A stretch of DNA of 64,000 nt from the NCBI GenBank assembly GCA_031213475.1, contig JARUPZ010000006.1, positions 1,207,501 through 1,271,500 on the forward strand, given 5' to 3'. Under the pieces are notes generated by a model. It saw only the letters and a list, made by a program, of their open reading frames with translations, had not been told where the DNA came from and ran no database searches. Positions 1 to 64,000 of the stretch are shown here, in pieces; the first letter of the stretch is position 1, and each line of letters begins with the position of its first letter. Origin of the DNA: Nereocystis luetkeana (lineage: Eukaryota > Sar > Phaeophyceae > Laminariales > Laminariaceae). A program made the position numbers and the translations under genes.

Positions 1-581
<581 letters not shown>

Positions 582-1411
582 GGCGCTGTTGACGTTATTG
601 CCGGTGGTAGATCGCGTTGGTTTTTCGTGTAAGCGCCATAGGCGGTGAAGGGGGGGGGTAGGGAGCGAACAAGCGGTGCTTGGATAGAATTTTGTATCTT
701 CGATGACTTGGCGAATGTTTCGTTGTCGTCGATTGATGCGGTTTGCAAGCACATCAGTATTGGCTGTTATTACGGGGGACCATAGTTAGCAGGACCAAAT
801 ATTGTTGGAAAAATGGTTAAATATATAGGTCTTTATGTATACCATTGATCCTATTAACTATGGTCCCCCGTAATAGTAGGTTTTCCATTTTCCCGGTGAC
901 TGGAATAAAGAGTAAACCTGCTGCTGGACGAAGAGGCCCGAACACGAAGCAAAATAAACCTGGATGAAGTAAGATAAGGAGGCCCGAAAACGAATGGGTG
1001 CGGGCGGGAGGGTGTGAATCCCACGGTTCTATACTGTGGCGCGCTGAGAGTTCGCCGTCCCTTCAACGATTGTAGAACATGGCGCACGGAGAGCTCGCCG
1101 TTCATTTTCTCTTACGTTCCTTTTCTACCTGCTCTTTGTGTTGTCTCTTGCTGCCGCTTGGTGCAGTCGGCACAAACGAAGCCTTTGTAACGTGTCGGTG
1201 TCGTCTGTCTCGTGCATGGCGATTCCGGTAAACTAGCGGCAACGTCCGTGCTGGCCAGCTCCCTACCGTTGGAACGAAACGCGTCTAGAGTAACGCACGC
1301 GCGAGCGAGCCTGCAACGGCCCTCTTCCAAACCCTCAGCGGGTCCGTCGGTGTGTCTTTGCGTTCCTCGAGCCGTTTGTTGAAATATCCCTTGAACCGTT
1401 CTTCGGATCAG
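582..1411. other. Non-coding stretch with one MITE
   Basis: I see no supportable gene here. It contains the MITE at 770-873 and a GC-richer part (about 1130-1400) whose open frames overlap the first recognisable carrier exon on the wrong strand. Upstream exons of the carrier gene would be expected here or left of the window, but I could not identify any. Confidence 0.5.
770..873. mobile_element. MITE family A, copy 1 (TA target site)
   Basis: Terminal inverted repeats TTACGGGGGACCATAGTTA and TAACTATGGTCCCCCGTAA enclose an AT-rich core with the recurring phrases AATATTGTTGG and ATATATAGGT. The element is flanked by TA on both sides, as expected for Tc1/mariner-type (Stowaway-like) insertion. 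Family consensus length is about 105 bp. It encodes nothing, so it would depend on a transposase supplied elsewhere. Confidence 0.9.
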
Positions 1412-4253
1412 GTATTTGACGTACAACCTGCTGGAGCAGAACCTGCCGCGGAAGGGGGAGGGGCGGAGCCGACGAACGCGAAGCGCCTTTATCGGAGCCG
1501 TTTCGTCCATCGTTTCGGCCGCAGCGTCCAACGCTTTCCGCGTCCTCAAAGTTTATAGGTGAGATTTTAACATATGTGCCACTTTTTCACGAGCGAATCG
1601 GGTAAATAATGTACACGGCGGTGTGCGAGAACCAAAACCGACGACGATGCCAATGTGAGGCGGACACCTCCCGAGCTGTCTTATGTCGTTGTGGTGTAGA
1701 GTACACACCGTAGGTGAGTTGGTACCTCGGGTCTACACGGAACGGAGTGGCAAACCTTGGGGTGTGACCTTGAATTTGTGTGTGAGGAGGCATTACTATC
1801 TAGGGGAAGGGGGCCTGGTATCCACAACAGCCGCCTGAAGTTTAGAGCATGCCTTACTTTTTGTTTAAGCTGGAGATCCGCGCCGTCCGACCTAAAAATT
1901 CATGGTTCTATGATTTTTCTTTCGCTATGCCTTGCGCCAACGCGCACGCGCAGCAGTTGACGACAGTTACAAGTACCCACCCGTGCCAGCTCTGAGCGAG
2001 AGTAAAGCATTGCGGTCTTTTCTGTGCTTCCCTTGGTGAAACCGTCCTCGCCGCCATTTGGTCGCTCTTTGGCCTGTTATGGATCGCCAGGTACGTGGCA
2101 ACGATTTGCTTTTGTGATCTCGGGGTTGGTGGGTGGGCGGGCGGACGGGTGGGGTTGGGTGTGAAGGAAGAGGGGGTGGGGTGGTGGCTTTGGTGGCGCA
2201 ACGCTTTAGACTTTTTGTTTTTTCCTGGTTGCTACGTGTATACCGGTACGCATCAGCATTGTTGGGATCTCGTGATGCACGCTGTATAAAACATCAAATA
2301 TCAAATACGAGGTACCAGTATATCGTTTTGATTGTGCGGGGACGTTCGGCAGCGTCCCCTGTAGACAAGGCGACGTCGCTCGAAAAGTTTGCTGGCAGCG
2401 TTGACTCCGCGGTTCATACCCGCCGCAGCTGCTGTATCTTTGGTTGTCTCGGTCCTTTTGTAGGTACCGGTTGGAGATACGTTTGGCCGTGCTTAGAGAG
2501 AGGCACTGCCTTTTTTGGTAGCCAGAACGTCAGTCGCAGATGGCTGCCTTTTTTTTTCAGTCGCTCTTATTTCAAGGATCGCGATTTGGGACGCCTCTAT
2601 GCATTTTTACTACATAGCTTGATGCTTGCTCTTGGGAGGCGTTGCCGGCTAACGCGGACGCGGGAAAAGTCGGGGGTCTCTGCCGCGACCCAGCGATCGG
2701 ATGTTGTGATCGAGACCCAACTCAACCCTACCCGACCCAAACCCAATTCAATCCAACCTAATTCAAACCCAATCTCAGCCGAATTCAACCCGACCGAACC
2801 CCGACCCAACCCAACCCAGCCCCCCAATCCTGACGCCACCTGCCTATGGCCTATCGGACACTCTCGTGCCTATATCCGACGCGAATCTCTAAAAAGATGA
2901 ATACCTGATACCTGGCACATTCGTTTTATCTTGGGTCGAGGGCAGAGAGGCAATCAGTCGCACGGTCAGCCCGTCCTCTTCTGCCTTTCCGACGCAAACC
3001 TCAATAACTGAAAAATCACTCACCCAACACCTTGGTGTCGTGGGCAGGCAATCGCACGATCGACCCGACGGTCTGACGTACCGGCAGTCGATCAAGCAGA
3101 TCATCAAGAAGGACGGCGGCGGCGTCAGGGGGGCGTTTGGCGTCTTTGGCCGCGGCCTGGGCGGTCGCGTGGCTGCCTCAGCCCTGCAGGTATATCGAGG
3201 GGAAGGAGTGGGAAGGGGAGGGTTGTACTCATGCCATGTCATGCATGGCAGTAGTCGTATGACCGGGGGGCGTTGCTTACCTCAAGTCTTTTATTTGACC
3301 ATTGACCTGCCATCTCTTTCGAGACGCAGCGGGTGTGGGGGGGGGGGGGGGGGGGGGGCAGGGAGGGAAGGTGGGGGGGTGCCGGAAAATACAAAATGGA
3401 GGGCGCGTGGGGACGTATTCATTTGTCGCTTGCCTTAGCTATTTTCCCATTAACCACGCATCCCCTTCGCGACGGAGGGCGTATGGGGGGGGTCGGATGC
3501 GGTACCGTGTGGTTGCGACCCGACCTGGAGGAAGGTTGTTTTCAAATGGGCTCTCCCATCCCGGTACCCAGCGCACAGAGTTCGAGGAACTTCGGCACCG
3601 GAGTCGTGGCGCGGCCGCCGGAGTTCGGCCCGAGACTATGGGTAGCTTCGTGCGCAAATTTAACCGTACCCTGCCGGTGTTGTCTGTGCTCCGACCGGTG
3701 TCGACGCGCAAAAATTTGGGAGTGTTTTGTGACTCGGCGCAAACTATGGAATTCCCTGCCTACGTGCCTTCCTCTGTGGGACGCAGAGATAGCAGGGGTG
3801 GACGAAGCCCCGCGGCCCGCCTGCCTGGAGTTTGTTGCCCTCACGTCCTTCGTACTGCTATACCTTACATGCTCTTGTAAAAAGGAGGGCGATCAATATT
3901 GACGCGGGTGTGAAGAGTGTGTTCCTCGCGCGCTCGGCGCGAGCAGGCTTTTTCTTTGGCGGCTGAGGTAGCCTCGTGGTGACAGCCAGAGCATCATCCT
4001 TCGTGCCACGACCCGACGAATCTGCTGCATGTACGAGTGTTTGTGTCCAATCTACTTGAAGACTCAATTATCCTTGCTCTTTTGGTTGAGCGATTATCAG
4101 TTTATTTACCCCCCCCTCCCCGCTCCCGCTGCCGCCACCCCCTTTGCGGCGTTTTTTTTTTCGGCACTCTTGTGCAACACAACCTTGCGGCGCCAGGGCT
4201 TGGTGTTCAACATGATTTGGCAAGAAATGGCTGTGTGGAGCAACAGCAGATGA
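1412..4253 (+). CDS. Mitochondrial carrier-like protein (SLC25 type), 3' part of gene
   Basis: Three exons join in phase: 1412-1558 (after ATCAG, donor AG|GTGAGA), 3048-3189 (after GGGCAG, donor CAG|GTATAT) and 4197-4253 (after GCCAG, stop TGA at 4251). The 114 or so residues read as a hydrophobic Ala/Ser/Val helix ending SNAFRVLKVYRQ, then a matrix-loop segment GLTYRQSIKQIIKKDG with GxxGxFGRGL, and a last short helix GLVFNMIWQEMAVW before the stop. This order (helix, loop with KKDG and GRGL, even-numbered helix with a terminal FxxxW) is the signature of a mitochondrial carrier repeat, so an inner-membrane or other organelle solute transporter is inferred. The canonical Px[DE]xx[KR] motif is not intact: SNAFRVLK stands in its place, as in divergent carriers. 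Substrate unknown. The 5' two-thirds are missing or unrecognised. Introns of 1,489 and 1,007 bp carry repeats. Confidence 0.62.
2703..2830 (+). repeat. Degenerate (A)CCCAA / CCGA-type short-period repeat
   Basis: This is a run of imperfect 5-10 bp units such as CCCAACTCAA, CCCGACCCAA and ACCCAATTCA in the first carrier intron. The same kind of sequence (GGGTC on the other strand) recurs at 28340-28560, and CCGAACCGAACC at 62288-62330. No coding potential. Confidence 0.7.
3225..3490 (+). repeat. G-tract repeat cluster (families D and E fragments)
   Basis: A short piece of family D (GCATGGCAGTAGTCGTATGACC, around 3243) is followed by family E units reading roughly TTATTTGACCATTGACC...TTTCGAGACG. 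A 22-base G run lies near 3337-3358, then a second E unit (3419-3480) ends in another G-rich tract. The same order (E unit, G-tract, E unit) occurs at 27640-27810. It lies inside the second carrier intron. Confidence 0.7.
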
Positions 4254-5574
4254 CATCGCCTCCGCTACAAAACAGGGGAGCGCACAGTCCCCCCCCCCCC
4301 CCCCCGAGATTCGGGAGGGTCGCGACGAACCCGCCCATCTTGTTGTAACGGCGAGGGGCTTGAGGGACGGGGAATTATTTGTACTTGTTGTTTCGGAGCG
4401 GGTACAACAGATGCATTGTTTTGATGGCTGCAGTTTGGATGCCTCCCTCGCTCCGCCCACCCGAACGTTTGTAAGAGCCCTTGTGTTTCCCCCAGGGCCC
4501 GTAGGAACGTAAAAGTCTTGCCTCTTTGAAAAAGGAAGCAGTTGGACCATTGGTCATGGTGAAGGAGAAGATCGTAGTCGTGTCGATAGTACGGTTAGAT
4601 CGTATTCGTTGAGTGCGGTTAAATGAAGAGTGAAGATCGTAAATAGTGCGACCCCAATGGCTGAGAACTGTTGCGCAGATAGATCTGAATGCCCATGTAT
4701 CGGCCGTCGATTTTGTGAGGGGGGGGCGAGTTTTGTTGTGATACTCCCGGAGAAACACGGCGTCGTGTATACGCACGAAACAAGTACCTGGCATGTCATA
4801 TCGACGCTCAGGTTGGGTGTCTAATGTTGTACCGAACGTACCGAGGGGTTGTAAGATCTATTCTGTGTACCTGGTGGGTGTGAATGTTTTTTTACTGGTA
4901 CTGTACTGGTGCAGGTTTTTGTCAGGTTTTTGACAGCCTTGCTCGGCTTATGCTGAAAGCGCGTCTCGTCTGTTTTTGAAAGCATGCCACCTGAGCATTG
5001 TGGAGAGCTTTGTGTGGAGCTTCTAACTCATTCAGAACTGCACCCCATGTTTGGGAGACAAAGTACTTGGATATAGAGTCGGGTCATTTTTGCAGTTGTT
5101 GAAGTGTTGGGGAGTGTGGGGGGGGAAATCCGTTGAATGGTGAAAACGGTGCTGGGTAGGTGACCGTTGGAGGAGAATGATTCTACTGTTGCCAGTGTGT
5201 TACCCTGTGCCAAGCTGTGCTCGTGCCAATAATGCTGTGGACGGGCCTTTTATCGTGTGTTTATGTTTATCAGCGACACCGTTTTTGATCGTTTCGCGAT
5301 CAGAGCGCGACGTAACGTGCGCTAAAGTTTTGCTTTCTTTTGGCGCCGTTTGCTCGCTCACGAAAGTCTTGAAAGCTCTGGTCAGATTTTTGTCGCTCCC
5401 GCGGCGTTGTACGACCGTTGCAGTTTTCTGCGCGAAATGGATTATATGGAGGGGCTTGCCAAACGTGTTGAGAGCTCAGCGGGTTTGTCGGCGATAGCCA
5501 GCTGCAGTTTGGCGTTTTCACGATGGTCCGTAAATGATGTGTGTGTGTTCTTCACATTATGATCTGGATGGGGA
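4254..5574. other. Downstream of carrier gene, no feature recognised
   Basis: The 3' flank of the carrier gene opens with a C-tract (about 4289-4305). Open frames up to 160 codons on the minus strand (4068-4794) show no family resemblance, no splice support and low-complexity segments, so I do not call them. Nothing else was recognised. Confidence 0.4.
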
Positions 5575-5599
5575 AAATAGACTACCAGGTATATACAAG

Positions 5600-5850
5600 C
5601 GACGGTTACATCAACCATTGTGGCCACTGCGTGATCGGGGTACAGTATGATACACATTGGTGTCCGAGTTACAATGGTTGTTGCAAGGGGCCGTACGGCA
5701 CAGGCGCAACATGATCCTACCCGTACCTGTCCTGCTATTCCTAGGTGCTCACGCTGCTTCTACTCGTAGACTGTTCAATGGTTGGTAACACTCAAGGTAT
5801 AATTGTTTTGCTGTAGCCGCTATATCTCGAAGTTCCACAAAGGTGGTAAT
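5600..5850 (+). repeat. Dispersed repeat family C, copy 1
   Basis: It shares with 9690-9915, 12560-12770 and 37340-37520 a series of phrases in the same order: TTGGTGTCCGAGTTACAATGG, GGCACGGGCGCAAC, GATCCTACCCGTACC, GCTCACGCTGCT, then a TGTGGTCGCTATCTCG-like segment. The copies are 70-85% alike by eye, so the family is old. No open frame, terminal repeat or target duplication was seen, so its class is unknown. Confidence 0.7.
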
Positions 5851-6005
5851 CACACGTTTTTTCCATATACCCGTCAAGATCCAGCACACTGTGCGTGCTG
5901 ATTTTTCACCCTGGAGAGGTGCCAACATTTTCTGTGACAGAGGCAATTCATCGCAAATAGCGAGAGTTGCCAATGCATCGCCAAGCACGCCGGAAACGAA
6001 ACGCA

Positions 6006-6225
6006 GATCGTACACAAACCAGAGACAAATGGCAATGGAGAAACACGAAAGAGCGAAACAAAGAAGCAAAAATTGTGTCGGGTGAAAAAGGTGGTCCGCG
6101 AATCATGTGGTCAAGGTGAGCACAAACCAGAGACAAATTGCAGTAGATGAAAAAAAGAGCGAAACAAAGAAGCAAAAATTGTGTCCGGTGAAAAAGGTTG
6201 TCCGCGAGTCATGTGGTCAAGGTGA
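6006..6225 (+). repeat. Tandem duplication, about 110 bp unit x2
   Basis: Two adjacent copies (about 6006-6118 and 6120-6225) share AAAGAGCGAAACAAAGAAGC, AAAATTGTGTC and TCATGTGGTCAAGGTGAG with scattered substitutions and small indels. Local duplication, no coding sense. Confidence 0.85.
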
Positions 6226-7995
6226 GCGCTCACGCCAAGCGTGAAAGCGTACATCGGGCATTCCAGGGGTAACGCTGGCCCCTGTCGCGTGCTTGTTGCT
6301 GAAACGGTTGCGCCCTCGATGATATTTCGCTCCTGACGATTGCTCCGCAGGACGCGGTCAAGCAGTCAAGAGCAAAGATGGCTAATGATGGCTAATGACG
6401 ACTCGTGCTACGATAGGAGTTGCTATTACTGTAGGGGTACAACACTCTTTGCCTTCCAAGGCAAATATTTCTGACTGTCGGGGCTCCTCACCTGACAACA
6501 TTCCCCAATAATACGATTTCGTTGTATACCTGAGCCGTGTGGAATTATCAGGCCATATACGCTTGAAGGTTTTTCTCGACGTCATTCTTGGGGTAAGAGA
6601 GATAAAAACCTCCTTCAAGGAGCCTCACATGAGTAATAAGTTCCTTTCTACCAGTACCGTAGCCCGCGTCTGACTGCTGACGCTCCTGCGCCAAAAAACG
6701 AGCACCGGTCACGGGCGTTACCGTTGCCGTAATCCACGATAAAAAAGTAGAAAAAAACATTTTAAATAGCTGTCCACACACCCAAACAAATGTCGTCGTT
6801 TGAGATATTTGGTCAAGAGGCTCTGTAGGCGACAGTTTTTTCGGAAAGCGCCTCTTTGCGGGACTGCCTCTTTCTACAGCAGTAGGAATAGTTTTCTCCG
6901 CGTTTTGGTGGACACTTTCCTAGTGAATAGACTTGGAGATTATGCAGCACCTGGCATACAGAACCAGTACTCGTACGTATAAAAAAAAAGTAGGTTTGCC
7001 TATTGAGCATGGAATATGAGACAACAGAGTAGAACTTCAAAAGCAACGATAACCATGTCGTTTTTTATTTGTTAGTTTGTACAAACGCCAGACACCCGGC
7101 GGAAGGCGTCATGGGCAGGCAGGCAGGCCCTCCCTTCGACACTGCGCGCGCCCAAAGCTACTGTTAATGAAGACCCCCATCCCATGCGTTGCAAAAGCTG
7201 CTGACGACCCCCATCCCATGCGTTGCAAAAGCTGCTGACGCGCCCTGCCATATCGTAGGTTAGGAAAAACTGACTCCCCGATCGACAGAACCCCAAGCTA
7301 CGGTATCTATCCCTGCGGGCATTCGCGCACCCCTGCCTAGCTCCGCTTCATGTCTCGCTCCCGGAAAAAAATCCTCCCTCGAAAATAACTAAGAAACCCA
7401 TCAGCAGGGGTGGAACACGCAAGGCAACACCGGTATTAATGCCAGTACAGTAGCAAAACCACCCCGATGTTTTGTACGACGACAACAATGATGAGGAGTC
7501 TAACAGACGAAAACCGGAGCGTTGGTAGCGACCCTCTGGGTCGTGCGGCGTGGTTTTCCACTAAAGGGGAGGTCGGCAGAACGCCTCCGCTCTCCCGGGG
7601 AGGAAAAATTCTCCGTTTACTCCGCCTCCGGCCCCGTTCTCCTCTCGAGCGCTGGTCAGATTAAGATGTACGGGGGGAGGGAAGCACACATCGCGAGGGA
7701 TCGTTGGACGACACGTTGACAAAGAATATTGAGCATTAAAATAAGCCGATCAGAGTTGAACAGCAGTATGTGCCTCGGCAGCTGGACAAAAATAACGGCT
7801 TCGAGCCTTTGATGAGCATAAAACCCTCTCAGTACTCCTAGAGGGGGGAGCTGACAAAACGAAATGACGATTGAAGCATCGAACTTACCAGGCCTCGCAG
7901 GCTGTAAGCTTTGGGGTATGGTCAGGACCTTTCGGACTACCCTGGTAGCTGGTACAATGCAAGAAGTTGTACGACACTGCTCTATGCTTTCACTA
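6226..7995. other. No gene recognised; one 34 bp direct repeat
   Basis: The only structure found is a direct duplication of GACCCCCATCCCATGCGTTG plus AAAAGCTGCTGAC at about 7169-7202 and 7205-7238. Open frames in this stretch are shorter than 80 codons and unsupported. Confidence 0.4.
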
Positions 7996-8102
7996 TTACG
8001 GGGGACCATAGTAAATAGGACGTATGGTACCCACCAAAACCCATATATTTACCTGTTTTCACTGACAAATGTTTTGGTCCTATTTACTATGGCCCCCCGT
8101 AA
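7996..8102. mobile_element. MITE family A, copy 2
   Basis: Left end TTACGGGGGACCATAGTAAA and right end TTTACTATGGCCCCCCGTAA, with core phrases ACCCATATATTTACC and CTGACAAATGTTTTGGTCC. The left side is flanked by TA; the right flank is CA, so one target base has changed. Confidence 0.9.
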
Positions 8103-8171
8103 CAGACGGTCTGCCGTATAACACGCAGGGTAGTACACCCGATGGGATGACTTTTCGAGTCGGGATAGTGC

Positions 8172-8340
8172 ACAACAACGGGGTACAAACAACGAAAGTT
8201 AGTGGCTTTGGGAAGATCTCGTTGCAACCTTTCCACAGACCCATCGCTCGGCGTTGGCACTCTCGCAGTTGCCGGCAAAAAAACAGCTCGGAAAATCGTC
8301 CGAGGGGGTGTTATCTTCCGTGCCCCTACAGTAGTACACG
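8172..8340 (+). repeat. Dispersed repeat family H, copy 1
   Basis: Shared with 47655-47830: CACAACAACG...AACGAAA, GTGGCTTTGGGAAGATC, a middle region with TGGCAT/TGGCAC, then CGTCCGAGGG followed by GTGTTAT. The two copies lie 39 kb apart and are moderately diverged. No coding sense. Confidence 0.65.
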
Positions 8341-9494
8341 GTATCCCCTTTAGGATTTCAGTAGGAAAACGCGCCCAAAAACTGAATGAAACTTACAGCA
8401 TCGGCTACACAAGCTAGGAGTAAGCATCTCGGGTTGACCGGGCCTAGAGTACATTGCACTGAACTGCACGACACGCGTGGAGCATGACGCTACTCGTGCC
8501 GCTGCGCGCCCCCACGATTCACCCTTTCACAAATGTACTGTACATAAACCCAGCAGTAGTAGTATAGCTGACTCTTAACTCTAGGCGTTTGCTCTCCACA
8601 ATGGGAGTACAGTCCTGAAAGGGCTAGTAGACCGGTGATAAGACCGCAATGATCGTGTGTACCAGTAACGCCAGCCGCCCGTATCGGTTGTTTTTACAGT
8701 ATTTCGTGGTTCGCTAAAGGTGTTCACAGTAGTCGAATACTTCGAAATATCAATGGAAGCCACGGTTGTCCGTCCGCATCTCTGTGCCGGATGAACGATG
8801 AGGCGAAGGGGGTGTTGAATCGTGAACCCCCTCGAGTACATGGTCCAAGAAGAAGATTGCTCCAACGTCTCGACGTACGTCCAGCCTTCCAAGTACGAGT
8901 ACGTTCATGTCGGGCTGTAGTACCAGCTAATAGATCGGAAGTTTTTCCCCGTACTGTGGACAATAGAGCAAAGCATCATGCGCATTCCCGACGGCAGCGT
9001 GGCCGAACATACGGGGGGCTGGCACTACTCGTACCGAAGTCGTGTGATACGCGTGTATAATACTCGTAACTACAGCAGTCTACGGTAATTCTGCGCCGGT
9101 TCGTAACCTTCGACTCGACTATCTCTCGTACAGGTACCTTATACCAGGTATAAAATATCTCGGAACGCGAGAGGCAAATCGTAAAAAACAGACGCGAGGC
9201 CAGACTTTTCGTGAGAGCACGTTCGTGTGCAGTGTGATCCAACAGAAACTAAAACAAACGGGGGCTGGCTGAGGCGATGGCAAAACTCTTCCCTTCGCAT
9301 AAACAAACAAACAGCAGGTTGCCACTGAGTAGACGCTGACGTAATAAATACGCACCCATCGTTTCATGTCGTCCATGACTCGGTCTACGGAGTACCAGGT
9401 ACCTGGTAGTCACGAAGGCCCAGCGAGGTGGAAGCGATCAAGACTGGGGTGCTGGTGCTGGACCGCACCTCGACTTGATGTGATGAAGCACTTA
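8341..9494. other. No gene recognised
   Basis: Open frames on both strands overlap around 8580-9060 and reach 103 codons. They have Arg/Ser/Thr-rich compositions typical of chance frames, and no splice-compatible exon was found. Short GTAC-centred palindromes such as GTACGAGTACG occur here, as elsewhere in the window. Confidence 0.35.
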
Positions 9495-9592
9495 TTAACC
9501 CTTTTAGGACCGCAGTCCCGTTTTTGGGGACAAACTACTTGGAATTTGAGTGGTTTGTCCCCAAAACGGGACTGCGGTTCTAAAAGGGTTAA
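9495..9592. mobile_element. TTAA-flanked hairpin MITE (piggyBac-like)
   Basis: The sequence is a near-perfect palindrome. The left arm starts TTAACCCTTTTAGGACCGCA and the right arm, read in reverse, starts TTAACCCTTTTAGAACCGCA. The arms are about 40 bp with roughly two differences, joined by a short spacer. Both ends are the tetranucleotide TTAA, the target duplicated by piggyBac-superfamily elements, and the next bases CCCTTTTAG resemble piggyBac-type termini. It is non-autonomous: 98 bp, with no frame. Confidence 0.8.
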
Positions 9593-9689
9593 ATACCTGG
9601 TACGATGTAAAGTAGAGTAATCCATCCTACATTGGCTAACGCTCTTGGGATTTCATGAACGTAGAAATTGACGGTAAAAGGTGACGATT

Positions 9690-9915
9690 ACAGCGGCGGC
9701 TACCGCACGATTGGGGAACAGTAGAAATTGGTGTCCGAGTTACAATGGTAGATGCAAGGAGTCGCACAGCACGGGCGCTAACGTGATCATCCTATCCCTA
9801 CCCGTACCGCTTCTGGGCCCTCACGCTGCTCCATTAATAGAACCACCCTCGTGAAGCTAGATACTCGTATCACACAGGTTGTGGTCGCTATCTCGGGGTC
9901 CCAAAGGGGCTATTA
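9690..9915 (+). repeat. Dispersed repeat family C, copy 2
   Basis: It carries GGTGTCCGAGTTACAATGG, GATGCAAGGAGTCGCAC, ACGGGCGCTAACGTGATC, CCCTACCCGTACCGCT, CCTCACGCTGCTCC and GTGGTCGCTATCTCGGGGTC. It ends next to the RPB10 gene, on its downstream side. Confidence 0.75.
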
Positions 9916-10069
9916 ATATAATAGTCCTTCTAATGGAGTGTTTCGCTAGGGCTACAATTCACTCGCAGAACAACGAGGAAGCAAGCCTGGAACCCGTCCC
10001 TGCTCTCCAGGCAAGTGGGTGCTGGCATCCACAGAAGCAGCGTGGTACTGCCGCTGGGCGCTTGCTCAC

Positions 10070-10259
10070 AGTTGTAGTTGAGGAGCTTCTCGATCAAGTC
10101 CACGTGTGTGAGCACCATCCGCCTGCAGCAGTATCTCTTCAGCCCCAACTCGTCCAAGGCGTCGCCCTCGTTAAAGTCCGCCTGCAGCAAGCTGAGATAT
10201 GTCTCCCACTTGTTTCCGATCACCTTCCCGCACGTGAAGCATCGCACGGGGATGATCAT
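10070..10259 (-). CDS. RPB10: RNA polymerase I/II/III subunit RPB10 (RPABC5), first coding exon
   Basis: Translation begins [19 protein letters not shown], the near-invariant start of RPB10, and continues through [17 protein letters not shown] to [12 protein letters not shown]. This small subunit is shared by all three nuclear RNA polymerases and sits beside the RPB3/RPB11-type assembly platform. Its zinc ion is held by CxxC (residues 7 and 10) and the adjacent CC of RYCCRR. Family length is about 65-75 residues. The 63 codons here therefore cover nearly all of it. The exon most likely stops at AACT|GTGAGC (10070), a good donor, leaving only a few C-terminal codons in an exon further left that I could not fix. 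Without splicing, the frame would run on into an unrelated 46-residue tail. ATG context is clear and no upstream in-frame extension is needed. Confidence 0.93.
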
Positions 10260-12040
10260 GGCTACCCTTGTCTAGAGTGTCTCCGAGCCACCTTTTTCTG
10301 AGAGAGTGTGGTGTGCTGGTGTCAAAATCATCGAGGGTTTCCGTAATATTTTGAGGGATGTCCTTTAAAAAGTGTATTCCAGGGGAGCGGGGAAAACGAC
10401 ACACCGACAAGGCTGACAGAACTGAAAGATCTGAACTGTGAAGCAGAAGATCGCGCAGCTGTTTGGATCACGGACACACTCCTGTCAACCCGTCCGTGTA
10501 TGGCATCGTCCCACACACTAACTCGAAGCGCATACATGAGCAGCTTAGATAAGAAGCGTCCCGAGACAACCGCCTAAAAGAGGAGCATCGACTCGTCGTG
10601 TGTTCGGTGCGTTTTTCTGTCGCTCGGTACGCCTCACAGACGACGCGAAGACGCGGGGCACCACCGCGGGCCTGGTGGCATCTTCGTAGGCGTCGATCCT
10701 CACGCGGAGTGGTCCACTGGCATTTCCGCTTAATGGAAGGTATAGGGGAGGTTACGGTGGGCACAACAGTAATTCGGTGGGCAATAAGGCGACAAGTTCT
10801 CGCTATTCCACCAACTAACTGGTACTTTTTGTACGTATGTTGTCGAACGTTTCGCGCTTCATCCTCTCGAGGATGCGTTCTACCAGATCACCAATAAAAA
10901 AGTGTTTACGCGCTAGCTGGTGCTGTACAACAGTGCCCACAACGCATAGGCAGGGGTGCGGGGACGAAACGAAGGCGGATAAAGGGGTCAGAGAGCAATC
11001 GGGTATGCCATCCCGGACGTGTGCGTCACCCTTCTTTGTGGCATTGTAGCCTGAGGAATACAAAAAAACTACAGCATCAGTATATGGCATACCGTTACAC
11101 GTGTGAGAATGGAAAACGCGCGAACGGTTACCACGCACCTTGCAAAATTGAGTATCGACCGATCAGTTGGACTCACTACATACTATGCCCGCCATGTACT
11201 ACAGCTGTAATCGAAGATATATGCGTTTTGAAGAGACGGTAAACGGCGAGTGGTGTGGTGATGACAGGAATAATAAACATCAAACATGCCAGGAGACAGC
11301 ACCTTCGCCCCTTGACAGACAGCAACTTTGCCTTGGCATGCTTGACTGACACCTAACCACAAGGTTTTCGTAGTGGGGAACAGTCGGCCCTACACCCTTG
11401 ACAGCGCACGTGTTGCGTTGCTTGACATGTCTCCTGACATATTTGCTAGACATAAGGTAGATTCATCTCTGTCAGGCGTATTTCGGCGCGAAAACCCACC
11501 GCCACACACTGCCATGCAGTGCCAAAGTTCACAGGAATCGGGCGATGGAGAAATTGATTCAACGAGTACATGCTTGGGAAACTACTGTGAATACCTTTGA
11601 TAATATGCCTGGATATAGGCTGATTACCGGATAACAAAAGGGGCAGTATGGGGCAGGCCCAAGACTACTGTAATGCAGGTCGGACTAGACGTGTGTACTC
11701 ACTCACAGAGAATGATGTATTATCTTGATGGCCCTCAGCGAGTCCTGAGAGCAGGGGGGGGTTATATAAATTATTTGCGTGGCGCGTTTCATCAGAAGCA
11801 CGCCTCCTCGACAAAAGAGAGAAACGGGATCATGAATACCATGACATACCTCATTGACTCTTACCAATCCGCCGAAGGATAAAAATAAAATAAAAATCGA
11901 GGCGGAGGGTGCGTGTTGGGGAAGAAAAAAAGTTACCAGAGGTTAACGATATCTTCGTGTATACGTACTGTAGGCCCATCTCTCTCTCTCTCTATATATA
12001 TATGCTGCAGACCAAAAAAAAGGGCGACCTTTTCCACCTA
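10260..12040. other. RPB10 upstream region, no further gene recognised
   Basis: The first few hundred bases should contain the RPB10 promoter and 5' UTR. GC-rich open frames at 10468-10900 on both strands lack recognisable sequence. The rest is unremarkable, apart from a TC/TA dinucleotide run (about 11979-12003). Confidence 0.35.
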
Positions 12041-12041
12041 A

Positions 12042-12134
12042 GATACGCCTTCCAAGTACTACAAATACGTTCCCAGTGCCAAAACCCAGGTAATTACCGG
12101 GCTTTCAACCTCATACAAAGCAGTATCATAACAT
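12042..12134 (-). mobile_element. 3' fragment of retroelement-like family F
   Basis: It matches the end of the two long copies at 56.5 and 57.0 kb: AGATACGCCTTCCAAGTA, CAAATACG, CCCAGTGCCA, CCCAGGTAATTACC and CAACCTCATACAAAGCAGTA, then ATCATAACA. Only the terminal 90 bp or so is present, the 5'-truncation pattern expected of a non-LTR retroelement or SINE. It is listed on the strand opposite to its reading at 56-57 kb by convention; true polarity is uncertain. Confidence 0.6.
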
Positions 12135-12559
12135 AGCACTAATAAGAGGAAGAGCGTGTGTCAGTACTCGTGAGTAAATTATGTGTATAATGTTGCGTGA
12201 GTGTCGTATTGCAGTTACAGCATCTCCTTGTATTACAGTCGAGGCACTTGGCGCTTGCTTCGTGTGGCTGATGGTGAACAATCTGTTTCGTCATTCATTT
12301 CCGACACGTTTTGCCTCTACTTACAGTAAACTTCTTTTATTTGGGATATGTTGCCTGCAGACAGGGAAGAGGCATGGATGCCCGGTTTCTGGAGTTCACC
12401 ACCGCGGGGGAGACAAGAGTGACATCGAGTGACACCAACGACGCGAGTTATCATACGGGTACTGCTGTACGTAGCCCTTTTCGGCCAAAGTATTTATGAG
12501 TAAATGGGCTCCTTGATCCTCTCGGGGCTTCAGCGAGGGGAAAATCGGCCATGAAAAGC

Positions 12560-12770
12560 GACGAATACAGCAACGGTCACTGCATCAGTGGGGGGTGATA
12601 CACGTTGGTGTTCCGAGTCACAGTGCAAGGAGTCACACGGCAGTGGCGCAAAATGATCCCGTACCCGTACCGCTGATGGGCGCTTCCGCTGCTCCTAGAG
12701 GGTTGATAACATCACAGTTGTCGTTGTTTTGGTTGCCATCTCGGAGTCCCAGAGGAGCTACGGGTCATTC
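12560..12770 (+). repeat. Dispersed repeat family C, copy 3
   Basis: Shared phrases: GATACACGTTGGTGTTCCGAG, GTGCAAGGAGTCACACGGCA, ATGATCCCGTACCCGTACCGC, GTTGCCATCTCGGAGTCCC. It is more diverged than copy 2. Confidence 0.65.
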
Positions 12771-14021
12771 TTATCGAAGGGCTTTTTTTCCAAGTTTTTG
12801 ACATTTTTTTCGCGCAATTTTTCAATCTTCCATATTTTCCTGTTTTTTTTTTCCAAATATTGGAATGTTAACGATATTGATATTTTTGCTTCTGGAGAAT
12901 TTCACGAATAGTGACTGAACGCCTCCATATATCGATACATATCTCCAATTATTTCCAAACTTTGGAAAAATTGGAAAAACGCTCTCCGATAAGAATGAGC
13001 ATAACCCAATCGTTGGAATACCTTACGGTAGTGGTATTCGTGATCTACCTCTACTTCGAGTACAGCTATGTAGCAGCTAACAGGTATCTAGGTTTTGGGA
13101 TAGTTCATCGGGTTTCTATTTTAGCTTTTCTAAAAAAACATTTTTTGGTTGAGCCGAAGGGGTCTGTCTGCCTCGAAATATCTAGATCGTGGAATGGGGA
13201 TGGGTTATACCTGTCCGATGCGTGCAATATTACCAACAGAAAAATACATACGTCGTCATGTGCAAGGGCAGCAATGACACTGCAGCAAAACATCAGCGAC
13301 TGCAAGTGAGACCGCACATGAAGACTGGAAGCGATGAGCCGCGCGACCGAAATTGGAAGGGGCTTTGAATAGATCGCAGCCCATCTACTCTGGCCAGCTG
13401 CGCCGCAACCGCCGTGATTTTTCTGACGCTTATCTGGAACAGAAAGAGCGGAAGACTGCCCGCCGCCGCAATTTCCACCTACTACAATAATCACATTGCG
13501 TGACTGCAAATGGCAATCGGAACTAAATTTGCGGGACTTCGAACTTTTCACTGTTCCGCGTGACTCCGCACTAGTGAGTGTCTCGCCGGTGACCAGCACT
13601 GGCTGCTACAAAAAAGCAAGCTCAACCTTGGGCTTGCGTTCGTTGATTGGGGACTACAAAAACTGGTAAAAGGCATCACGGCTTCAACACGTCGAAACCA
13701 CGCCAGAAGTACAATCACGTACCTGGTGTATAGACACAGCACTCCGACCAGCAGAACAAAACACAAAATATGTGGATACATACCGGTACAAGATAACACC
13801 GATACGTCAACCACCCCCCTCCCCCCCGGCCCCCTTCCCTGTCGGTCGAAAGTGAAGTCTCAACCGTTATGAGTATATTATAAACCAACAACGGCAAGAA
13901 TCCAGCAAGGGCAAAACCATCAAAAGAGAAAAAACTACAGTATGTACTACTAGAGAGCGCGCATTGTTCGTTCGATCGAGGAGATTATAATGGCACTCTC
14001 GAAACTCGGCCGCGTTAATCA
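12771..14021. other. AT-rich then mixed sequence, no gene recognised
   Basis: 12780-13150 is AT-rich with T-runs. The 164-codon minus-strand frame at 13105-13599 has no family resemblance and a low-complexity composition, so it is not called. A C-rich tract lies at 13813-13845. Confidence 0.35.
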
Positions 14022-17000
14022 CTACAGCTCCAGCACGAACTCCTGTTCTGGGGAAGGCTTTCCTGCTCCCTCCGAAGGGCGCCCGAAAGACGTCAGGGAC
14101 GGCCCTCTATGGAGGCGCTTTTTAAGCAGAGGCGGTGGAACGGCGGGGGAAGGCGAGGGGGGGGGGGGGGTGCGGGACGGGGGAGGGGGGAGGGGGGGGG
14201 CAGAACGCGGGAGGGCAGGACGCGGTTGGGGGGAGGTGAGCAACAATGCAGTGGTCAGAAACGTGACGCACAACTAAAAAAACAGGGACCGTGACCCACA
14301 CCACAACTCATAAGACGGGAACGGTTTGGATAGGCAGAAACGAAACGGCCAGTCCGCGAAGGGCATTGAAGAACCGATGTTCGTCCGGGCGAGTCACGCT
14401 TGCGCTTCCAACATGACGGAACCGTAATCCACGTTACAGAAGCGCCCTGTTGCGGCAACGTTGCGCGGGCAAGCGCTCGATATTCCTCGAACCGGTTTGG
14501 ATATGCGAAGCTTCTTCCAGTTTCACGGCGTTCCAGTGTAGGATGTTCTATAAAGTTCAGAGGTGCTCAGCGGTCGTGCGTTAGGATTTGGGGGCACCAT
14601 CCTTACGTCCCCTTGGGCTTACCGGCTGCCCTCCTTACTTGGAGGCCTCGTTGCTAGAGGTGGGAGGCTTGAGGCACTTGGTGGGCGAAGGACATATCTG
14701 TACTATTTATGTCCGACACGCCTGCACTCGCACCTTGTCGTTTTTTTTCAGCAAGGCGTTCCCTCTGCAGGGGACGCGGCAGGTGGTCAGATGGAAAATT
14801 TAATAAAAAACCAGCAAAAAGAGGTACCGTACCTGAAAGCAGATCGCTTGGAGTACGTAGCGGACACAGACAACGGTCCTTATTCTCCCCGGACGCATAC
14901 CAGCGCGGAGCAGGGGGGTCTAGGACACGATCAACGAAAAATAAGAACCACTACCGGCTTGGGGGGGATACGATGTTGCAGGCAATAGGTCATTGCGGGT
15001 TAAGCGAGTTAATACGTTTTTGCGGGGAAACGCGGCAGGCGGGATAACCAATCCGGGTCGTCCTCACCTCGCGCGCCCTCGGTGCGACGAAGGTGCCATT
15101 CAGTAAGCTCGCCGCCATTGCCTGTATCGACCGCACTGAAAAAGTAGCAGCAGCAGTTACAGCAACACCAGCGGCAGAAGTTGCAGCAGCGGCGGCAGAG
15201 ACAGCACAACAGCAGCAACGAGCGGAGAGAGGCAGTTACCGTATGTAGAGCCTCAACAGGCACAGTACCCAGCAGGCAAGTACGGCGTGAGCGGCGGGTG
15301 TCATCCGTCTACCACACCGGTTGTGTTGGTCGGCATCAATCAACGATGTGCATTGCAGGGCGCGCGAGCGAAACAAACGCTGAACTTACACCCTCCCATA
15401 TATATAATTCCTCGATAACTCCGTGACGAGGTGTATCATATCTTGTCGCACCCTCTAGTTGTATGTATGTATACGGCGCAGGGCCCTCTTTTTGGCTGCC
15501 AGGTAGATCGGACAACCTATACTGTAGCGGTTGATTCCCTCCAAACTTGCTAGCCGCGCTAACAGCGGTAGCTCTAACCGCGTTGGGCTTCGATGATAAC
15601 CTTGCTCATTAAAAGGAACAACCTGCTGGGCTACGGTAACTATCAATAGTCAGCTTGTCGTTAGCTTAAGGGCGCGTGCGGCGCGGTGGTTTAAGCTCCG
15701 CTTCCATACCGATCCCCCTCCCCCTTGAAAGCTTCGATATCGATCCTCCCTCCTCCCTTGCCCCCTCTCGAAAGGGATGCGTGGTCATTGGTCAAATCAC
15801 TAGGGCAAGCAACAAATGATTACGCCCCCCCCTCCTCCCTTGGCCTGGGAATCAAAGGAGAGCTACGCATATGAAAGCCACCGGACGAGGGCAATGAAAG
15901 TAGGCATGTTCCTCACCGCCTGCTCGGACGGCCTCCACATCTTCTAGCCAAGGACCTGCTGACGGCTCGTTGCCCACGTGGCACAGCTCCAGCGTGGCGT
16001 CGATGTCGGCCTGGACAGGGGAGGAAAACAAACACCAACAATGTGTTCGTGGTGTTGTGCTACAGTCTGTCTCGCCCTTTCAAACCTCGACAGATCATCA
16101 GTACAGATTATCAGTACAGAAAATTGATTTTCGCTTCATGATCTAGAAATTTCACGGATAAATTCCTGATCTGTACAAGTATAGTCCGGCTCATGTAGCC
16201 GGATGGGAGCGGTATAACCTGCATGATCTAGGACACGCTTCTTGGGTTGGATCTGTACAAATCCTGCACAAACAGATCATAACGGCAGAATAGCAGAGGT
16301 GCTAGATGATCTACATCGTCATCTATCCAACGTGTGAAGCAGTGTACTGCTGCCAACATCGTTCCGCACTAATTACAAGCCTTTTATCCTTAGAAGGTGG
16401 GTGCCGTTCTAAAGCGGTCAACGTAAAAAAACAGGGTTCGTGGTTCTCTGTTGTCTGTGTCACAGACGGCGCTAGTCCCGCAAGGGGCGAGGACGCAAAT
16501 ACCATACTATTTAGCGTATTTGGGAAAGTTAAGGTTGGCCTGCTGAAACGCCCAAAACCTGTGACCGCCGCAAAATTGCTAACAACCAAAATTCCCTTCT
16601 TCAGAAACAGAAAGTCGGCTCGACAGAAGTTCAGCTACTCACACAGCAGATGTTGTGGACCCTAGACTGTTCTAGGCTCAATTTTGTCACGAACAACCAT
16701 GCGGGAGCCAGGGAACAGCGGCACAGCCACACGAACTCGGCGAGGAAGTCCCCCGACTAGCATTGAAACACGTACCGAAAGTTTCGGTGTGTCGAAATAC
16801 CTACATCGAGCGTGTTTTGCCCTCCATCCCCTGGCATTCTCGCGCTTTTGATACGCTGATAACGAACGAAAGGTTCGATGCATCAAATATCGAATATCTA
16901 ACTCCGGCGATGCGTTTCTATTTTTGTTGTTGTCTGTCGGCATCTCGTCGAGCTGGAATATCCTTCAAGATATCTAACGCTACCACCGACCCTCGACTAT

Positions 17001-18293
17001 TTTAACATTTCCACCTATATCCCAAGTTTCGCCAACCTCTCGTTTTTCAGCAACAATGTAGCGGGAAGGGGGAATACGGGCTACCGGCGAACATCTTGAC
17101 GACTAAGCGGGGGGAAAACGGATCTCACACACATACACTCTGTACGTACGGCTTCATACTGGTGAGCTGGAACGCCCTGTGGCGAGAAGGCTGTCTTCGT
17201 TATCTCCTGCTGTACGACGTATCATACCTGGTATAATGTTTCGTGTTTTCCCCCAATATATAGCACGGTTATCAGCGACAGGTACTAGAGGCATGAAACT
17301 CGTTTATTTTATGTGTACGTACGCAACCAGGATTGAAATGTTGAAATGGACAAATACCACCTTGTACAGCAGGTCTATTATAAGCTCTATTAACCGTATT
17401 AATAGCATAACCACAGCTCTACAGCAGTACGAGCAAAAGGCGGCTATTAATAGAGAAGATGGAAGTAGCAAAAGGCAGCTACAGCTAGCAGTAGATGGAG
17501 GATCAGACTTCGACGTGTACATCCGCTTTGTACGTACCACAGCAGTGCCAGATATGAAACTGTCTGTCTGTCTGTCTGTTTATGTTGTGTCTCGTGTATG
17601 TCGAATTGGCTCGTACCTGGTACCTTTTACCACTTCTGCTGTACATACTGCTGTAGCACCTCTGGTCGTGCTTGATGCACTTACGAGTACAGACGATGAG
17701 TAAGTCGTCACGGCAAGCCGCCATTTCAAATCTCAAATTCGACGCGGGTATACCGACTGGCACGGTACAGTAGTACTCAAATTTCACATGGATGTATAGT
17801 GGAGAATGGGAATCAGCGTTTGCCAGCCGTGTCGTTGCATCTAAAGGTTATCAAGTTTGAGCTCCCTTCGGGACTATCAACCGTGTTAATAGTGGAACCA
17901 GCAGCAGCAGCAGCAGCACCAGCACCAGCAGCACCAGCAGCAGCAGCAGCCGCAGGGGCAGCAGCTTCAAAGCTGGCATCCAACAAACAATCCACTGCAC
18001 TACGCTTTGTACGAGACACAGCACGCCTGCAGACAGCTTCCCGTCATGTTCCCTCGTAGTTTAGTGCAGCGATGAAGTGATGACGAGATAACGACGAAAC
18101 AATAGCTCAGCAGCAGTACAACTGCTGTACACTCCCGTACCTTGATCTGCTCAAGCTTCGGGTCGAGCTTTTGTGCCAAAGCGGTTGCTTCTGCATTTAG
18201 CGGCCCGCTCACGTCCCCGACAAACAGTGCCGCGGGAAGTGCAGCCACGGCTCTCGCGATTCCCTCCGGGTTCAGCTCGTCTCCGGGAACCAT
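14022..18293 (-). CDS. Unrecognised small protein, five-exon model
   Basis: Exons on the minus strand: 18141-18293 (ATG at 18293, in-frame stop just upstream, donor AAG|GTACGG), 15917-16010 (after CCAG, donor G|GTGAGG) and 15068-15135 (after TTTTTCAG, donor GAG|GTGAGG). These three join in phase and read as clean protein: MVPGDELNPEGIARAV, ALFVGDVSGPLNAEATA, then TLELCHVGNEPSAGPW and SIQAMAASLLNGTFVAP. Two more short exons are phase-compatible but weaker: 14623-14653 and 14022-14047, the latter ending EQEFVLEL and a TAG stop. The full model is 123 residues, mostly helical in character, with no transmembrane segment and one Cys. I do not recognise the family. The gene is head-to-head with the LarE-type gene, 317 bp apart, so co-expression is possible. 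The alanine-rich plus-strand frame at 15064-15247 is a shadow of exon 3 and its flank. Confidence 0.55.
15761..15838 (-). repeat. Family E unit with C-tract
   Basis: It reads CTCGAAAGGGATGCGTGGTC, then a TTGGTCAAAT-type segment and GCAAGCAACAAATGATTACG, ending in a C run. It is the reverse complement of the E units at 27.7 kb and matches 31257-31326 closely. It lies in an intron of the gene above. Confidence 0.7.
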
Positions 18294-18610
18294 CGATATC
18301 GATTACGAAAGAAAGTGGATAATGCTCTACGGGGTGCCTCGGCGCCCGCGTACCCAGGATATAAGTTGCCTGTTACAGACAAGAGCAGAGTGGGCTCATA
18401 TCATACCTCATCATAGCACACAGCCCACAGCAGTTACCCCGCATTTTAATGGAGTTGTAATGACATAGATAGCTTCAGTGTACAGGGTTGACCCCTCCGC
18501 AGCTCTCAAGGCACGCGCGGAAAAATCATCAACAAGTTCGAGTGCGCCTACGGTGTCACCCGGGGCACCGTGACACGACCGCACCGGCAGGTAAAGCACG
18601 GAGAACCGCT
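18294..18610. promoter_or_regulatory. Shared promoter region of a divergent gene pair
   Basis: 317 bp separate the start codons of the minus-strand unknown gene (18293) and the plus-strand LarE-type gene (18611). Both 5' UTRs and both promoters must lie here unless upstream non-coding exons exist. I see no convincing TATA box. The plus-strand frame is open upstream to about 18488, so a longer N-terminus for the LarE-type protein cannot be excluded. Confidence 0.5.
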
Positions 18611-21600
18611 ATGCGATCTATGATCAGCACACTTCGGTCGAGAGTCCTCTCGTTAGGTGCAACTGACGGGAAAAACATCGTAGCCTTTTCGGGCGGAGTT
18701 GACTCGTCCCTCGTGGCGGCCTTGGTGCACCAAGCTTTTCCGAACAACAGCCTGGCTTGCGTTGGGGTGTCTTCGGCCCTTCCAGCAAACCAATTGGACC
18801 TAGCTCGCAGAGTGGCGAGCCACGTCGGTGGGTGTTTGTGTTTTGGGAGAGAGACTGCTGCGAACGCTAAGTTTTGGATTGTTGAACCACCATGAAGTCC
18901 TGTGGAAACGGGTCATTTTCGTCGCTGTACATGTACGTCATCTATACCGGGCACACGCGACGATCGGTGTAATCTCTTCGAACTGCTTTGTTCTTGCAAG
19001 TTACAAGGTACACTATTCATATTAATACCTGGCAGAGGCACGAGTACATTTACAGGACTTGAAGTAGGAACGAGGACGAGGACGGAGACAAGACGAGCTG
19101 CGTGATTGTTGGATATGCTACGAAGTATGACAGACTACCCTAAATGGCATGATACAGGATACCCTGTTGAGCTGCCACTATGTTGTCGCCAGTGCTTCGC
19201 CCTTTTTTATTTTTATTTTTTTAGTCATCACTTTTACTTTCCAGCCTATTGATAGCTCGTAGGAGGTTTTTACCCTCAGCGATCTTCTGGACAAGCCGTG
19301 GTCACAGGTGTCGTCCCTTCTCCCCGCCGGTACGTGCCTTTATTTTTTGTCGCGCATAGGGTTCAGCATTGCCACTGCTCGTCGATTTTCATAGAATGTA
19401 TAGCTACCCCACGCTCTCGCGCTTTCCGCCAATCATTTTTTTATGCAAGAAAAAGTTCCTACGAGCATGCGCTCGGTGAGACTTGAACCCACGAAATTGA
19501 TCTTGATAGGCATGCGGACCACCTACCAAGCCACCGGGGACGCACTGGTACATTATTATACGAGCATAGCCTTGCAGTGGTCTGTGTGTATCCGCATGTT
19601 GAAGATTGCTTTGGCCAACGCAGCGCACCCTGGCGAAGGTGGTGGTTCTGCTGTTTCTGTTGTAGTGGGGTGTATATATAGTACACGAGCTACAACACCC
19701 GTTGCGGTACTTCCTGACACCCCCTCCCTTCGCGCCTCTGCGAACGCCGCCTTACCGCCACCGCCGCGCCGCCTCCACAATCGCCGCTGCTACCGCCGCC
19801 CGCAGGGATCCCGCTCACAGAAGTTTCCACGACGGAAGGATCAGACCCCGACTACATCGCCAACGAGGGCCAAAGCTGCTTCCACTGCAAGACACACCTC
19901 TACTCCGCTCTCGAAGCCGTCGCCGCCCAAGCCGGAATCGAGTCCCGCCTCGGCGAGGAACCCGCTTCCACCGCCGCATCCGCTGCCGCCGCCTCCTCCT
20001 CCGGCAGGAGGGGAAGAGCGAGGGTGGTGTTGTTCAATGGCACGAATAAGGACGATAAGCGAGATACGACTAGGTGTGTGCGTATTTTGTGCGATGTATG
20101 ATTCGTACCTCTGTCGGCGCTGTGGGGGCGCCCTACCAGGTATATATCGATTTTCCGCGATCATGTTTTATCCAGCGGTCGGTGTGTTTCCTCCCCCCCC
20201 CCCCCCCCCCCCCGTTTTCGTGGGTATGGGTTTCGATTATTCGACGGCGGTGCCTCTGCCGTTTCATGATGATATCGCGGAGACAGCCGGCATTTTTTGT
20301 CGCTGAACTTGTAAGAGTAGGGTATGCCTGGTTTGAGGGCAATGCCTTGCTCTTGAGGGTGGGCGCGCGGGAAACTCGTGGCGAGCGATGCGTTGATTTT
20401 ATTCGCTTACTTCCCTTTGCGTTGCGTTGCGTGGCGTGGCGTTTCGTTGCAATATCGTGAGTAGACTTTTTTCAGCGACGTTCATTAAATTGTCGCGGCA
20501 TACTCCGTGTATGTGCGAGGTTATCACCTGATGGCTGGTACCAGGTATCGGAATGGGACGACTTACTAATGAAATATGTAGGCCGGGAGGGTTATTTCCA
20601 GGGAACCAACTTTGTCGTGTCTAGAATATTCTGATCGAGCCCCCCCCTCCCCCCCTTCCCCTCCGACCATCTCCCCCCGAAACTGAATCGTTTTTTTGTG
20701 CAGGGTCGGGTTGAAGGCTGCGGCAGACTTTCAGGTGGCCAGTCCCATCGACGCGCTCACAAAGGCAGAGGTTAGTGCCCAGTATGCCCCCCACAGAAAA
20801 TGCAACCTAGCTGCATAGAAAACCCCTGTCAAAATGTCAAAACGAAAGCGCAACCGTGCTTCCGCTGGCTATCTAGCTACCCCCCTGTCGTTTGACGGCG
20901 TGCACACTTATTATGTCTGTGAATAAAGCATGCCTTGGCTAAACTTGGTGGCTGGTTACTACTGTAGTACGTAGGGTGGAGAAATTAGCCAAATACCTGA
21001 GTTAAGTCGTAATTAATCAAATACACGATTCGAGCTTCCTTTCGTTTTTTTGTTCTCCGGCGGATTGGTAAAAAATACTTCCACGTATACATTAAATGTC
21101 GTGTACCTGGTATCATTTTAAACATTCGAGCCATAAACGGGACAGTCAGACGGACCAGTTAGATACAAACGCTGAACTCCGAAAACTTACCGCACGCAAG
21201 TAACGGCAATGAATATTTACCGCACGCAAGTAACTGCAATACCTTATTATTGCACGCAATACAACACGTAGGCAACTTTTAGCTTTTCGGAGACTCTATA
21301 GTCAGCCAACTCACGGTCCAAACGCTTTTTCCCTTGCCACCTCCACCTCTTCCCAGGTGCGCGCGGTATCTCGCGAACTGGGACTGCCGAACTGGAATCA
21401 CGCGGCGTCTCCTTGTCTGCGCTCACGGCTGGCGTTCGGTGTCCAGGCGACGCCCGAAAGGCTAGTCCTAGTGGAAAAGGTGCGCGGTTCTTCGGCTGAT
21501 GGGTGCAAATGGTCTCGGCTCGACCAGATTAGTTGGCGCGTTTGGCCTTTCCACTGCACAGTATGCGGATGGGTCAAAGTAACTCTTTTCTTTATTGTAC

Positions 21601-23230
21601 CTAGGGGGTTAAAATCACGTTTTTTCAATGTCGGGGGTTACGTTTTTTGTTTTGCGTTTTGTGTTATAGGGGGTAAAAAAACGCTTAATGCTATTGTAGG
21701 GGGTAAAAAAACGTTTTTTTAGGGGGTTGACCCTGGGCGCCTGGAGAAAGGGCCTCACTCGTAAAACAATGCAAGAAACGCCGTGTGGCGGCGACATTAC
21801 TCTGTTTCTGTGGAGGCCTGTGACCCTGCGCACTCGAAAACGAAATTCAACTGCGTGGAGTGCATCTTGTAACGTCTAGGCCGCGAGTTTTGCGACATAC
21901 TGCTCTGGTGTCGCTGCTGCTGATGTTGTTGTTGTTGTTGCTGCTGCTGCTACTCCTGCTCCTGCTTCTGTTCTGTGTTGTTGTTGCGTACTGGTGCTAC
22001 TATTGTTTACGGTTGCTGTAGCTATAAAACTCCACTGCTGCTGCTATCACGGACTCCCCCTCAGGCGGAGGACGCCGCACGAAGACGGCTCGGGCTGGAC
22101 GTATCGCAAAACTTGCGGGTGCGCGCTATGCACGGGAACAAAGCGCTTCTCGAGGTGGGAATTCGGGGCCGAAAACCACCTACCACGCTTGCCTCCCCCC
22201 ACGCCGTTCCCTCCTCCTCCCGCGCGCAACTTTTACCCTAAACGCCTCGGGGGTGACTTGCAAACCCCAGGGAGTTTGACCAGTAGGATACACCCTGTGA
22301 GAGACCATGCCAGCCGAGCGGGGGAGAGGGGGTTGATTCGGTCTGTCTGCTGTCATACCGGTGGTGCCAACAATAACTTTGCAACTCGAACCGACGGTCA
22401 ATTCGAAATCTTTGTTGAGATTATTACAAGCATTTTACCAACCACATCGTTGTTGATTTCTCTAATGTCTGATTCCTCGAGCTCTCGCCAATAACCTTAC
22501 TGGTCTTTTTGGGACTCGGGTATGGCGGCGAAAAACAACGAAACTAGAAGGGCCATTTTGTCAACCGTCTGGTGCGGGCGGCGCGCCGCTGTACGAGCAA
22601 GTATACATACCCTTCATGCCCCCTACGCATGTCGTATGGTATCTACAGCTAAGTCTTTGCAATGTAGCCGCCAGCCCAGCAGCCCGGGCTGCTTGGTGTG
22701 ACCAGTGCTGTAGTGGCCTTGGATTTCTTCGTGTTTTCCCTCAGAGGCCCCGAAAGGGTTCAGGCTCCTATCCCAATCATAAGAACCAAGAAAACCCAAG
22801 AAAATATCATGGCGGCTTTCTTTTTCCGATCGAAAAAAAGCCTTTAATTGTCGTCGAGGGCGGGGGTTGGTTTGTGGAGAGAAGGGCGCGCGTAAGGGAA
22901 AGAACGAAGCCTACCTTTTCATGAAATGCTGCAGGGTGCCATAGTTTTCGAATTCGAGCAGCTGACGTCTGTGTGTTAAACAATCGCTGTCACGCGATGC
23001 CGCCAATGTCTCAGGTAGACGCTGGGGACGTGCTGGACGAAGCCCTACGAGGGCTGGCGGACATGCGGTCCCTGATTCTGCCCCTCGGGTTTGACGAGGT
23101 CGATGTGCGCGCGTTTAGAAGCGGCGCCGTCAGCGGAAGCGTTACCTCACCAGGAGTAACGGCAAGCGTGGAAGGCGTTGTAGAAGCGGGAGGAAATGGT
23201 GTTGATGTGTTCCGCGTGAGAGGGCAGTGA
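18611..23230 (+). CDS. larE-like: LarE-type PP-loop ATP-dependent sulfur transferase
   Basis: Six exons join in perfect phase: 18611-18827, 19806-20073, 20704-20770, 21357-21479, 22065-22154 and 23015-23230, giving 326 residues. The order matches bacterial LarE: the ATP-pyrophosphatase loop FSGGVDSSLVAALV near residue 25; SCFHCKTHLYSAL (Cys pair) near 95; VVLFNGTNKDD near 145; VGLKAAADFQVASPIDALTK; SRELGLPNWNHAASPCLRSR; LRVRAMHGNKALLEV; and a C-terminal GFDEVDVRAFRSGAVSG. Bacterial LarE adenylates a nicotinic-acid-derived dinucleotide and donates sulfur from its own cysteine to build the nickel-pincer cofactor of lactate racemase. The Cys in ASPCLRSR corresponds to the conserved LarE cysteine. 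Whether the eukaryotic protein serves that pathway is unknown. A 25-residue Ala/Ser/Gly/Arg insertion sits between the Cys pair and the GTN motif. The usual DYRPG is DTTRVG here. No clear transit peptide if translation starts at 18611. Confidence 0.9.
19469..19543 (-). pseudogene. tRNA-like pseudogene
   Basis: Read on the minus strand, this 75 bp stretch has a good A-box (TGGCTTGGTAGG), a good B-box (GGGTTCAAGTC) and a fully paired T-arm (GTGGG/CTCAC). The acceptor stem pairs at only about five of seven positions and no anticodon stem forms. I read it as a decayed tRNA or a tRNA-derived SINE head in the first intron of the LarE-type gene. Confidence 0.4.
20190..20213. repeat. C homopolymer (about 24) in intron
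   Basis: An uninterrupted C run lies in the second intron of the LarE-type gene. It is one of more than a dozen G/C homopolymers of 10 bases or longer in the window. Confidence 0.9.
21180..21260 (+). repeat. Short tandem repeat, CGCACGCAAGTAAC-type
   Basis: TTACCGCACGCAAGTAAC is repeated twice, followed by a degenerate third unit (TTATTGCACGCAAT). It is intronic, in the third intron of the LarE-type gene. Confidence 0.75.
21600..21730 (+). repeat. AGGGGGTaAAAAAACG-type repeat
   Basis: Four or five imperfect units of the form AGGGGGTTAAAA / AGGGGGTAAAAAAACG occur directly downstream of exon 4 of the LarE-type gene, inside its fourth intron. Confidence 0.75.
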
Positions 23231-25571
23231 GAACACCGCGTACTCTCGGCTCGGAGTTTCTATTCATCAGGAAGCGATAAGTCGGAAGTGATCAATTTGG
23301 AAAAATCATGTCAGGAGACGGCAGTTTAGGCTTGTGACAGAGAGGGGTCTAGACTTAACCCTTACACTATGTACTGAATAAATTGTCTCACCCTACTTTC
23401 AAGTAGTAGGTCCCCAAAAAATGGTTGTAATTATTAATGGGTTAATATACTATTACATTTTTTGTGTTGAGATCCCCTAAAGGCGTCAGGCACGACGCCC
23501 AAAACTGCCGCCTCCTTACATAGTCAGGAGTGGTTGATCAGGGGTACGATCGATCAGGATTAGTCGATCCCGTTGGCGATGGCGATGCCTTTCTGTTTTT
23601 TTGCTGTTGCTGCGTCATTAACCCAGTTTTGTCTTGACGTGACGGAATTGGTTATGTGTGCAAACACGTCGTTAGGTACACACGAATGTCATCATGTGGC
23701 AACCAGATGGGAAGACATTACCACCTGGTGCTGGGGTTTATAATGTCATGGTATTACTCCCATACGCCGGTGCGTACGCTACGTGTGATACCGCGTCCTT
23801 CCGTTCCTTTTTGTTTTACGTCTTTTTCTTTTTCTTTTTCGCGTCACGGAATTAAAGTTGAGGTGCTGTGCCCGTGTGGGGAAGTGAGCATTCCCCCCTC
23901 GCTGCATTGCCTTTGTCTTGCCTTGTTTTTTATTGGGAGGGGGGGTGGAGCCGTGGCAACCACGGCCAGTCAGCGTTTTGTAACTAACGCGGTTACCTGT
24001 CAGGGCTGTCCTTTTGCGCTCGTTTTCGAGAGGAAACACTGCGGGATTATGTTTTATTTTTTCTCCCTGATGTATAAAATATGCTGTTGTATAAGTGTCT
24101 TATTGACCTCGCGGTTCAAGGCCGATGTCGAACCCGCACTCACTGGTCGCGTTTTTTTGTTGAAGGATTTTGTTTTTTCGTGCTCGGCGAATTTTGTGGG
24201 CACGCCGCACGACTGCGTGCCCTGAGCCAAAAACTTCGAGGGTGTATTATTTGGTTTTCATGCCAGGCATACCTACCGTCATTATGTTTCAGGTACCGTT
24301 ATCTTTTTAAACTCCGGCTGGTAGAGTGAAAGTACGAGTGAATTTTTTGAGGCAACATGAGCTACCACGTGGCGCACAAGCTGGAGCGCGTACTTATCAC
24401 ACACACCATTGGCACGATGAAGTAACCGGCTGTGCACCGGCAAGCAGCAGGAGCAGCAGGAACAGCGCCAGTCACATCTATCTAGGGAAGGAAAAATTCA
24501 CCCAACGCGCCAGTCTTCTCCCCGGCTCCAGATGGCGAGAAGCAGGCGGGATTTGATTGACCTACAAGAGTTGTATGAAGCATGCGACGGTAGGGGTGCG
24601 TGCGTCTGCAATGTTTCTGAGAGGCTCCTCGTTGAGGAGCCCCACACTATCAGTAAGTCAAAATTGACCTTTCTTTGAGAAAATGTTTATGTACAGGCTA
24701 ATCCGGATGGACAAATTCATGGCCGATCAACAGGGGCTAGCGATAACTACAGTAAGTACTGTAAAACACACGTTAATAAATTACCGGGTAATTACCGGGT
24801 GATTATCCGGTCATTACCGGGTATTTTCTCAGTTGATTGCTACCCCCACCGTAGCAGGCGTCATTTTTCCTATGAAGGCCCTGGAAAGTATCAGGTATTC
24901 ACTAGGGAGTGTGCATCGGGTTGCGCGTACATGGTTTGTCACAGTCGTTTTTGGGTGAGGTATATGAGACCGAAAATTAAAAAAAAATGTGGCACGACTC
25001 AAGATAGGGAGATAATCTCTCGACCACCCCAACCCACCTCTCCCATCCACGGAATATCTCTATTACTCCACCCAACCTTTACCATACACGGGTGGACCTT
25101 ACAACAGAATATTATTATACCAAGCACGTGTGCGAGTGACCCAAGAAGTACCAGAGAGGGCCTGCATAACCGTATCTACAGTAGCCGGTCTGATGTCTAC
25201 AAACAGGTCCATCCTCCCTGCTTCTATCATAAGCAAAAGAGGCGTCCACGCCCGAAACAAATCCGACCTTAGTCGCGCGACACTGACTTTGCCACTGTGG
25301 TAACGTACTGTACAAAGTTCCAGCCAAAAACTATTCTTCCCCAAGGCAACCACTACTGTAGTACCCTTCGACACTTGAATACACCCCCACGTCCGCCGTC
25401 CCCCCTGTCGACCCCCGCCCTGCCCCTCTAGAAAACCCCGGTAAACGACCAAGCGCATCCAAGACGTAAGTATCACACGCAGCTTGCAAAGACAATATTC
25501 GCCGAAGGTATCGACCTTCAAAGCTGAGATGGGCGTATACTGAAATAATAACATGGATGCGGCACCCGCTG
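23231..25571. other. Intergenic between convergent genes
   Basis: The LarE-type gene (+) and the zinc-ribbon/coiled-coil gene (-) converge here. The stretch holds a TTAA-bounded insertion at 23354-23445, T-rich sequence (23800-24330) and a small hairpin GAGGCTCCTCGTTGAGGAGCC near 24619. The 189-codon plus frame at 23656-24225 has a Phe/Cys-rich, non-protein-like composition and is not called. Confidence 0.45.
23354..23445. mobile_element. Possible TTAA-flanked element
   Basis: It starts CTTAACCCTTACAC and ends TTATTAATGGGTTAAT, so both ends carry TTAACCC inverted, plus the TTAA target. The interior is AT-rich and only weakly self-complementary. It may be a decayed relative of the hairpin at 9495. 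Confidence 0.45.
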
Positions 25572-28500
25572 CTACCGCTGCGCGTCTCGCTCGACCAAGC
25601 CGTCTACCCCGTCCTTCAGCCTCCGAAGAGCCGTCCGCGTCATGGCGTGCTCCTTGCGGGATTGCTCCAGCTGCGAGCGTAGCTCCGTGACCTCTCTCGA
25701 CAGCCTCTGCACCGCCTCCGTGCCTCCTTCCCGAGCCCCGACCGCGCCATCCCTGGCCGCCACGCTTGCGAGGTCCGCGCGCAACTCGGCGACATCTCGA
25801 GCTAGTTTTCTAACGGCGGCATCCCGCTGTCCGTCTTTCGCGCTGGCCGCCGCTGGCGCCGTTGTTCCCACCACTCCGGGGTGCTCCGTTCCCCTCTTCC
25901 CGAGCGCCGCACGAGTCGCTCCCACTAGCGAGCGGAGCTCAGCCACCTCCAGCGACAACTTCTGCACCGCTTCGCTGCCCTCTCCGCCGCTAACCCTATT
26001 CCCAGAAATGCCGCCGCCGACACCACCACCAGTAGCAGCAGCAGTAGCAATAGGAGCACCATCGCGGTTAGCAGCAGCCCTACCACCACCATTAGAAGCA
26101 GCGGCAGCAGAAGCAGCAGCAGCAGCAGCGCGGGCACTGTTGCGTATGCGTGTCGCCGTTGAGCTTTCAGGGTCTGGCTTGTCGGAAGGAGCCCCTCTGT
26201 CGTTCGCAGAGGTGGGCGTTGTCCACGAGGAGCTGAAGGGCGCGTCGCCATTGTCGTACGTGTACTTGCTTGCCACCGCCGGCCCGCTGTAAGCCACGGC
26301 CGAAATTTCGTCCGCCTGAAAATATGTTTTTTGTTGTTATAGCAAATCGGTAAAAAAAGGTAAAAATGACGCGCTGAAGTGATAAGCAGCAACAAAAATA
26401 TACGAGGAACTTGATTTCCGTTGCTCCGAACCGCTGAAAATGCTCGGCTTGCATTTGTTAGGGATCGCCGGCTGCTGGCTGGACCTGTGATCTCACAACA
26501 GCCCGTCGCGCGACAAGCTGCAAAAAAGCGTCTGTCTTCAGCTAGGTGGCAAACATCGCCACTGCGGCTAAGAACATGCGAACACAAACGCCTTCCGAAA
26601 CAAGCAAGGACGAGCACAGATCCCGCGTTGGAGTGTTGGGGGCGGTGGGCGTAAGAAAAGTGACCTTGAAGGCATTGTGCGTCAGCCGTTTCAGCTCAAG
26701 CGAGGTGCCACCTTCTTGTGGCCGCGGGCCATATATGGGCGATGCGTTAACGTGACAAGAACATCAGCACCAACAGCACCACCAACAACATTAGGGTAAA
26801 TTGCATCCTCTGTGCAATACATATCTCAATCTCGAGATCTCGGAGCCAGAATCATCACCGCGCGATCCGGATCGCGGCAAATCGAAAAAAGAAACGCAAG
26901 AGCTAACGGTTGCCTTCAAACTAAAAGCTTGGCGGTCACGACGGCCGTATTTCCAGCAATCCCGGCCGTCGCAACGGCTATGTACCAGGTATCCAACAAG
27001 CTTGGCGGTCACAACGGCTAACATCTACCCTGGTAGTAAGCGCAATGTCTAAATCTAGAAAGCTCGGGTGCCGCAACGGCTATATCTACCAATCTTGGCG
27101 GTCGTAATGACTATACATCCATCAATCTTGGCGGTCGCAGCGACTATATGACAAGTTCTACGACAGAAGTAGCACATTTCCGCTAAAAGGTTTTCTAAAG
27201 GGCGTGGTGTCTTAACCTCAAATCGCCGGTGTGCCAATTTTGTTTCGAAAAATGACGTTTTTAGTTACTTGGGTCATGGGATTATTCATCGGGATGCAAC
27301 TTGATTTTTGCTGAAGTCAGTTTTCAGGTGAGGTAAGGAGCTCCTTAAGTGAGGAGCCTCAGAAAAATTAGGGTGAAAATCTATCGTAGAACGCCTCCTA
27401 TATCTAGCAAGCTTGGCGGTCGCAACGGCTATATCTAGTGAGCTTGGCGGCCGCTAACGGTTATCTATACGCATACCGAACCTTGCACTGAGAGCACATC
27501 CCGAACTGAGACAGCTCGTCCTCCATCGTCGGCGCGGAGCAGCGCGGGCAGTCAGGCAGGGACGGGAAAGAAACGCCCTCGACCACCGACTCCGCTGAAG
27601 GCTACCTCGCAAAACGATGGGAAACCGCGGCCGGCGTGCGTGGGGGGGGGGGGTACGTATTTTCTGCTTTCCTCAGTCATTAGAACATTGACCAAGCATC
27701 GATTTCGAGACGTAGCACCGAATTGAGGGAGGGGGCGTACTCATTTGTTGCTCGCCTTAGTCATTTGACCATTGACCACGCATCCCTTTCGAGACGGTGG
27801 GGGGGAGGGGGTATGGGTAAGTACACCGCACTAGGTGGCATTTATGGGGAGGGGGTTCGGATTGTTTTATTAACACCCCAGACATTGAGCCAAACATCAG
27901 CTGCTTACTGTCAGCTCAGTGCGCGGGGGACTCATCTACCAGGAATAGCGTGCGCTGCAGATGGTACGGGGGGGCACAATAGTCAGAACCGACGATGGGC
28001 CCAAAGGCCACGTACTGAACCAAATTTGGTGCCGATTACTATACATGATGTCCCGTAATAGTGGCATTCACGGGGAGGGGGGTGGCGAAGGTGCGCTACG
28101 TTGAGTTGGCGGCATTCATGGGGAGGGATTCGGGGAACGGTTAACCGCACTGCAGTTGGTAGCACTATCGGGAAAGGGGGCCGTGGAAAAGTACTATTAG
28201 TACGTACAGTTCGTGGTGTTCGTCGGGAGGGGTCTGTCTGGGTGAGTGCACTTTCGACATTACTGTTTGTTTACGGGCATGGACCTTGTGAAGGGGACCA
28301 CTGCCGGGGTTTGCGCCAAACACAAAAACCGAACACGACGGGCGTAAAAATAGAGGGCTATTCGCGGGTCGGGTGGCTTCTCACGGGTCGGGTCGGGTCG
28401 GGTCGCTTCGGGTCGTGTCGCTTCGGGTCGCATCGGGTCGCGATGGGTGACCCGACCTGGCCCGCGATTCGTTTGAGCTGTCGATATCTGACCGCACCCG

Positions 28501-29083
28501 ACCCGTGATGTTTTGACCACTTCCCTCCCCTCCCCTATCCTACCCTATATCTGACCCGACCCAATTCAACTCGAGCCGTGAGTGTTCGGAAAATCGAGCC
28601 CTAAACCTCGATGCTGCCACGACGGTAGCGGTAGAGTGAATGCTGGGCTAGACCGTCGGGAGGCGGAGTGGGAACAGCTAAGCTCCGCGGGCTGGCGGCA
28701 AATGTCGCGCGGCAACAACCTGGCGTAGGACTATGCCGAACTGACAAAAACATCCGGGGGGGCAGCTGCGAGGGGTACCACTTTGTGCGGGTGCCGTGAT
28801 GGCTCACTTTAGGGCTGAGCACACAGGTCACCGAAGCTCAAGAGTATATGGACTCGCTGCCCGAGAAAACATAGTCGATTTTCCAGGTTTTTTATCCGAA
28901 AACTTTCCGGTTTGTTAACGCCTCCATATGCACTCACTGTACGAATACGGGGAACAATATTGAAAAGGGGTTCACCTTGGGCTTCCTAGCACTTGTAATC
29001 ATCGGGTCCCCTGCACCCCCCACCGGAAAGCCTTGAGCGTCGAAGCGGACCCCCGAGCCCACCTTCATCCTGCTCTTGAATTC
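25572..29083 (-). CDS. Zinc-ribbon and coiled-coil protein, 3' part
   Basis: The last exon, 25572-26315 (after TTTTCAG), gives 247 residues. It starts ADEISAVAYSGPAVASKYTY, passes through a Ser/Pro then Ala-rich linker coded by GCA/GCC repeats, and ends in a coiled coil with three related segments: VQKLSLEVAELRSLV, VRKLARDVAELRADL and VQRLSREVTELRSQL. The stop is TAG at 25572. The preceding exon, 27482-27594, encodes PSLPDCPRCSAPTMEDEL and FGMCSQCK, a four-Cys zinc ribbon (CxxC...CxxC), and joins the last exon in phase. A further likely exon, 28976-29083, reads EFKSRMKVGSGVRFDAQG...DPMITSARKPK, but its phase does not match the zinc-ribbon exon, so an intermediate exon or another donor is needed. 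The start codon was not found. I do not recognise the protein. The domain mix suggests a scaffold or assembly factor, which is inference. Confidence 0.6.
26925..27470 (+). repeat. Degenerate interspersed tandem repeat (AGCTTGGCGGTCGCAACGGC)
   Basis: At least eight units of the form AGCTTGGCGGTCGCAACGGC followed by TATATCTA are spaced irregularly (for example near 26928, 26998, 27096, 27129, 27409 and 27442). They fill most of the intron between the last two exons of the zinc-ribbon gene. Confidence 0.8.
27635..27810 (+). repeat. Family E units with G-tracts
   Basis: Two E units (about 27655-27720 and 27735-27795) share GTACTCATTTGTTGCTCGCCTTAGTCATT, GACCATTGACCACGCATC and TTTCGAGACG, and are separated and followed by G-rich tracts. 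The arrangement is the same as at 3276-3490. Confidence 0.75.
27965..28058. mobile_element. MITE family B, copy 1
   Basis: It starts TACGGGGGGGCACAATAGTC and ends ATGTCCCGTAA. The internal phrases CAGAACC, GATGGGCCCAAA and TTTGGTGCC are shared with 41604-41724 and 44689-44801. The ends resemble family A but the interior differs. Confidence 0.6.
28345..28560 (+). repeat. GGGTC short-period repeat with inverted tail
   Basis: GGGTCGGGTC-type units (28366-28450) are followed, 50 bp on, by the complementary form (CGCACCCGACCC, CTGACCCGACCC), so the tract can fold back on itself. It lies within the zinc-ribbon gene's upstream intron or between its exons. Confidence 0.8.
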
Positions 29084-29130
29084 CTGTTCCGGTCGTGGGT
29101 GACATAACAGAGCAACAGTCGAGCACAGAT

Positions 29131-29260
29131 GGGGGCGGGGGGGGGGGGGGGGGTGTACTCGATAGGAGAGATGTACGCGATATCATGCATGGCCGTAGGC
29201 GTATGACCATAGACCCCCGCATCTCTATACGAGACGGAGCAGATATGAGGGAATACATTT
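29131..29260 (+). mobile_element. Family D, 5' fragment
   Basis: A G-tract of about 19 (29133-29151) is followed by TACTCGATAGGAG, ATATCATGCATGGCCGTAGG, CGTATGACCATAGACCC and GCATCTCTA, the first 120 bp of the family. The rest of the element is absent. Confidence 0.75.
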
Positions 29261-29469
29261 ATGGGAGTCTTCCGCCGGACACAAAGGTAACGAATGTTTC
29301 GGCCCAGTCAATCTACTGTTAATAGTCTAATTACAAGTACATTGTATCACGTTTTGTTTCTCCTCTTTTCGTCGATGGTAGCTGTGGTAAATGTTCGAGG
29401 TGGGGGCGAGGTGCCGGCGAGGCGGCGGCGGTGGGGGCAGTATCGGCGGCGACGGAATCCGAGAGGTAA

Positions 29470-29660
29470 AAGCAATATCAAGGCTCTTCTCGCTCCATGA
29501 AAATGTTTGGAGCAAACGCAGGAGTGGCAGCAATAGCAGCAGCAGCAGAAGCAGGACGGGTGCCGTACCGAGCAGCAGCAACAACCGAGGGGCTTCGAAA
29601 AACACACACACGCGCACTCACGCACACACGCACACACACATGCACACACAGATACACATT
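29470..29660. repeat. CAG-rich stretch and (CA)n microsatellite
   Basis: A GCA/CAG-rich segment (29528-29585) encodes Ala/Gln runs in any frame, and is followed by a CA/CACG dinucleotide array (about 29604-29655). Open frames on both strands here follow from the repeats. A minus-strand frame ending PAFAPNIFMEREEP could be an exon, but it has no splice support. Confidence 0.7.
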
Positions 29661-30177
29661 CAAACAGCACCACATGAAGGGTGTGTGTCGCGCTCTCCGT
29701 TCGGATGGATCCCGCTATGTTTCGTCATGTATGAATATACGTAGGCGTGCCCTACGAGACAGGTTACATTCTCTCGCCCGGGAGTTCTACTACACACAAG
29801 CATGTTTTTGCCACCGAGTACTATGATAAGGTTTCAATAAAAAGGTTGGGACCGGGTCAGCCGTGCACAGTCCTGATCGCAACGCTCGGCGCCACTTTGA
29901 CGTTGCCTCCCCAACAGAATATATATACATTATACATATCCGCTACGAGCCCCAGGATGTAATCGGCCTCCGCTCTTCAGCACGCAACACCAGAACAGAC
30001 ACAACGGGCGCCCTCCGTGTGACTCCCTCTCCATCGATAAAAAGCGCACGTACTGCTAAATGTCTTGGAATATGAAATACCACGCGCAACCGAAAAATGT
30101 AGCGACTCGCTATCCCCGTGCGGCCAACATCTTCAAGGCGGGTAGGGCAACATCTCGGGCACATGCTTCCGTTGTCA

Positions 30178-33100
30178 TCAGCGCTTGAACCCCCCCCCCG
30201 TCCACGTCACCTTGCTGTTCTTTAGAAAACCCTTTTCCGAGGCGAACACCCGATCGTCCACCGCTTCTTCCACTGGGGTTTTCCGCTTTCGACTGGGGAG
30301 AGTTGTCGCGGAGGACAGTTTCTTCATGCTGGCCTTGAGCATGAACGCTCGCTGCTGCTCGTCGGACAAGTTGAGCCCTCGAGCCATCTTCTCCAGCTCC
30401 TGGGGGGGTGACGGGGGCGAAATAAGCCCATCAGTGTCTGCAGTCGAGTTGGCGGCTTTTGGGTTCATGTGCAACGTGCCGGCCGTCGTTGCCGCTCAGT
30501 CTGCCATGGTTGTCAAAACGCGGCGTAATCTCTTCGTGCGGTACCCCCCCCCCCCCATGAGTACACCCCGCCCCACTCGACTCAGTATCAAAAGGGCGAG
30601 CTACGGTGGGATAGCGTAGTCGAGAAATCATGGAAGGGTATAGGAGAAAACCGAAAAGACATGCTGTCGATCGGTAAGTTTGGGGGACACAGGACAATAA
30701 TCAAAGAAAGGAAAGGAGGCAGGGAAAGGTTAGCGCTAATAAACAAGGTGGAATATGACAAAACACTTGAAGATATACGGGGGGGGGGCAAGAGAAGGGA
30801 TAGGAAGGAAAACGTATTTGCGCGGCCCAACGGACCTCGTCAAAACGCTGAAACTGCGATTTCGTGTAGGGTACCTGGACCTGCTCGAAAGAAGAAAGAC
30901 GTGTACCAGTAGGCGGCAGGAGGAGGGGCTAGATGCACAGATGTGCCCTTGTTGCAAAGCAATAAAGAGTAGAACCCACACAGTAGGAGAATGTGAACTG
31001 TACAAGGAGGAATGGGATGTGTTAGTGGAGGAGATGAGGAAAACATAAGGATGTGACATGGAGTAAACTAGATATTAATAGTAGAAAGAAAACGATCGCT
31101 ATCCTAGCAGATAGATGGTGGCTACAGGCGGTGAAACAGGAAGGTGGTACGATAGGCTGGAGGTCTCTATCTAATACTTCGAAGTATATGTAAGCAACGC
31201 TCTGAGCGCCCAAATGCTGCTGGAGGTGTCTCTATTAGGAGTAGAAACGGTACTCCGTCTCGAAAGGGATGCGTGGTCAACGGTTAAATAAATAAGGCAA
31301 GCAACTAACGAGTGCGCCCCCCCCTCGACTCGTCAGAAAAAACGCTACCTAGTAGGTGGCTGCTGGGTAACCGATGGATTCTCGGTGGTTTACCGTTGGT
31401 TCACCGATGGGTTGCCGTTGGTTTGTTTTTGGGTTGCCGTTGGGTTACCGTCGACTCATCACTAGGTTGCCCTTGGCTGTCCGCTGGGTTACCGTTGGGG
31501 TACCGTTGGGATGCCATTAGTTTCTCGTGGGGTTCCCGCTGGGTTCCCGCTGGATTCCCGTTGGGTTCCCGTTGGGTTCCCATTGGGTTCCCGTTGGGTT
31601 CAGTGCTGGGCGGTGTCAGTGACTGACTAATTTGCAAACACAACTGTTGTAGACGAGCAACTTCCCCGCCACGTGGCCTATGTTTTCTGTTCACTAACAA
31701 CACGCCTTTCAACCACAACTGTCGTGTGACTGCCGCGACCAGGCGGGTTGGCGTGTTCTTTCGCGGAGAGGTGGCCGTAGGACAGGTCAGGGTCTGCCTC
31801 AGCTTCGTGAGGGGCGGAATGGACCCGACAACAGCCTTAAAAAAATCGCACACGACCTCATCCGGGAAGTACATCCGCACGATGCTGCACAGCATCAGGA
31901 GGTACGCTCGTACGGATGCACTTCCCGTATGAGTTCGTGCGCGATTTTTCATGAGGCCGTTACCGGGTCTAATCCGGCCTCTCATGAATCTGAGGCAGAC
32001 CAGGAGCCTGTCCTTCAGCCATTTCTCCGCAATAACAGCCAAACCCCAAACCCGCCAGCTCGCGTCAGTGAAACGCCAGTTGTGATATGAAGGCGTGCTG
32101 TTAGTGCTAACCTCCGTCGCCCGTGCCTACGCACTCGTTCTTCCTCTTTCAGCCGGAGCAATCGGGCTGGGGAGAAGGGTCGGGCAGGGGAAAAACACAG
32201 CGGCACCCGTTTGTCGAATGCCACGTGACACAAAAAAGACACAGTCATTCCAACTCACAGCTGACGCTACTCCTGTTGTTGAAACATTTCACAAAAAAAA
32301 TACACGAGAGCAACATCGGCGATGTTTGAACACACTGTACTCGTATATTATACCTCGAAAACAGGCGTACCTGGAAGCTTAAATCTTTGTCTCCTCTAGT
32401 CTTCTGCATGACATCCTTCGCCTTATCGGGGGTGCTGCCCCATTCAGAAGCTAGCTTCTCCGCTTCCTCTTCCTCCTCCTTCTCCCTCGCCCGGGCAGGG
32501 TTGTACGCGGCGCTGGCCAGAAAGCCTTTTTCGTTCGAGAAAACCTCTCGATGCAACCGATCGGCCTCGGATTCCACGTCTGCGAAACGGCGAAATTTTG
32601 GTATTAAAAAAAGGACCCAGACAAGGACACAACATTTCCGAGACAACATCTCGGAGGCGAAAAAGGTTTGAGAAAAAACGTCAGTTACAAAATTCAAGCA
32701 GACCAGATGTCGGTTACGCATTGTCAGAAGAGAAAAACACAGAGAGGAAACGTTGGTGACTATGGTTTTACACAACATAAAACGTGTCGGAGGCTAAACA
32801 TACAGCAATCAGTAGGTTACAAGAAGTCCGTCAAGATATTATCGGGGAAGAAAACGTACTCTAGAGAAAATGTTAGGAGAGAAAAGGTAGGAGACGAAAT
32901 GTCGGATAAAAACTGGCTGAGAGAAAATATCAAAATATCGACCCGGAAGGAAACTGTCTGAGACCAAAAACATCGGGGACATACTGGTACATAGCAGCAA
33001 TCATTGCCTGGAGTTTGTAGGCTAGAGACAAAACGTCAGAAGGTTCTGGATGTGCCGCAAACACGCGAGCACGCGAGACGTGAGCGGAACACAACAAAAA

Positions 33101-33940
33101 AGGCATGCAAAAGGAGGTCATTTCTGTATGAGCACATGAATGCGCACGCATGCATGGAAACACACGCGTGTGACCATAAAATCAATGAATCGCGCACTTC
33201 TTCCTTGAGCATGGCGGGGCATGGACCGCGAACCAAGAAATACCTCCCGCGACAGAATGCCTTGCCGAGATAACGCCTCTTCTGTGAGAGGGCGAAGGTC
33301 TCGGAATTCACAGGGCTGGATGGCAGACACATCATCAACCGCACCTGAAGTCGGTACCTGGTTCACTGCGGGTGCCGGTTGGTGGTTACCATAGCTTTGG
33401 TTGAAACTGGTCGGCACTCTCACATTTTCAGTAACACAGCGTACACGAGACAGGACTAAACATGAGGAACACCAACAAACTACAGCAGTAGTACGCGTAC
33501 ACCTGGTATGGCGGTATTCTCGTGTCGCAACCACTGCTCTATACTCGGTACTACTGCTGTACGAAGGGAGGAGTAAGCAGAACAACGGCATCGACGCCTA
33601 CGCGGCAGCACATGCTCGATCCACATCTCGTCTACTTGGTGGGTTGCGTACCTTCGCTGCCAGTTCCCTCTGCCGATTCCGTCGCCTGTACCTTCACAAG
33701 GGAGATGCCTTGATGTTTTTTTCTTCCGGTGTATCTAAGCTGACCCTGAGCCAGTGCAGTTGTTACCCTCATGGAGCGAGGCAATGCTGGGTATCCGCAT
33801 GTTCTTCTCCTGAGACTGAGAGGATCGACACCGATCCATCGCCCAGTGAGACAAGTATTCTGGACACGAAATGACTCTCCCAGCCGACCACCGACGGAGA
33901 ATGCGAGCACAAGGGCCACTAATGGTCTAGAGGGTATCAT
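30178..33940 (-). CDS. Unrecognised four-exon protein with possible signal peptide
   Basis: Exons: 33652-33940 (ATG at 33940), 33244-33344, 32371-32579 and 30178-30399 (TGA). The N-terminus, MIPSRPLVALVLAFSVGGRL then GESFRV, has a positive residue, a hydrophobic core and a Phe soon after it. This would suit a signal peptide or bipartite plastid leader (inference). Exon 2 reads PCEFRDLRPLTEEALSRQG. Exon 3 is strongly charged (REKEEEEEAEKLASEWG). Exon 4 contains ELEKMARGLNLSDEQQRAF and a basic end, TWTGGGFKR. A motif is repeated in exons 3 and 4: REVFSNEKGFL and DRVFASEKGFL. Exon 1/2 and exon 3/4 junctions are in phase. The exon 2/3 junction works only if the donor is GTTCGC at 33233 rather than GTATTT at 33243, or if a small exon is missing. 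About 273 residues. Family unknown. Confidence 0.6.
30661..31193 (+). pseudogene. Non-LTR retrotransposon reverse-transcriptase C-terminal relic
   Basis: The plus-strand frame to 31048 contains IIKERKGGRERLALINKVEY and then a zinc-knuckle-like MCPCCKAIKSRTHTVGECELYKEE, the cysteine/histidine region found at the end of LINE-type reverse transcriptases. After a frameshift, the homologous tail continues at about 31060-31193 as KKTIAILADRWWLQAVKQEG and then a stop. It has at least two frame breaks (near the G-tract at 30779 and at 31048) and lacks all catalytic RT motifs, so it is dead. It is embedded in the third intron of the gene on the other strand. Confidence 0.75.
31257..31326 (-). repeat. 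Family E unit with C-tract
   Basis: It reads GTCTCGAAAGGGATGCGTGG, GGCAAGCAACTAACGAGTGCG and then a C run, nearly the same as 15761-15838. Confidence 0.75.
31372..31615 (+). repeat. GTTGGGTTCCC minisatellite
   Basis: Some twenty imperfect units of about 10-11 bp occur, starting as GGTTTACCGTTGG and GGTTGCCGTTGG and becoming regular GGGTTCCCGTT toward 31550-31610. Its minus strand reads as Gly-Asn-Pro-Thr-Gln-Arg-Glu repeats. Confidence 0.85.
31692..32108. mobile_element. Long foldback element (arms about 200 bp)
   Basis: The left arm (about 31692-31897) and right arm (about 31905-32108) are inverted copies along their whole length. Matching blocks, left versus reversed right, include CACTAACAACACGCCTT/CACTAACAGCACGCCTT, AGGCGGGTTGG/GGCGGGTTTGG, GCGGAGAGGTGGCCG/GCGGAGAAATGGCTG, GGTCTGCCTCAG in both, and CATCCGGGAAGTACATCCG/CATACGGGAAGTGCATCCG. 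The loop is only a few bases. The long frames seen here on each strand are the same sequence read from the two arms. It could be a foldback transposon or an inverted gene duplication. It lies in intron 3 of the 33940-30178 gene. Confidence 0.8.
32640..32965 (+). repeat. Purine-rich degenerate repeat
   Basis: Imperfect units of about 20-25 bp with GAGAAAAAACGTCGG-like cores recur (GAGAGAAAAGGTAGGAGACG, GAGAAAATATC and similar). It is the intron between exons 2 and 3 of the minus-strand gene. Confidence 0.6.
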
Positions 33941-34153
33941 TACAACTAAAAATCTAGCTACGACGAGATCAGCAGCTCTGCCGTTCCCGCTCTGCTGGCT
34001 CACCTGCAGGTTTTTCGCAGGCACGTCGAAAAGGCATTCCCTCTTCAATTCCCGCCTCTGGATGTCTCTACAAAACTAGTTTAATTACGCCGCATTTTGA
34101 ATCTTCATGTGCTTTGTGCTTCCTGTCCATCTCACTGACCCCCACGCGCGAAA
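33941..34153. promoter_or_regulatory. Possible bidirectional promoter region
   Basis: 213 bp separate the minus-strand start codon at 33940 from a possible plus-strand start at 34154. If the plus-strand exon is real, this is a second head-to-head arrangement like the one at 18.3-18.6 kb. Confidence 0.3.
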
Positions 34154-34335
34154 ATGTACGTCAAATCTCTCTTGCTCCCGGCGGCTGCTACGGGCAGGGC
34201 CATAAGAAGTCGGGGCTTTGTCTTTATCACTGGCACGGCTCGCGTCCAACGGTTCCAAGCACACCACGTACTCTTCAGCTCTGGTTTTTCTGGACAATCT
34301 CCTTCCGCTTCCGAGCACCCTTTCTCCTGTTTCAA
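34154..34335 (+). CDS. Possible first exon of a plus-strand gene
   Basis: The frame starts MYVKSLLLPAAATGRAIRSR and runs 60 codons to TTCAA|GTGAGG, a good donor. The N-terminus lacks acidic residues and alternates Arg with hydrophobics, as in a mitochondrial presequence (inference). I could not fix the next exon. The nearest open stretch after a CAG (34450-34540) fits only in a poor frame. A minus-strand reading of the same bases (34085-34329) is also open, so strand is uncertain. Confidence 0.3.
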
Positions 34336-36615
34336 GTGAGGCTATCATGTGTGGAGTGCGCAGTATCCGTACGTACATACCAAGTCGGTACTGCTTGTAG
34401 GTGGGGGCAGGGGTATATTGACGGTGTCACAGTACTGCTGCTTGCAGGGTGTTCACGTTCTGCTGGGTATGGCGTGCCCTTTCCCTAAGATATCGCGACG
34501 CTTGGTGTATGGCCGAGGCGCACTTAGCGCCTACCAGGTACCTGGCCCAGTGTGTACCAGGTATGTTACGGGAAGCGCCTTTGACCTTGACGCTCTGGCG
34601 ATGTGTGTGTTCTTTTCTACCCGTCGACATCCAGCACACCCAGTGTCCGTGCGGATTCTTCATCCTAGAGAGTAGAGAGATACTCGTACGAGCTCCGTGG
34701 TCACAACACCACGACACGGAGATACTACGTACAGATTCTCGCACGAGTACAGCTAGGGGTGTGAGTGTGCTGTGTGCGGGGGATTGCAAATATCCCTACG
34801 AGTATTGCGGGGGATTGCAAGGTTTTTTACACCCCAGAACCCCGGAATATGTACGTACCAGGTACGATCTTTTAATAAAAAACTTGAAAGAGTACGTCAG
34901 CTGTGAGTTCAACCGATCGGCAGATCGATCGATACTCAACTTTGCAAGCTGCGTGAACCGTTCGCGCGTTTTCCATTATTTCCGTAGCGATTGACTACTG
35001 GCCGGTGACTCCCCTGGATGCTACCAGGGTCGACGAGACGATAATACTTGTATCATTTCGTACACTGAAACAGCAGATCGACACGCGAAGGTCGGGGTAC
35101 ACAAGACAATCAAAGTTGGTTTACAACACAGTTTAAACGTGACGGGCACACCGTCTTTCTAGCAGTAGTACAAAAAGTCAGGACTGCCACTGGGTGAACC
35201 TGCGGGTGTACTGGTGCACTGACGATGTCGTCGAGTAGAAATGACGGTTTAATGTGAAGACAACACACACCGCAGTTCACAGGTGAATATGGGCGAAGCA
35301 AGAACACTGAGCAACCAACACGCCGATTGACTCAACGAGTAACGAGTAACATATCAATCTGACATGATCACTCTGTACGAGTACGTATGTATCTTCAGCT
35401 GCGTGAATCTTCAGCCGTGGCATCGCGTCGTTCTGGGAAAGGCTAACTCCAACCATATCCCCAACCCAACCCAATCAACAAATGGTTAGGGCTAGTTCTC
35501 TTAATCTCGCACATACAGGTAGTGTGCGGTGGGCGTCAACCAGTTTCTCGAGTATGGTAGGGGTCCCTCTATATTGCCGGTATTGCGAGGCCACTATTAG
35601 TAGCACACCGGCATTAAGCGGACACCGGCATTATTCCAATCTCCTTGCGTCATTTGTGTTCCGTTTCATTTCAGATCTTGTTTTTGTTTTATTGGTTTTT
35701 GTTCTCATTTCCTGGTCTTGCTCGTGTTGTTGTGTTCTCGTACCCGGTACGCTGGCATTTCACTTGCTTGACCCATGAATTTGCGATTATTTTTGTTTTT
35801 GGTCTCCCTCTGTCTCACGGTCTAGACCACATAATTCGTACCAGGTATCTCTTTAAGGTAAGGAATCAGGACGGACACTGGGTGTACTGATTAAGATCTG
35901 TTGAAAGAACGATTTAATATGAACACAACACACAACACACAAACTGCCACACTGGTTAGCCCCACCTGTGCCGACCGATTTCACCGGCATTCTATTGGGC
36001 ACCGACCTTATAGAGGGACCCCACCGTAAGTCTCTGCTGCTTCTGGATTCCGATATTCAGACTAATTACACACGATACGAGTGCGTGTATACGTGGCGGA
36101 TTTGATTGCCCACAATCATGAGGACCCCAATCTTGGGCCACCTCTTGTAACACTACGGACGCCCTCACTGCAATGCCAGTCACTCAGTCACTGCCTTCCT
36201 TCCGAGCCGAAAAGTGGAGGCAGATCTCGGCTCCCACACTTTTGTACACTCGTACGTCGAATGACTTTCGCCGTGCGAGTTTCTTACGCGTTCATGGTTT
36301 TTCCTCGATCTCCATTCGACAAGCTATCCCCACACGTATTTGGCTCAGCATAGGGGGGGGGGGGGCTGTCAGTTGACGCCTACTCAACGTCGAGCCGGGC
36401 AAGTTTTCGTCCGGTCAGGCCGCGGTCGACTTTGACCCCCTCATACTTCGAAATCAACTAGTTTCAGCTCGAGACAAGAGCAAACGTCCCACTCTACTCT
36501 TGGAGCTTCGGTCCACAGCTCAGTCACTGCCACACAGTCTAACGGAAGAGTGGTTTCCTTGCGAACAACAGCAAGCAGTAGCGTAACTGCAGCACGATAG
36601 CAGCACGGTAGTCGT
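34336..36615. other. No gene recognised; family G copy inside
   Basis: The stretch holds several TACCAGGTA motifs (34532, 34555, 34856, 35839) and GTAC-centred palindromes. Family G lies at 34889-35050, and T-rich sequence at 35640-35720. Frames such as 34449-34994 lack family resemblance. Confidence 0.4.
34889..35050 (+). repeat. Dispersed repeat family G, copy 1
   Basis: Shared with 51183-51335: GTCAGCTGTGAGTTC, CCGATCGG, CGATACTCAACTTTGCAAGC, TGCGTGA, GCCGGTGACTCCCC, CTACCAGGGTC and GACGAT(A)ATACTT. The copies differ by small indels. Class unknown. Confidence 0.75.
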
Positions 36616-36721
36616 ATTACGGGGGACCATAGTTAATAAGACCTATTGTATACATAAAAACCTATATATCTAACCATTTTTACTGACAATATTTGATCCT
36701 ATTAACTATGGTCCCCCGTAA
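36616..36721. mobile_element. MITE family A, copy 3
   Basis: Intact inverted ends TTACGGGGGACCATAGTTAA and TTAACTATGGTCCCCCGTAA, flanked by TA on both sides. One of the best preserved copies. Confidence 0.93.
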
Positions 36722-37339
36722 TAGCACACTCATATCATAGCAGCACAGCAGCAGCACAGCGGCAAAACAGCATCAGTAGGAGTACATGGTCGACACCTAG
36801 AATAGGGAACGAGATAGTCACGCCTACGTGGGCGAGATTTAAATCACGACTACGGGTATATTTAGGACCCATCCCCGGGTTTCAGGCTTTGCGTTTCGGG
36901 TTCCGCTTTGGATTAGAGTTGTGTGCCGATCTCGAGGGCTGTGCGAGTTGCAGCTACGGGATTCGACGTGCCTTTGGCGTGATACATTCCTAGACTTACG
37001 GTATACCAGGTGTACGCAACGAGGGGCGCTGCTTCGCTGTCGTTCCGCGCTGGTCTGTGGGAGCTGGCTGGTGTGCTGGAGAGGACGCATGCGGCGAGAA
37101 TATGCGAAACGCACGGCCTGAAGATGGCTCTTACATGAACACCGGTACCCCGTGAAGATGTATGCGCGAGGCAGGCAACATTGTGCGGTGCGGATAGTCG
37201 CGCTAGCACTGCACTCCATACCGCAGCCCGCGTACAACACGTGGGAGTTGGCCGTACTCGTAGTACTTCGTATCGACCCTCATGAGACTTCAGAGAGGAA
37301 AGTATGACGACAAACATTTGACTATGACAGCAACAGCCG

Positions 37340-37520
37340 CTGCCTGATTGGGGGATGATGCAGATCGGAGGCCGAGTTACAATGGTTGATGCAAGGAGTC
37401 TTGCGGCACGGGCGCAACGTGATCTTATGTACCCGTACTGCTGGACGGCTCACGCTGCTCCTAGACAATAGTTGATAACGCCAAAAGTTGTCAACCATTG
37501 TTTTGGTCGCTATCTTCAAC
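37340..37520 (+). repeat. Dispersed repeat family C, copy 4
   Basis: It carries GGAGGCCGAGTTACAATGG, TTGATGCAAGGAGTC, GGCACGGGCGCAACGTGATC, GTACCCGTACTGCTG, CTCACGCTGCTCCTAG and TTGGTCGCTATCTTC. Confidence 0.75.
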
Positions 37521-37993
37521 ACCCCAAGGGTTTACTTTTGGATGCGGTTTTTGTTGCCTTTCGAGAGGTACGAGTCCGAGTATCCACCTGACATAAGAGC
37601 ATTGGATTAAAATATGAATCACACATGGTGGGATGGCAGGAATAAAAAAAAGTATTGGTATCTTAAGAGGCCACTTTAGTAGTGGTTTCGTTTTTGAAAG
37701 CAACCACAGACACTGGTTTCTATGTTTTTGTGGTTTGTGTACGGTGATCCTCAAAACAAGCTGTGCGGTAAACGGCGATTTGATGATCGAAAGCCGGGTA
37801 TGTCGTTGCTACAACTGCGTTGCAAAAAGTGCGAGCAGTTACATGGTACCTGGCATACCTTTTTTAAAACGTTTACGTGTGCCACGTACCATCCCGGGGC
37901 TGATTTTGCCATCTGCATATGTAACAGCCCCTACGGTTTTTTAGCATATATACGTATGTAGCACCCCCTGTCTTTGTTGTGTTGGCGTTACTG

Positions 37994-38105
37994 TTACGGG
38001 GGGCCGTAGTAAATAGGACCGAACGTTGATAGTATACACAGAGAAATACATAGGTTTTGTGTGTAGGTCTTGTGTGTAGGTGCTATTTAATATGACCCCC
38101 CGTGA
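37994..38105. mobile_element. MITE family A, copy 4
   Basis: Ends TTACGGGGGGCCGTAGTAAA and ATTTAATATGACCCCCCGTGA. The interior has a short duplication (GTGTGTAGGT twice). More diverged than copy 3. Confidence 0.85.
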
Positions 38106-38436
38106 TACCTCTCTCACGGAGGATATTCTGTCAAAGAGGTTGCTCTGTGTCTCGCTCCTACATGTGCATGCTCAGAAGATACCAGCGCAAGAAAAAAAAA
38201 TGCCATATACACACACCTGTGTGATGGGTGAGCGACCAATGTTTTTTTTGTGTGTATAAGAAGTTCCGTGTATCGCGACCCTTTTTCCCCCACGGTCTGC
38301 CTTATTTTTGCCGCCTCCGCACCCAAACCTCGTCGTCCACGCCCCTTCCCGCCTGCCGCGCAAAAGCTTAGCGGCGCCTGTCTACGCTCAGGATCCCTTC
38401 CCTCCGCGCCGATCGCGCGTGCTCTCCTTGAAGACC

Positions 38437-41400
38437 ATGTCAACCAACGGAGGAAACGTAGGCCAATCGCCGAGCTCTGTCGTGGAATTCAAGACCGCCA
38501 AAGATGTGAGTCGTGAGGCGCAGGGACGCTTGTTATTCCCCATCAGCATGGATCTGAGCAAACGGCCGCGAAAGTGCAAGGGGGTCTCGAAACAAGAACT
38601 ACTGGTAGAGTTTCCCCCCGAAACACCACCGGCCTTCCAGTCAAATCGAAATTTCGGAAGGAGGGAGGGAGGGAGGGGAGGGGGGGGGGGGGGGGGGTAC
38701 TCGGTAGGAGATACGTACTCGATCCCATGCATGGCCGTAGTCGTATGACCATAGACCCTCGCATCCCTACAATGCCGGGATGGAGCATGTCGGGTTTTCA
38801 TTGACCAGGCAGACATTGCTTGCACCAAGCGCGAAGCGCCGCGAGGTGTCCGGCGAGTCGCATGAAGAGTGAGCTGCATCCTATTGATACTAATAACCGC
38901 TTGTGAGGCGGACTTGCGTATGGATGACAGCATCAATGAGTCAATTTATTTTCCGTTGTAGCCACTTTCCATCCTCAGTTTTTTTTCCTCTCGAGCGTCG
39001 CCACTATCGCCCCGAGTAAGAAAACCTGTACTGAATGAGTTCATTGTTCTGCGGCGAAATTGTATCGGGCACTCAGCACACGGCGCAGCTACGTATGATT
39101 TCGGCGCCGGCCATGCAACGTTGTTTTTTTTTTTTACATTTCAAGATTTTTTTTATATCCTTCGGCACCGTTCTTGCTCTTCCCTCGCCCTCATTGCCCT
39201 CTCCTGTTTTCTCCCCCAGGTGGTTGACTTCTGGTTTGGCGACCTGGAAAGGTTCGCCTCGGACAAGGAGTACGCGAGCTCGGTGGCAGGAAAGTGGTGG
39301 GGGTTTGGGCCGACAGACGAGGTGTTCATCGCCAGCCAAATGGCCTCCAAGGAGCTCATCCGCAAGGCAGCCAGGTGAGAGATACACACGCACCAGCGCG
39401 CGCGCGGGGGGGGGGGGGGGGGTGAAGTTTAGGGTAGGGTTTAAGCAATGTAAACGGCGCCTTTTCTTCTATTCTCGGGGTACCTTGTTGGCCATGTGTT
39501 ACATAGGGTGGAACCGTGGGCCGTGGTGGGAAACAACGGCAGTTCCGGGGTTCACCTCGGGGAAGATAAGAAGGCGGACAGTTTTGGTTTGCTGTTGTCA
39601 TTGTCCTCCAGCGGATTGATAACAGTACCGGTCAACCTCGCCGCACTTCCTTATCGTTTCCTCTTTTTTTTCATGTTATTCAAGACTTGTAGAATAGTAA
39701 TTTCACCCATACATCACTCTTTTTATTGTATCCAAGACCTTCAATCCTCCAGAAGCAACCGCTTTCGAAATTCGGAATGTCGAACATCGATGGGAATTTC
39801 AAGTAACACCCTGGTCAATGTTTTTTTTCCTTCAACAGCAATAGTGGTAAATTGCTTCGCCCCTTGTCCCCACTATAATAGTGTATATATTGATTAAATC
39901 GATTGTGGAGCATAAAGGTACTGCCGTAGCGTGCGGCAGCATGGGTACGCGCAGGTGTGCAGCACCTCAACAAGGTGTGCCCGGAACACATAGGCCGCAA
40001 GCTTCCTTTCTCCACGGCAACTCCTTTCTTGGCATGCGCTAGAGTCAGACAGATCCGTCGACCCCCTACCCCCCGAGTCCGCTGCATCGCCTCCGTTTCC
40101 GAGACGCCTCCACGTACTCTGTAAACCATGTTTAGTAAAAAAAAGACAGTTTTAGGTCTTTGATGGACGACCGTCTAGATCTATAGATACCCCCTGTGAG
40201 GCATAAGAGTGAAAAAACGCCGAAAAATATTGGTTTTACTGTAGTACAGCTGGGGTAGGGGATAGGGGATGTGTCGGAAGTGCCTCGTAAGGGGATGCAC
40301 GACATCCCCGCAGCATGGCGATACTTGCACTGTTTGCATGCTCTCCCAAGACGGCTGAAAATAGCACATTTGTTTGCAGCTTTTTTTACTGTAGGTCGCT
40401 TACGCCTGGGTCCCGATGCCTGCAGTAGACGTAATATACTAGTTTGGGCGTGGGTTTGTTTTAGCTGTCGTCCCCTGACTTTTTGCCTGTAAAACAAGCA
40501 CCGTACCAGGTACTTGCTCTGTATGATATGCACCTTACTACTGTGTATACGATGGAAATCAAGATGCTGAAATACGAAACGTTTCCTGTTCCGCCGCCTT
40601 TTTCGTTTTTTTTTCTTCTCTGCCCGCCCGCGCTTTTTGCCCCCAGCGGCGAACTACAGGGGGGAAGCTGGGAAGGGCCCCAAGGGGCCCTCGCCAAAAT
40701 TATTGTGCTCGATCAGTTCCCCCGCACTGTGTACCGGTGAGCCTGAGTATCTGGGTGTCTATCGCACGAAGTTTAGATGTTGGCCCAGTGGAGTGGACAC
40801 CAGGTTTTGAGGTACTTCAGGTACGACGTCGACCGTTCAGGTGATATTATTCGAAATTGGCTATCAATGTATCCACTCGTCGGACAAAGCGATCACGATC
40901 TCGATAAGTTGAATCATGCGTATACCTTAGCCTGCCATTACGAGATACTGGGCAGGTTCTGTACAGTTCAAAACCAATTGTTGTGTGCCCGCCGTCGTCA
41001 TACGTACTCGGTATGTATTACCTGGTATGTAATATGTATTACGTATGCACTTCGGTACTGCCTTCGGGAGATGGCTACGTTCCTTGTTCGTACAGCCGTT
41101 TCAGCCCTGCAGTAGGGAAAACCGCTTGTCGTTTATCCGGTTGTGGTCTGTCAACCCCATTGATTAATATTAATAGTACAGCGACCCCTTTTTGTTTCAG
41201 AAAAGTACTTGGGATTAGTGCGGCATTGTTTTTTGCAGCAGTAAAAGGTGTAAAATTCGTAGCGAGTTTTTCCTTTTTTCACTCAGGAAAGTTCGCCCAG
41301 CGGGTATCATTGAGTTTTACTTACGGCTTGACCAACTTGAAAAAATCGAACCAGCATTTCAAAATTTCAGACCCAATGACGCCATTTTCGGCGGGAGCAA

Positions 41401-44400
41401 TTCATTGAACGGAAGTTACATATCGTCTACTGTGTTAATAGTGTTATTGGTCGGTTACGCGTGTAGCGGTCTTGCGGGGGAACATAGTAAACAGGACCCA
41501 AGATTGTTGGAAAAAATAGCGAAACATTGAATTATTTTGTTTGTACCGTAGGTCCTATTTTGTGTGGTCCCCCGTAAGAGTAGCCAATCGTCTACCACTA
41601 TTTACGGGAGACCGTAGTAATCAGAACTCACGGTGGACCCAAAAGCCCGGGACACCCCCCTATGTTTACACGCCGTATTTGGTCCTCATCACTGCTTTCA
41701 ATAGTGGTACGTTCCCCCGTGATAATGTTTTCCGGCATAGCGGAAGTAACTCGTCCTCCGTTGAGTTGCGCCTCTGGCGAGAGCAACTGATCGTTTATTG
41801 AGGTACGGCTCGGCATCGTCTCATGTGATGGTATTACCTACTGAGCTATAGGGGTAAAGTATCGATCGATTACCCACCCCAGGGTAGTCCTCATAACACT
41901 CACTACGCTTCTACTGTGGAAGGGTTTTGTCGTCTCGTGGGTCGGGGCCTAGCGAAAGTCACTTATCGTCCATGGAGTTGCGGTTAGCGTCGTCTTGTGG
42001 GTTTTGGGTGTTGACCTCGGGGGCTTCGCGGACGTATTGTGCATTGAAAAGTAACCCATTGCCTTGTGGGCTCTGCCCCTTTAGCTGAAACAAGTGTAAA
42101 TGATCGTCTACACTACTATTAGCACTATATTTTTGGCCTAACGGAAGCAACTTGTCGTCTGCTCGTATTGAGTTGCGTGTTGGCGAAACTAACTGAAGGT
42201 CTATTGAGTTGAACCTCTATCGGAAGTACTTCGTAGTCTACTGAGCTTCTCCCCAGGGGAAGTAAGTTGTCGTCTATTTAGTTGCGGCTTGGTGGAAGTA
42301 AGTCGCCGTCGAGTAAGTCGAGGCCTAGCGGAAGTAGCTTATCGTCTGGGTCTACCATCAGCGGACGTGTTTTTTCGTCTGCTGGTTTGAAGCTTAGCAG
42401 AAAATTAACACATCGTCTTGTGAGTTACGCCTCCGGCGGGATCAGAGCTTACGCTTTTTAGTTGCGTCTTAGTGGAAGTAACTTGTCGCCTATTGAATTT
42501 TCGCCCTCCATGTCGGAAGCAACTTGTCGTGCACTAAGCTGTGGCTCGGCGGAAGTAACTCGATCGCATGTTGAGTTACGCATGGCAGAAAGAACTTATG
42601 GTGTGTTGAATCACGACGTCAAGCGGAAGTAACGCATCGTCCCGCGAGTTGCGCGTTTATCGGAAGCAATTACCGGTTATCGCCAATTTTTTTAATCGAA
42701 ATTAGCAGAAGTGGGTCATCGCCTACCTCGTGTATTTACCGAGTTGCGGCTTAGATAGAGGGGAAACCAACTTATACCAGGTATAATAGCACTCTCTCCG
42801 TAAAGGTATGACGCGTTTGTGTCTTCGATTGGTTGCTCAGACGATCCCTGCATGGATTTTCACGGTATAGTCCGTGGTTCTACGGTGTCAAGCATTCATT
42901 AATGTGTTGAATAACATCAGTACGCAAAAAACACGGGGGAAAAGGTGAAGAAAAAAAAACAAGCGTGTCGGTGGTGGGCTTCGAACTACCAAACGTGAGC
43001 TTAGTGTTGGATATCGGACATCGATGTCGGAATCGAGTTCGACACGAAACCGAAAAACAAAACGTAATGGATACGATTTCGATATCTGATATATCGAAGC
43101 TTTCGTTCAATAGAGTAATGGACACGATTTCGATATCTGATATATCGAAGCTTTCGTTCAATAGAGTAATGGACACGATTTCGATATCTGATATATCGAA
43201 GCTTTCGTTCAATAGAGTAATGGACACGATTTCGATATCTGATATATCGAAGCTTTCGTTCAATAGAGCGTTTGCGACAGAGAGTAAAAAAGAAGGTCTA
43301 AAAAAGGTGAATTCCCTTCCCTTCATCGAGGTAAACCAAATCCTGCAGGCGACGCCTCCGAAAATAGGAAAGCGACGTGGGAAGGTGAGGCAATGCGGCG
43401 TAAAATTCGAATTTCTCGTTGTGAGCGTTTTTTAGGTGCACCATCCTCCATCCTCGCACAACACCGCACGCCAGCCGACACACAACACCGAGACAGGCGC
43501 CAAGCCCACGCCGCCTCTCTCTCTCAGCCTTCCTCGGGCAGATGTTGCACGCAATAGCCGCAAGCATCGCCGCGTGGTCCCGCTCTCCTTTGAGCCTTCT
43601 CTCCGACTCGGTCGGACGAGCTCCGCACAGTTCACCACAAGGGTGCGGTAGACGATAAGTCTTAAGCCGCTCATGACGGCAGAGCGCTCCATGTCGCCGG
43701 TTCACCTGCACATCTCTGGCGTTGCGCCTGCGCGTCATGCTCGGGGTGCACTTTCAGGCCTTCGCTATCGTAGCTCGTGGTGTTGTGTCGACTTGCTCCA
43801 ACGGCGGTGCCTTCGTCGGGTTGGTGGTGCTACTCGTATAGGCTACAGGACCTTGGAGATGCGTTCTGCGTCGGGATAAAGTTCGGCGCGTGTGGCCCAA
43901 TAAAACAGAGAGACAAAAATTACCGCACCTTTCGATCAAGCCCTCTACCCACCCTGAAGCACTTTCTGCCGTCTTTTTTTTCTTTCAATTTACCTCAAGC
44001 CCGTACTTCGGGAGGAATTTTGGTAAAGTAGAAGTAAAAAACAAAAAAAAAATCGCATAAATACTCCAATATCCGCGTGAAAAACACGGGGATGCGAGGG
44101 GATGGGGGCGAAGCGCGCTCGAGACGATATTTTTGATACGATATTTTTGATACGATATTTTTGATACGATATTTTTGATACGATATTTTTGATACGATAT
44201 TTTTGATATGATATTTTTGATACGATATTTTCGATACGATAGCCTATACAACGTGCCGGGTATCAATCTGTCCGTGAAGTTAAGGAAAAATTGAGGCTTT
44301 CAATAGATCACTCGAACAGTAATTACAGTTACGGCCTGGAGGAAATAACTTACCAGGTAACGCGCTGTCTGGAAAAAGTTGGAAAGTTCTGAACGTTCGT

Positions 44401-47400
44401 ATGATTACGCAACCGGTACTTACATTTTCAGACAAGTGGTATCACCTATAGACCGATTGAGTTGCGGCTTGGCAGAAGTAACTCATGGTGTGTTGAGTCA
44501 CGGCTTGACGGGAAAAACGTATCGTCTAGAACAACACGTTGCACAAGGAACTCATCGTCTATTATGTTACGCCCGAGCGGAAGAAGTGCATCATCTAGTA
44601 GTCTATGTATAGGTACGGCTTGTATACCGAAGTAAGTTGTCGTTGCTTATGGTGTCGGCTCAGGGGAGTTATCTTACTAGTATCGTGTGCTAGGGGAGGG
44701 GCATAGTAAGCAGGACCCATGATGGACTCGAAAACCGTGCGGATACCCCCCTGTGTTTACCAAGCGTAGTTAGTTCTGATTACTCTGTTCCCTCGTAGTA
44801 TTAAAAGTGAATTGCGGCGTTGACGGTGTAGCTTCTTTTTCTTTTTTTTTCAATAATCACTTTCACGTCCCAGCTTAACTCGTGGGGGGTTTTACCCTCA
44901 GCGATCTTCTGGACAAGCCGTGGTCACAGGTGTCATCCCTTCCCCCCCCCCGGTTCATGCCTTCGTTTTTCTCGCGCATAGGGTTCAGCGTTTCCACTAC
45001 GTGTCGACTTATGTCGCCTGCTGTCAGCTTCTGGCGCTAAAAGCCAGCCTGCTTGGGCTAGCCGTGGCAGCCACCTACCCTGAAGTAGAGTTGTTTTGGA
45101 CTATTACGGGGGACCATAGTAAATAAGACCAAATATTGCTAGTGAAAGAAGCAAAATATATAGGTTTTTGTGATTTCCGTAGGTACCATTTAATATGGCC
45201 CCCCGTAATATTACGGGGGACCATAGTTAATAGGACCAGTGGTATACATAAAAGCCTATATATTTAATAATTTCTACTAACAATATTTGGTCCTATTAAC
45301 TATGGCCCCCCGTAATAGTCGTAGCGGCCGTCTGGAACCAAAGTATACTTGTGCCGTCTACAATAGTAAGCTGCGCCTTTGGTGGGAGCGGCTTTCCGAA
45401 TTTAGAATGCCAAAATCACGAATTTTCGAATTCAGAATGCCAAAATCACGAATCACGGGAACATAAAAATCAAATCAGCTCGTCAAGTCTCAAAACTATA
45501 AATACCAGTCGAACTCGCAGCTGACGTGTTTAATACATCAATAAAATCTCAAAACCTCATATCTCAGGGAATCAAAAACCAAACCTCGGATCCCTGAAAA
45601 TATGAAGTGAGAGCTTCAAACTCTCAGAAAATCTATAGCTTCGGCTCAAATATCAGAAAATAAGAAATGAGAGTTTCAAGTCTCGGCGATATGAAATTCA
45701 AATCCTCAAATCTCAGCAATATTGAAGTCGAGACATCAAATCTCGGAAAAATATGAATCAACTCTTCAAATAGCGTGTATGAAGCACTCACTCGTGTGAT
45801 GGGCCAAGCCGGGATGAGTTCACTGGTGGACTCTCATGGTCGCACACACGTGATGCATGAAGACATGAAGTAGAACATAGAAGATTTAAACTTAAAAATG
45901 CGAGTAATGAGAAGTGTCTTATTTTGGCACCTTCCGGGTACTTATGAAACGCACCCGGGAGTAAGTATGCCAGTCGTCTCTACGTACACCAGACGGTTAC
46001 GCATAACCATCGCGTACATCTCGTACGAGTACTCCCAACATACTTCGTTGCATGTACGATTACGGCTTCCCGGGAGTAACTTATCGGCTACTTATTGAGC
46101 TATCGTCTACGCGTTGGCTTACGCCTCTAGCAGAGTTAGCCTATCGTCTACATAGAACTGCGGCCTGGCAAAAATATGGTATCGTCTACTGTAGTATATG
46201 ACATGGTGATGTGGTTCGGTATTCGCGCAGAGATTCGTACGCTAGGTCTATGGCGGTACTGTACGCCCGGTGTGACGTTGGTTTCAAACCTTGCCGCCGT
46301 ATTTTGGGCAGCTCAGCCCACGTTGGTTTTAACCCTTCACGAGCGTCTCTAGCGACTGAAAGGGTGCGCTCTGTGATGCTTCGCGTCCATCTCTAGGCCC
46401 TCCATCCGACTCGCTCTCCCACGCCCCCCCGCCCACTCCTACCCCCCCGCCCACTCCCACCCCTCCACCCCCTCGCATCATTGCTTCCACCCCCACCTGC
46501 ACCCTATCCACCTACCCACCCCCACCCCCACTCCCCTCTTCCCCACCTCCACTCCTACTCCCTTTCTTCCCTACCCCCACGCCCACCCCCATTCTCCCCC
46601 ATCCCCACCCCCCTCAGCAGGGGTTCTTAGTAGGATACAGCTCGCCCTTCATGCGACGCTTGCGCAACACCTCTCGGCGCTTCGCGCTTGGTGCAAGCAA
46701 TGCCTGCCTGGTCGGTGATAGCCCAACGTGGTCCGTCCCGGCATTGTAGGGATGTAAGGGTCTATGCTCGTACGACTACGGCCATTCATGACGTGAGTAT
46801 CCCCCTCCCCCCCCCCCCCCTTCTGATATCCAGGACTCCGCCCCCCCCATGCGTTACGCCTCTGTCGGGTTTTTTTTCGGTGCCGTCTCCTCAGAGGAAC
46901 GGCACAGGCTTTCGCGACGGACGAGATAGCAGCGACGCTGGCCCTCGAGGTTATCGCGAACGGGTGGGACAAGCTGGGCGTGAACTACACCTTCGCGCAG
47001 CGGAACTTTGTCTACCTTCCGCTCATGCACTCGGAGCGGCTCGAGGCCCAGGTAACTTGGTACTGACCCAGTAGTGAACACGCCTTTTGGTTCCACTTCT
47101 ATAAGAAAACCGACTAGCCGCTCAAGCGCTCGGAGCGGCTGGGGGCCTCTAAGCAATCACAGTGAAACGTGCCTTTTGTTTCCACTTCCGTAAGAAAACC
47201 AATGAACGGCGCACGTTTTTTTATAAGTGTACATCGAAGTATATGAGTTCAGCGGGTCTGTTTTTTGGCTGCTGATAATTTAGGGCGGGCTGGAAGTACT
47301 GTAGGCTTGTGGGCGTACACTTCAACCTGAAGGCTGTAGGGGCAGTGCCCGTCGCCCACCTAGCCTTCGACCTGTGTGCTTGTGTGCGCGTTTACTCGAA

Positions 47401-50011
47401 CACGGGCAGCAGGAAGAGTGGGTGGGGAGGTGAAAAGTGCTTATTATCTAACCCGAACCCTATCCCTACGCGTACGCATGACCGGCAGAAAGTGTATGTG
47501 GACAGGTGCAAAGTTCTTGTCTACCCCCTAGCTTACCGCATCACTCGGGTGATCAGATATCACATCCCCTGGGACCCTTTTTTGTGCTTGCCATCCTATA
47601 GTGTTGCACGAGATTTTTTTCAAAAACACTCACAAGCATTGGACCCAGAAAATGTCTTCCGTATCACGGGGGCGCACACAACGAAAAATGGTGGCTTTGG
47701 GAAGATCCCGTAGAGATATTTTCCATTAGACGCATGGCATCGCTGAATGATTGCACTGTACCCGTTGTCGAGTAAATCAGCTTTGGAGCTCGTCCGAGGG
47801 GGGAGGGGTGTTATTTTTTTTCATCACCCGCGTTTTACGGCAGAGTGTGATAAGATAACCCTACCCCTATGTAGCCCTAACTCTAGCTCTAACCCTAGCC
47901 CCCTATCCCTAACCCTGCGTTGTACTCCGTCATGGCCGGCAGGAAGAGTGCGTAGAGAGGTGCAAAGTGCTGGTGGACGAAAAAGCCATAGTCGAAGGGA
48001 AGGCTGATCTCGGGGTGTACTCGATGGCAAAAGATCACTACGACGTCATCTCCAAGTTTGGAAGGTGCGGAGCGCGAAACCTGCAGCCACCGTCGCAGTA
48101 CCTGGTGGCAGAGGAAGGCAGACTCTGTCGCTCGGCACACTACCGCACTACCGGACATGGTGGCATGCATGCTACAAATAATCCATGTCGTAGTGCTGCT
48201 GACTGCACTTACCAATCCATGCCATCTTGCATCTGTGTATCATAATGTTGCTCACTGCGTATGTTTTTGACGTCTACAGGGCAGTACCTGTTATCAACAG
48301 GGGCATTTTATTTTTCATCTTGCTTCCGTTTTGCACGATGTTAGGGCGTCTCGTCCCAAAGGCTATCACACAACTTTTTTTTAAAATAGTTTTTTGTGCC
48401 TTCAGCAGCAGTGGCCGTTGCGGCGGCGGTTGAGCTGCCGCCGTGTTGCGGCCGGAGATTGCTCGTAACGCTATCAGCCCTAACGCCGTCAACCCTGTGT
48501 CTTCGACTTCACGGGTCCATCACCCTACACCCAAGAGCGCCCCTTCTATATTTTTCCTCCGCCGCTTGTAGGTACTTACAACGCACGTACAGTTTTTTAG
48601 GCTCCTAACTTGGTATCAGTATTGATACTACTGTAGTACTCTTTGCAAGTCACCCAGAACGTGACTTCGAGAAACGCGCAACGCAGCCCGGTGGCCTGCG
48701 CATACGAGGCATGCCTTTGGTGTAAAAACACAATTGGTGTTCCGTTCCGACGATAAAAGTCTGTCTTTTTGGGTATATTCCTCAGTGCCCTCAAGGACCG
48801 ACAGCAGTCAAATATTATTATTTGGCCCATAAAGTCTACCGCTATCGTACCATGCGTCCCCCCCCTCTACTATATACCTGGTATATATATAGGTTGGGCT
48901 GGCGTCGGTTGGCGACGACGCTGTAAGACACGCCTCTCACTACGTACGTGAGCTAGACAGCCAGAGAACCGTTTTTTTTTTTGTTTTTTTTGTTTTCTAG
49001 GCGGTCACCGCGGCTGGCGCACGAGTTATAGATATTTTTTTGGGGGGGAGAACCTCACTCCGCACTAGGAGATGTATCACGTAGTATGGACATGGCAAGG
49101 CTCCCACGAGGCAGTTACATAGCAACCACATTGCTGTCTCTGGAAGTGTCCGCACCAGGAATTAAATCAATTCATTGACGCTGCCATCCATATTCGAGAA
49201 AATCCGCCTCACAAGCGGTTCTTAGTAGGATGCAGCTCACCCTTCATGCGACTCGCCCAACACCTCACGGCGCTTCGCGCTTGGTGCAAGCAATATCTGC
49301 CTGGTCGGTGAAAAACCGATGTGTTCCGTCCCGGCATTGTAGGGATGCGAGGGTCTATGGTCGTACGACTACGATCATGCATGATAATGAGCACACCCCC
49401 CCTCCCCACCCCTTCTACCAACACGAGCACGCCAACTAAGCGTTTCGTCCGCCGCGATTGGTTCTTTCATTCCCGCCATTGTTCCGCATGTTTACCCGCG
49501 TAATATTTTACTTATTATCCCGCATATAATATCGCCCAATACCCCGCTTATCGTCCCGCATACCGACCCGCTTCTTATGTACCTTACTAACCCGTTTACG
49601 ATATCTTGCTTTTTACCCCGCATGTTGTCCCACGTATGATGTCGCCGAGTTTCCCTCGTATTTTCTCGCTTTCTGTCTATATTGTTGTCCCGCTTGTGCT
49701 ACGGTCCATTGCCACGTATTGCTCCCCGTATTGTCCCGCTCATTGTTCCTGTTCGCCACATCCCGATTGTGTTTTCGCGCTTTGTTCCTTCGATTGCCCC
49801 GGCTTTGGTATCGCCCACTTCCCCCCTCCTTTTCTCGCGTATTGTCCCGCCTGACGTCCGTTTTCAACCGCAACTTACGTCTGGCTAAAGGTTCCCCCAC
49901 CGCAACTCCGCTCTGGGCCGCACTTGCACCCCCGACGAAGAGGAGTGGCTGAGTTCCGACGACATTCCTGGATGGGCCAAGAGCCAGGAGGCTTCCGCCT
50001 CTTCCGCGTAA
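38437..50011 (+). CDS. DUF924 family protein, complete six-exon gene
   Basis: Exons 38437-38505, 39220-39374, 40647-40736, 46895-47051, 47943-48064 and 49891-50011 join in phase to give 237 residues. ATG at 38437 opens a short variable N-terminus. The family core follows: VVDFWFGDLERF, AGKWWGFGPTDEVF, GALAKIIVLDQFPRTVYR, GTAQAFATDEIAATLAL, YLPLMHSERLEAQ, HYDVISKFGRFPHRNSALGR, then TPDEEEWL. These are the hallmark blocks of DUF924 (bacterial members about 180-200 residues), an all-helical family of unknown function. All blocks are intact, so the gene looks functional. Donors are GTGAGT, GTGAGA, GTGAGC, GTAACT and GTGCGG. The introns are 714, 1272, 6158, 891 and 1826 bp; the third is packed with MITEs and tandem arrays. 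The last codons (SASSA) and the stop fall inside a minisatellite. No targeting signal is obvious. Confidence 0.93.
38675..38950 (+). mobile_element. Family D, 5' half
   Basis: A G-tract of about 21 (38677-38697) is followed by TACTCGGTAGGAG, CATGCATGGCCGTAGTCG, TATGACCATAGACCCTCGC, ATCCCTACAATGCCGGGA, GCACCAAGCGCGAAGCGCC, GAGCTGCATCCTA, CTTGTGAGGCGGACTTG and GATGACAGCATCAATGAG. The remaining half seen in full copies is missing. It lies in intron 1 of the DUF924 gene. Confidence 0.85.
41472..41577. mobile_element. MITE family A, copy 5
   Basis: Ends TTGCGGGGGAACATAGTAAA and TGTGTGGTCCCCCGTAA, somewhat decayed. Core TTGTTGG and GTAGGTCC are kept. Intron 3 of the DUF924 gene. Confidence 0.8.
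41604..41724. mobile_element. MITE family B, copy 2
   Basis: It starts TTACGGGAGACCGTAGTAAT and ends TACGTTCCCCCGTGA. It shares CAGAACTCACGGTGGACCC, AAAAGCC, ACCCCCCTATGTTTAC and CGTATTTGGTCC with 44689-44801. Confidence 0.65.
41728..42790 (+). repeat. Degenerate tandem array (GGAAGTAACTCGTCGTCTATTG)
   Basis: More than fifteen imperfect units of about 40-60 bp are built on GCGGAAGTAACTTGTCGTCT, ATTGAGTTGCGGCTTGGC. Related stretches lie at 44430-44660 and 46070-46200, all in intron 3 of the DUF924 gene. A family tRNA-SINE fragment (CCTACTGAGCTATAGGGGTA and ATCGATCGATTACCCA) interrupts it at 41835-41878. Confidence 0.8.
43067..43270 (+). repeat. 51 bp tandem repeat x4
   Basis: Four head-to-tail units start at 43067, 43118, 43169 and 43220, each beginning ATGGACACGATTTCGATATC and ending TTCAATAGAG. 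They are nearly identical (the first has GATACG), so the expansion is recent. As 51 is a multiple of 3, frames on both strands stay open. Each unit contains the palindrome-rich CGATATCTGATATATCG. Confidence 0.95.
44123..44242 (+). repeat. 14 bp tandem repeat (ACGATATTTTTGAT) x8-9
   Basis: Eight to nine units of ACGATATTTTTGAT occur, with one ATGATA variant and one TTTTCG variant near the end. Intron 3 of the DUF924 gene. Confidence 0.95.
44689..44801. mobile_element. MITE family B, copy 3
   Basis: It contains GGGGAGGGGCATAGTAAGC, AGGACCCATGATGGAC, ACCCCCCTGTGTTTACC and CTGTTCCCTCGTAGTA, matching the interior of 41604-41724. The ends are decayed. Confidence 0.6.
45104..45208. mobile_element. 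MITE family A, copy 6
   Basis: Ends TTACGGGGGACCATAGTAAA and TTTAATATGGCCCCCCGTAA. It is directly followed by TA and then copy 7. Confidence 0.92.
45211..45315. mobile_element. MITE family A, copy 7, abutting copy 6
   Basis: Ends TTACGGGGGACCATAGTTAA and TTAACTATGGCCCCCCGTAA. Only the TA dinucleotide (45209-45210) separates it from copy 6, as if one element inserted into the TA target duplication of the other. Confidence 0.93.
45400..45775 (+). repeat. AT-rich degenerate repeat (TCAAATCTCAGAAAATATGAA)
   Basis: It begins with a 29 bp direct duplication (GAATGCCAAAATCACGAAT) and continues with loose units of about 45 bp built on TCAAATCTC, GAAAATATGAA and GAGAGCTTCAA. Intronic. Confidence 0.65.
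46390..46620 (+). repeat. C-rich CCCACCCC low-complexity tract
   Basis: 230 bp are almost free of G, with units such as CCCCCCGCCCACTCC and CCCCACCCCC. The complementary strand is an obvious G-quadruplex candidate. It lies 275 bp upstream of exon 4 of the DUF924 gene, in the same intron. Confidence 0.9.
46620..46822 (-). mobile_element. Family D, 5' half, inverted
   Basis: Read backwards it matches the family: TAGGATACAGCTCGCCCTTC, GCGCTTCGCGCTTGGTGC, CCCGGCATTGTAGGGATG, TACGACTACGGCCATTCATG and then a C-tract (46803-46820). It ends about 70 bp before exon 4 of the DUF924 gene. Confidence 0.85.
47440..47531 (+). pseudogene. Decayed duplicate of DUF924 exon 5
   Basis: The sequence ATGACCGGCAG followed by a frame reading KVYVDRCKVLVY mirrors the true exon 5 junction (ATGGCCGGCAG, then ECVERCKVLVDE) 450 bp downstream, including the CCCTAACCC-type bases before it. 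Similarity fades after about 40 coding bases. It is a relic of a local duplication and is not used in the gene model. Confidence 0.6.
47655..47830 (+). repeat. Dispersed repeat family H, copy 2
   Basis: It shares CACACAACGAAAAATGGTGG, CTTTGGGAAGATCCCG, GAGCTCGTCCGAGGGG and GTGTTATTTT with 8172-8340. It falls between the decoy exon and exon 5 of the DUF924 gene. Confidence 0.65.
47868..47920 (+). repeat. Telomere-like CCCTAA/CCCTAGC repeat
   Basis: The run contains AGCCCTAACTCTAGCTCTAA, CCCTAGCCCCCTATCCCTAA and CCCTG, i.e. degenerate CCCTAA units. It is only about 50 bp, so an interstitial relic or chance expansion is more likely than a former chromosome end. Confidence 0.55.
48855..49410 (-). 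mobile_element. Family D, full-length copy, inverted
   Basis: Read on the minus strand it runs from a G-tract (49395-49405) through GCATGATCGTAGTCG, GCGCGAAGCGCCGTGAGGTG, AACCGCTTGTGAGGCGGA, GTGGTTGCTATGTAACTGCC, a CGGTGACCGCC-type segment, then GTAGTGAGAGGCGTGTC, GCCAACCGACGCCAGCCCAA and TATACCAGGTATATAG to a final G-tract (48859-48866). The length is about 555 bp, bordered by G-tracts at both ends. No open frame and no terminal repeat beyond the G-runs. Confidence 0.85.
49450..49870 (+). repeat. TATTGTCCCGC-type minisatellite
   Basis: Many imperfect 14-22 bp units built on TATTGTCCCGC, TACCCCGC and CGTATTGTCCCGCT occur (near 49487, 49517, 49540, 49620, 49690, 49735 and 49840). They lead directly into the last intron-exon boundary of the DUF924 gene. 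Confidence 0.8.
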
Positions 50012-50325
50012 TGCTACTGCTTTTTCCGCGTGGTATTCAATTAACCCACGTGGTACTGCTTCTTCCTTGTAGTATTGCTTCTTCGGCACAATGGTGCTCT
50101 TTACGCGTAAATTTATATTGTTCCGCGGAGTATTAGTCCTTCCGCATAGGACTGTTTATGCTGTGTGCTATATATTTTGGGCGTAATGCTGTCTTTTTTA
50201 CGCCTAGGTTTTTTACTCCGCGTAGTATTGGTTCTTCCGCGTAGTACTACTGTTACTTCTTCCGTGACCTATTGCTTCTTTCCGCGTAGCATTGGTTCTT
50301 CTGCGGATATAGATTCTTGTCATGG
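49995..50325 (+). repeat. CTTCTTCCGCGTAGTATTG minisatellite
   Basis: Imperfect units of about 20-25 bp (GCTTCTTCCGCGTAGTATTG, TTTTCCGCGTGGTATT) occupy the DUF924 3' UTR. The first units overlap the last codons and TAA stop (50009-50011). An isolated later unit lies near 51025 (GTCCGCGTAGTATTGCTTG). Confidence 0.8.
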
Positions 50326-50395
50326 TATTTGACCTCTGAACTACTACAGTACTGTAGTACTACTGTCAAACCAAATACCAATTGCCCAATGCTAT

Positions 50396-50950
50396 TGTTA
50401 ATGCATGGCCGTAGTCGTATGACCATAGACCCTCGCATCCCTACAATGACGGAACGGAGCACGTCGGGTTTTCACCGACCAGACATATATTGCTTGCACC
50501 AAGCGCGAAGCGCCGTGAGGTGCTGGGCGAGTCGCAGGATGAGCTGCGTCCTACTGAGAACCGCTTTCGAGGTGGATCTTCTTGCGTATGGATGACAGCG
50601 TCAATGAATTGATTGATTTTCTGATGTGGCCACTTCCAGAGACAGAAAGGGGTTTACTACCAGTATGTAGCTGCTTCGTGGGTGTCTTCCCATATACACA
50701 CTATTAATACGTGATGCGATCATCCCCCCTGTGCGGAGTGAAGGTTCTCCCCGCACAAAAATGATCTAACTCCACCGCCAGCCGTGGTGACCGCCAAAAA
50801 TACAAACAAACAAAAAACGGTACCGTGCTTGTCTACAGTAGCTCGCGCATTGAGAGGCGTGTTGTACAGCGTCGTTGCCAACCGGCGCTAGCCCGATCTA
50901 TATACGAGGTATATATGCCAAGTGTATAATATAGGGGGGGGGAGGGTGTG
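50396..50950 (+). mobile_element. Family D, near full-length copy
   Basis: It starts at GCATGGCCGTAGTCGTATGA (the 5' G-tract is missing) and continues through all blocks to TATACGAGGTATATATGCC and a G-tract (50934-50942). Opposite in orientation to the copy at 48855, the two full-length copies bracket the last DUF924 exon. Confidence 0.85.
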
Positions 50951-51182
50951 AAAAGGCTTGCTCTGGGTAGGCAGTCGATCAACCTTTGACAAGTAGCTGA
51001 GGGGTTGAATACATTGGCCTTTGTCCGCGTAGTATTGCTTGTTCGGCGGACTCTTCGGCGTACGTACTGTAGTACCTGGTATAATGAATACATAACGCCA
51101 TGGTATACACCAGCTACGAGTACTACATTTTGCTTATGGGCTTCTTTCGAACGGTATTTTTTATAGTAGTATTTAAAATATA

Positions 51183-51335
51183 CGCCAGCTGTGAGTTCTC
51201 CCGATCGGTCGATACTCAAGTTTGCAAGCTGCGTGATACACCGGTCGCGGGGCTCCTACGCTCCTCGTGAAGGATGTTTGCCGGTGACTCCCCCTCTGGG
51301 GACTACCAGGGTCAACGGGACGATGATACTTATGG
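51183..51335 (+). repeat. Dispersed repeat family G, copy 2
   Basis: GCCAGCTGTGAGTTC, CCGATCGGTCGATACTCAAG, TTTGCAAGCTGCGTGA, GCCGGTGACTCCCC and GACTACCAGGGTCAACG match the copy at 34889. Confidence 0.75.
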
Positions 51336-51517
51336 GCCCGATTTCCACAGATGATTTTTTCTTCGAAAATTGTATCTTCTCGGGGGGTTCGAGTACGGTG
51401 AAAAAGAAAACTCCACTCTGTAGCTTACCACCCTTACTTTTGTTCGGCAGCCAGCTGTGTCGTGTGTCGTGAGTCGATATGACTCGGTTACACTACTCCT
51501 CGAGCCGTATACTGCTA

Positions 51518-51620
51518 TTACGAGTGACCATAGTAAATAGGACCTACGGCGAACACAAAAACCTGTATATTTACCTTTTTTTACTAACAATATTTGGTCC
51601 TATTGACCATGGTATTGTTG
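51518..51620. mobile_element. MITE family A, copy 8, right end decayed
   Basis: The left end, TTACGAGTGACCATAGTAAA, and the core, AACAATATTTGGTCCTATTG, are clear. The right end stops at ACCATGGTATTG, without the CCCCCGTAA terminus. Confidence 0.8.
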
Positions 51621-51676
51621 GCGAAAAATGTGGTTGGAGCCAATTTGGATGGGTTTCTTGTACTCGTAGTCTACTA

Positions 51677-51781
51677 TTACGGGGGGCCATATTAAATAGG
51701 ACCTACGGTACAGACAAAAACCTATATATTTCGCTATTTTTACTGACAATGTTTGGTCCTATTTACTATGGTCCCCCGTAA
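51677..51781. mobile_element. MITE family A, copy 9
   Basis: Ends TTACGGGGGGCCATATTAAA and TTTACTATGGTCCCCCGTAA, flanked by TA on both sides. It lies 57 bp from copy 8. Confidence 0.92.
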
Positions 51782-51951
51782 TACCTTTGTCCTTTATACT
51801 AGCAATCCACGAACTAGGATTCTACTGTAGATTATCCTATGAAAAGGCTGTGGGAAAAAAAATGATCAAATTGACGCTTTGAACATAGCCTATTTAATCT
51901 TGGGTTGGGTTAACTCTGTGCGTTCTGACTGACTACTCGTACGAGTAGGGC

Positions 51952-52230
51952 CTTCAGGTTCACTTGTTAACCAACCAGCTGCTCCTCATGTTGGTTGGCG
52001 TCTGACTGGCTAGGGCCTTCGGGTTCACTTGTTTAATAACCAACCAGCCCCTCCTCATGTTTGTGGGCGACTGACTGGCTAGGGCCTTCGGGTTCACTTG
52101 TTCAACCAACCAGCTGCTCCTCATATTTGTTGGCGTCTGACTGGCTAGGGCCTTCGGATTCGCTTGTTTAACCAACCAGCTCCTCATGTTTATTGGCATC
52201 GAATTCACCTGTTTACCGTTTCGCCAACCA
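51952..52230 (-). repeat. 62-66 bp minisatellite x4
   Basis: Units contain AACCAACCAGCTGCTCCTCA, TGTTGGTTGGCGTCTGACTG and GCTAGGGCCTTCGGGTTCAC. Four copies plus a partial fifth occur. On the minus strand the units read NPKALASQTPTNMRSSWLV in frame, which is a by-product of unit length. No gene context. Confidence 0.9.
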
Positions 52231-52514
52231 GCTCCTGATGTTCGATACCTGGTAGGTTTCAAACATTTTTTTCATAGCCTGGCCAAATTGGATTATCGCA
52301 GACACCCTGTTGTCGTTGTTGTGTATCATATTTTATATAAGGTCTTCTTCGTTGCTCGTTGTGCCCTCTAAAGCGCTGTAGACCCCACTCTAAAACCTGC
52401 ACCCCCCATAGCAAACGCTTTGAACAAGGTATCGCACATCACACCAAGCTTGCAAATTTGAGGTGTGAGGAGGTTTTCGATCAATTATTTTTGTTTTCCG
52501 AGTGATATGCCTCT

Positions 52515-52862
52515 GTGTGAAGGTATTATCTACCTACTGAGCTATAGGGGTAAACGATCGATCGATTACCCAGACCAAGGTAAAATCCTTGAAACACTCT
52601 CCCCCCCTCTGAACGGCGGGTTCTTTGGGGCGTCGGAACCGTACACGTCCGTACGCTGGCCTACCCGCTTCGTTTCATTGCCTGGGGATCCAGGGAGATG
52701 TGCTTTTTTAGGTCTTCGCGCGCAAGCGTTTCTGTAAAAGAAACGTTCGAAGTGAGGTTCAAACCCGTGACCTGGACGACGTCAAATGTGAAGGTGTTAC
52801 CTACTGAGCTATACGGGTAAAATACCGATCGACTACCCAGCCCTTCTTTCCCGTGCGAGCAT
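52515..52862 (-). mobile_element. tRNA-derived SINE-like tandem element, copy 1
   Basis: On the minus strand: a tRNA-like head (52827 down to about 52740) with A-box TAGCTCAGTAGG and B-box GGTTTGAACC, an inverted GAACGTTTCTTTTACAGAAACG stem, and a body with AAGCGGGTAGGCCAGCGTACG and CCGTTCAGAGGGGGGGAGAG. GGTCTGGGTAATCGATCG follows, and then a second head (TTTACCCCTATAGCTCAGTAGG at about 52555). The bases before the first head repeat the end of the body, so the units are head-to-tail, each about 275 bp. Confidence 0.75.
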
Positions 52863-53426
52863 GTCGACTTACGAGTAGTATTACGCACGTGCTTTGCTGC
52901 ACTGCGGTCAGTATGCAGCATTCGGTTCTTGTCCTCGCGGTTATGCGCATGAATGGCAAGCACCAGAGAAGCAGTACCATAACAACCGCTCGTCTGGGGC
53001 GTGGCAAGATGTCTTTCGGCCTGAATATACTACTTTTGGTGTGCGGGGCGGTCAGTCAAGGGGATCCGACCGCGGTCTCCTACATGGCATATTTGGGTGT
53101 ACGTACCTACTATACCAGGCATGACTGGCGGCTTTTCTGTACGTTTTGCCCCGGCTCGGCGCCCTTAACTTACCCCGGCGGGGAAAGAGGAAAATTAAGA
53201 TAAAAAAACTTTTTTTTATTAGTAGTGCGCCGGAGTGACGCAGACTTTTGTTAACAACATCACGATCAGATATCCCTTATGTATGCTACAACTACATTCG
53301 TACTCGTAGGTAGGGCATGGTAAATTGCGTGTACTTGGGGCGTCCACCGACGACGTGCCGGTTGTGAGAAGCTTGAGAAACAAAGGGTTATCGCAGTGGG
53401 AAGCTCCCCGGTCGGAGAGCAAGGGA

Positions 53427-54505
53427 GGGGGGGGAGAGAGGGATAGGAGATGTGGCTACAGCAAGCGCTGATGGTTGTGTACTCGATATCATGCTTGACC
53501 GTAGTCGTATAACCATAGACCGTCGCATCCCTAAAATGCCGGGACGGAGCATTTCGGGTTTTCACCAATCAGGCAGACATTGCGCGCACCAAGCGCGAAG
53601 CGCCGTGAGGTATTCGGCGAGTCGCATGAAAAGGGTGAGCTGCATCCTACTCTTTTATTATTATTATGCTTGCCATCCGACAATGTGTAGTGTTGTTCTA
53701 ATAAACGACTATAATAACAGAAAGTGAAGAACTTCCCCAGAACAAAAGCGCGGCAGTATCCTACGACAAATCAGAACTGATGTGACGCTCATGAAGACTA
53801 CTACAACCAACATCCCTCCATCTCGTCCACCAAAAAACGACCACTCCCCTCCTTAAGCACCCCCGAAGAAGCATCTACCAAAATCCTGCTATCATTAAGA
53901 ATCGCTTGTGAGGCGGACTTGCACATGGATGACAGCTTCAATGAGTCAATTTATCTTCCGGTGTGGCCACTTCCAGAGACATCGATGGGGGTAATATGTA
54001 GTGACTGCCTCATGGGTGCCTCGCCATAAACACTACGTGATGCGACCATTCCGCTTGTGTGCGGAGTAAAGGTTCTCCACCCCGCACAAATGATCTATAA
54101 TTCGACCACCAGCTGTGATCGACCGAAAAAAAAAACGGTACTACTACCCTGGTCATGTACAGCAGTTGTTGTTGTTGTTGTTCTCACATTAACTCACAAT
54201 ACAATGCAGTCCGTGGTCGCAGGACAGGCTTCAATAACTCTGGAGCAGTGGAAGAAATACCTCAAGTGAAACAGAGGCAAAAACAAAAAAACAAGCATGC
54301 GCACCCCACCACTGCGGACATCAGGGAAGAAAAAAGGAGACTATTTAAATATTAATAATAGCAGACAAAAACCTAAAAAGAAGATGAAGCGAAGCAAAAA
54401 AACCCAGCAGTATACGTGTCTTACAGTGTCATTGCCAACCGACGCCAGCTCAACCTATCTATATACCTGGTATACTATAGAGGGAAACACTGGTCGAGGG
54501 GGGGG
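53427..54505 (+). mobile_element. Family D, full-length copy with internal insertion
   Basis: The 5' part (G-tract at 53427-53436, then ATATCATGCTTGACCGTAGT to GTGAGCTGCATCCTACT) and 3' part (GAATCGCTTGTGAGGCGGAC to TATACCTGGTATACTATAG, then G-tract) are separated by about 235 bp (53661-53895). The inserted piece contains ATTATGCTTGCCATCCGACAATGTG, also found inverted at 57313-57345 and in part at 58537-58565. Confidence 0.75.
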
Positions 54506-54535
54506 GTACTCATTATCATGCATGACCGTAGTCGT

Positions 54536-54625
54536 ATGACCGTGGGGGGGGGGGCGTACTCATTTATTGCTTGCCTTAATCCATCGAACCACTGATCACC
54601 CGTCCCTTTCGAGATGGATGGGGCA
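54536..54625 (+). repeat. Family D fragment, G-tract and family E unit
   Basis: CATGCATGACCGTAGTCGTATGACCG is followed by a G-tract (54543-54552), then CGTACTCATTTATTGCTTGCC and CCTTTCGAGATGGATGGGGC, as at 3225-3490 and 27635-27810. Confidence 0.7.
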
Positions 54626-55063
54626 ACGTTCTTACTCCTTATGGAGACGCCTCCAATGGTTGGGCGCTATTAGATGGTCTTATTTGGTGAGGGGGGGTCA
54701 CCTATTTTTTGCTCGCCCGCCTCGTAACGAGCAACTATTATTGTATGAACTCACACGATGCCGTCTTATTTCCTGTCGAGGAAGTGAAACGCTGATTCGT
54801 CTTCTTCGTTCTCGTCTCCCCCCGCCGAGGAGTACAAGTACTCTAACAGCGCATACAGCACACGAATTTCAGTGTAAAGAAATGTATCCTCGTTGTTAGT
54901 CATACTATGTTCAAAAAGTCGACCATTTTTTTTTGTTGCTCCCATTTTCTTGAGTATTACCACAGTTCGGTTGTATGTACCAGTAGTATATAATACTTGG
55001 GGCGGGTTCGACAAAATGATAGGACTGCGCCCTGGTAGTTCGAGGTTGCCTCAGATCCCCTCA

Positions 55064-55190
55064 CTACACACTTAATCCGAACAACTTTGCCGAAACTGGT
55101 CGCAGCGTAGCCGCAAGCCCCGCCCCCGCGGCTGGTGAGCGGGGGCCGCCAGAGGCTCTATACCGGAGGGCCCGCTGGCGGGCGGCCTGC
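55064..55190 (-). CDS. Possible GC-rich terminal exon
   Basis: After TTTGGCAG (minus strand) an open frame reads AARQRALRYRASGGPRSP...LRPVSAKLFGLSV and stops at 55064. Its GC content stands out from the AT-rich surroundings and the splice acceptor is good, but there is no partner exon and no family resemblance. It could equally be a chance frame in a GC-rich foldback (CCGCTGGCGGGCGG). Confidence 0.2.
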
Positions 55191-55559
55191 CAAAGACACG
55201 TTTTCACGCGATTCGGCGTCAATACAATAATAATAGCTGAATGAAATAGATGGTTATTTTGGGGCACGTTTTTAAAGGCAGTGAGGCGGTAGGCTGACAG
55301 CGAGAAAAGCGACCAAAGCGCATGTTGATGGTATACAGCAGGGATCTATCTAGAGAGCCCAAGGCATCAATGAGTGCTCAAAGCCTCCCTCTCACTCTCT
55401 CCCCTTCTCTCCCCTCTCTATTGTGCTTCGCGTGCCCTGTTTCGCGTCGCGCATTCTGATTGGCTTCCGCTATCTGTAACAACTGTGAAGCAATATAAAG
55501 CTGTAGGCCGTATGCCGTAGGCCGCTTTTATGACGGCAACCCTGTCTCCCCCTTCCAGT

Positions 55560-56048
55560 ACAACAGGAGTATTGCCAGCCCCTAGAGGAGTACTGTGTTG
55601 TAAGGTTTTCTCTGAGCTTGGTGAACTGATCGGTCTTTTACCCCTATAGCTCACTATTACGGGGGACCATAGTTAATAGGACCTATGGTACACACAAAAT
55701 CCTATATACTTAGCTCTTTTTACTCACAGTGTTTGGTCCTATTTACTATGGTCCCCCGAAATAGGTAACATCTTCACGCTTGGCGTCGTCGGTTAGGTCA
55801 CGGGGGTTCGAATCTCACTTCGAACGTTTCTTTTAAAGAAACGCTTGCGCGTGCGTCCCTTAAAACATACCTCCCTGGTTCCTCAGGCACCTGAAAGGAA
55901 GCGGGTAGGTCAGCGTACGGCCGTCGTATACGGTACCGACGCCCTAAGGATCCCGTCGTTCAGAGGGGGGGAAGAGTGTTGTAAGGATTTTACCCTGGGC
56001 CTGGGCTGGGTAGTTGATCGGTCTTTTACCCCTGTAGTTCGGTAGGTA
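55560..56048 (+). mobile_element. tRNA-derived SINE-like tandem element, copy 2 (split by a MITE)
   Basis: The plus strand repeats the order of copy 1. A partial body (GTAAGGTTTTCTCTGAGC) is followed by head TTTTACCCCTATAGCTCA, interrupted by MITE A copy 10. The head resumes with GGTAACATCTTCACGC and B-box GGTTCGAATC; then GAACGTTTCTTTTAAAGAAACG, GAAGCGGGTAGGTCAGCGTACG, CGTTCAGAGGGGGGGAAGAG, GGGCTGGGTAGTTGATCGG and a second head, TTTTACCCCTGTAGTTCGGTAGG. Pol III internal promoter boxes are conserved. Confidence 0.78.
55657..55761. mobile_element. MITE family A, copy 10, nested in a tRNA-like head
   Basis: Ends TTACGGGGGACCATAGTTAA and TTTACTATGGTCCCCCGAAA, flanked by TA on both sides. Removing it and one TA restores AGCTCACTAGGTAAC, which matches AGCTCAGTAGGTAAC in the uninterrupted copy at 52.8 kb. 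Confidence 0.95.
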
Positions 56049-56482
56049 CCAGATATTAAATAAATATCACCTTCACAACAACAACTGCCAGTAGTAGTAG
56101 GTCACAACAGCAGTTACAGTAGTAGCGGCGGCACATACTGTGGACCAGGGCTCCGCCCTGGCTGTGTCCCATTGATGGCTTAAAATATCGCCAGGCTCCG
56201 ATCGAAACAACCAACAATAAGTGGAACAAGGGCTTCAAGCGGTTACTCGAATGTGGCTGATTGAGACATCATGAGCGTGTTATAGTATCCCCTCTCTTCT
56301 GTTGCGGCATTACGATTTGTAGCAAGCGTCCCCTCACCATACCTGGCAGGCGCTATCGCCTGCCTTGCTGATGAATGTCTCGCACTTGACAAGCAGAAGG
56401 AACAAAAGCTAAATTCAAGCTGTTTATCCCGTAAGAGGCGGGCAAACTGCTGTGGCCATGTTGGTTATCAATATTATTAAAT

Positions 56483-56830
56483 AATACCAGGTAATAATAA
56501 TAATAATAATAATAGTAATAATAATAAAATTAATAATAGTAATAATTGTTATGATACTGCTTTGTATGAGGTTGAAAGCCCGGTAATTACCTGGGTTCTG
56601 GCACTGGGATCGTATTTGTATTACTTGGAAGCGTATCTTAGTTAGGTGGGAAACCAGGGGTTTTCCAGAGAGGCACGAGCGAGCGTGGTCCCAGTCTCCG
56701 TCGTGCACGAAAGGAATAAAGTGGCTCTTCTATCTCTATAAGCGAACATCAACGTGAGTACCAACGAGTGCCGGCTTAATAGGCAGACCTGTCCAGGGAT
56801 ACAAAGTGTCCCGCTCTCCGTGATCTTGAC
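56483..56830 (-). mobile_element. Retroelement-like family F, copy 1 with (TTA)n tail
   Basis: On the minus strand it runs from GATCACGGAGAGCGGGACAC through GGCACTCGTTGGTACTCACG, CGTGCACGACGGAGACTGGG, GGTAATTACCGGGCTTTCAA and CATACAAAGCAGTATCATAAC into a (TTA)n/(TTATTA)n tail (56483-56549). A simple-repeat tail and 5'-truncated relatives (12042) suggest a LINE 3' end or a SINE. The frames are short and broken. Confidence 0.7.
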
Positions 56831-56995
56831 AAGTGGCGTCGTCGGCAGGACCGGCTTCGTTGCCTTACCGCTCAGAGGTGTGGGAGTGGGTTTTGAGGAG
56901 CCGCATCTTCGACTCATGTTCTAGTTGTAGAATCGGGGTTTCCATGAATTTCCCATAATTCTGCATATTTATACGGCTCATCAGAGTGGGCTAGT

Positions 56996-57270
56996 GTTAT
57001 GATACTGCTTTGTATGAGGTTGAAAGCCGGGTAATTACCTGGGTTCTGGCACTGGGATCGTATTTGTATTACTTGGAAGGCGTATCTTGGGTGGAAAACC
57101 AGGGGTTTTCCAGAGAGGCACGAGCGTGGTCCCAGTCTCCGTCGTGCACGAAAGGAATAAAGTGGCTCTTCTATCTCTAAGCGAACATCAACGTGAGTAC
57201 CAACGAGTGCCGGCTTAATAGGCAGACCTGTCCAGGGATACAAAGTGTCCCGCTCTCCGTGATCTTAACA
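56996..57270 (-). mobile_element. Retroelement-like family F, copy 2
   Basis: More than 95% identical to copy 1 by eye over about 270 bp. Differences include the loss of GCGA in ACGAGCGAGCG and of TA in CTCTATAAGC. The 3' (TTA) tail is absent; instead an (AAT)n tract lies on the other side (57271-57290). Recent duplication or two insertions of one lineage. Confidence 0.75.
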
Positions 57271-57356
57271 TAACAATAATAATAATAATAAAATTAATTA
57301 GAACAACACTACGACACATTGTCGGATGGCAAGCATAATAATCATGAAAATAAAAA

Positions 57357-57360
57357 TAAA

Positions 57361-57394
<34 letters not shown>

Positions 57395-57404
57395 TTAGTA
57401 AAAA
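57357..57404 (+). repeat. (AAT)n microsatellite
   Basis: About fifteen AAT/ATA units are preceded by AAAATAAAAATAAAA. Simple sequence, no gene. Confidence 0.9.
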
Positions 57405-57778
57405 AAACAATATCGCAATAATAATATCACCAAACTTGTAAAATATCGCCGGTAACCAGGGCTGCACGAAAAAAATACAAAACGTAGCCACACTCGCCAC
57501 GATGTCGGAATTGAAAACATACTACATCGTATATACGTAATGATACGTGTACGTATAGTAAAAGCGGGTTGGGATTTTTGTCAGAAATGAGATGAAACAT
57601 AATATGTGTTGTTCCAGTTTTTTAACTTGATTTTAGTATACCATCCCTGTCTGAGCCTCAAAAGTGTAGGGTGTTGATTGAGGGGGTGTCGATTTTATTT
57701 TTTCGTCTATGTGTATACCCTTGTTCCCACAAAAAACGTACCTGGTACAGTACCTGGTACCTGGTACATTTTTTTCGT

Positions 57779-57789
57779 AGAAAAAAAAA
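57779..57789 (-). terminator. RNA polymerase III T-run terminator
   Basis: On the minus strand the tRNA ends GGAGGCA and is followed within three bases by nine T residues, a standard Pol III stop. Confidence 0.85.
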
Positions 57790-57792
57790 GAG

Positions 57793-57865
57793 TGCCTCCA
57801 ACCGGGATCGAACCAGTGACCTTGGCAACTTCAGTGCCACGCTCTCCCAGCTGAGCTATAGAGGC
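57793..57865 (-). tRNA. trnF(GAA): tRNA-Phe (anticodon GAA)
   Basis: 73 nt on the minus strand, no intron, no encoded CCA. The acceptor stem GCCTCTA/TGGAGGC pairs fully with one G-T. The D-arm GCTC/GAGC carries AGCTGGGA, and the anticodon stem TGGCA/TGCCA holds loop CTGAAGT (GAA at 57830-57832). The T-arm ACTGG/CCGGT has loop TTCGATC and the discriminator is A. A and B boxes are intact and a T9 terminator follows. It should be functional. Confidence 0.95.
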
Positions 57866-58199
57866 TTGATGTGCAAGAGTTCAGGGTTTTTCAAACTTTA
57901 TTGTACTACAACCTTTTTTTTATCCTGTTCATAATATGTACCAGGTACCTGTGGTACCTTCTACCTGGTACGTATATACCAGGTACGTATCGTACTGCTG
58001 TGTTTGTTGTACGAACGAGCACCAAGAACCCAGGCAAGAACCTGTCTATGGCTGGTGCCCCTAGATATACAGACCATTTATTAATAGTATTATTGGCAGT
58101 GAAGCCTAAACGTTTACCTGGTACTATATTTCCGTTCGAAGTAGTTGTAGGTAAAAGAGTGTGTGTCAATTGACAAATAACGGTATAGTACCTGGTACC

Positions 58200-59810
58200 T
58201 TTTACCCAGTATAGTAGGTGCTACCGGAGGTAGATGTTCATGTTTATTATGAACGCCCCCATTGGCGTCCTATAAGCGCGACTTCACCACCTCATGTATA
58301 AATAGTCGTTACATATGCAACAAACATCCCCACGCCATCCATGTGGGTCCCCCCCCCCCCCCCGACGTTCTGTCTTGCTTCCTGGCGGTCCCTAAAAGCT
58401 GGAGCGTTTTTGAAGCGCGACACCCTCCTCTGAAAGGCAACCTGTGCAGTCAGTCACCGAGAGAATTTGGAGCAGGCGTTCCTTTACCACCCCCTTCCTT
58501 GCCATCGACTCCTTCTTGACTGAGTATATTATTCCTATTATTATGGCATTTGCCATCCGACAACGTGCAGCATCAGCTTTCAACGTTCATCACTCACAAA
58601 CATCCCCACAAATAATCTCGTCAAATAATACTAACCGCTGGCCGTGAGATGAACCGGCTTTCACGGCTGGCTCTACCATCACTAAGAACAGGTATACTCA
58701 GTAGTTGGACGGCGCACAGCAGCAAGCCAACTACGAGTATATTATTACTGGTGTTGTACGAAGTATGCATTAAAAAAAATAAAACACATCATCCGCTGTG
58801 AGATCGAGGATTCAATCGGGACTCATCTTCACTTTTCATATTGTGGCACTTGATTTTATATCGACACTTACTTGAAATTGTTTCGGCAGCTAAACGCCCA
58901 GTACTATATTATTGGCAGATGTACCCCCGGTAAATTTATTTCGGGGACTACTGCTTGGCTGCAAATATTCGCCTTGTCTGTCGGGCACGCTGCTGCACAC
59001 ACACGACTTTTGCTCGGGAATCCATGACGTGGGATGGCAATCTCCGAGTGGTCGCTGCTGTTTTGATGACCATCTACGGTTGGTGGCCTCTGATTGGCTC
59101 CGGGTTAGAGTTACTGTAGTCTTTCTCGTATCGTGTACTGTATCGTACAAAGCAGTGATTAACAATAGTGTAGAATACGTGGGACACCCTCCTCGGGAAA
59201 ACGGGGATGATGGGCAAAAGTTCTTACCAGGTATTTGTTCTGGTCTTTACAAAACCAAGTGCCCGAAGTCACCGCGCCATGACGCGCCCGAATTGACCAT
59301 TTAGTCTCCGAGCATCTTTGGCGAAGAGAGTCACATCACGTCCCGAACATTTTTTTGTATGCAAATCAATTTATTGTTATTTTCGGTCATCACCATGCAC
59401 CTACTACGTACCAGGCAGTGCGTAATCACTTGATTATTAGGGGTTCACAAGGGGGTTTAACCAGCAAGATCGATAGTTACACTGACATCAGTTAAAGCAA
59501 GACCATTTCCTTTCAGGGCTCAAAGGCACACCCACAAAACACACAAAAAAAAACTATCCTACTTGGGTGCTACAGTACTTCTACTTTACGTTTTAATCCT
59601 CTTCCTGTCTAGGGCACAAGCTACAACAACACCCAGCACGCGGTTCAGGTTCATGCATAAGGCCGGCCGTCAAAAGCAAACGAAAAAAATCTCGACAAAC
59701 TAGAGAAAATATCATAAACAACCCCACCGTGCGTGGTTTGCACTGCAAAAGGTTTCGTCTTTCCCTGCAGGCATCAAATTCCTGTCTTCAAAAGTCACCA
59801 CAGAACACTG
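58200..59810. other. No gene recognised
   Basis: It contains a C-tract (58351-58363) and a fragment of the ATTATGCTTGCCATCCGACA repeat (58537). The 130-codon plus frame at 58912-59304 and the 91-codon minus frame over the same bases show no family resemblance and no splice support, so neither is called. Confidence 0.4.
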
Positions 59811-59814
59811 GAAA

Positions 59815-59965
59815 CAAACTAAATCGAAACACGCGATTCTGCAAATCGGTCATCATGTTGCGAAAACGAACTTGAGCAAATGAGCGATTCTCCAAACAAA
59901 TCGGTGAAGATGTTGCGCGACAAACTAAAACAAAAAACACAGCGATTCTGCACCTTGGCGATGTC
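59815..59965 (-). repeat. About 60 bp imperfect tandem repeat x2-3
   Basis: GCGATTCTGCAAATCGGTCA, GCGATTCTCCAAACAAATCGG and GCGATTCTGCACCTTGGCGA start successive units, each followed by a variant of GATGTTGCG and CAAACT. Confidence 0.7.
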
Positions 59966-60094
59966 ACGCCTCCCTGCCCCCTCCCGTCCGTCATAGACGA
60001 CGAGGCAACGCGTGTATAGTCCACCCACAACGCGCTACTCACATACCCCTATCCGTGACACTCTTCCGTATGCTGCACTTTTCCTCCTGCTATA

Positions 60095-61400
60095 ATCCTC
60101 CTGCCCAATTCATGGATGAAATAGACACTCCCAAGCTGCCGCGAGACAGCTTCGAGTCGCCGTCTCAAGACACACAATACATGCTATCCAAGCTGACCCG
60201 AAAAAGCTTCGAGTCGCAGTTTCAAGACACATATGCTATATATCCAAGCTGATCTCGAGACGACTTCGAGTCGCAGTTTCAAGACACACACACGTCATCG
60301 TTCCACCCCCCTGCGTAGCCGTAAGCCCCTTCTCTTGCTATCGTCCTGGCCCAGGCATGAATGAAAGAGGCACTCCTCCCAAGCGGGCGCAAGACAACTC
60401 TTAGTGGCAATTTCAAGACACATGCTATCTTCCTGACCTATATTGCTGGCATCAAATAGACACCTCCAAGCTGTAGACACCCTGGGCTCGTGGCTTCAAG
60501 AAACACATGATACCTTCCTCCTGCTACCTTCCCGCCCCACTGTGGGCATGAACGAAATAAAAGACACTCCAAACCTGCGTCGAGACAATTTCGAGTCGTG
60601 GGTCCAAGCGCCGCATGCTAGCTTAATCCTGCATGAAATACGTAAGATATCCCTAAGCTGCGTCTAGACAATATTACGTCGAATTTGAAGAGACACATGC
60701 TATTGTCCCGCCCTAGGCATGAGTAGGTATGAGTGAAATAGTCATTCCAACGATGTCGCTAGACAGCGTCGAGTGAGGTCACAAGACACACCCATCTGCT
60801 ATCGTCCTGCAAACAGACCTATGCATGCTGCGTTGAGACACTTTCGAGTCATGGTTGCAAGACACAATTGCTAACGTCCTGCAAAAAGACGCTTGCAAGC
60901 TGCGTTGGGACAACTTTGAGTCGCAATTCCAAGTCACACCACCAGCTACCTTCCTCTTCTTTTCCGATGACCTGCCTCGGGCATGAATGTTGCCGGAAGA
61001 CAGAGTGGCAGCTTCAAGACACCTGATATCTACTGCTATCGTCCTGCAAAAAAGCCCCCCAAGCCGTACGAAGACATTATCGAAACGTAGCTGCAAGACA
61101 CAACTGCTCTCTGCCTCCTGCTATCGTCCTGCCAATAGGCACTCTCAAGCCGCGTAGAGACAACCTCGAATCGTCGTTGCAAGACACACATGTTATCGCC
61201 CCGCACCAAGCTCACTAAAGACACTCCCAAGCTTTATCAAGACAAGCTGGAGCTGTTGTTCCAACACACCCACGGTATCGTCCTTCCTCGGGAATAAAAA
61301 CAGCTGCAGGCACACCACAAGCTCGAGCCGCAGTTTCACGACACCCAAAACCGCATCCACCCACCGAACAACCAAACCGTGGCTCAACTCAACATCACAA
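60095..61400 (+). repeat. Large degenerate tandem array, units 80-100 bp
   Basis: Twelve or more units share this order: GGCATGAATGAAATAGACAC, TCCCAAGCTGCG, (T)CGAGACAACTTCGAGTCG, CAGTTTCAAGACACA, CATGCTATCGTCCTGC. Units are heavily diverged, with indels that shift frame, so this is an old satellite-like array rather than coding repeats. Confidence 0.85.
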
Positions 61401-61756
61401 ACAACCTCCTCCCAACAGTACGTAGTAAAGAAACGCAGGCGAATCGGTGAAGGTTTACGATCCGTTTCCAGTACCGACCCCGTCGCAAGAGTATACAGCT
61501 AGACACGGCGTCATACTACTGTACCAAACATACCGCGGGCAAAGGCTCGAACCAGCAGGGTAAAAAAACGAAACGCCAAAAACGAAAAAAAAAAAAACAC
61601 TGGACCACAACGACGAAAAACCTACACAGTCAAGACCCGCGCGAGACCCTCATCGCGCGCAGCCGCGTTACGCATGATGCCTATGCTAAAGAGGGGCTGC
61701 TGCTAGAGTAGCTCACTCAGGGACAAAGGCGAACCCCTCAACGGGCTAGACTACCC

Positions 61757-61778
61757 TCACCCCCCCCCCCCCCCCCCC
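61757..61778. repeat. C homopolymer (about 21)
   Basis: A nearly pure C run followed by AAAAGCGCC. No gene nearby. Confidence 0.85.
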
Positions 61779-62157
61779 AAAAGCGCCAACTATTTGTATT
61801 TCCAATTTCCTCAAGTCTAATCTTGTCCATCCCTCCCTCCCTCCCTTCGCTTTCTTCGTTCATTCACTCTCGGCTTTCCGGTCGTCGTCTACACTCTACA
61901 CATGGGGACGCGGTTGCCACAGCATGCAACGCCATCTAGGGGCTGCAAAAACCTGTATATAATCCAATCCAACCGAACCCAAATCCCTTCCAAAACTCAG
62001 CCAACCGCGCACGAGCGCGCGCGCTTACGCACGTACGTATGACAAGGGCATCGCCGAAATCAACTGTGCGAAAGTACAGTGTGGTATCCCTACGTAGCCC
62101 ACCTTACCTCATTTGATTTTCCAAACCTATTCCGCGCCACACCGACACGCATTTTGA

Positions 62158-62241
62158 TACCGTTCTGGCCGTTAATATAAGCACCGTAGTGACTCTGATG
62201 CGAGTATCAAAACGGTGCTCATATTTACGGTCAGAATGGTA
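62158..62241. mobile_element. Short hairpin element with 28 bp arms
   Basis: The left arm, TACCGTTCTGGCCGTTAATA continuing to AAGCACCG, and the right arm, CGGTGCTCATATTTACGGTC continuing to AGAATGGTA, are inverted copies with about four mismatches, around a 27 bp loop that repeats GATACC/GAGTATC. MITE-like, class unknown, no clear target duplication. Confidence 0.65.
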
Positions 62242-62284
62242 CTCTTAACTCTTCCCGCCCCGATCCTCACCGTCCTTCTCTTCG

Positions 62285-62600
62285 AGTGGGTCGAACCGAA
62301 CCGAACCGAACCAAACCGATCAGAATCATACCGACAGATCCGGACAGAACCGAGGCTACCTATATCATACCCCGAACGGTTGTGTGTCAACCCTACGAAG
62401 GAAAAGCGCGCGGGGCGAACGGAATCAAACCGGATCGATTCAAAACGAGGCCGCTAGTATTATACTCCGGAGAGCTACGTGTCCACCCAACAACAGGAGA
62501 AGCGCTCGGGTCCCACCTGACCGGACCGAACCTGACCAAACCGAGGCCATTCGTGTCATACTCCGAACGGCTGCCTATCCGTACTAAAACGGAAAAATAC
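62285..62600 (+). repeat. CCGAACC repeat and about 95 bp tandem unit x3
   Basis: It starts with CCGAACCGAACCGAACC. Three diverged units then follow, each with ACCGAGGCxxxxxxTxTCATAC and CCGAACGGxTGxxTxxxxACCC, near 62350, 62446 and 62541. The 205-codon plus frame here follows from this structure and is not called. Confidence 0.7.
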
Positions 62601-64000
62601 ATCGCGTGGTCAAAAACATTTGTCCGCAACAGAAAAGAGCAAAGACAAACTCTCTTCCCCTCAGAAAAACAAAAACATGCTCGTAACAGAAAAAATAAAA
62701 AGCTCTCCTCATCTCTCGGAAAAAAAAAGCACGCCAGTCCCGTTTCCATCAGATATTACACACGGCTTCCCCTCTTTCCGTTCTCTTTTTCCCCTCCACC
62801 ATCACCCCCACCACCGTCCTACGTACGTACGCGCACCACGCACACACGAAAAGAGAAGAAAAAAAGTAAAACAAGAAAAAAAAAAACACGAAGAAAAACA
62901 TAACGTAGCCTACTTCGTAAGCCGCCGCAATGAAACGTATTCCTTGTTGTTGCAAAAGCTCAAGCTTCAATCTTGATGGTGAGAGCTAGCATGTCATATG
63001 ACCACCAGCTTCGATCAACAATCAATCCAGAGAACACGCCCCATGCCCCCTTTAAACCAACTTACTCGAGGACCACGTTTCGGGCCGTCCGAAAGGCATC
63101 CCAGAACCCCCCTTGTACGCAGCCGGGTATCTATAGAAAAATCAACATCGGCCTTCCAAAACCGGGGGAAGCGATTCTTACCGAAAAACACACATCGATC
63201 GGTTTTCCCAACCATCGCGTAACCCCATTTACTACTGCTTAGATTTTTCCTCTTTACTTCCGAGTATTAAGTCCACTAAACTTGGGGTGCAGTATCAAAA
63301 CGGGCAACAGGGGGGGGGGGGGGAAGGAATAATGTACCGCACGAAAGTTTCTATAAACCAAACGAACGGCGAGAGTCCCCCCGCCAACTATTCTGTAAAC
63401 CAAACCGGGAAGCGGAAACCCCACCCTCCCAGTCAAGAGCGAGCGGCAACTAGCGCCCTACAAGGACCTTGCCCGACCCCCCGTTCCAACCATCATCGCC
63501 ACCCGCTCTTCCGCAACCATCACCACAAATGCGAACAGAATGGCGCGCGCACGCAACTTAGGCGTTGTGGAAACCCCCCTTTCCCCCAAGCACGACCGCG
63601 ACAGACTGGCATGCATGCAACTTGGGCTATGTGCAAAACCCCCCGCCTCATACGACTACGGCCATGCATGCCATGAGAACACCCCCCCCCCCACCCCCCC
63701 CCTCCATCTCTCTCACGCCTTTACCGACGTCGAACCAATCGACGCGGAAAATTCACGCATACGACAGTAAAACTCCCGGGAAACCTTTTGATCAGTTGAC
63801 TTATTTAGCCTCTGTGCTGGCCTGGCCAGACCTGGTCTAGCCTAGCCTAGTCTGACGCGGTGCGTGCGGCCCTCTCTCTACCTCTTTATCTTTTTTCCTA
63901 CCTTCCGCCTCTAGCTGCTGCGAACCGATGCCGCTGCCGCCGCCGCTGCTACCGGCCGCTACAGCTACTGTAATCGAAGGGAAAGCAGGGCCGCCGCTAC
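62601..64000. other. Low-complexity sequence and family D fragment, no gene called
   Basis: It holds A-rich sequence (62620-62910), a G-tract (63310-63322), a family D fragment in inverse orientation (CATACGACTACGGCCATGCATG, about 63650-63671, next to a C-tract) and CCTGGCCAGACCTGG palindromes near 63820-63840. The last 80 bases are GCC-rich after a CTCTAG and could start an exon reading EPMPLPPPLLPAATATVIEG, but the window ends there. Confidence 0.4.

What the first reader, a model, noticed from the sequence alone, without database searches (positions are those of the whole stretch)
5583..59233. A 9-mer, TACCTGGTA/TACCAGGTA, is scattered more than thirty times across the window
The motif and its reverse complement (one palindromic family, often extended to GTACCAGGTAC) occur at, among others, 5583, 9142, 9393, 9400, 17225, 17614, 20134, 20539, 21104, 26983, 34532, 34555, 34856, 35839, 40504, 41019, 42775, 44351, 48875, 51073, 52246, 54464, 56485, 57739, 57751, 57758, 57939, 57962, 57977, 58115 and 59225. 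Random expectation for both orientations in 64 kb is about 0.5. Only a few sit inside a recognisable repeat family (for example the 3' end of family D), so spread by one transposon does not explain it. It is almost always outside exons and tends to be followed by TA-rich sequence. Related GTAC-centred palindromes (TACTGTAGTA, TACTGCTGTA, GTACGAGTAC) are also common. Possible meanings are a protein-binding site, a methylation or restriction-related motif, the core of a very short mobile palindrome, or a replication-associated repeat.
Basis: seen in the sequence. Interest (0 to 1): 0.72.

Follow-up and report, generated by a model that had tools for sequence, protein, structure and literature searches.

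The report
Genome-wide scars of jumping genes
The scattered nine-letter palindrome is most likely a scar left each time a jumping gene cut itself out of a brown-alga chromosome, so the genome appears to carry a countable record of past jumps.

Summary
In detail: 33 TACCWGGTA in the window, 0.33 expected; 182,395 in the 465-Mb genome, reversed control 1,744. The host is very likely a brown alga. Flanks of 108 sampled copies share no homology but show a symmetric preference, TA-N5-TA|CCWGG|TA-N5-TA.

Empty sites decide it. One repeat site has 2,349 matches; of the 100 listed, 83 are empty and 11 carry exactly CCAGGTA or CCTGGTA at one TA. Of 308 filled matches, the 100 listed show an end-joining-like spectrum: CCTGG 38, CCAGG 29, then CCGG, CCATGG, CCAG, tandems. 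Filled copies do not cluster. A second site agrees at a lower rate.

So the 9-mer is a TA duplication around an excision scar of a TA-specific DNA transposon. Two other scar classes fit extant elements: TATTAATA a ~105-bp MITE with the same target preference, TACAGTA a pogo-type DDE_1 element ending CAG.

The CCWGG parent was not found. Footprints are known; one uniform scar at this density was not seen in my (capped) paper searches.

The parts
5583..5591 (-). CCWGG scar TACCAGGTA
9142..9150 (-). CCWGG scar TACCAGGTA
9393..9408 (.). tandem CCWGG scars TACCAGGTACCTGGTA (two scars sharing a TA, centres A and T)
9594..9602 (+).
17225..17233 (+). CCWGG scar
17614..17622 (+). CCWGG scar
20134..20142 (-). 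CCWGG scar
20539..20547 (-). CCWGG scar
21104..21112 (+). CCWGG scar
26983..26991 (-). CCWGG scar
34532..34540 (-). CCWGG scar
34555..34563 (-). CCWGG scar
34856..34864 (-). CCWGG scar
35839..35847 (-). CCWGG scar
40504..40512 (-). CCWGG scar
41019..41027 (+). CCWGG scar
42775..42783 (-). CCWGG scar
44351..44359 (-). CCWGG scar
48875..48883 (+). CCWGG scar; the aligned paralogue at 54464-54472 has the other centre base in this alignment
51073..51081 (+). CCWGG scar
52246..52254 (+). CCWGG scar
54464..54472 (+). CCWGG scar
56485..56493 (-). CCWGG scar
57739..57766 (+). cluster of three CCWGG scars (57739, 57751, 57758; the last two share a TA)
57939..57947 (-). CCWGG scar
57962..57970 (+). CCWGG scar
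57977..57985 (-). CCWGG scar
58115..58123 (+). CCWGG scar
58189..58197 (+).
59225..59233 (-). CCWGG scar
770..873 (.). extant ~105-bp MITE TTACGGGGGACCATAG..CCCCCGTAA between TA duplications, likely source of TTAA scars
7996..8102 (.). MITE, same family
36617..36721 (.). MITE, same family
45104..45208 (.). MITE, same family (next to a second copy)
45211..45315 (.). MITE, same family
51677..51781 (.). MITE, same family
55657..55761 (.). MITE, same family
50702..50709 (.). TATTAATA scar at a TA that is empty in paralogues and carries CCAGG or CTG in others
17445..17452 (.). TATTAATA, putative MITE scar
6875..6884 (+). TA-CAGCAG-TA, putative scar of another class
8894..8901 (+). TA-CGAG-TA, putative scar of another class

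Best explanation
Each TACCWGGTA is the scar of one cut-and-paste transposition event. A TA-specific transposase of the Tc1/mariner/pogo type inserted an element at a TA, preferring RTAY with a further TA 7 bp to either side, and duplicated that TA. When the element left, the cuts were staggered inside its ends, so a few terminal bases stayed on each flank. End joining of these short complementary overhangs gave CCWGG; a central A.A or T.T mismatch is then fixed to A or T about equally, which explains W. The scar itself makes a new TA-N5-TA and is a favoured target again, giving 7-bp tandem arrays with mixed centres. Shown: exact TA-flanked 7-bp insertions, recurrence, junction spectrum, target preference, and extant elements that fit two other scar classes. 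Inferred: transposase type for the CCWGG class, overhang length (4 nt, CCAG or CCTG, or 5 nt), mismatch repair, and that the parent is extinct or very low-copy.
For: Genome-wide excess 182,395 vs 1,744. Symmetric target preference without homology in 108 copies; 85 of 238 flanks of 119 copies have TA at +-7 against 7.2% for TA-TA spacing 7 in general. Exact 7-bp empty sites: L009 vs L007 and, at lower identity, L022. Site 1: of 100 listed of 2,349 matches, 83 empty and 11 CCWGG; of 100 listed of 308 filled matches CCTGG 38, CCAGG 29, p=0.33 for equality, plus CCGG, CCATGG, CCAG 2, CTGG, CCAGGG, CCCTGG 2 and tandems. Site 2. Filled copies intermixed with empty ones: nearest neighbour filled in 14 of 23 against 14.9 expected. 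Several scar classes at one TA: CCAGG, CTG, TTAA. MITE in place at that TA. MITE ends and TATTAATA share the TAC|TA preference: C at -1 65% and 51% vs 21% for all TA. A complete TA-flanked pogo-type element with ends CAG and a perfect 26-bp inverted repeat fits the TACAGTA class. Arrays: 88 single, 8 double, 1 quadruple (AATA), mixed centres. Sleeping Beauty leaves CAG (PMC8151067, passages); Stowaway/Osmar5 footprints are 1-4 bp TIR fragments between TA duplications (PMC1925063, passages).
Against: No element with CCWGG-type ends was found. At site 1 the two patterns for a parent's right end gave 12 and 28 places; all 12 and 20 of the 28 were read and none holds an element. TACCWGG not followed by TA was seen 98 times on both strands of the sample, about twice a rough expectation of 48 that I take from the 9-mer value; decayed scars account for part of the excess. 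Published Tc1/mariner footprints are 2-4 bp (PMC7913693, passages), while CCWGG is 5. No DDE_3 match was found. In the unbiased indel scan only 1 of 14 seven-base gaps was TACCAGGTA and 3 of 14 were TA-bounded. For no CCWGG copy in the window itself was an empty site seen; the proof comes from other copies.
Confidence: 0.86

Rival explanations
1. TACCWGGTA is a conserved protein-binding or chromatin motif kept by selection at thousands of places.
For: Sharp palindrome, genome-wide, clustering and tandem overlap, a tight cluster around a tRNA-Phe gene.
Against: Exact TA-flanked 7-bp presence/absence at one TA in repeat copies, sibling junctions CCGG, CCATGG, CTG and TTAA at the same TA, and interleaved filled and empty copies.
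Confidence: 0.05
2. The unit is an ultra-short mobile palindrome or the product of abortive transposition: an enzyme installs CCWGG plus a TA directly, without a longer element ever being there.
For: No parent in any of the 32 candidate places read at site 1 and no clear parent ends in 252 kb, while the MITE of the TTAA class is found in place at the same TA.
Against: Two other scar classes at TA fit extant parents, and the junction heterogeneity looks like end joining of staggered breaks. A low-copy, frequently excising element predicts the same absence.
Confidence: 0.05
3. Tandem duplication or slippage, or templated addition of a 7-mer TACCWGG at breaks (telomere-like healing).
For: 7-bp tandem arrays exist. 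A few minor insert types at the sites, TA-C-TA (4 of 100) and TA-TG-TA (2 of 100), can equally be read as short duplications.
Against: 88 of 97 arrays are single; adjacent centres are 5 same and 6 different; there is no pre-existing CCWGG at empty sites to duplicate.
Confidence: 0.02
4. Programmed, near-complete removal of TA-bounded elements from the sequenced tissue, in the manner of ciliate internal eliminated sequences but leaving a scar.
For: Filled sites without any element for the CCWGG class among the places read at site 1.
Against: Mean decay of about 7% per site suggests that most scars are old and inherited, not made anew each generation. Brown algae are not known to have separate germline and somatic genomes (recalled).
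Confidence: 0.02

Closest known systems
Sleeping Beauty and other Tc1/mariner excision footprints (TA-CAG-TA)
   Same: TA target, TA duplication, a few terminal bases of the element left, repair by end joining (PMC8151067 passages). The TACAGTA class here is letter for letter the same footprint. That the central mismatch is resolved either way is recalled.
   Different: CCWGG is 5 bp, against a reported 2-4 bp range (PMC7913693 passages); scale is 182,395 copies of one scar; the parent is not found.
Stowaway MITE / Osmar5 footprints in grasses
   Same: TIR fragments of 1-4 bp between TA duplications, several distinct footprints at one orthologous site, repeated gain and loss (PMC1925063 passages).
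   Different: Described there for an intron of one gene (with a second gene cited); here at 2,349 matches of one site, with one dominant junction.
pogo-type (DDE_1) Tc1/mariner elements
   Same: 28 DDE_1 matches in this genome; one complete TA-flanked element of 2.6 kb with an inverted repeat starting CAGTGGGGGG and a DDE_1 plus HTH_Tnp_Tc5 transposase.
   Different: Its ends predict CAG scars, not CCWGG; no DDE_1 element with CCWGG ends was found among the 6 loci read of 28.
Mariner-Tc1 families of Ectocarpus (PMC12477816)
   Same: 17 families and about 12,000 copies, mostly MITEs, in a brown alga (passages).
   Different: The words footprint, excision and palindrom have no hit in that main text.
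Highly iterated palindromes of cyanobacteria (HIP1; recalled, not tested)
   Same: A short palindrome at high density.
   Different: Here it is a 7-bp insertion at TA with empty sites.

Membership tests
Excision footprint of a TA-specific DNA transposon | Target-site duplication (TA) on both sides of the residual bases | tested here: met
   Empty ACACTA|CGTGATACG versus ACACTA-CCWGG-TACGTGATACG; L009 vs L007
Excision footprint of a TA-specific DNA transposon | Empty sites with a single TA | tested here: met
   83 of 100 listed at site 1; 93 of 100 listed at site 2
Excision footprint of a TA-specific DNA transposon | Junction heterogeneity around one dominant product | tested here: met
   67 of 100 listed filled copies are single CCWGG, the rest variants, tandems or other classes
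Excision footprint of a TA-specific DNA transposon | Residual bases equal the termini of a known parent element | tested here: inconclusive
   Parent not found for CCWGG; ends fit for TTAA and CAG
Excision footprint of a TA-specific DNA transposon | Supporting, not defining: the full element sits at the same TA in other copies | tested here: not met
   0 of 32 places read for CCWGG-type ends at site 1 (12 of 12 and 20 of 28); for the TTAA class 3 places found, 2 with the repeat on both sides
Tc1/mariner/pogo as maker of the CCWGG class | TA target and duplication | tested here: met
Tc1/mariner/pogo as maker of the CCWGG class | A DD(E/D) transposase whose inverted repeats start CCWGG or CCAG | tested here: inconclusive
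   DDE_1 present, 28 matches; termini sought at 6 loci, clear at one, ends CAG; DDE_3 0 matches
Protein-binding motif | Sequence kept in place across copies | tested here: not met
   Presence/absence in otherwise similar repeat copies

The most novel reading that the evidence does not exclude
The CCWGG parent is absent because excision is close to quantitative: either an element that lives only transiently at each TA and has jumped of the order of 200,000 times while staying nearly copy-number-neutral, with scars acting as preferred targets for the next jump, or (much less likely) a domesticated TA transposase that removes its elements systematically. The genome would then be a saturated recorder of conservative transposition events, readable as a jump counter.
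Probability: 0.25. Interest if true: 0.85.

Novelty: new variant of a known kind. Interest (0 to 1): 0.62.

Why it matters
Cut-and-paste transposons are normally counted by the copies that remain, which hides jumps that left nothing but a repaired gap. Here the repaired gap has a uniform, recognisable sequence, so past jumps could be counted, dated by decay and mapped, and end-joining outcomes read from hundreds of natural repeats of the same break. It offers a direct test of how far excisions outnumber surviving insertions, and warns that motif searches in such genomes can mistake transposon scars for regulatory sites.

Tried and rejected
Binding site, slippage, telomere-like healing and programmed removal: see rivals. 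Longer hidden element: the flank profile of 108 copies shows none. CCRTAGGTCC as the CCWGG parent's end: it is interior to the TTACGGGGG MITE. Other repeated TACC words looked at: inside longer repeats. An inverted pair at window 6424/8336 (CTACTGTAGGGG): too short to stand. TACCWGGCA and TACCWGGTG as parent ends: these are single transitions of the scar and fit decay. Inner-repeat test on 449 TACCWGG..CCWGGTA pairs: the best were tandem arrays or a few short runs; no formal null was run. Large TA-bounded insertions between paralogues in the sample: 3 calls, two of them the same MITE at L003:826-934, the third (window 52802-55656) not followed. DDE_3: none. DDE_1 loci other than L092: no clear inverted repeat in L091, L093, L094, L095; L090 has one copy of the L092 repeat without a full partner in the piece read. 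The 9-mer as a literature term: 109 papers hold the letters, 20 were listed, unrelated by title. A genome-wide count of TACTATTAATAGTA did not complete. One search failed on a BLAST setting and was rerun.


Full report
Observation. TACCWGGTA occurs 33 times in the window against 0.33 expected. All 31 positions given are right and two were missed. The window lies in a 465-Mb, 1,987-contig assembly, at C6:1207501-1271500, where the motif occurs 182,395 times against 1,744 for the reversed pattern. The host is very likely a brown alga: EsV_1_7_cys (PF19114) gave 150 matches among 150 candidates scored (1,722 in the first look) and none in the tool's 14 control genomes; that this domain is expanded in brown algae is recalled. 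The species is unknown.

Sample. I read 19 further stretches (187,901 bases), giving 251,901 bases with the window and 108 motifs. Some later counts add six of the eight 3-kb loci, about 270 kb and 119 motifs; L004 and L005 were dropped as overlapping L006. The stretches were chosen by hand at fixed positions, not at random.

Anatomy. One-mismatch neighbours occur 0-10 times against 1.1-1.9 expected; the centre is A or T. Flanks are not homologous but show a symmetric preference: A 69 and T 61 of 108 at -6 and -7, mirrored more weakly (A 48, T 48) at +15 and +14, G or A before and C or T after. TA at exactly +-7 is found in 85 of 238 flanks, while TA-TA spacing of 7 is 7.2% in general. Other enriched words have the same build, TA-x-TA, with x = CAG, CGAG, CAGCAG, CTACAG, CTACTG, CTGCAG, TTAA.

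Empty sites. Aligning motif flanks with paralogues gave exact 7-bp gaps: L009 position 9130 against L007 at 88% identity over 317 bp, and against L022 at 76%; other alignments in that call show smaller or mixed gaps, or both copies filled. An unbiased indel scan (1,639 alignments) found TA-bounded insertions including TATA 10, TACAGTA 4, TATTAATA 2, TATTGATA 2, TACCAGGTA 1 and TACCAGTA 1; TA-bounded cases were 3 of 14 gaps of length 7 and 10 of 24 of length 6. One repeat family carries at one and the same TA either nothing, CCAGG, CTG or TTAA.

Site 1. The pattern ACACTA-N{0,30}-CGTGATACGATCA has 2,349 matches, control 0. The tool lists the first 100 in contig order: 83 empty, CCAGG 6, CCTGG 5, and one each of TTAA, CAGCAG, CCCTAG, C, CGC and a short duplication. 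Requiring a second TA (N{1,30}, then TA) gives 308 matches, control 0. The first 100 listed are CCTGG 38, CCAGG 29 (equal at p=0.33), C 4, CTG 2, CCCTGG 2, CCAG 2, CCTGGTACCTGG 2, and single CCGG, CCATGG, CTGG, CCAGGG, CTAGG, CCTGA, CCCTAG, CAGCAG, TTAA, TCAA, CGC, CGCG, TA, four other tandem forms, two compound inserts with CAG, and two inserts (TACACAC and a 21-base one) that look like changes of the repeat itself. The four C cases can also be 3-bp duplications. The pattern needs exact anchors, so altered copies are missed. The spectrum is what end joining at a staggered break would give. Twenty-three filled and ten empty copies were compared by flanks: mean distance filled-filled 0.195, empty-empty 0.220, filled-empty 0.207; nearest neighbour filled in 14 of 23 against 14.9 expected; permutation 0.29. 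Of the 23 filled, 12 are the altered scars; two of the empty copies (L052, L053) have another left flank. So the data fit recurrent independent events.

Site 2. ATCTAGTA-N{0,30}-TGATGAYATGGCA: 284 matches, control 0; of the 100 listed 93 are empty, CCAGG 1, CCTGG 1, CCAGGTACCTGG 1, TG 2, TGG 1, one longer duplication. The CCAGG copy is the L009 copy from which the site was chosen, and the TG cases can be 4-bp duplications. The rate is lower than at site 1.

Matching scars to extant elements. A MITE of about 105 bp, TTACGGGGGRCCATAG..CCCCCGTAA, lies between TA duplications. Its 43 ends prefer TAC before TA (T 60%, A 60%, C 65% at -3, -2, -1); the 56 TATTAATA loci show T 50%, A 46%, C 51%; all TA show 28, 27, 21%. 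At site 1 its right end is in place at three exact matches, 2 of 3 with the repeat also on the left (L085, L087; L086 has another left flank); L087 has a left end TCAC, which would give the TCAA scar seen once there. TTAA is what two 3-nt TTA overhangs give with a 2-nt overlap (inference). For TACAGTA, DDE_1 (PF03184) has 28 matches, and L092 holds a complete TA-flanked element, 2,612 bp with both TAs, with a perfect 26-bp inverted repeat starting CAGTGGGGGG and a transposase with DDE_1 (5.9e-27) and HTH_Tnp_Tc5 (5.6e-5). The link to TACAGTA rests on the ends alone; no such element was sought in place at a site. TACAGTA flanks resemble the MITE preference (C 43% at -1, TA at -3 20%). Sleeping Beauty's footprint is CAG (PMC8151067, passages). 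A clear inverted repeat was found at one of the six DDE_1 loci read.

The CCWGG class. It does not share the TAC|TA preference; counting both strands, CTGCAG (8 of 24 flanks, i.e. 4 of 12 distinct), CCGG (10 of 44, i.e. 5 of 22 distinct) and CCAGGG (6 of 12) do share TA at +-7 and may be siblings; the numbers are small. An overhang of 4 nt would give CCWGG from CCAG or CCTG, and CTGCAG from CTGC; 5 nt would also do for CCWGG. This is inference. Its parent was not found. At site 1, BCCWGGTACGTGATACGATCA has 12 places and all 12 are altered scars; DNWGGTACGTGATACGATCA has 28 places, of which 20 were read and none holds an element; two of the 20 (L083, L084) repeat the flanks of L069 and L070. 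These tests miss parents whose ends or anchors differ. In the sample TACCWGG without a following TA occurs 98 times on both strands, about twice a rough expectation. A low-copy element that leaves each site soon explains this; so does an extinct one.

Tandem arrays. Of 97 arrays 88 are single, 8 double, one quadruple (AATA); adjacent centres are equal 5 times and different 6 times. A scar creates TA-N5-TA, the preferred target, so repeated insertion next to a scar is expected (inference).

Age and scale. Single mutants in excess are 0.58 per intact copy, about 7% per site. Extrapolated from 252 kb, excess over chance is about 169,000 TACAGTA, 92,000 TATTAATA and 81,000 TACGAGTA, and for the twelve words tested in all about 0.7 million. 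Only CCWGG was counted genome-wide, and only CCWGG, CAG/CTG and TTAA are backed by empty sites or parents beyond single cases.

Known and new. Footprints of TA transposons are well known (PMC8151067, PMC7913693, PMC1925063; passages). In a rice comparison only 8 of 94 excisions of DNA transposons were perfect (PMC4423477, passages). The Ectocarpus transposon paper reports Mariner-Tc1 families but its main text has no hit for footprint or excision (PMC12477816, passages). Among the listed results of searches (lists capped at 8 to 20; one search found no paper) I saw no report of such scars as a genome-wide over-represented motif. The library lacks most subscription papers, so this is weak evidence of novelty.

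Noticed in passing
57739-58197: Eight CCWGG scars lie within 460 bp around a tRNA-Phe gene (57792-57865, minus strand). Whether scars favour tRNA neighbourhoods was not tested.
   Followed up: no
L092:2652-5263: A complete pogo-type element: TA-flanked, perfect 26-bp inverted repeat CAGTGGGGGGCCCTATATAGTGCAGG, subterminal CTGCAC repeats, DDE_1 and HTH_Tnp_Tc5 in a gene that seems interrupted.
   Followed up: partly
45104-45315: Two MITE copies side by side sharing the TA between them.
   Followed up: no
44137-44205: 14-bp tandem array of TACGATATTTTTGA units.
   Followed up: no
48863-54484: A repeat family in inverted copies (near 48.9, 50.9 and 54.4 kb) related to the site-1 repeat; the aligned scars at 48875 and 54464 differ in the centre base.
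   Followed up: partly
L025, L026, L027: Motif density looks higher on three small unplaced contigs (8 in 7.9 kb, 11 and 9 in 10 kb) than on 16 stretches of contigs of 3 Mb or more (0-7 per 10 kb).
   Followed up: no
whole genome: EsV-1-7 cysteine-rich repeats are very numerous (1,722 first-look candidates, 150 scored, 150 matches).
   Followed up: no
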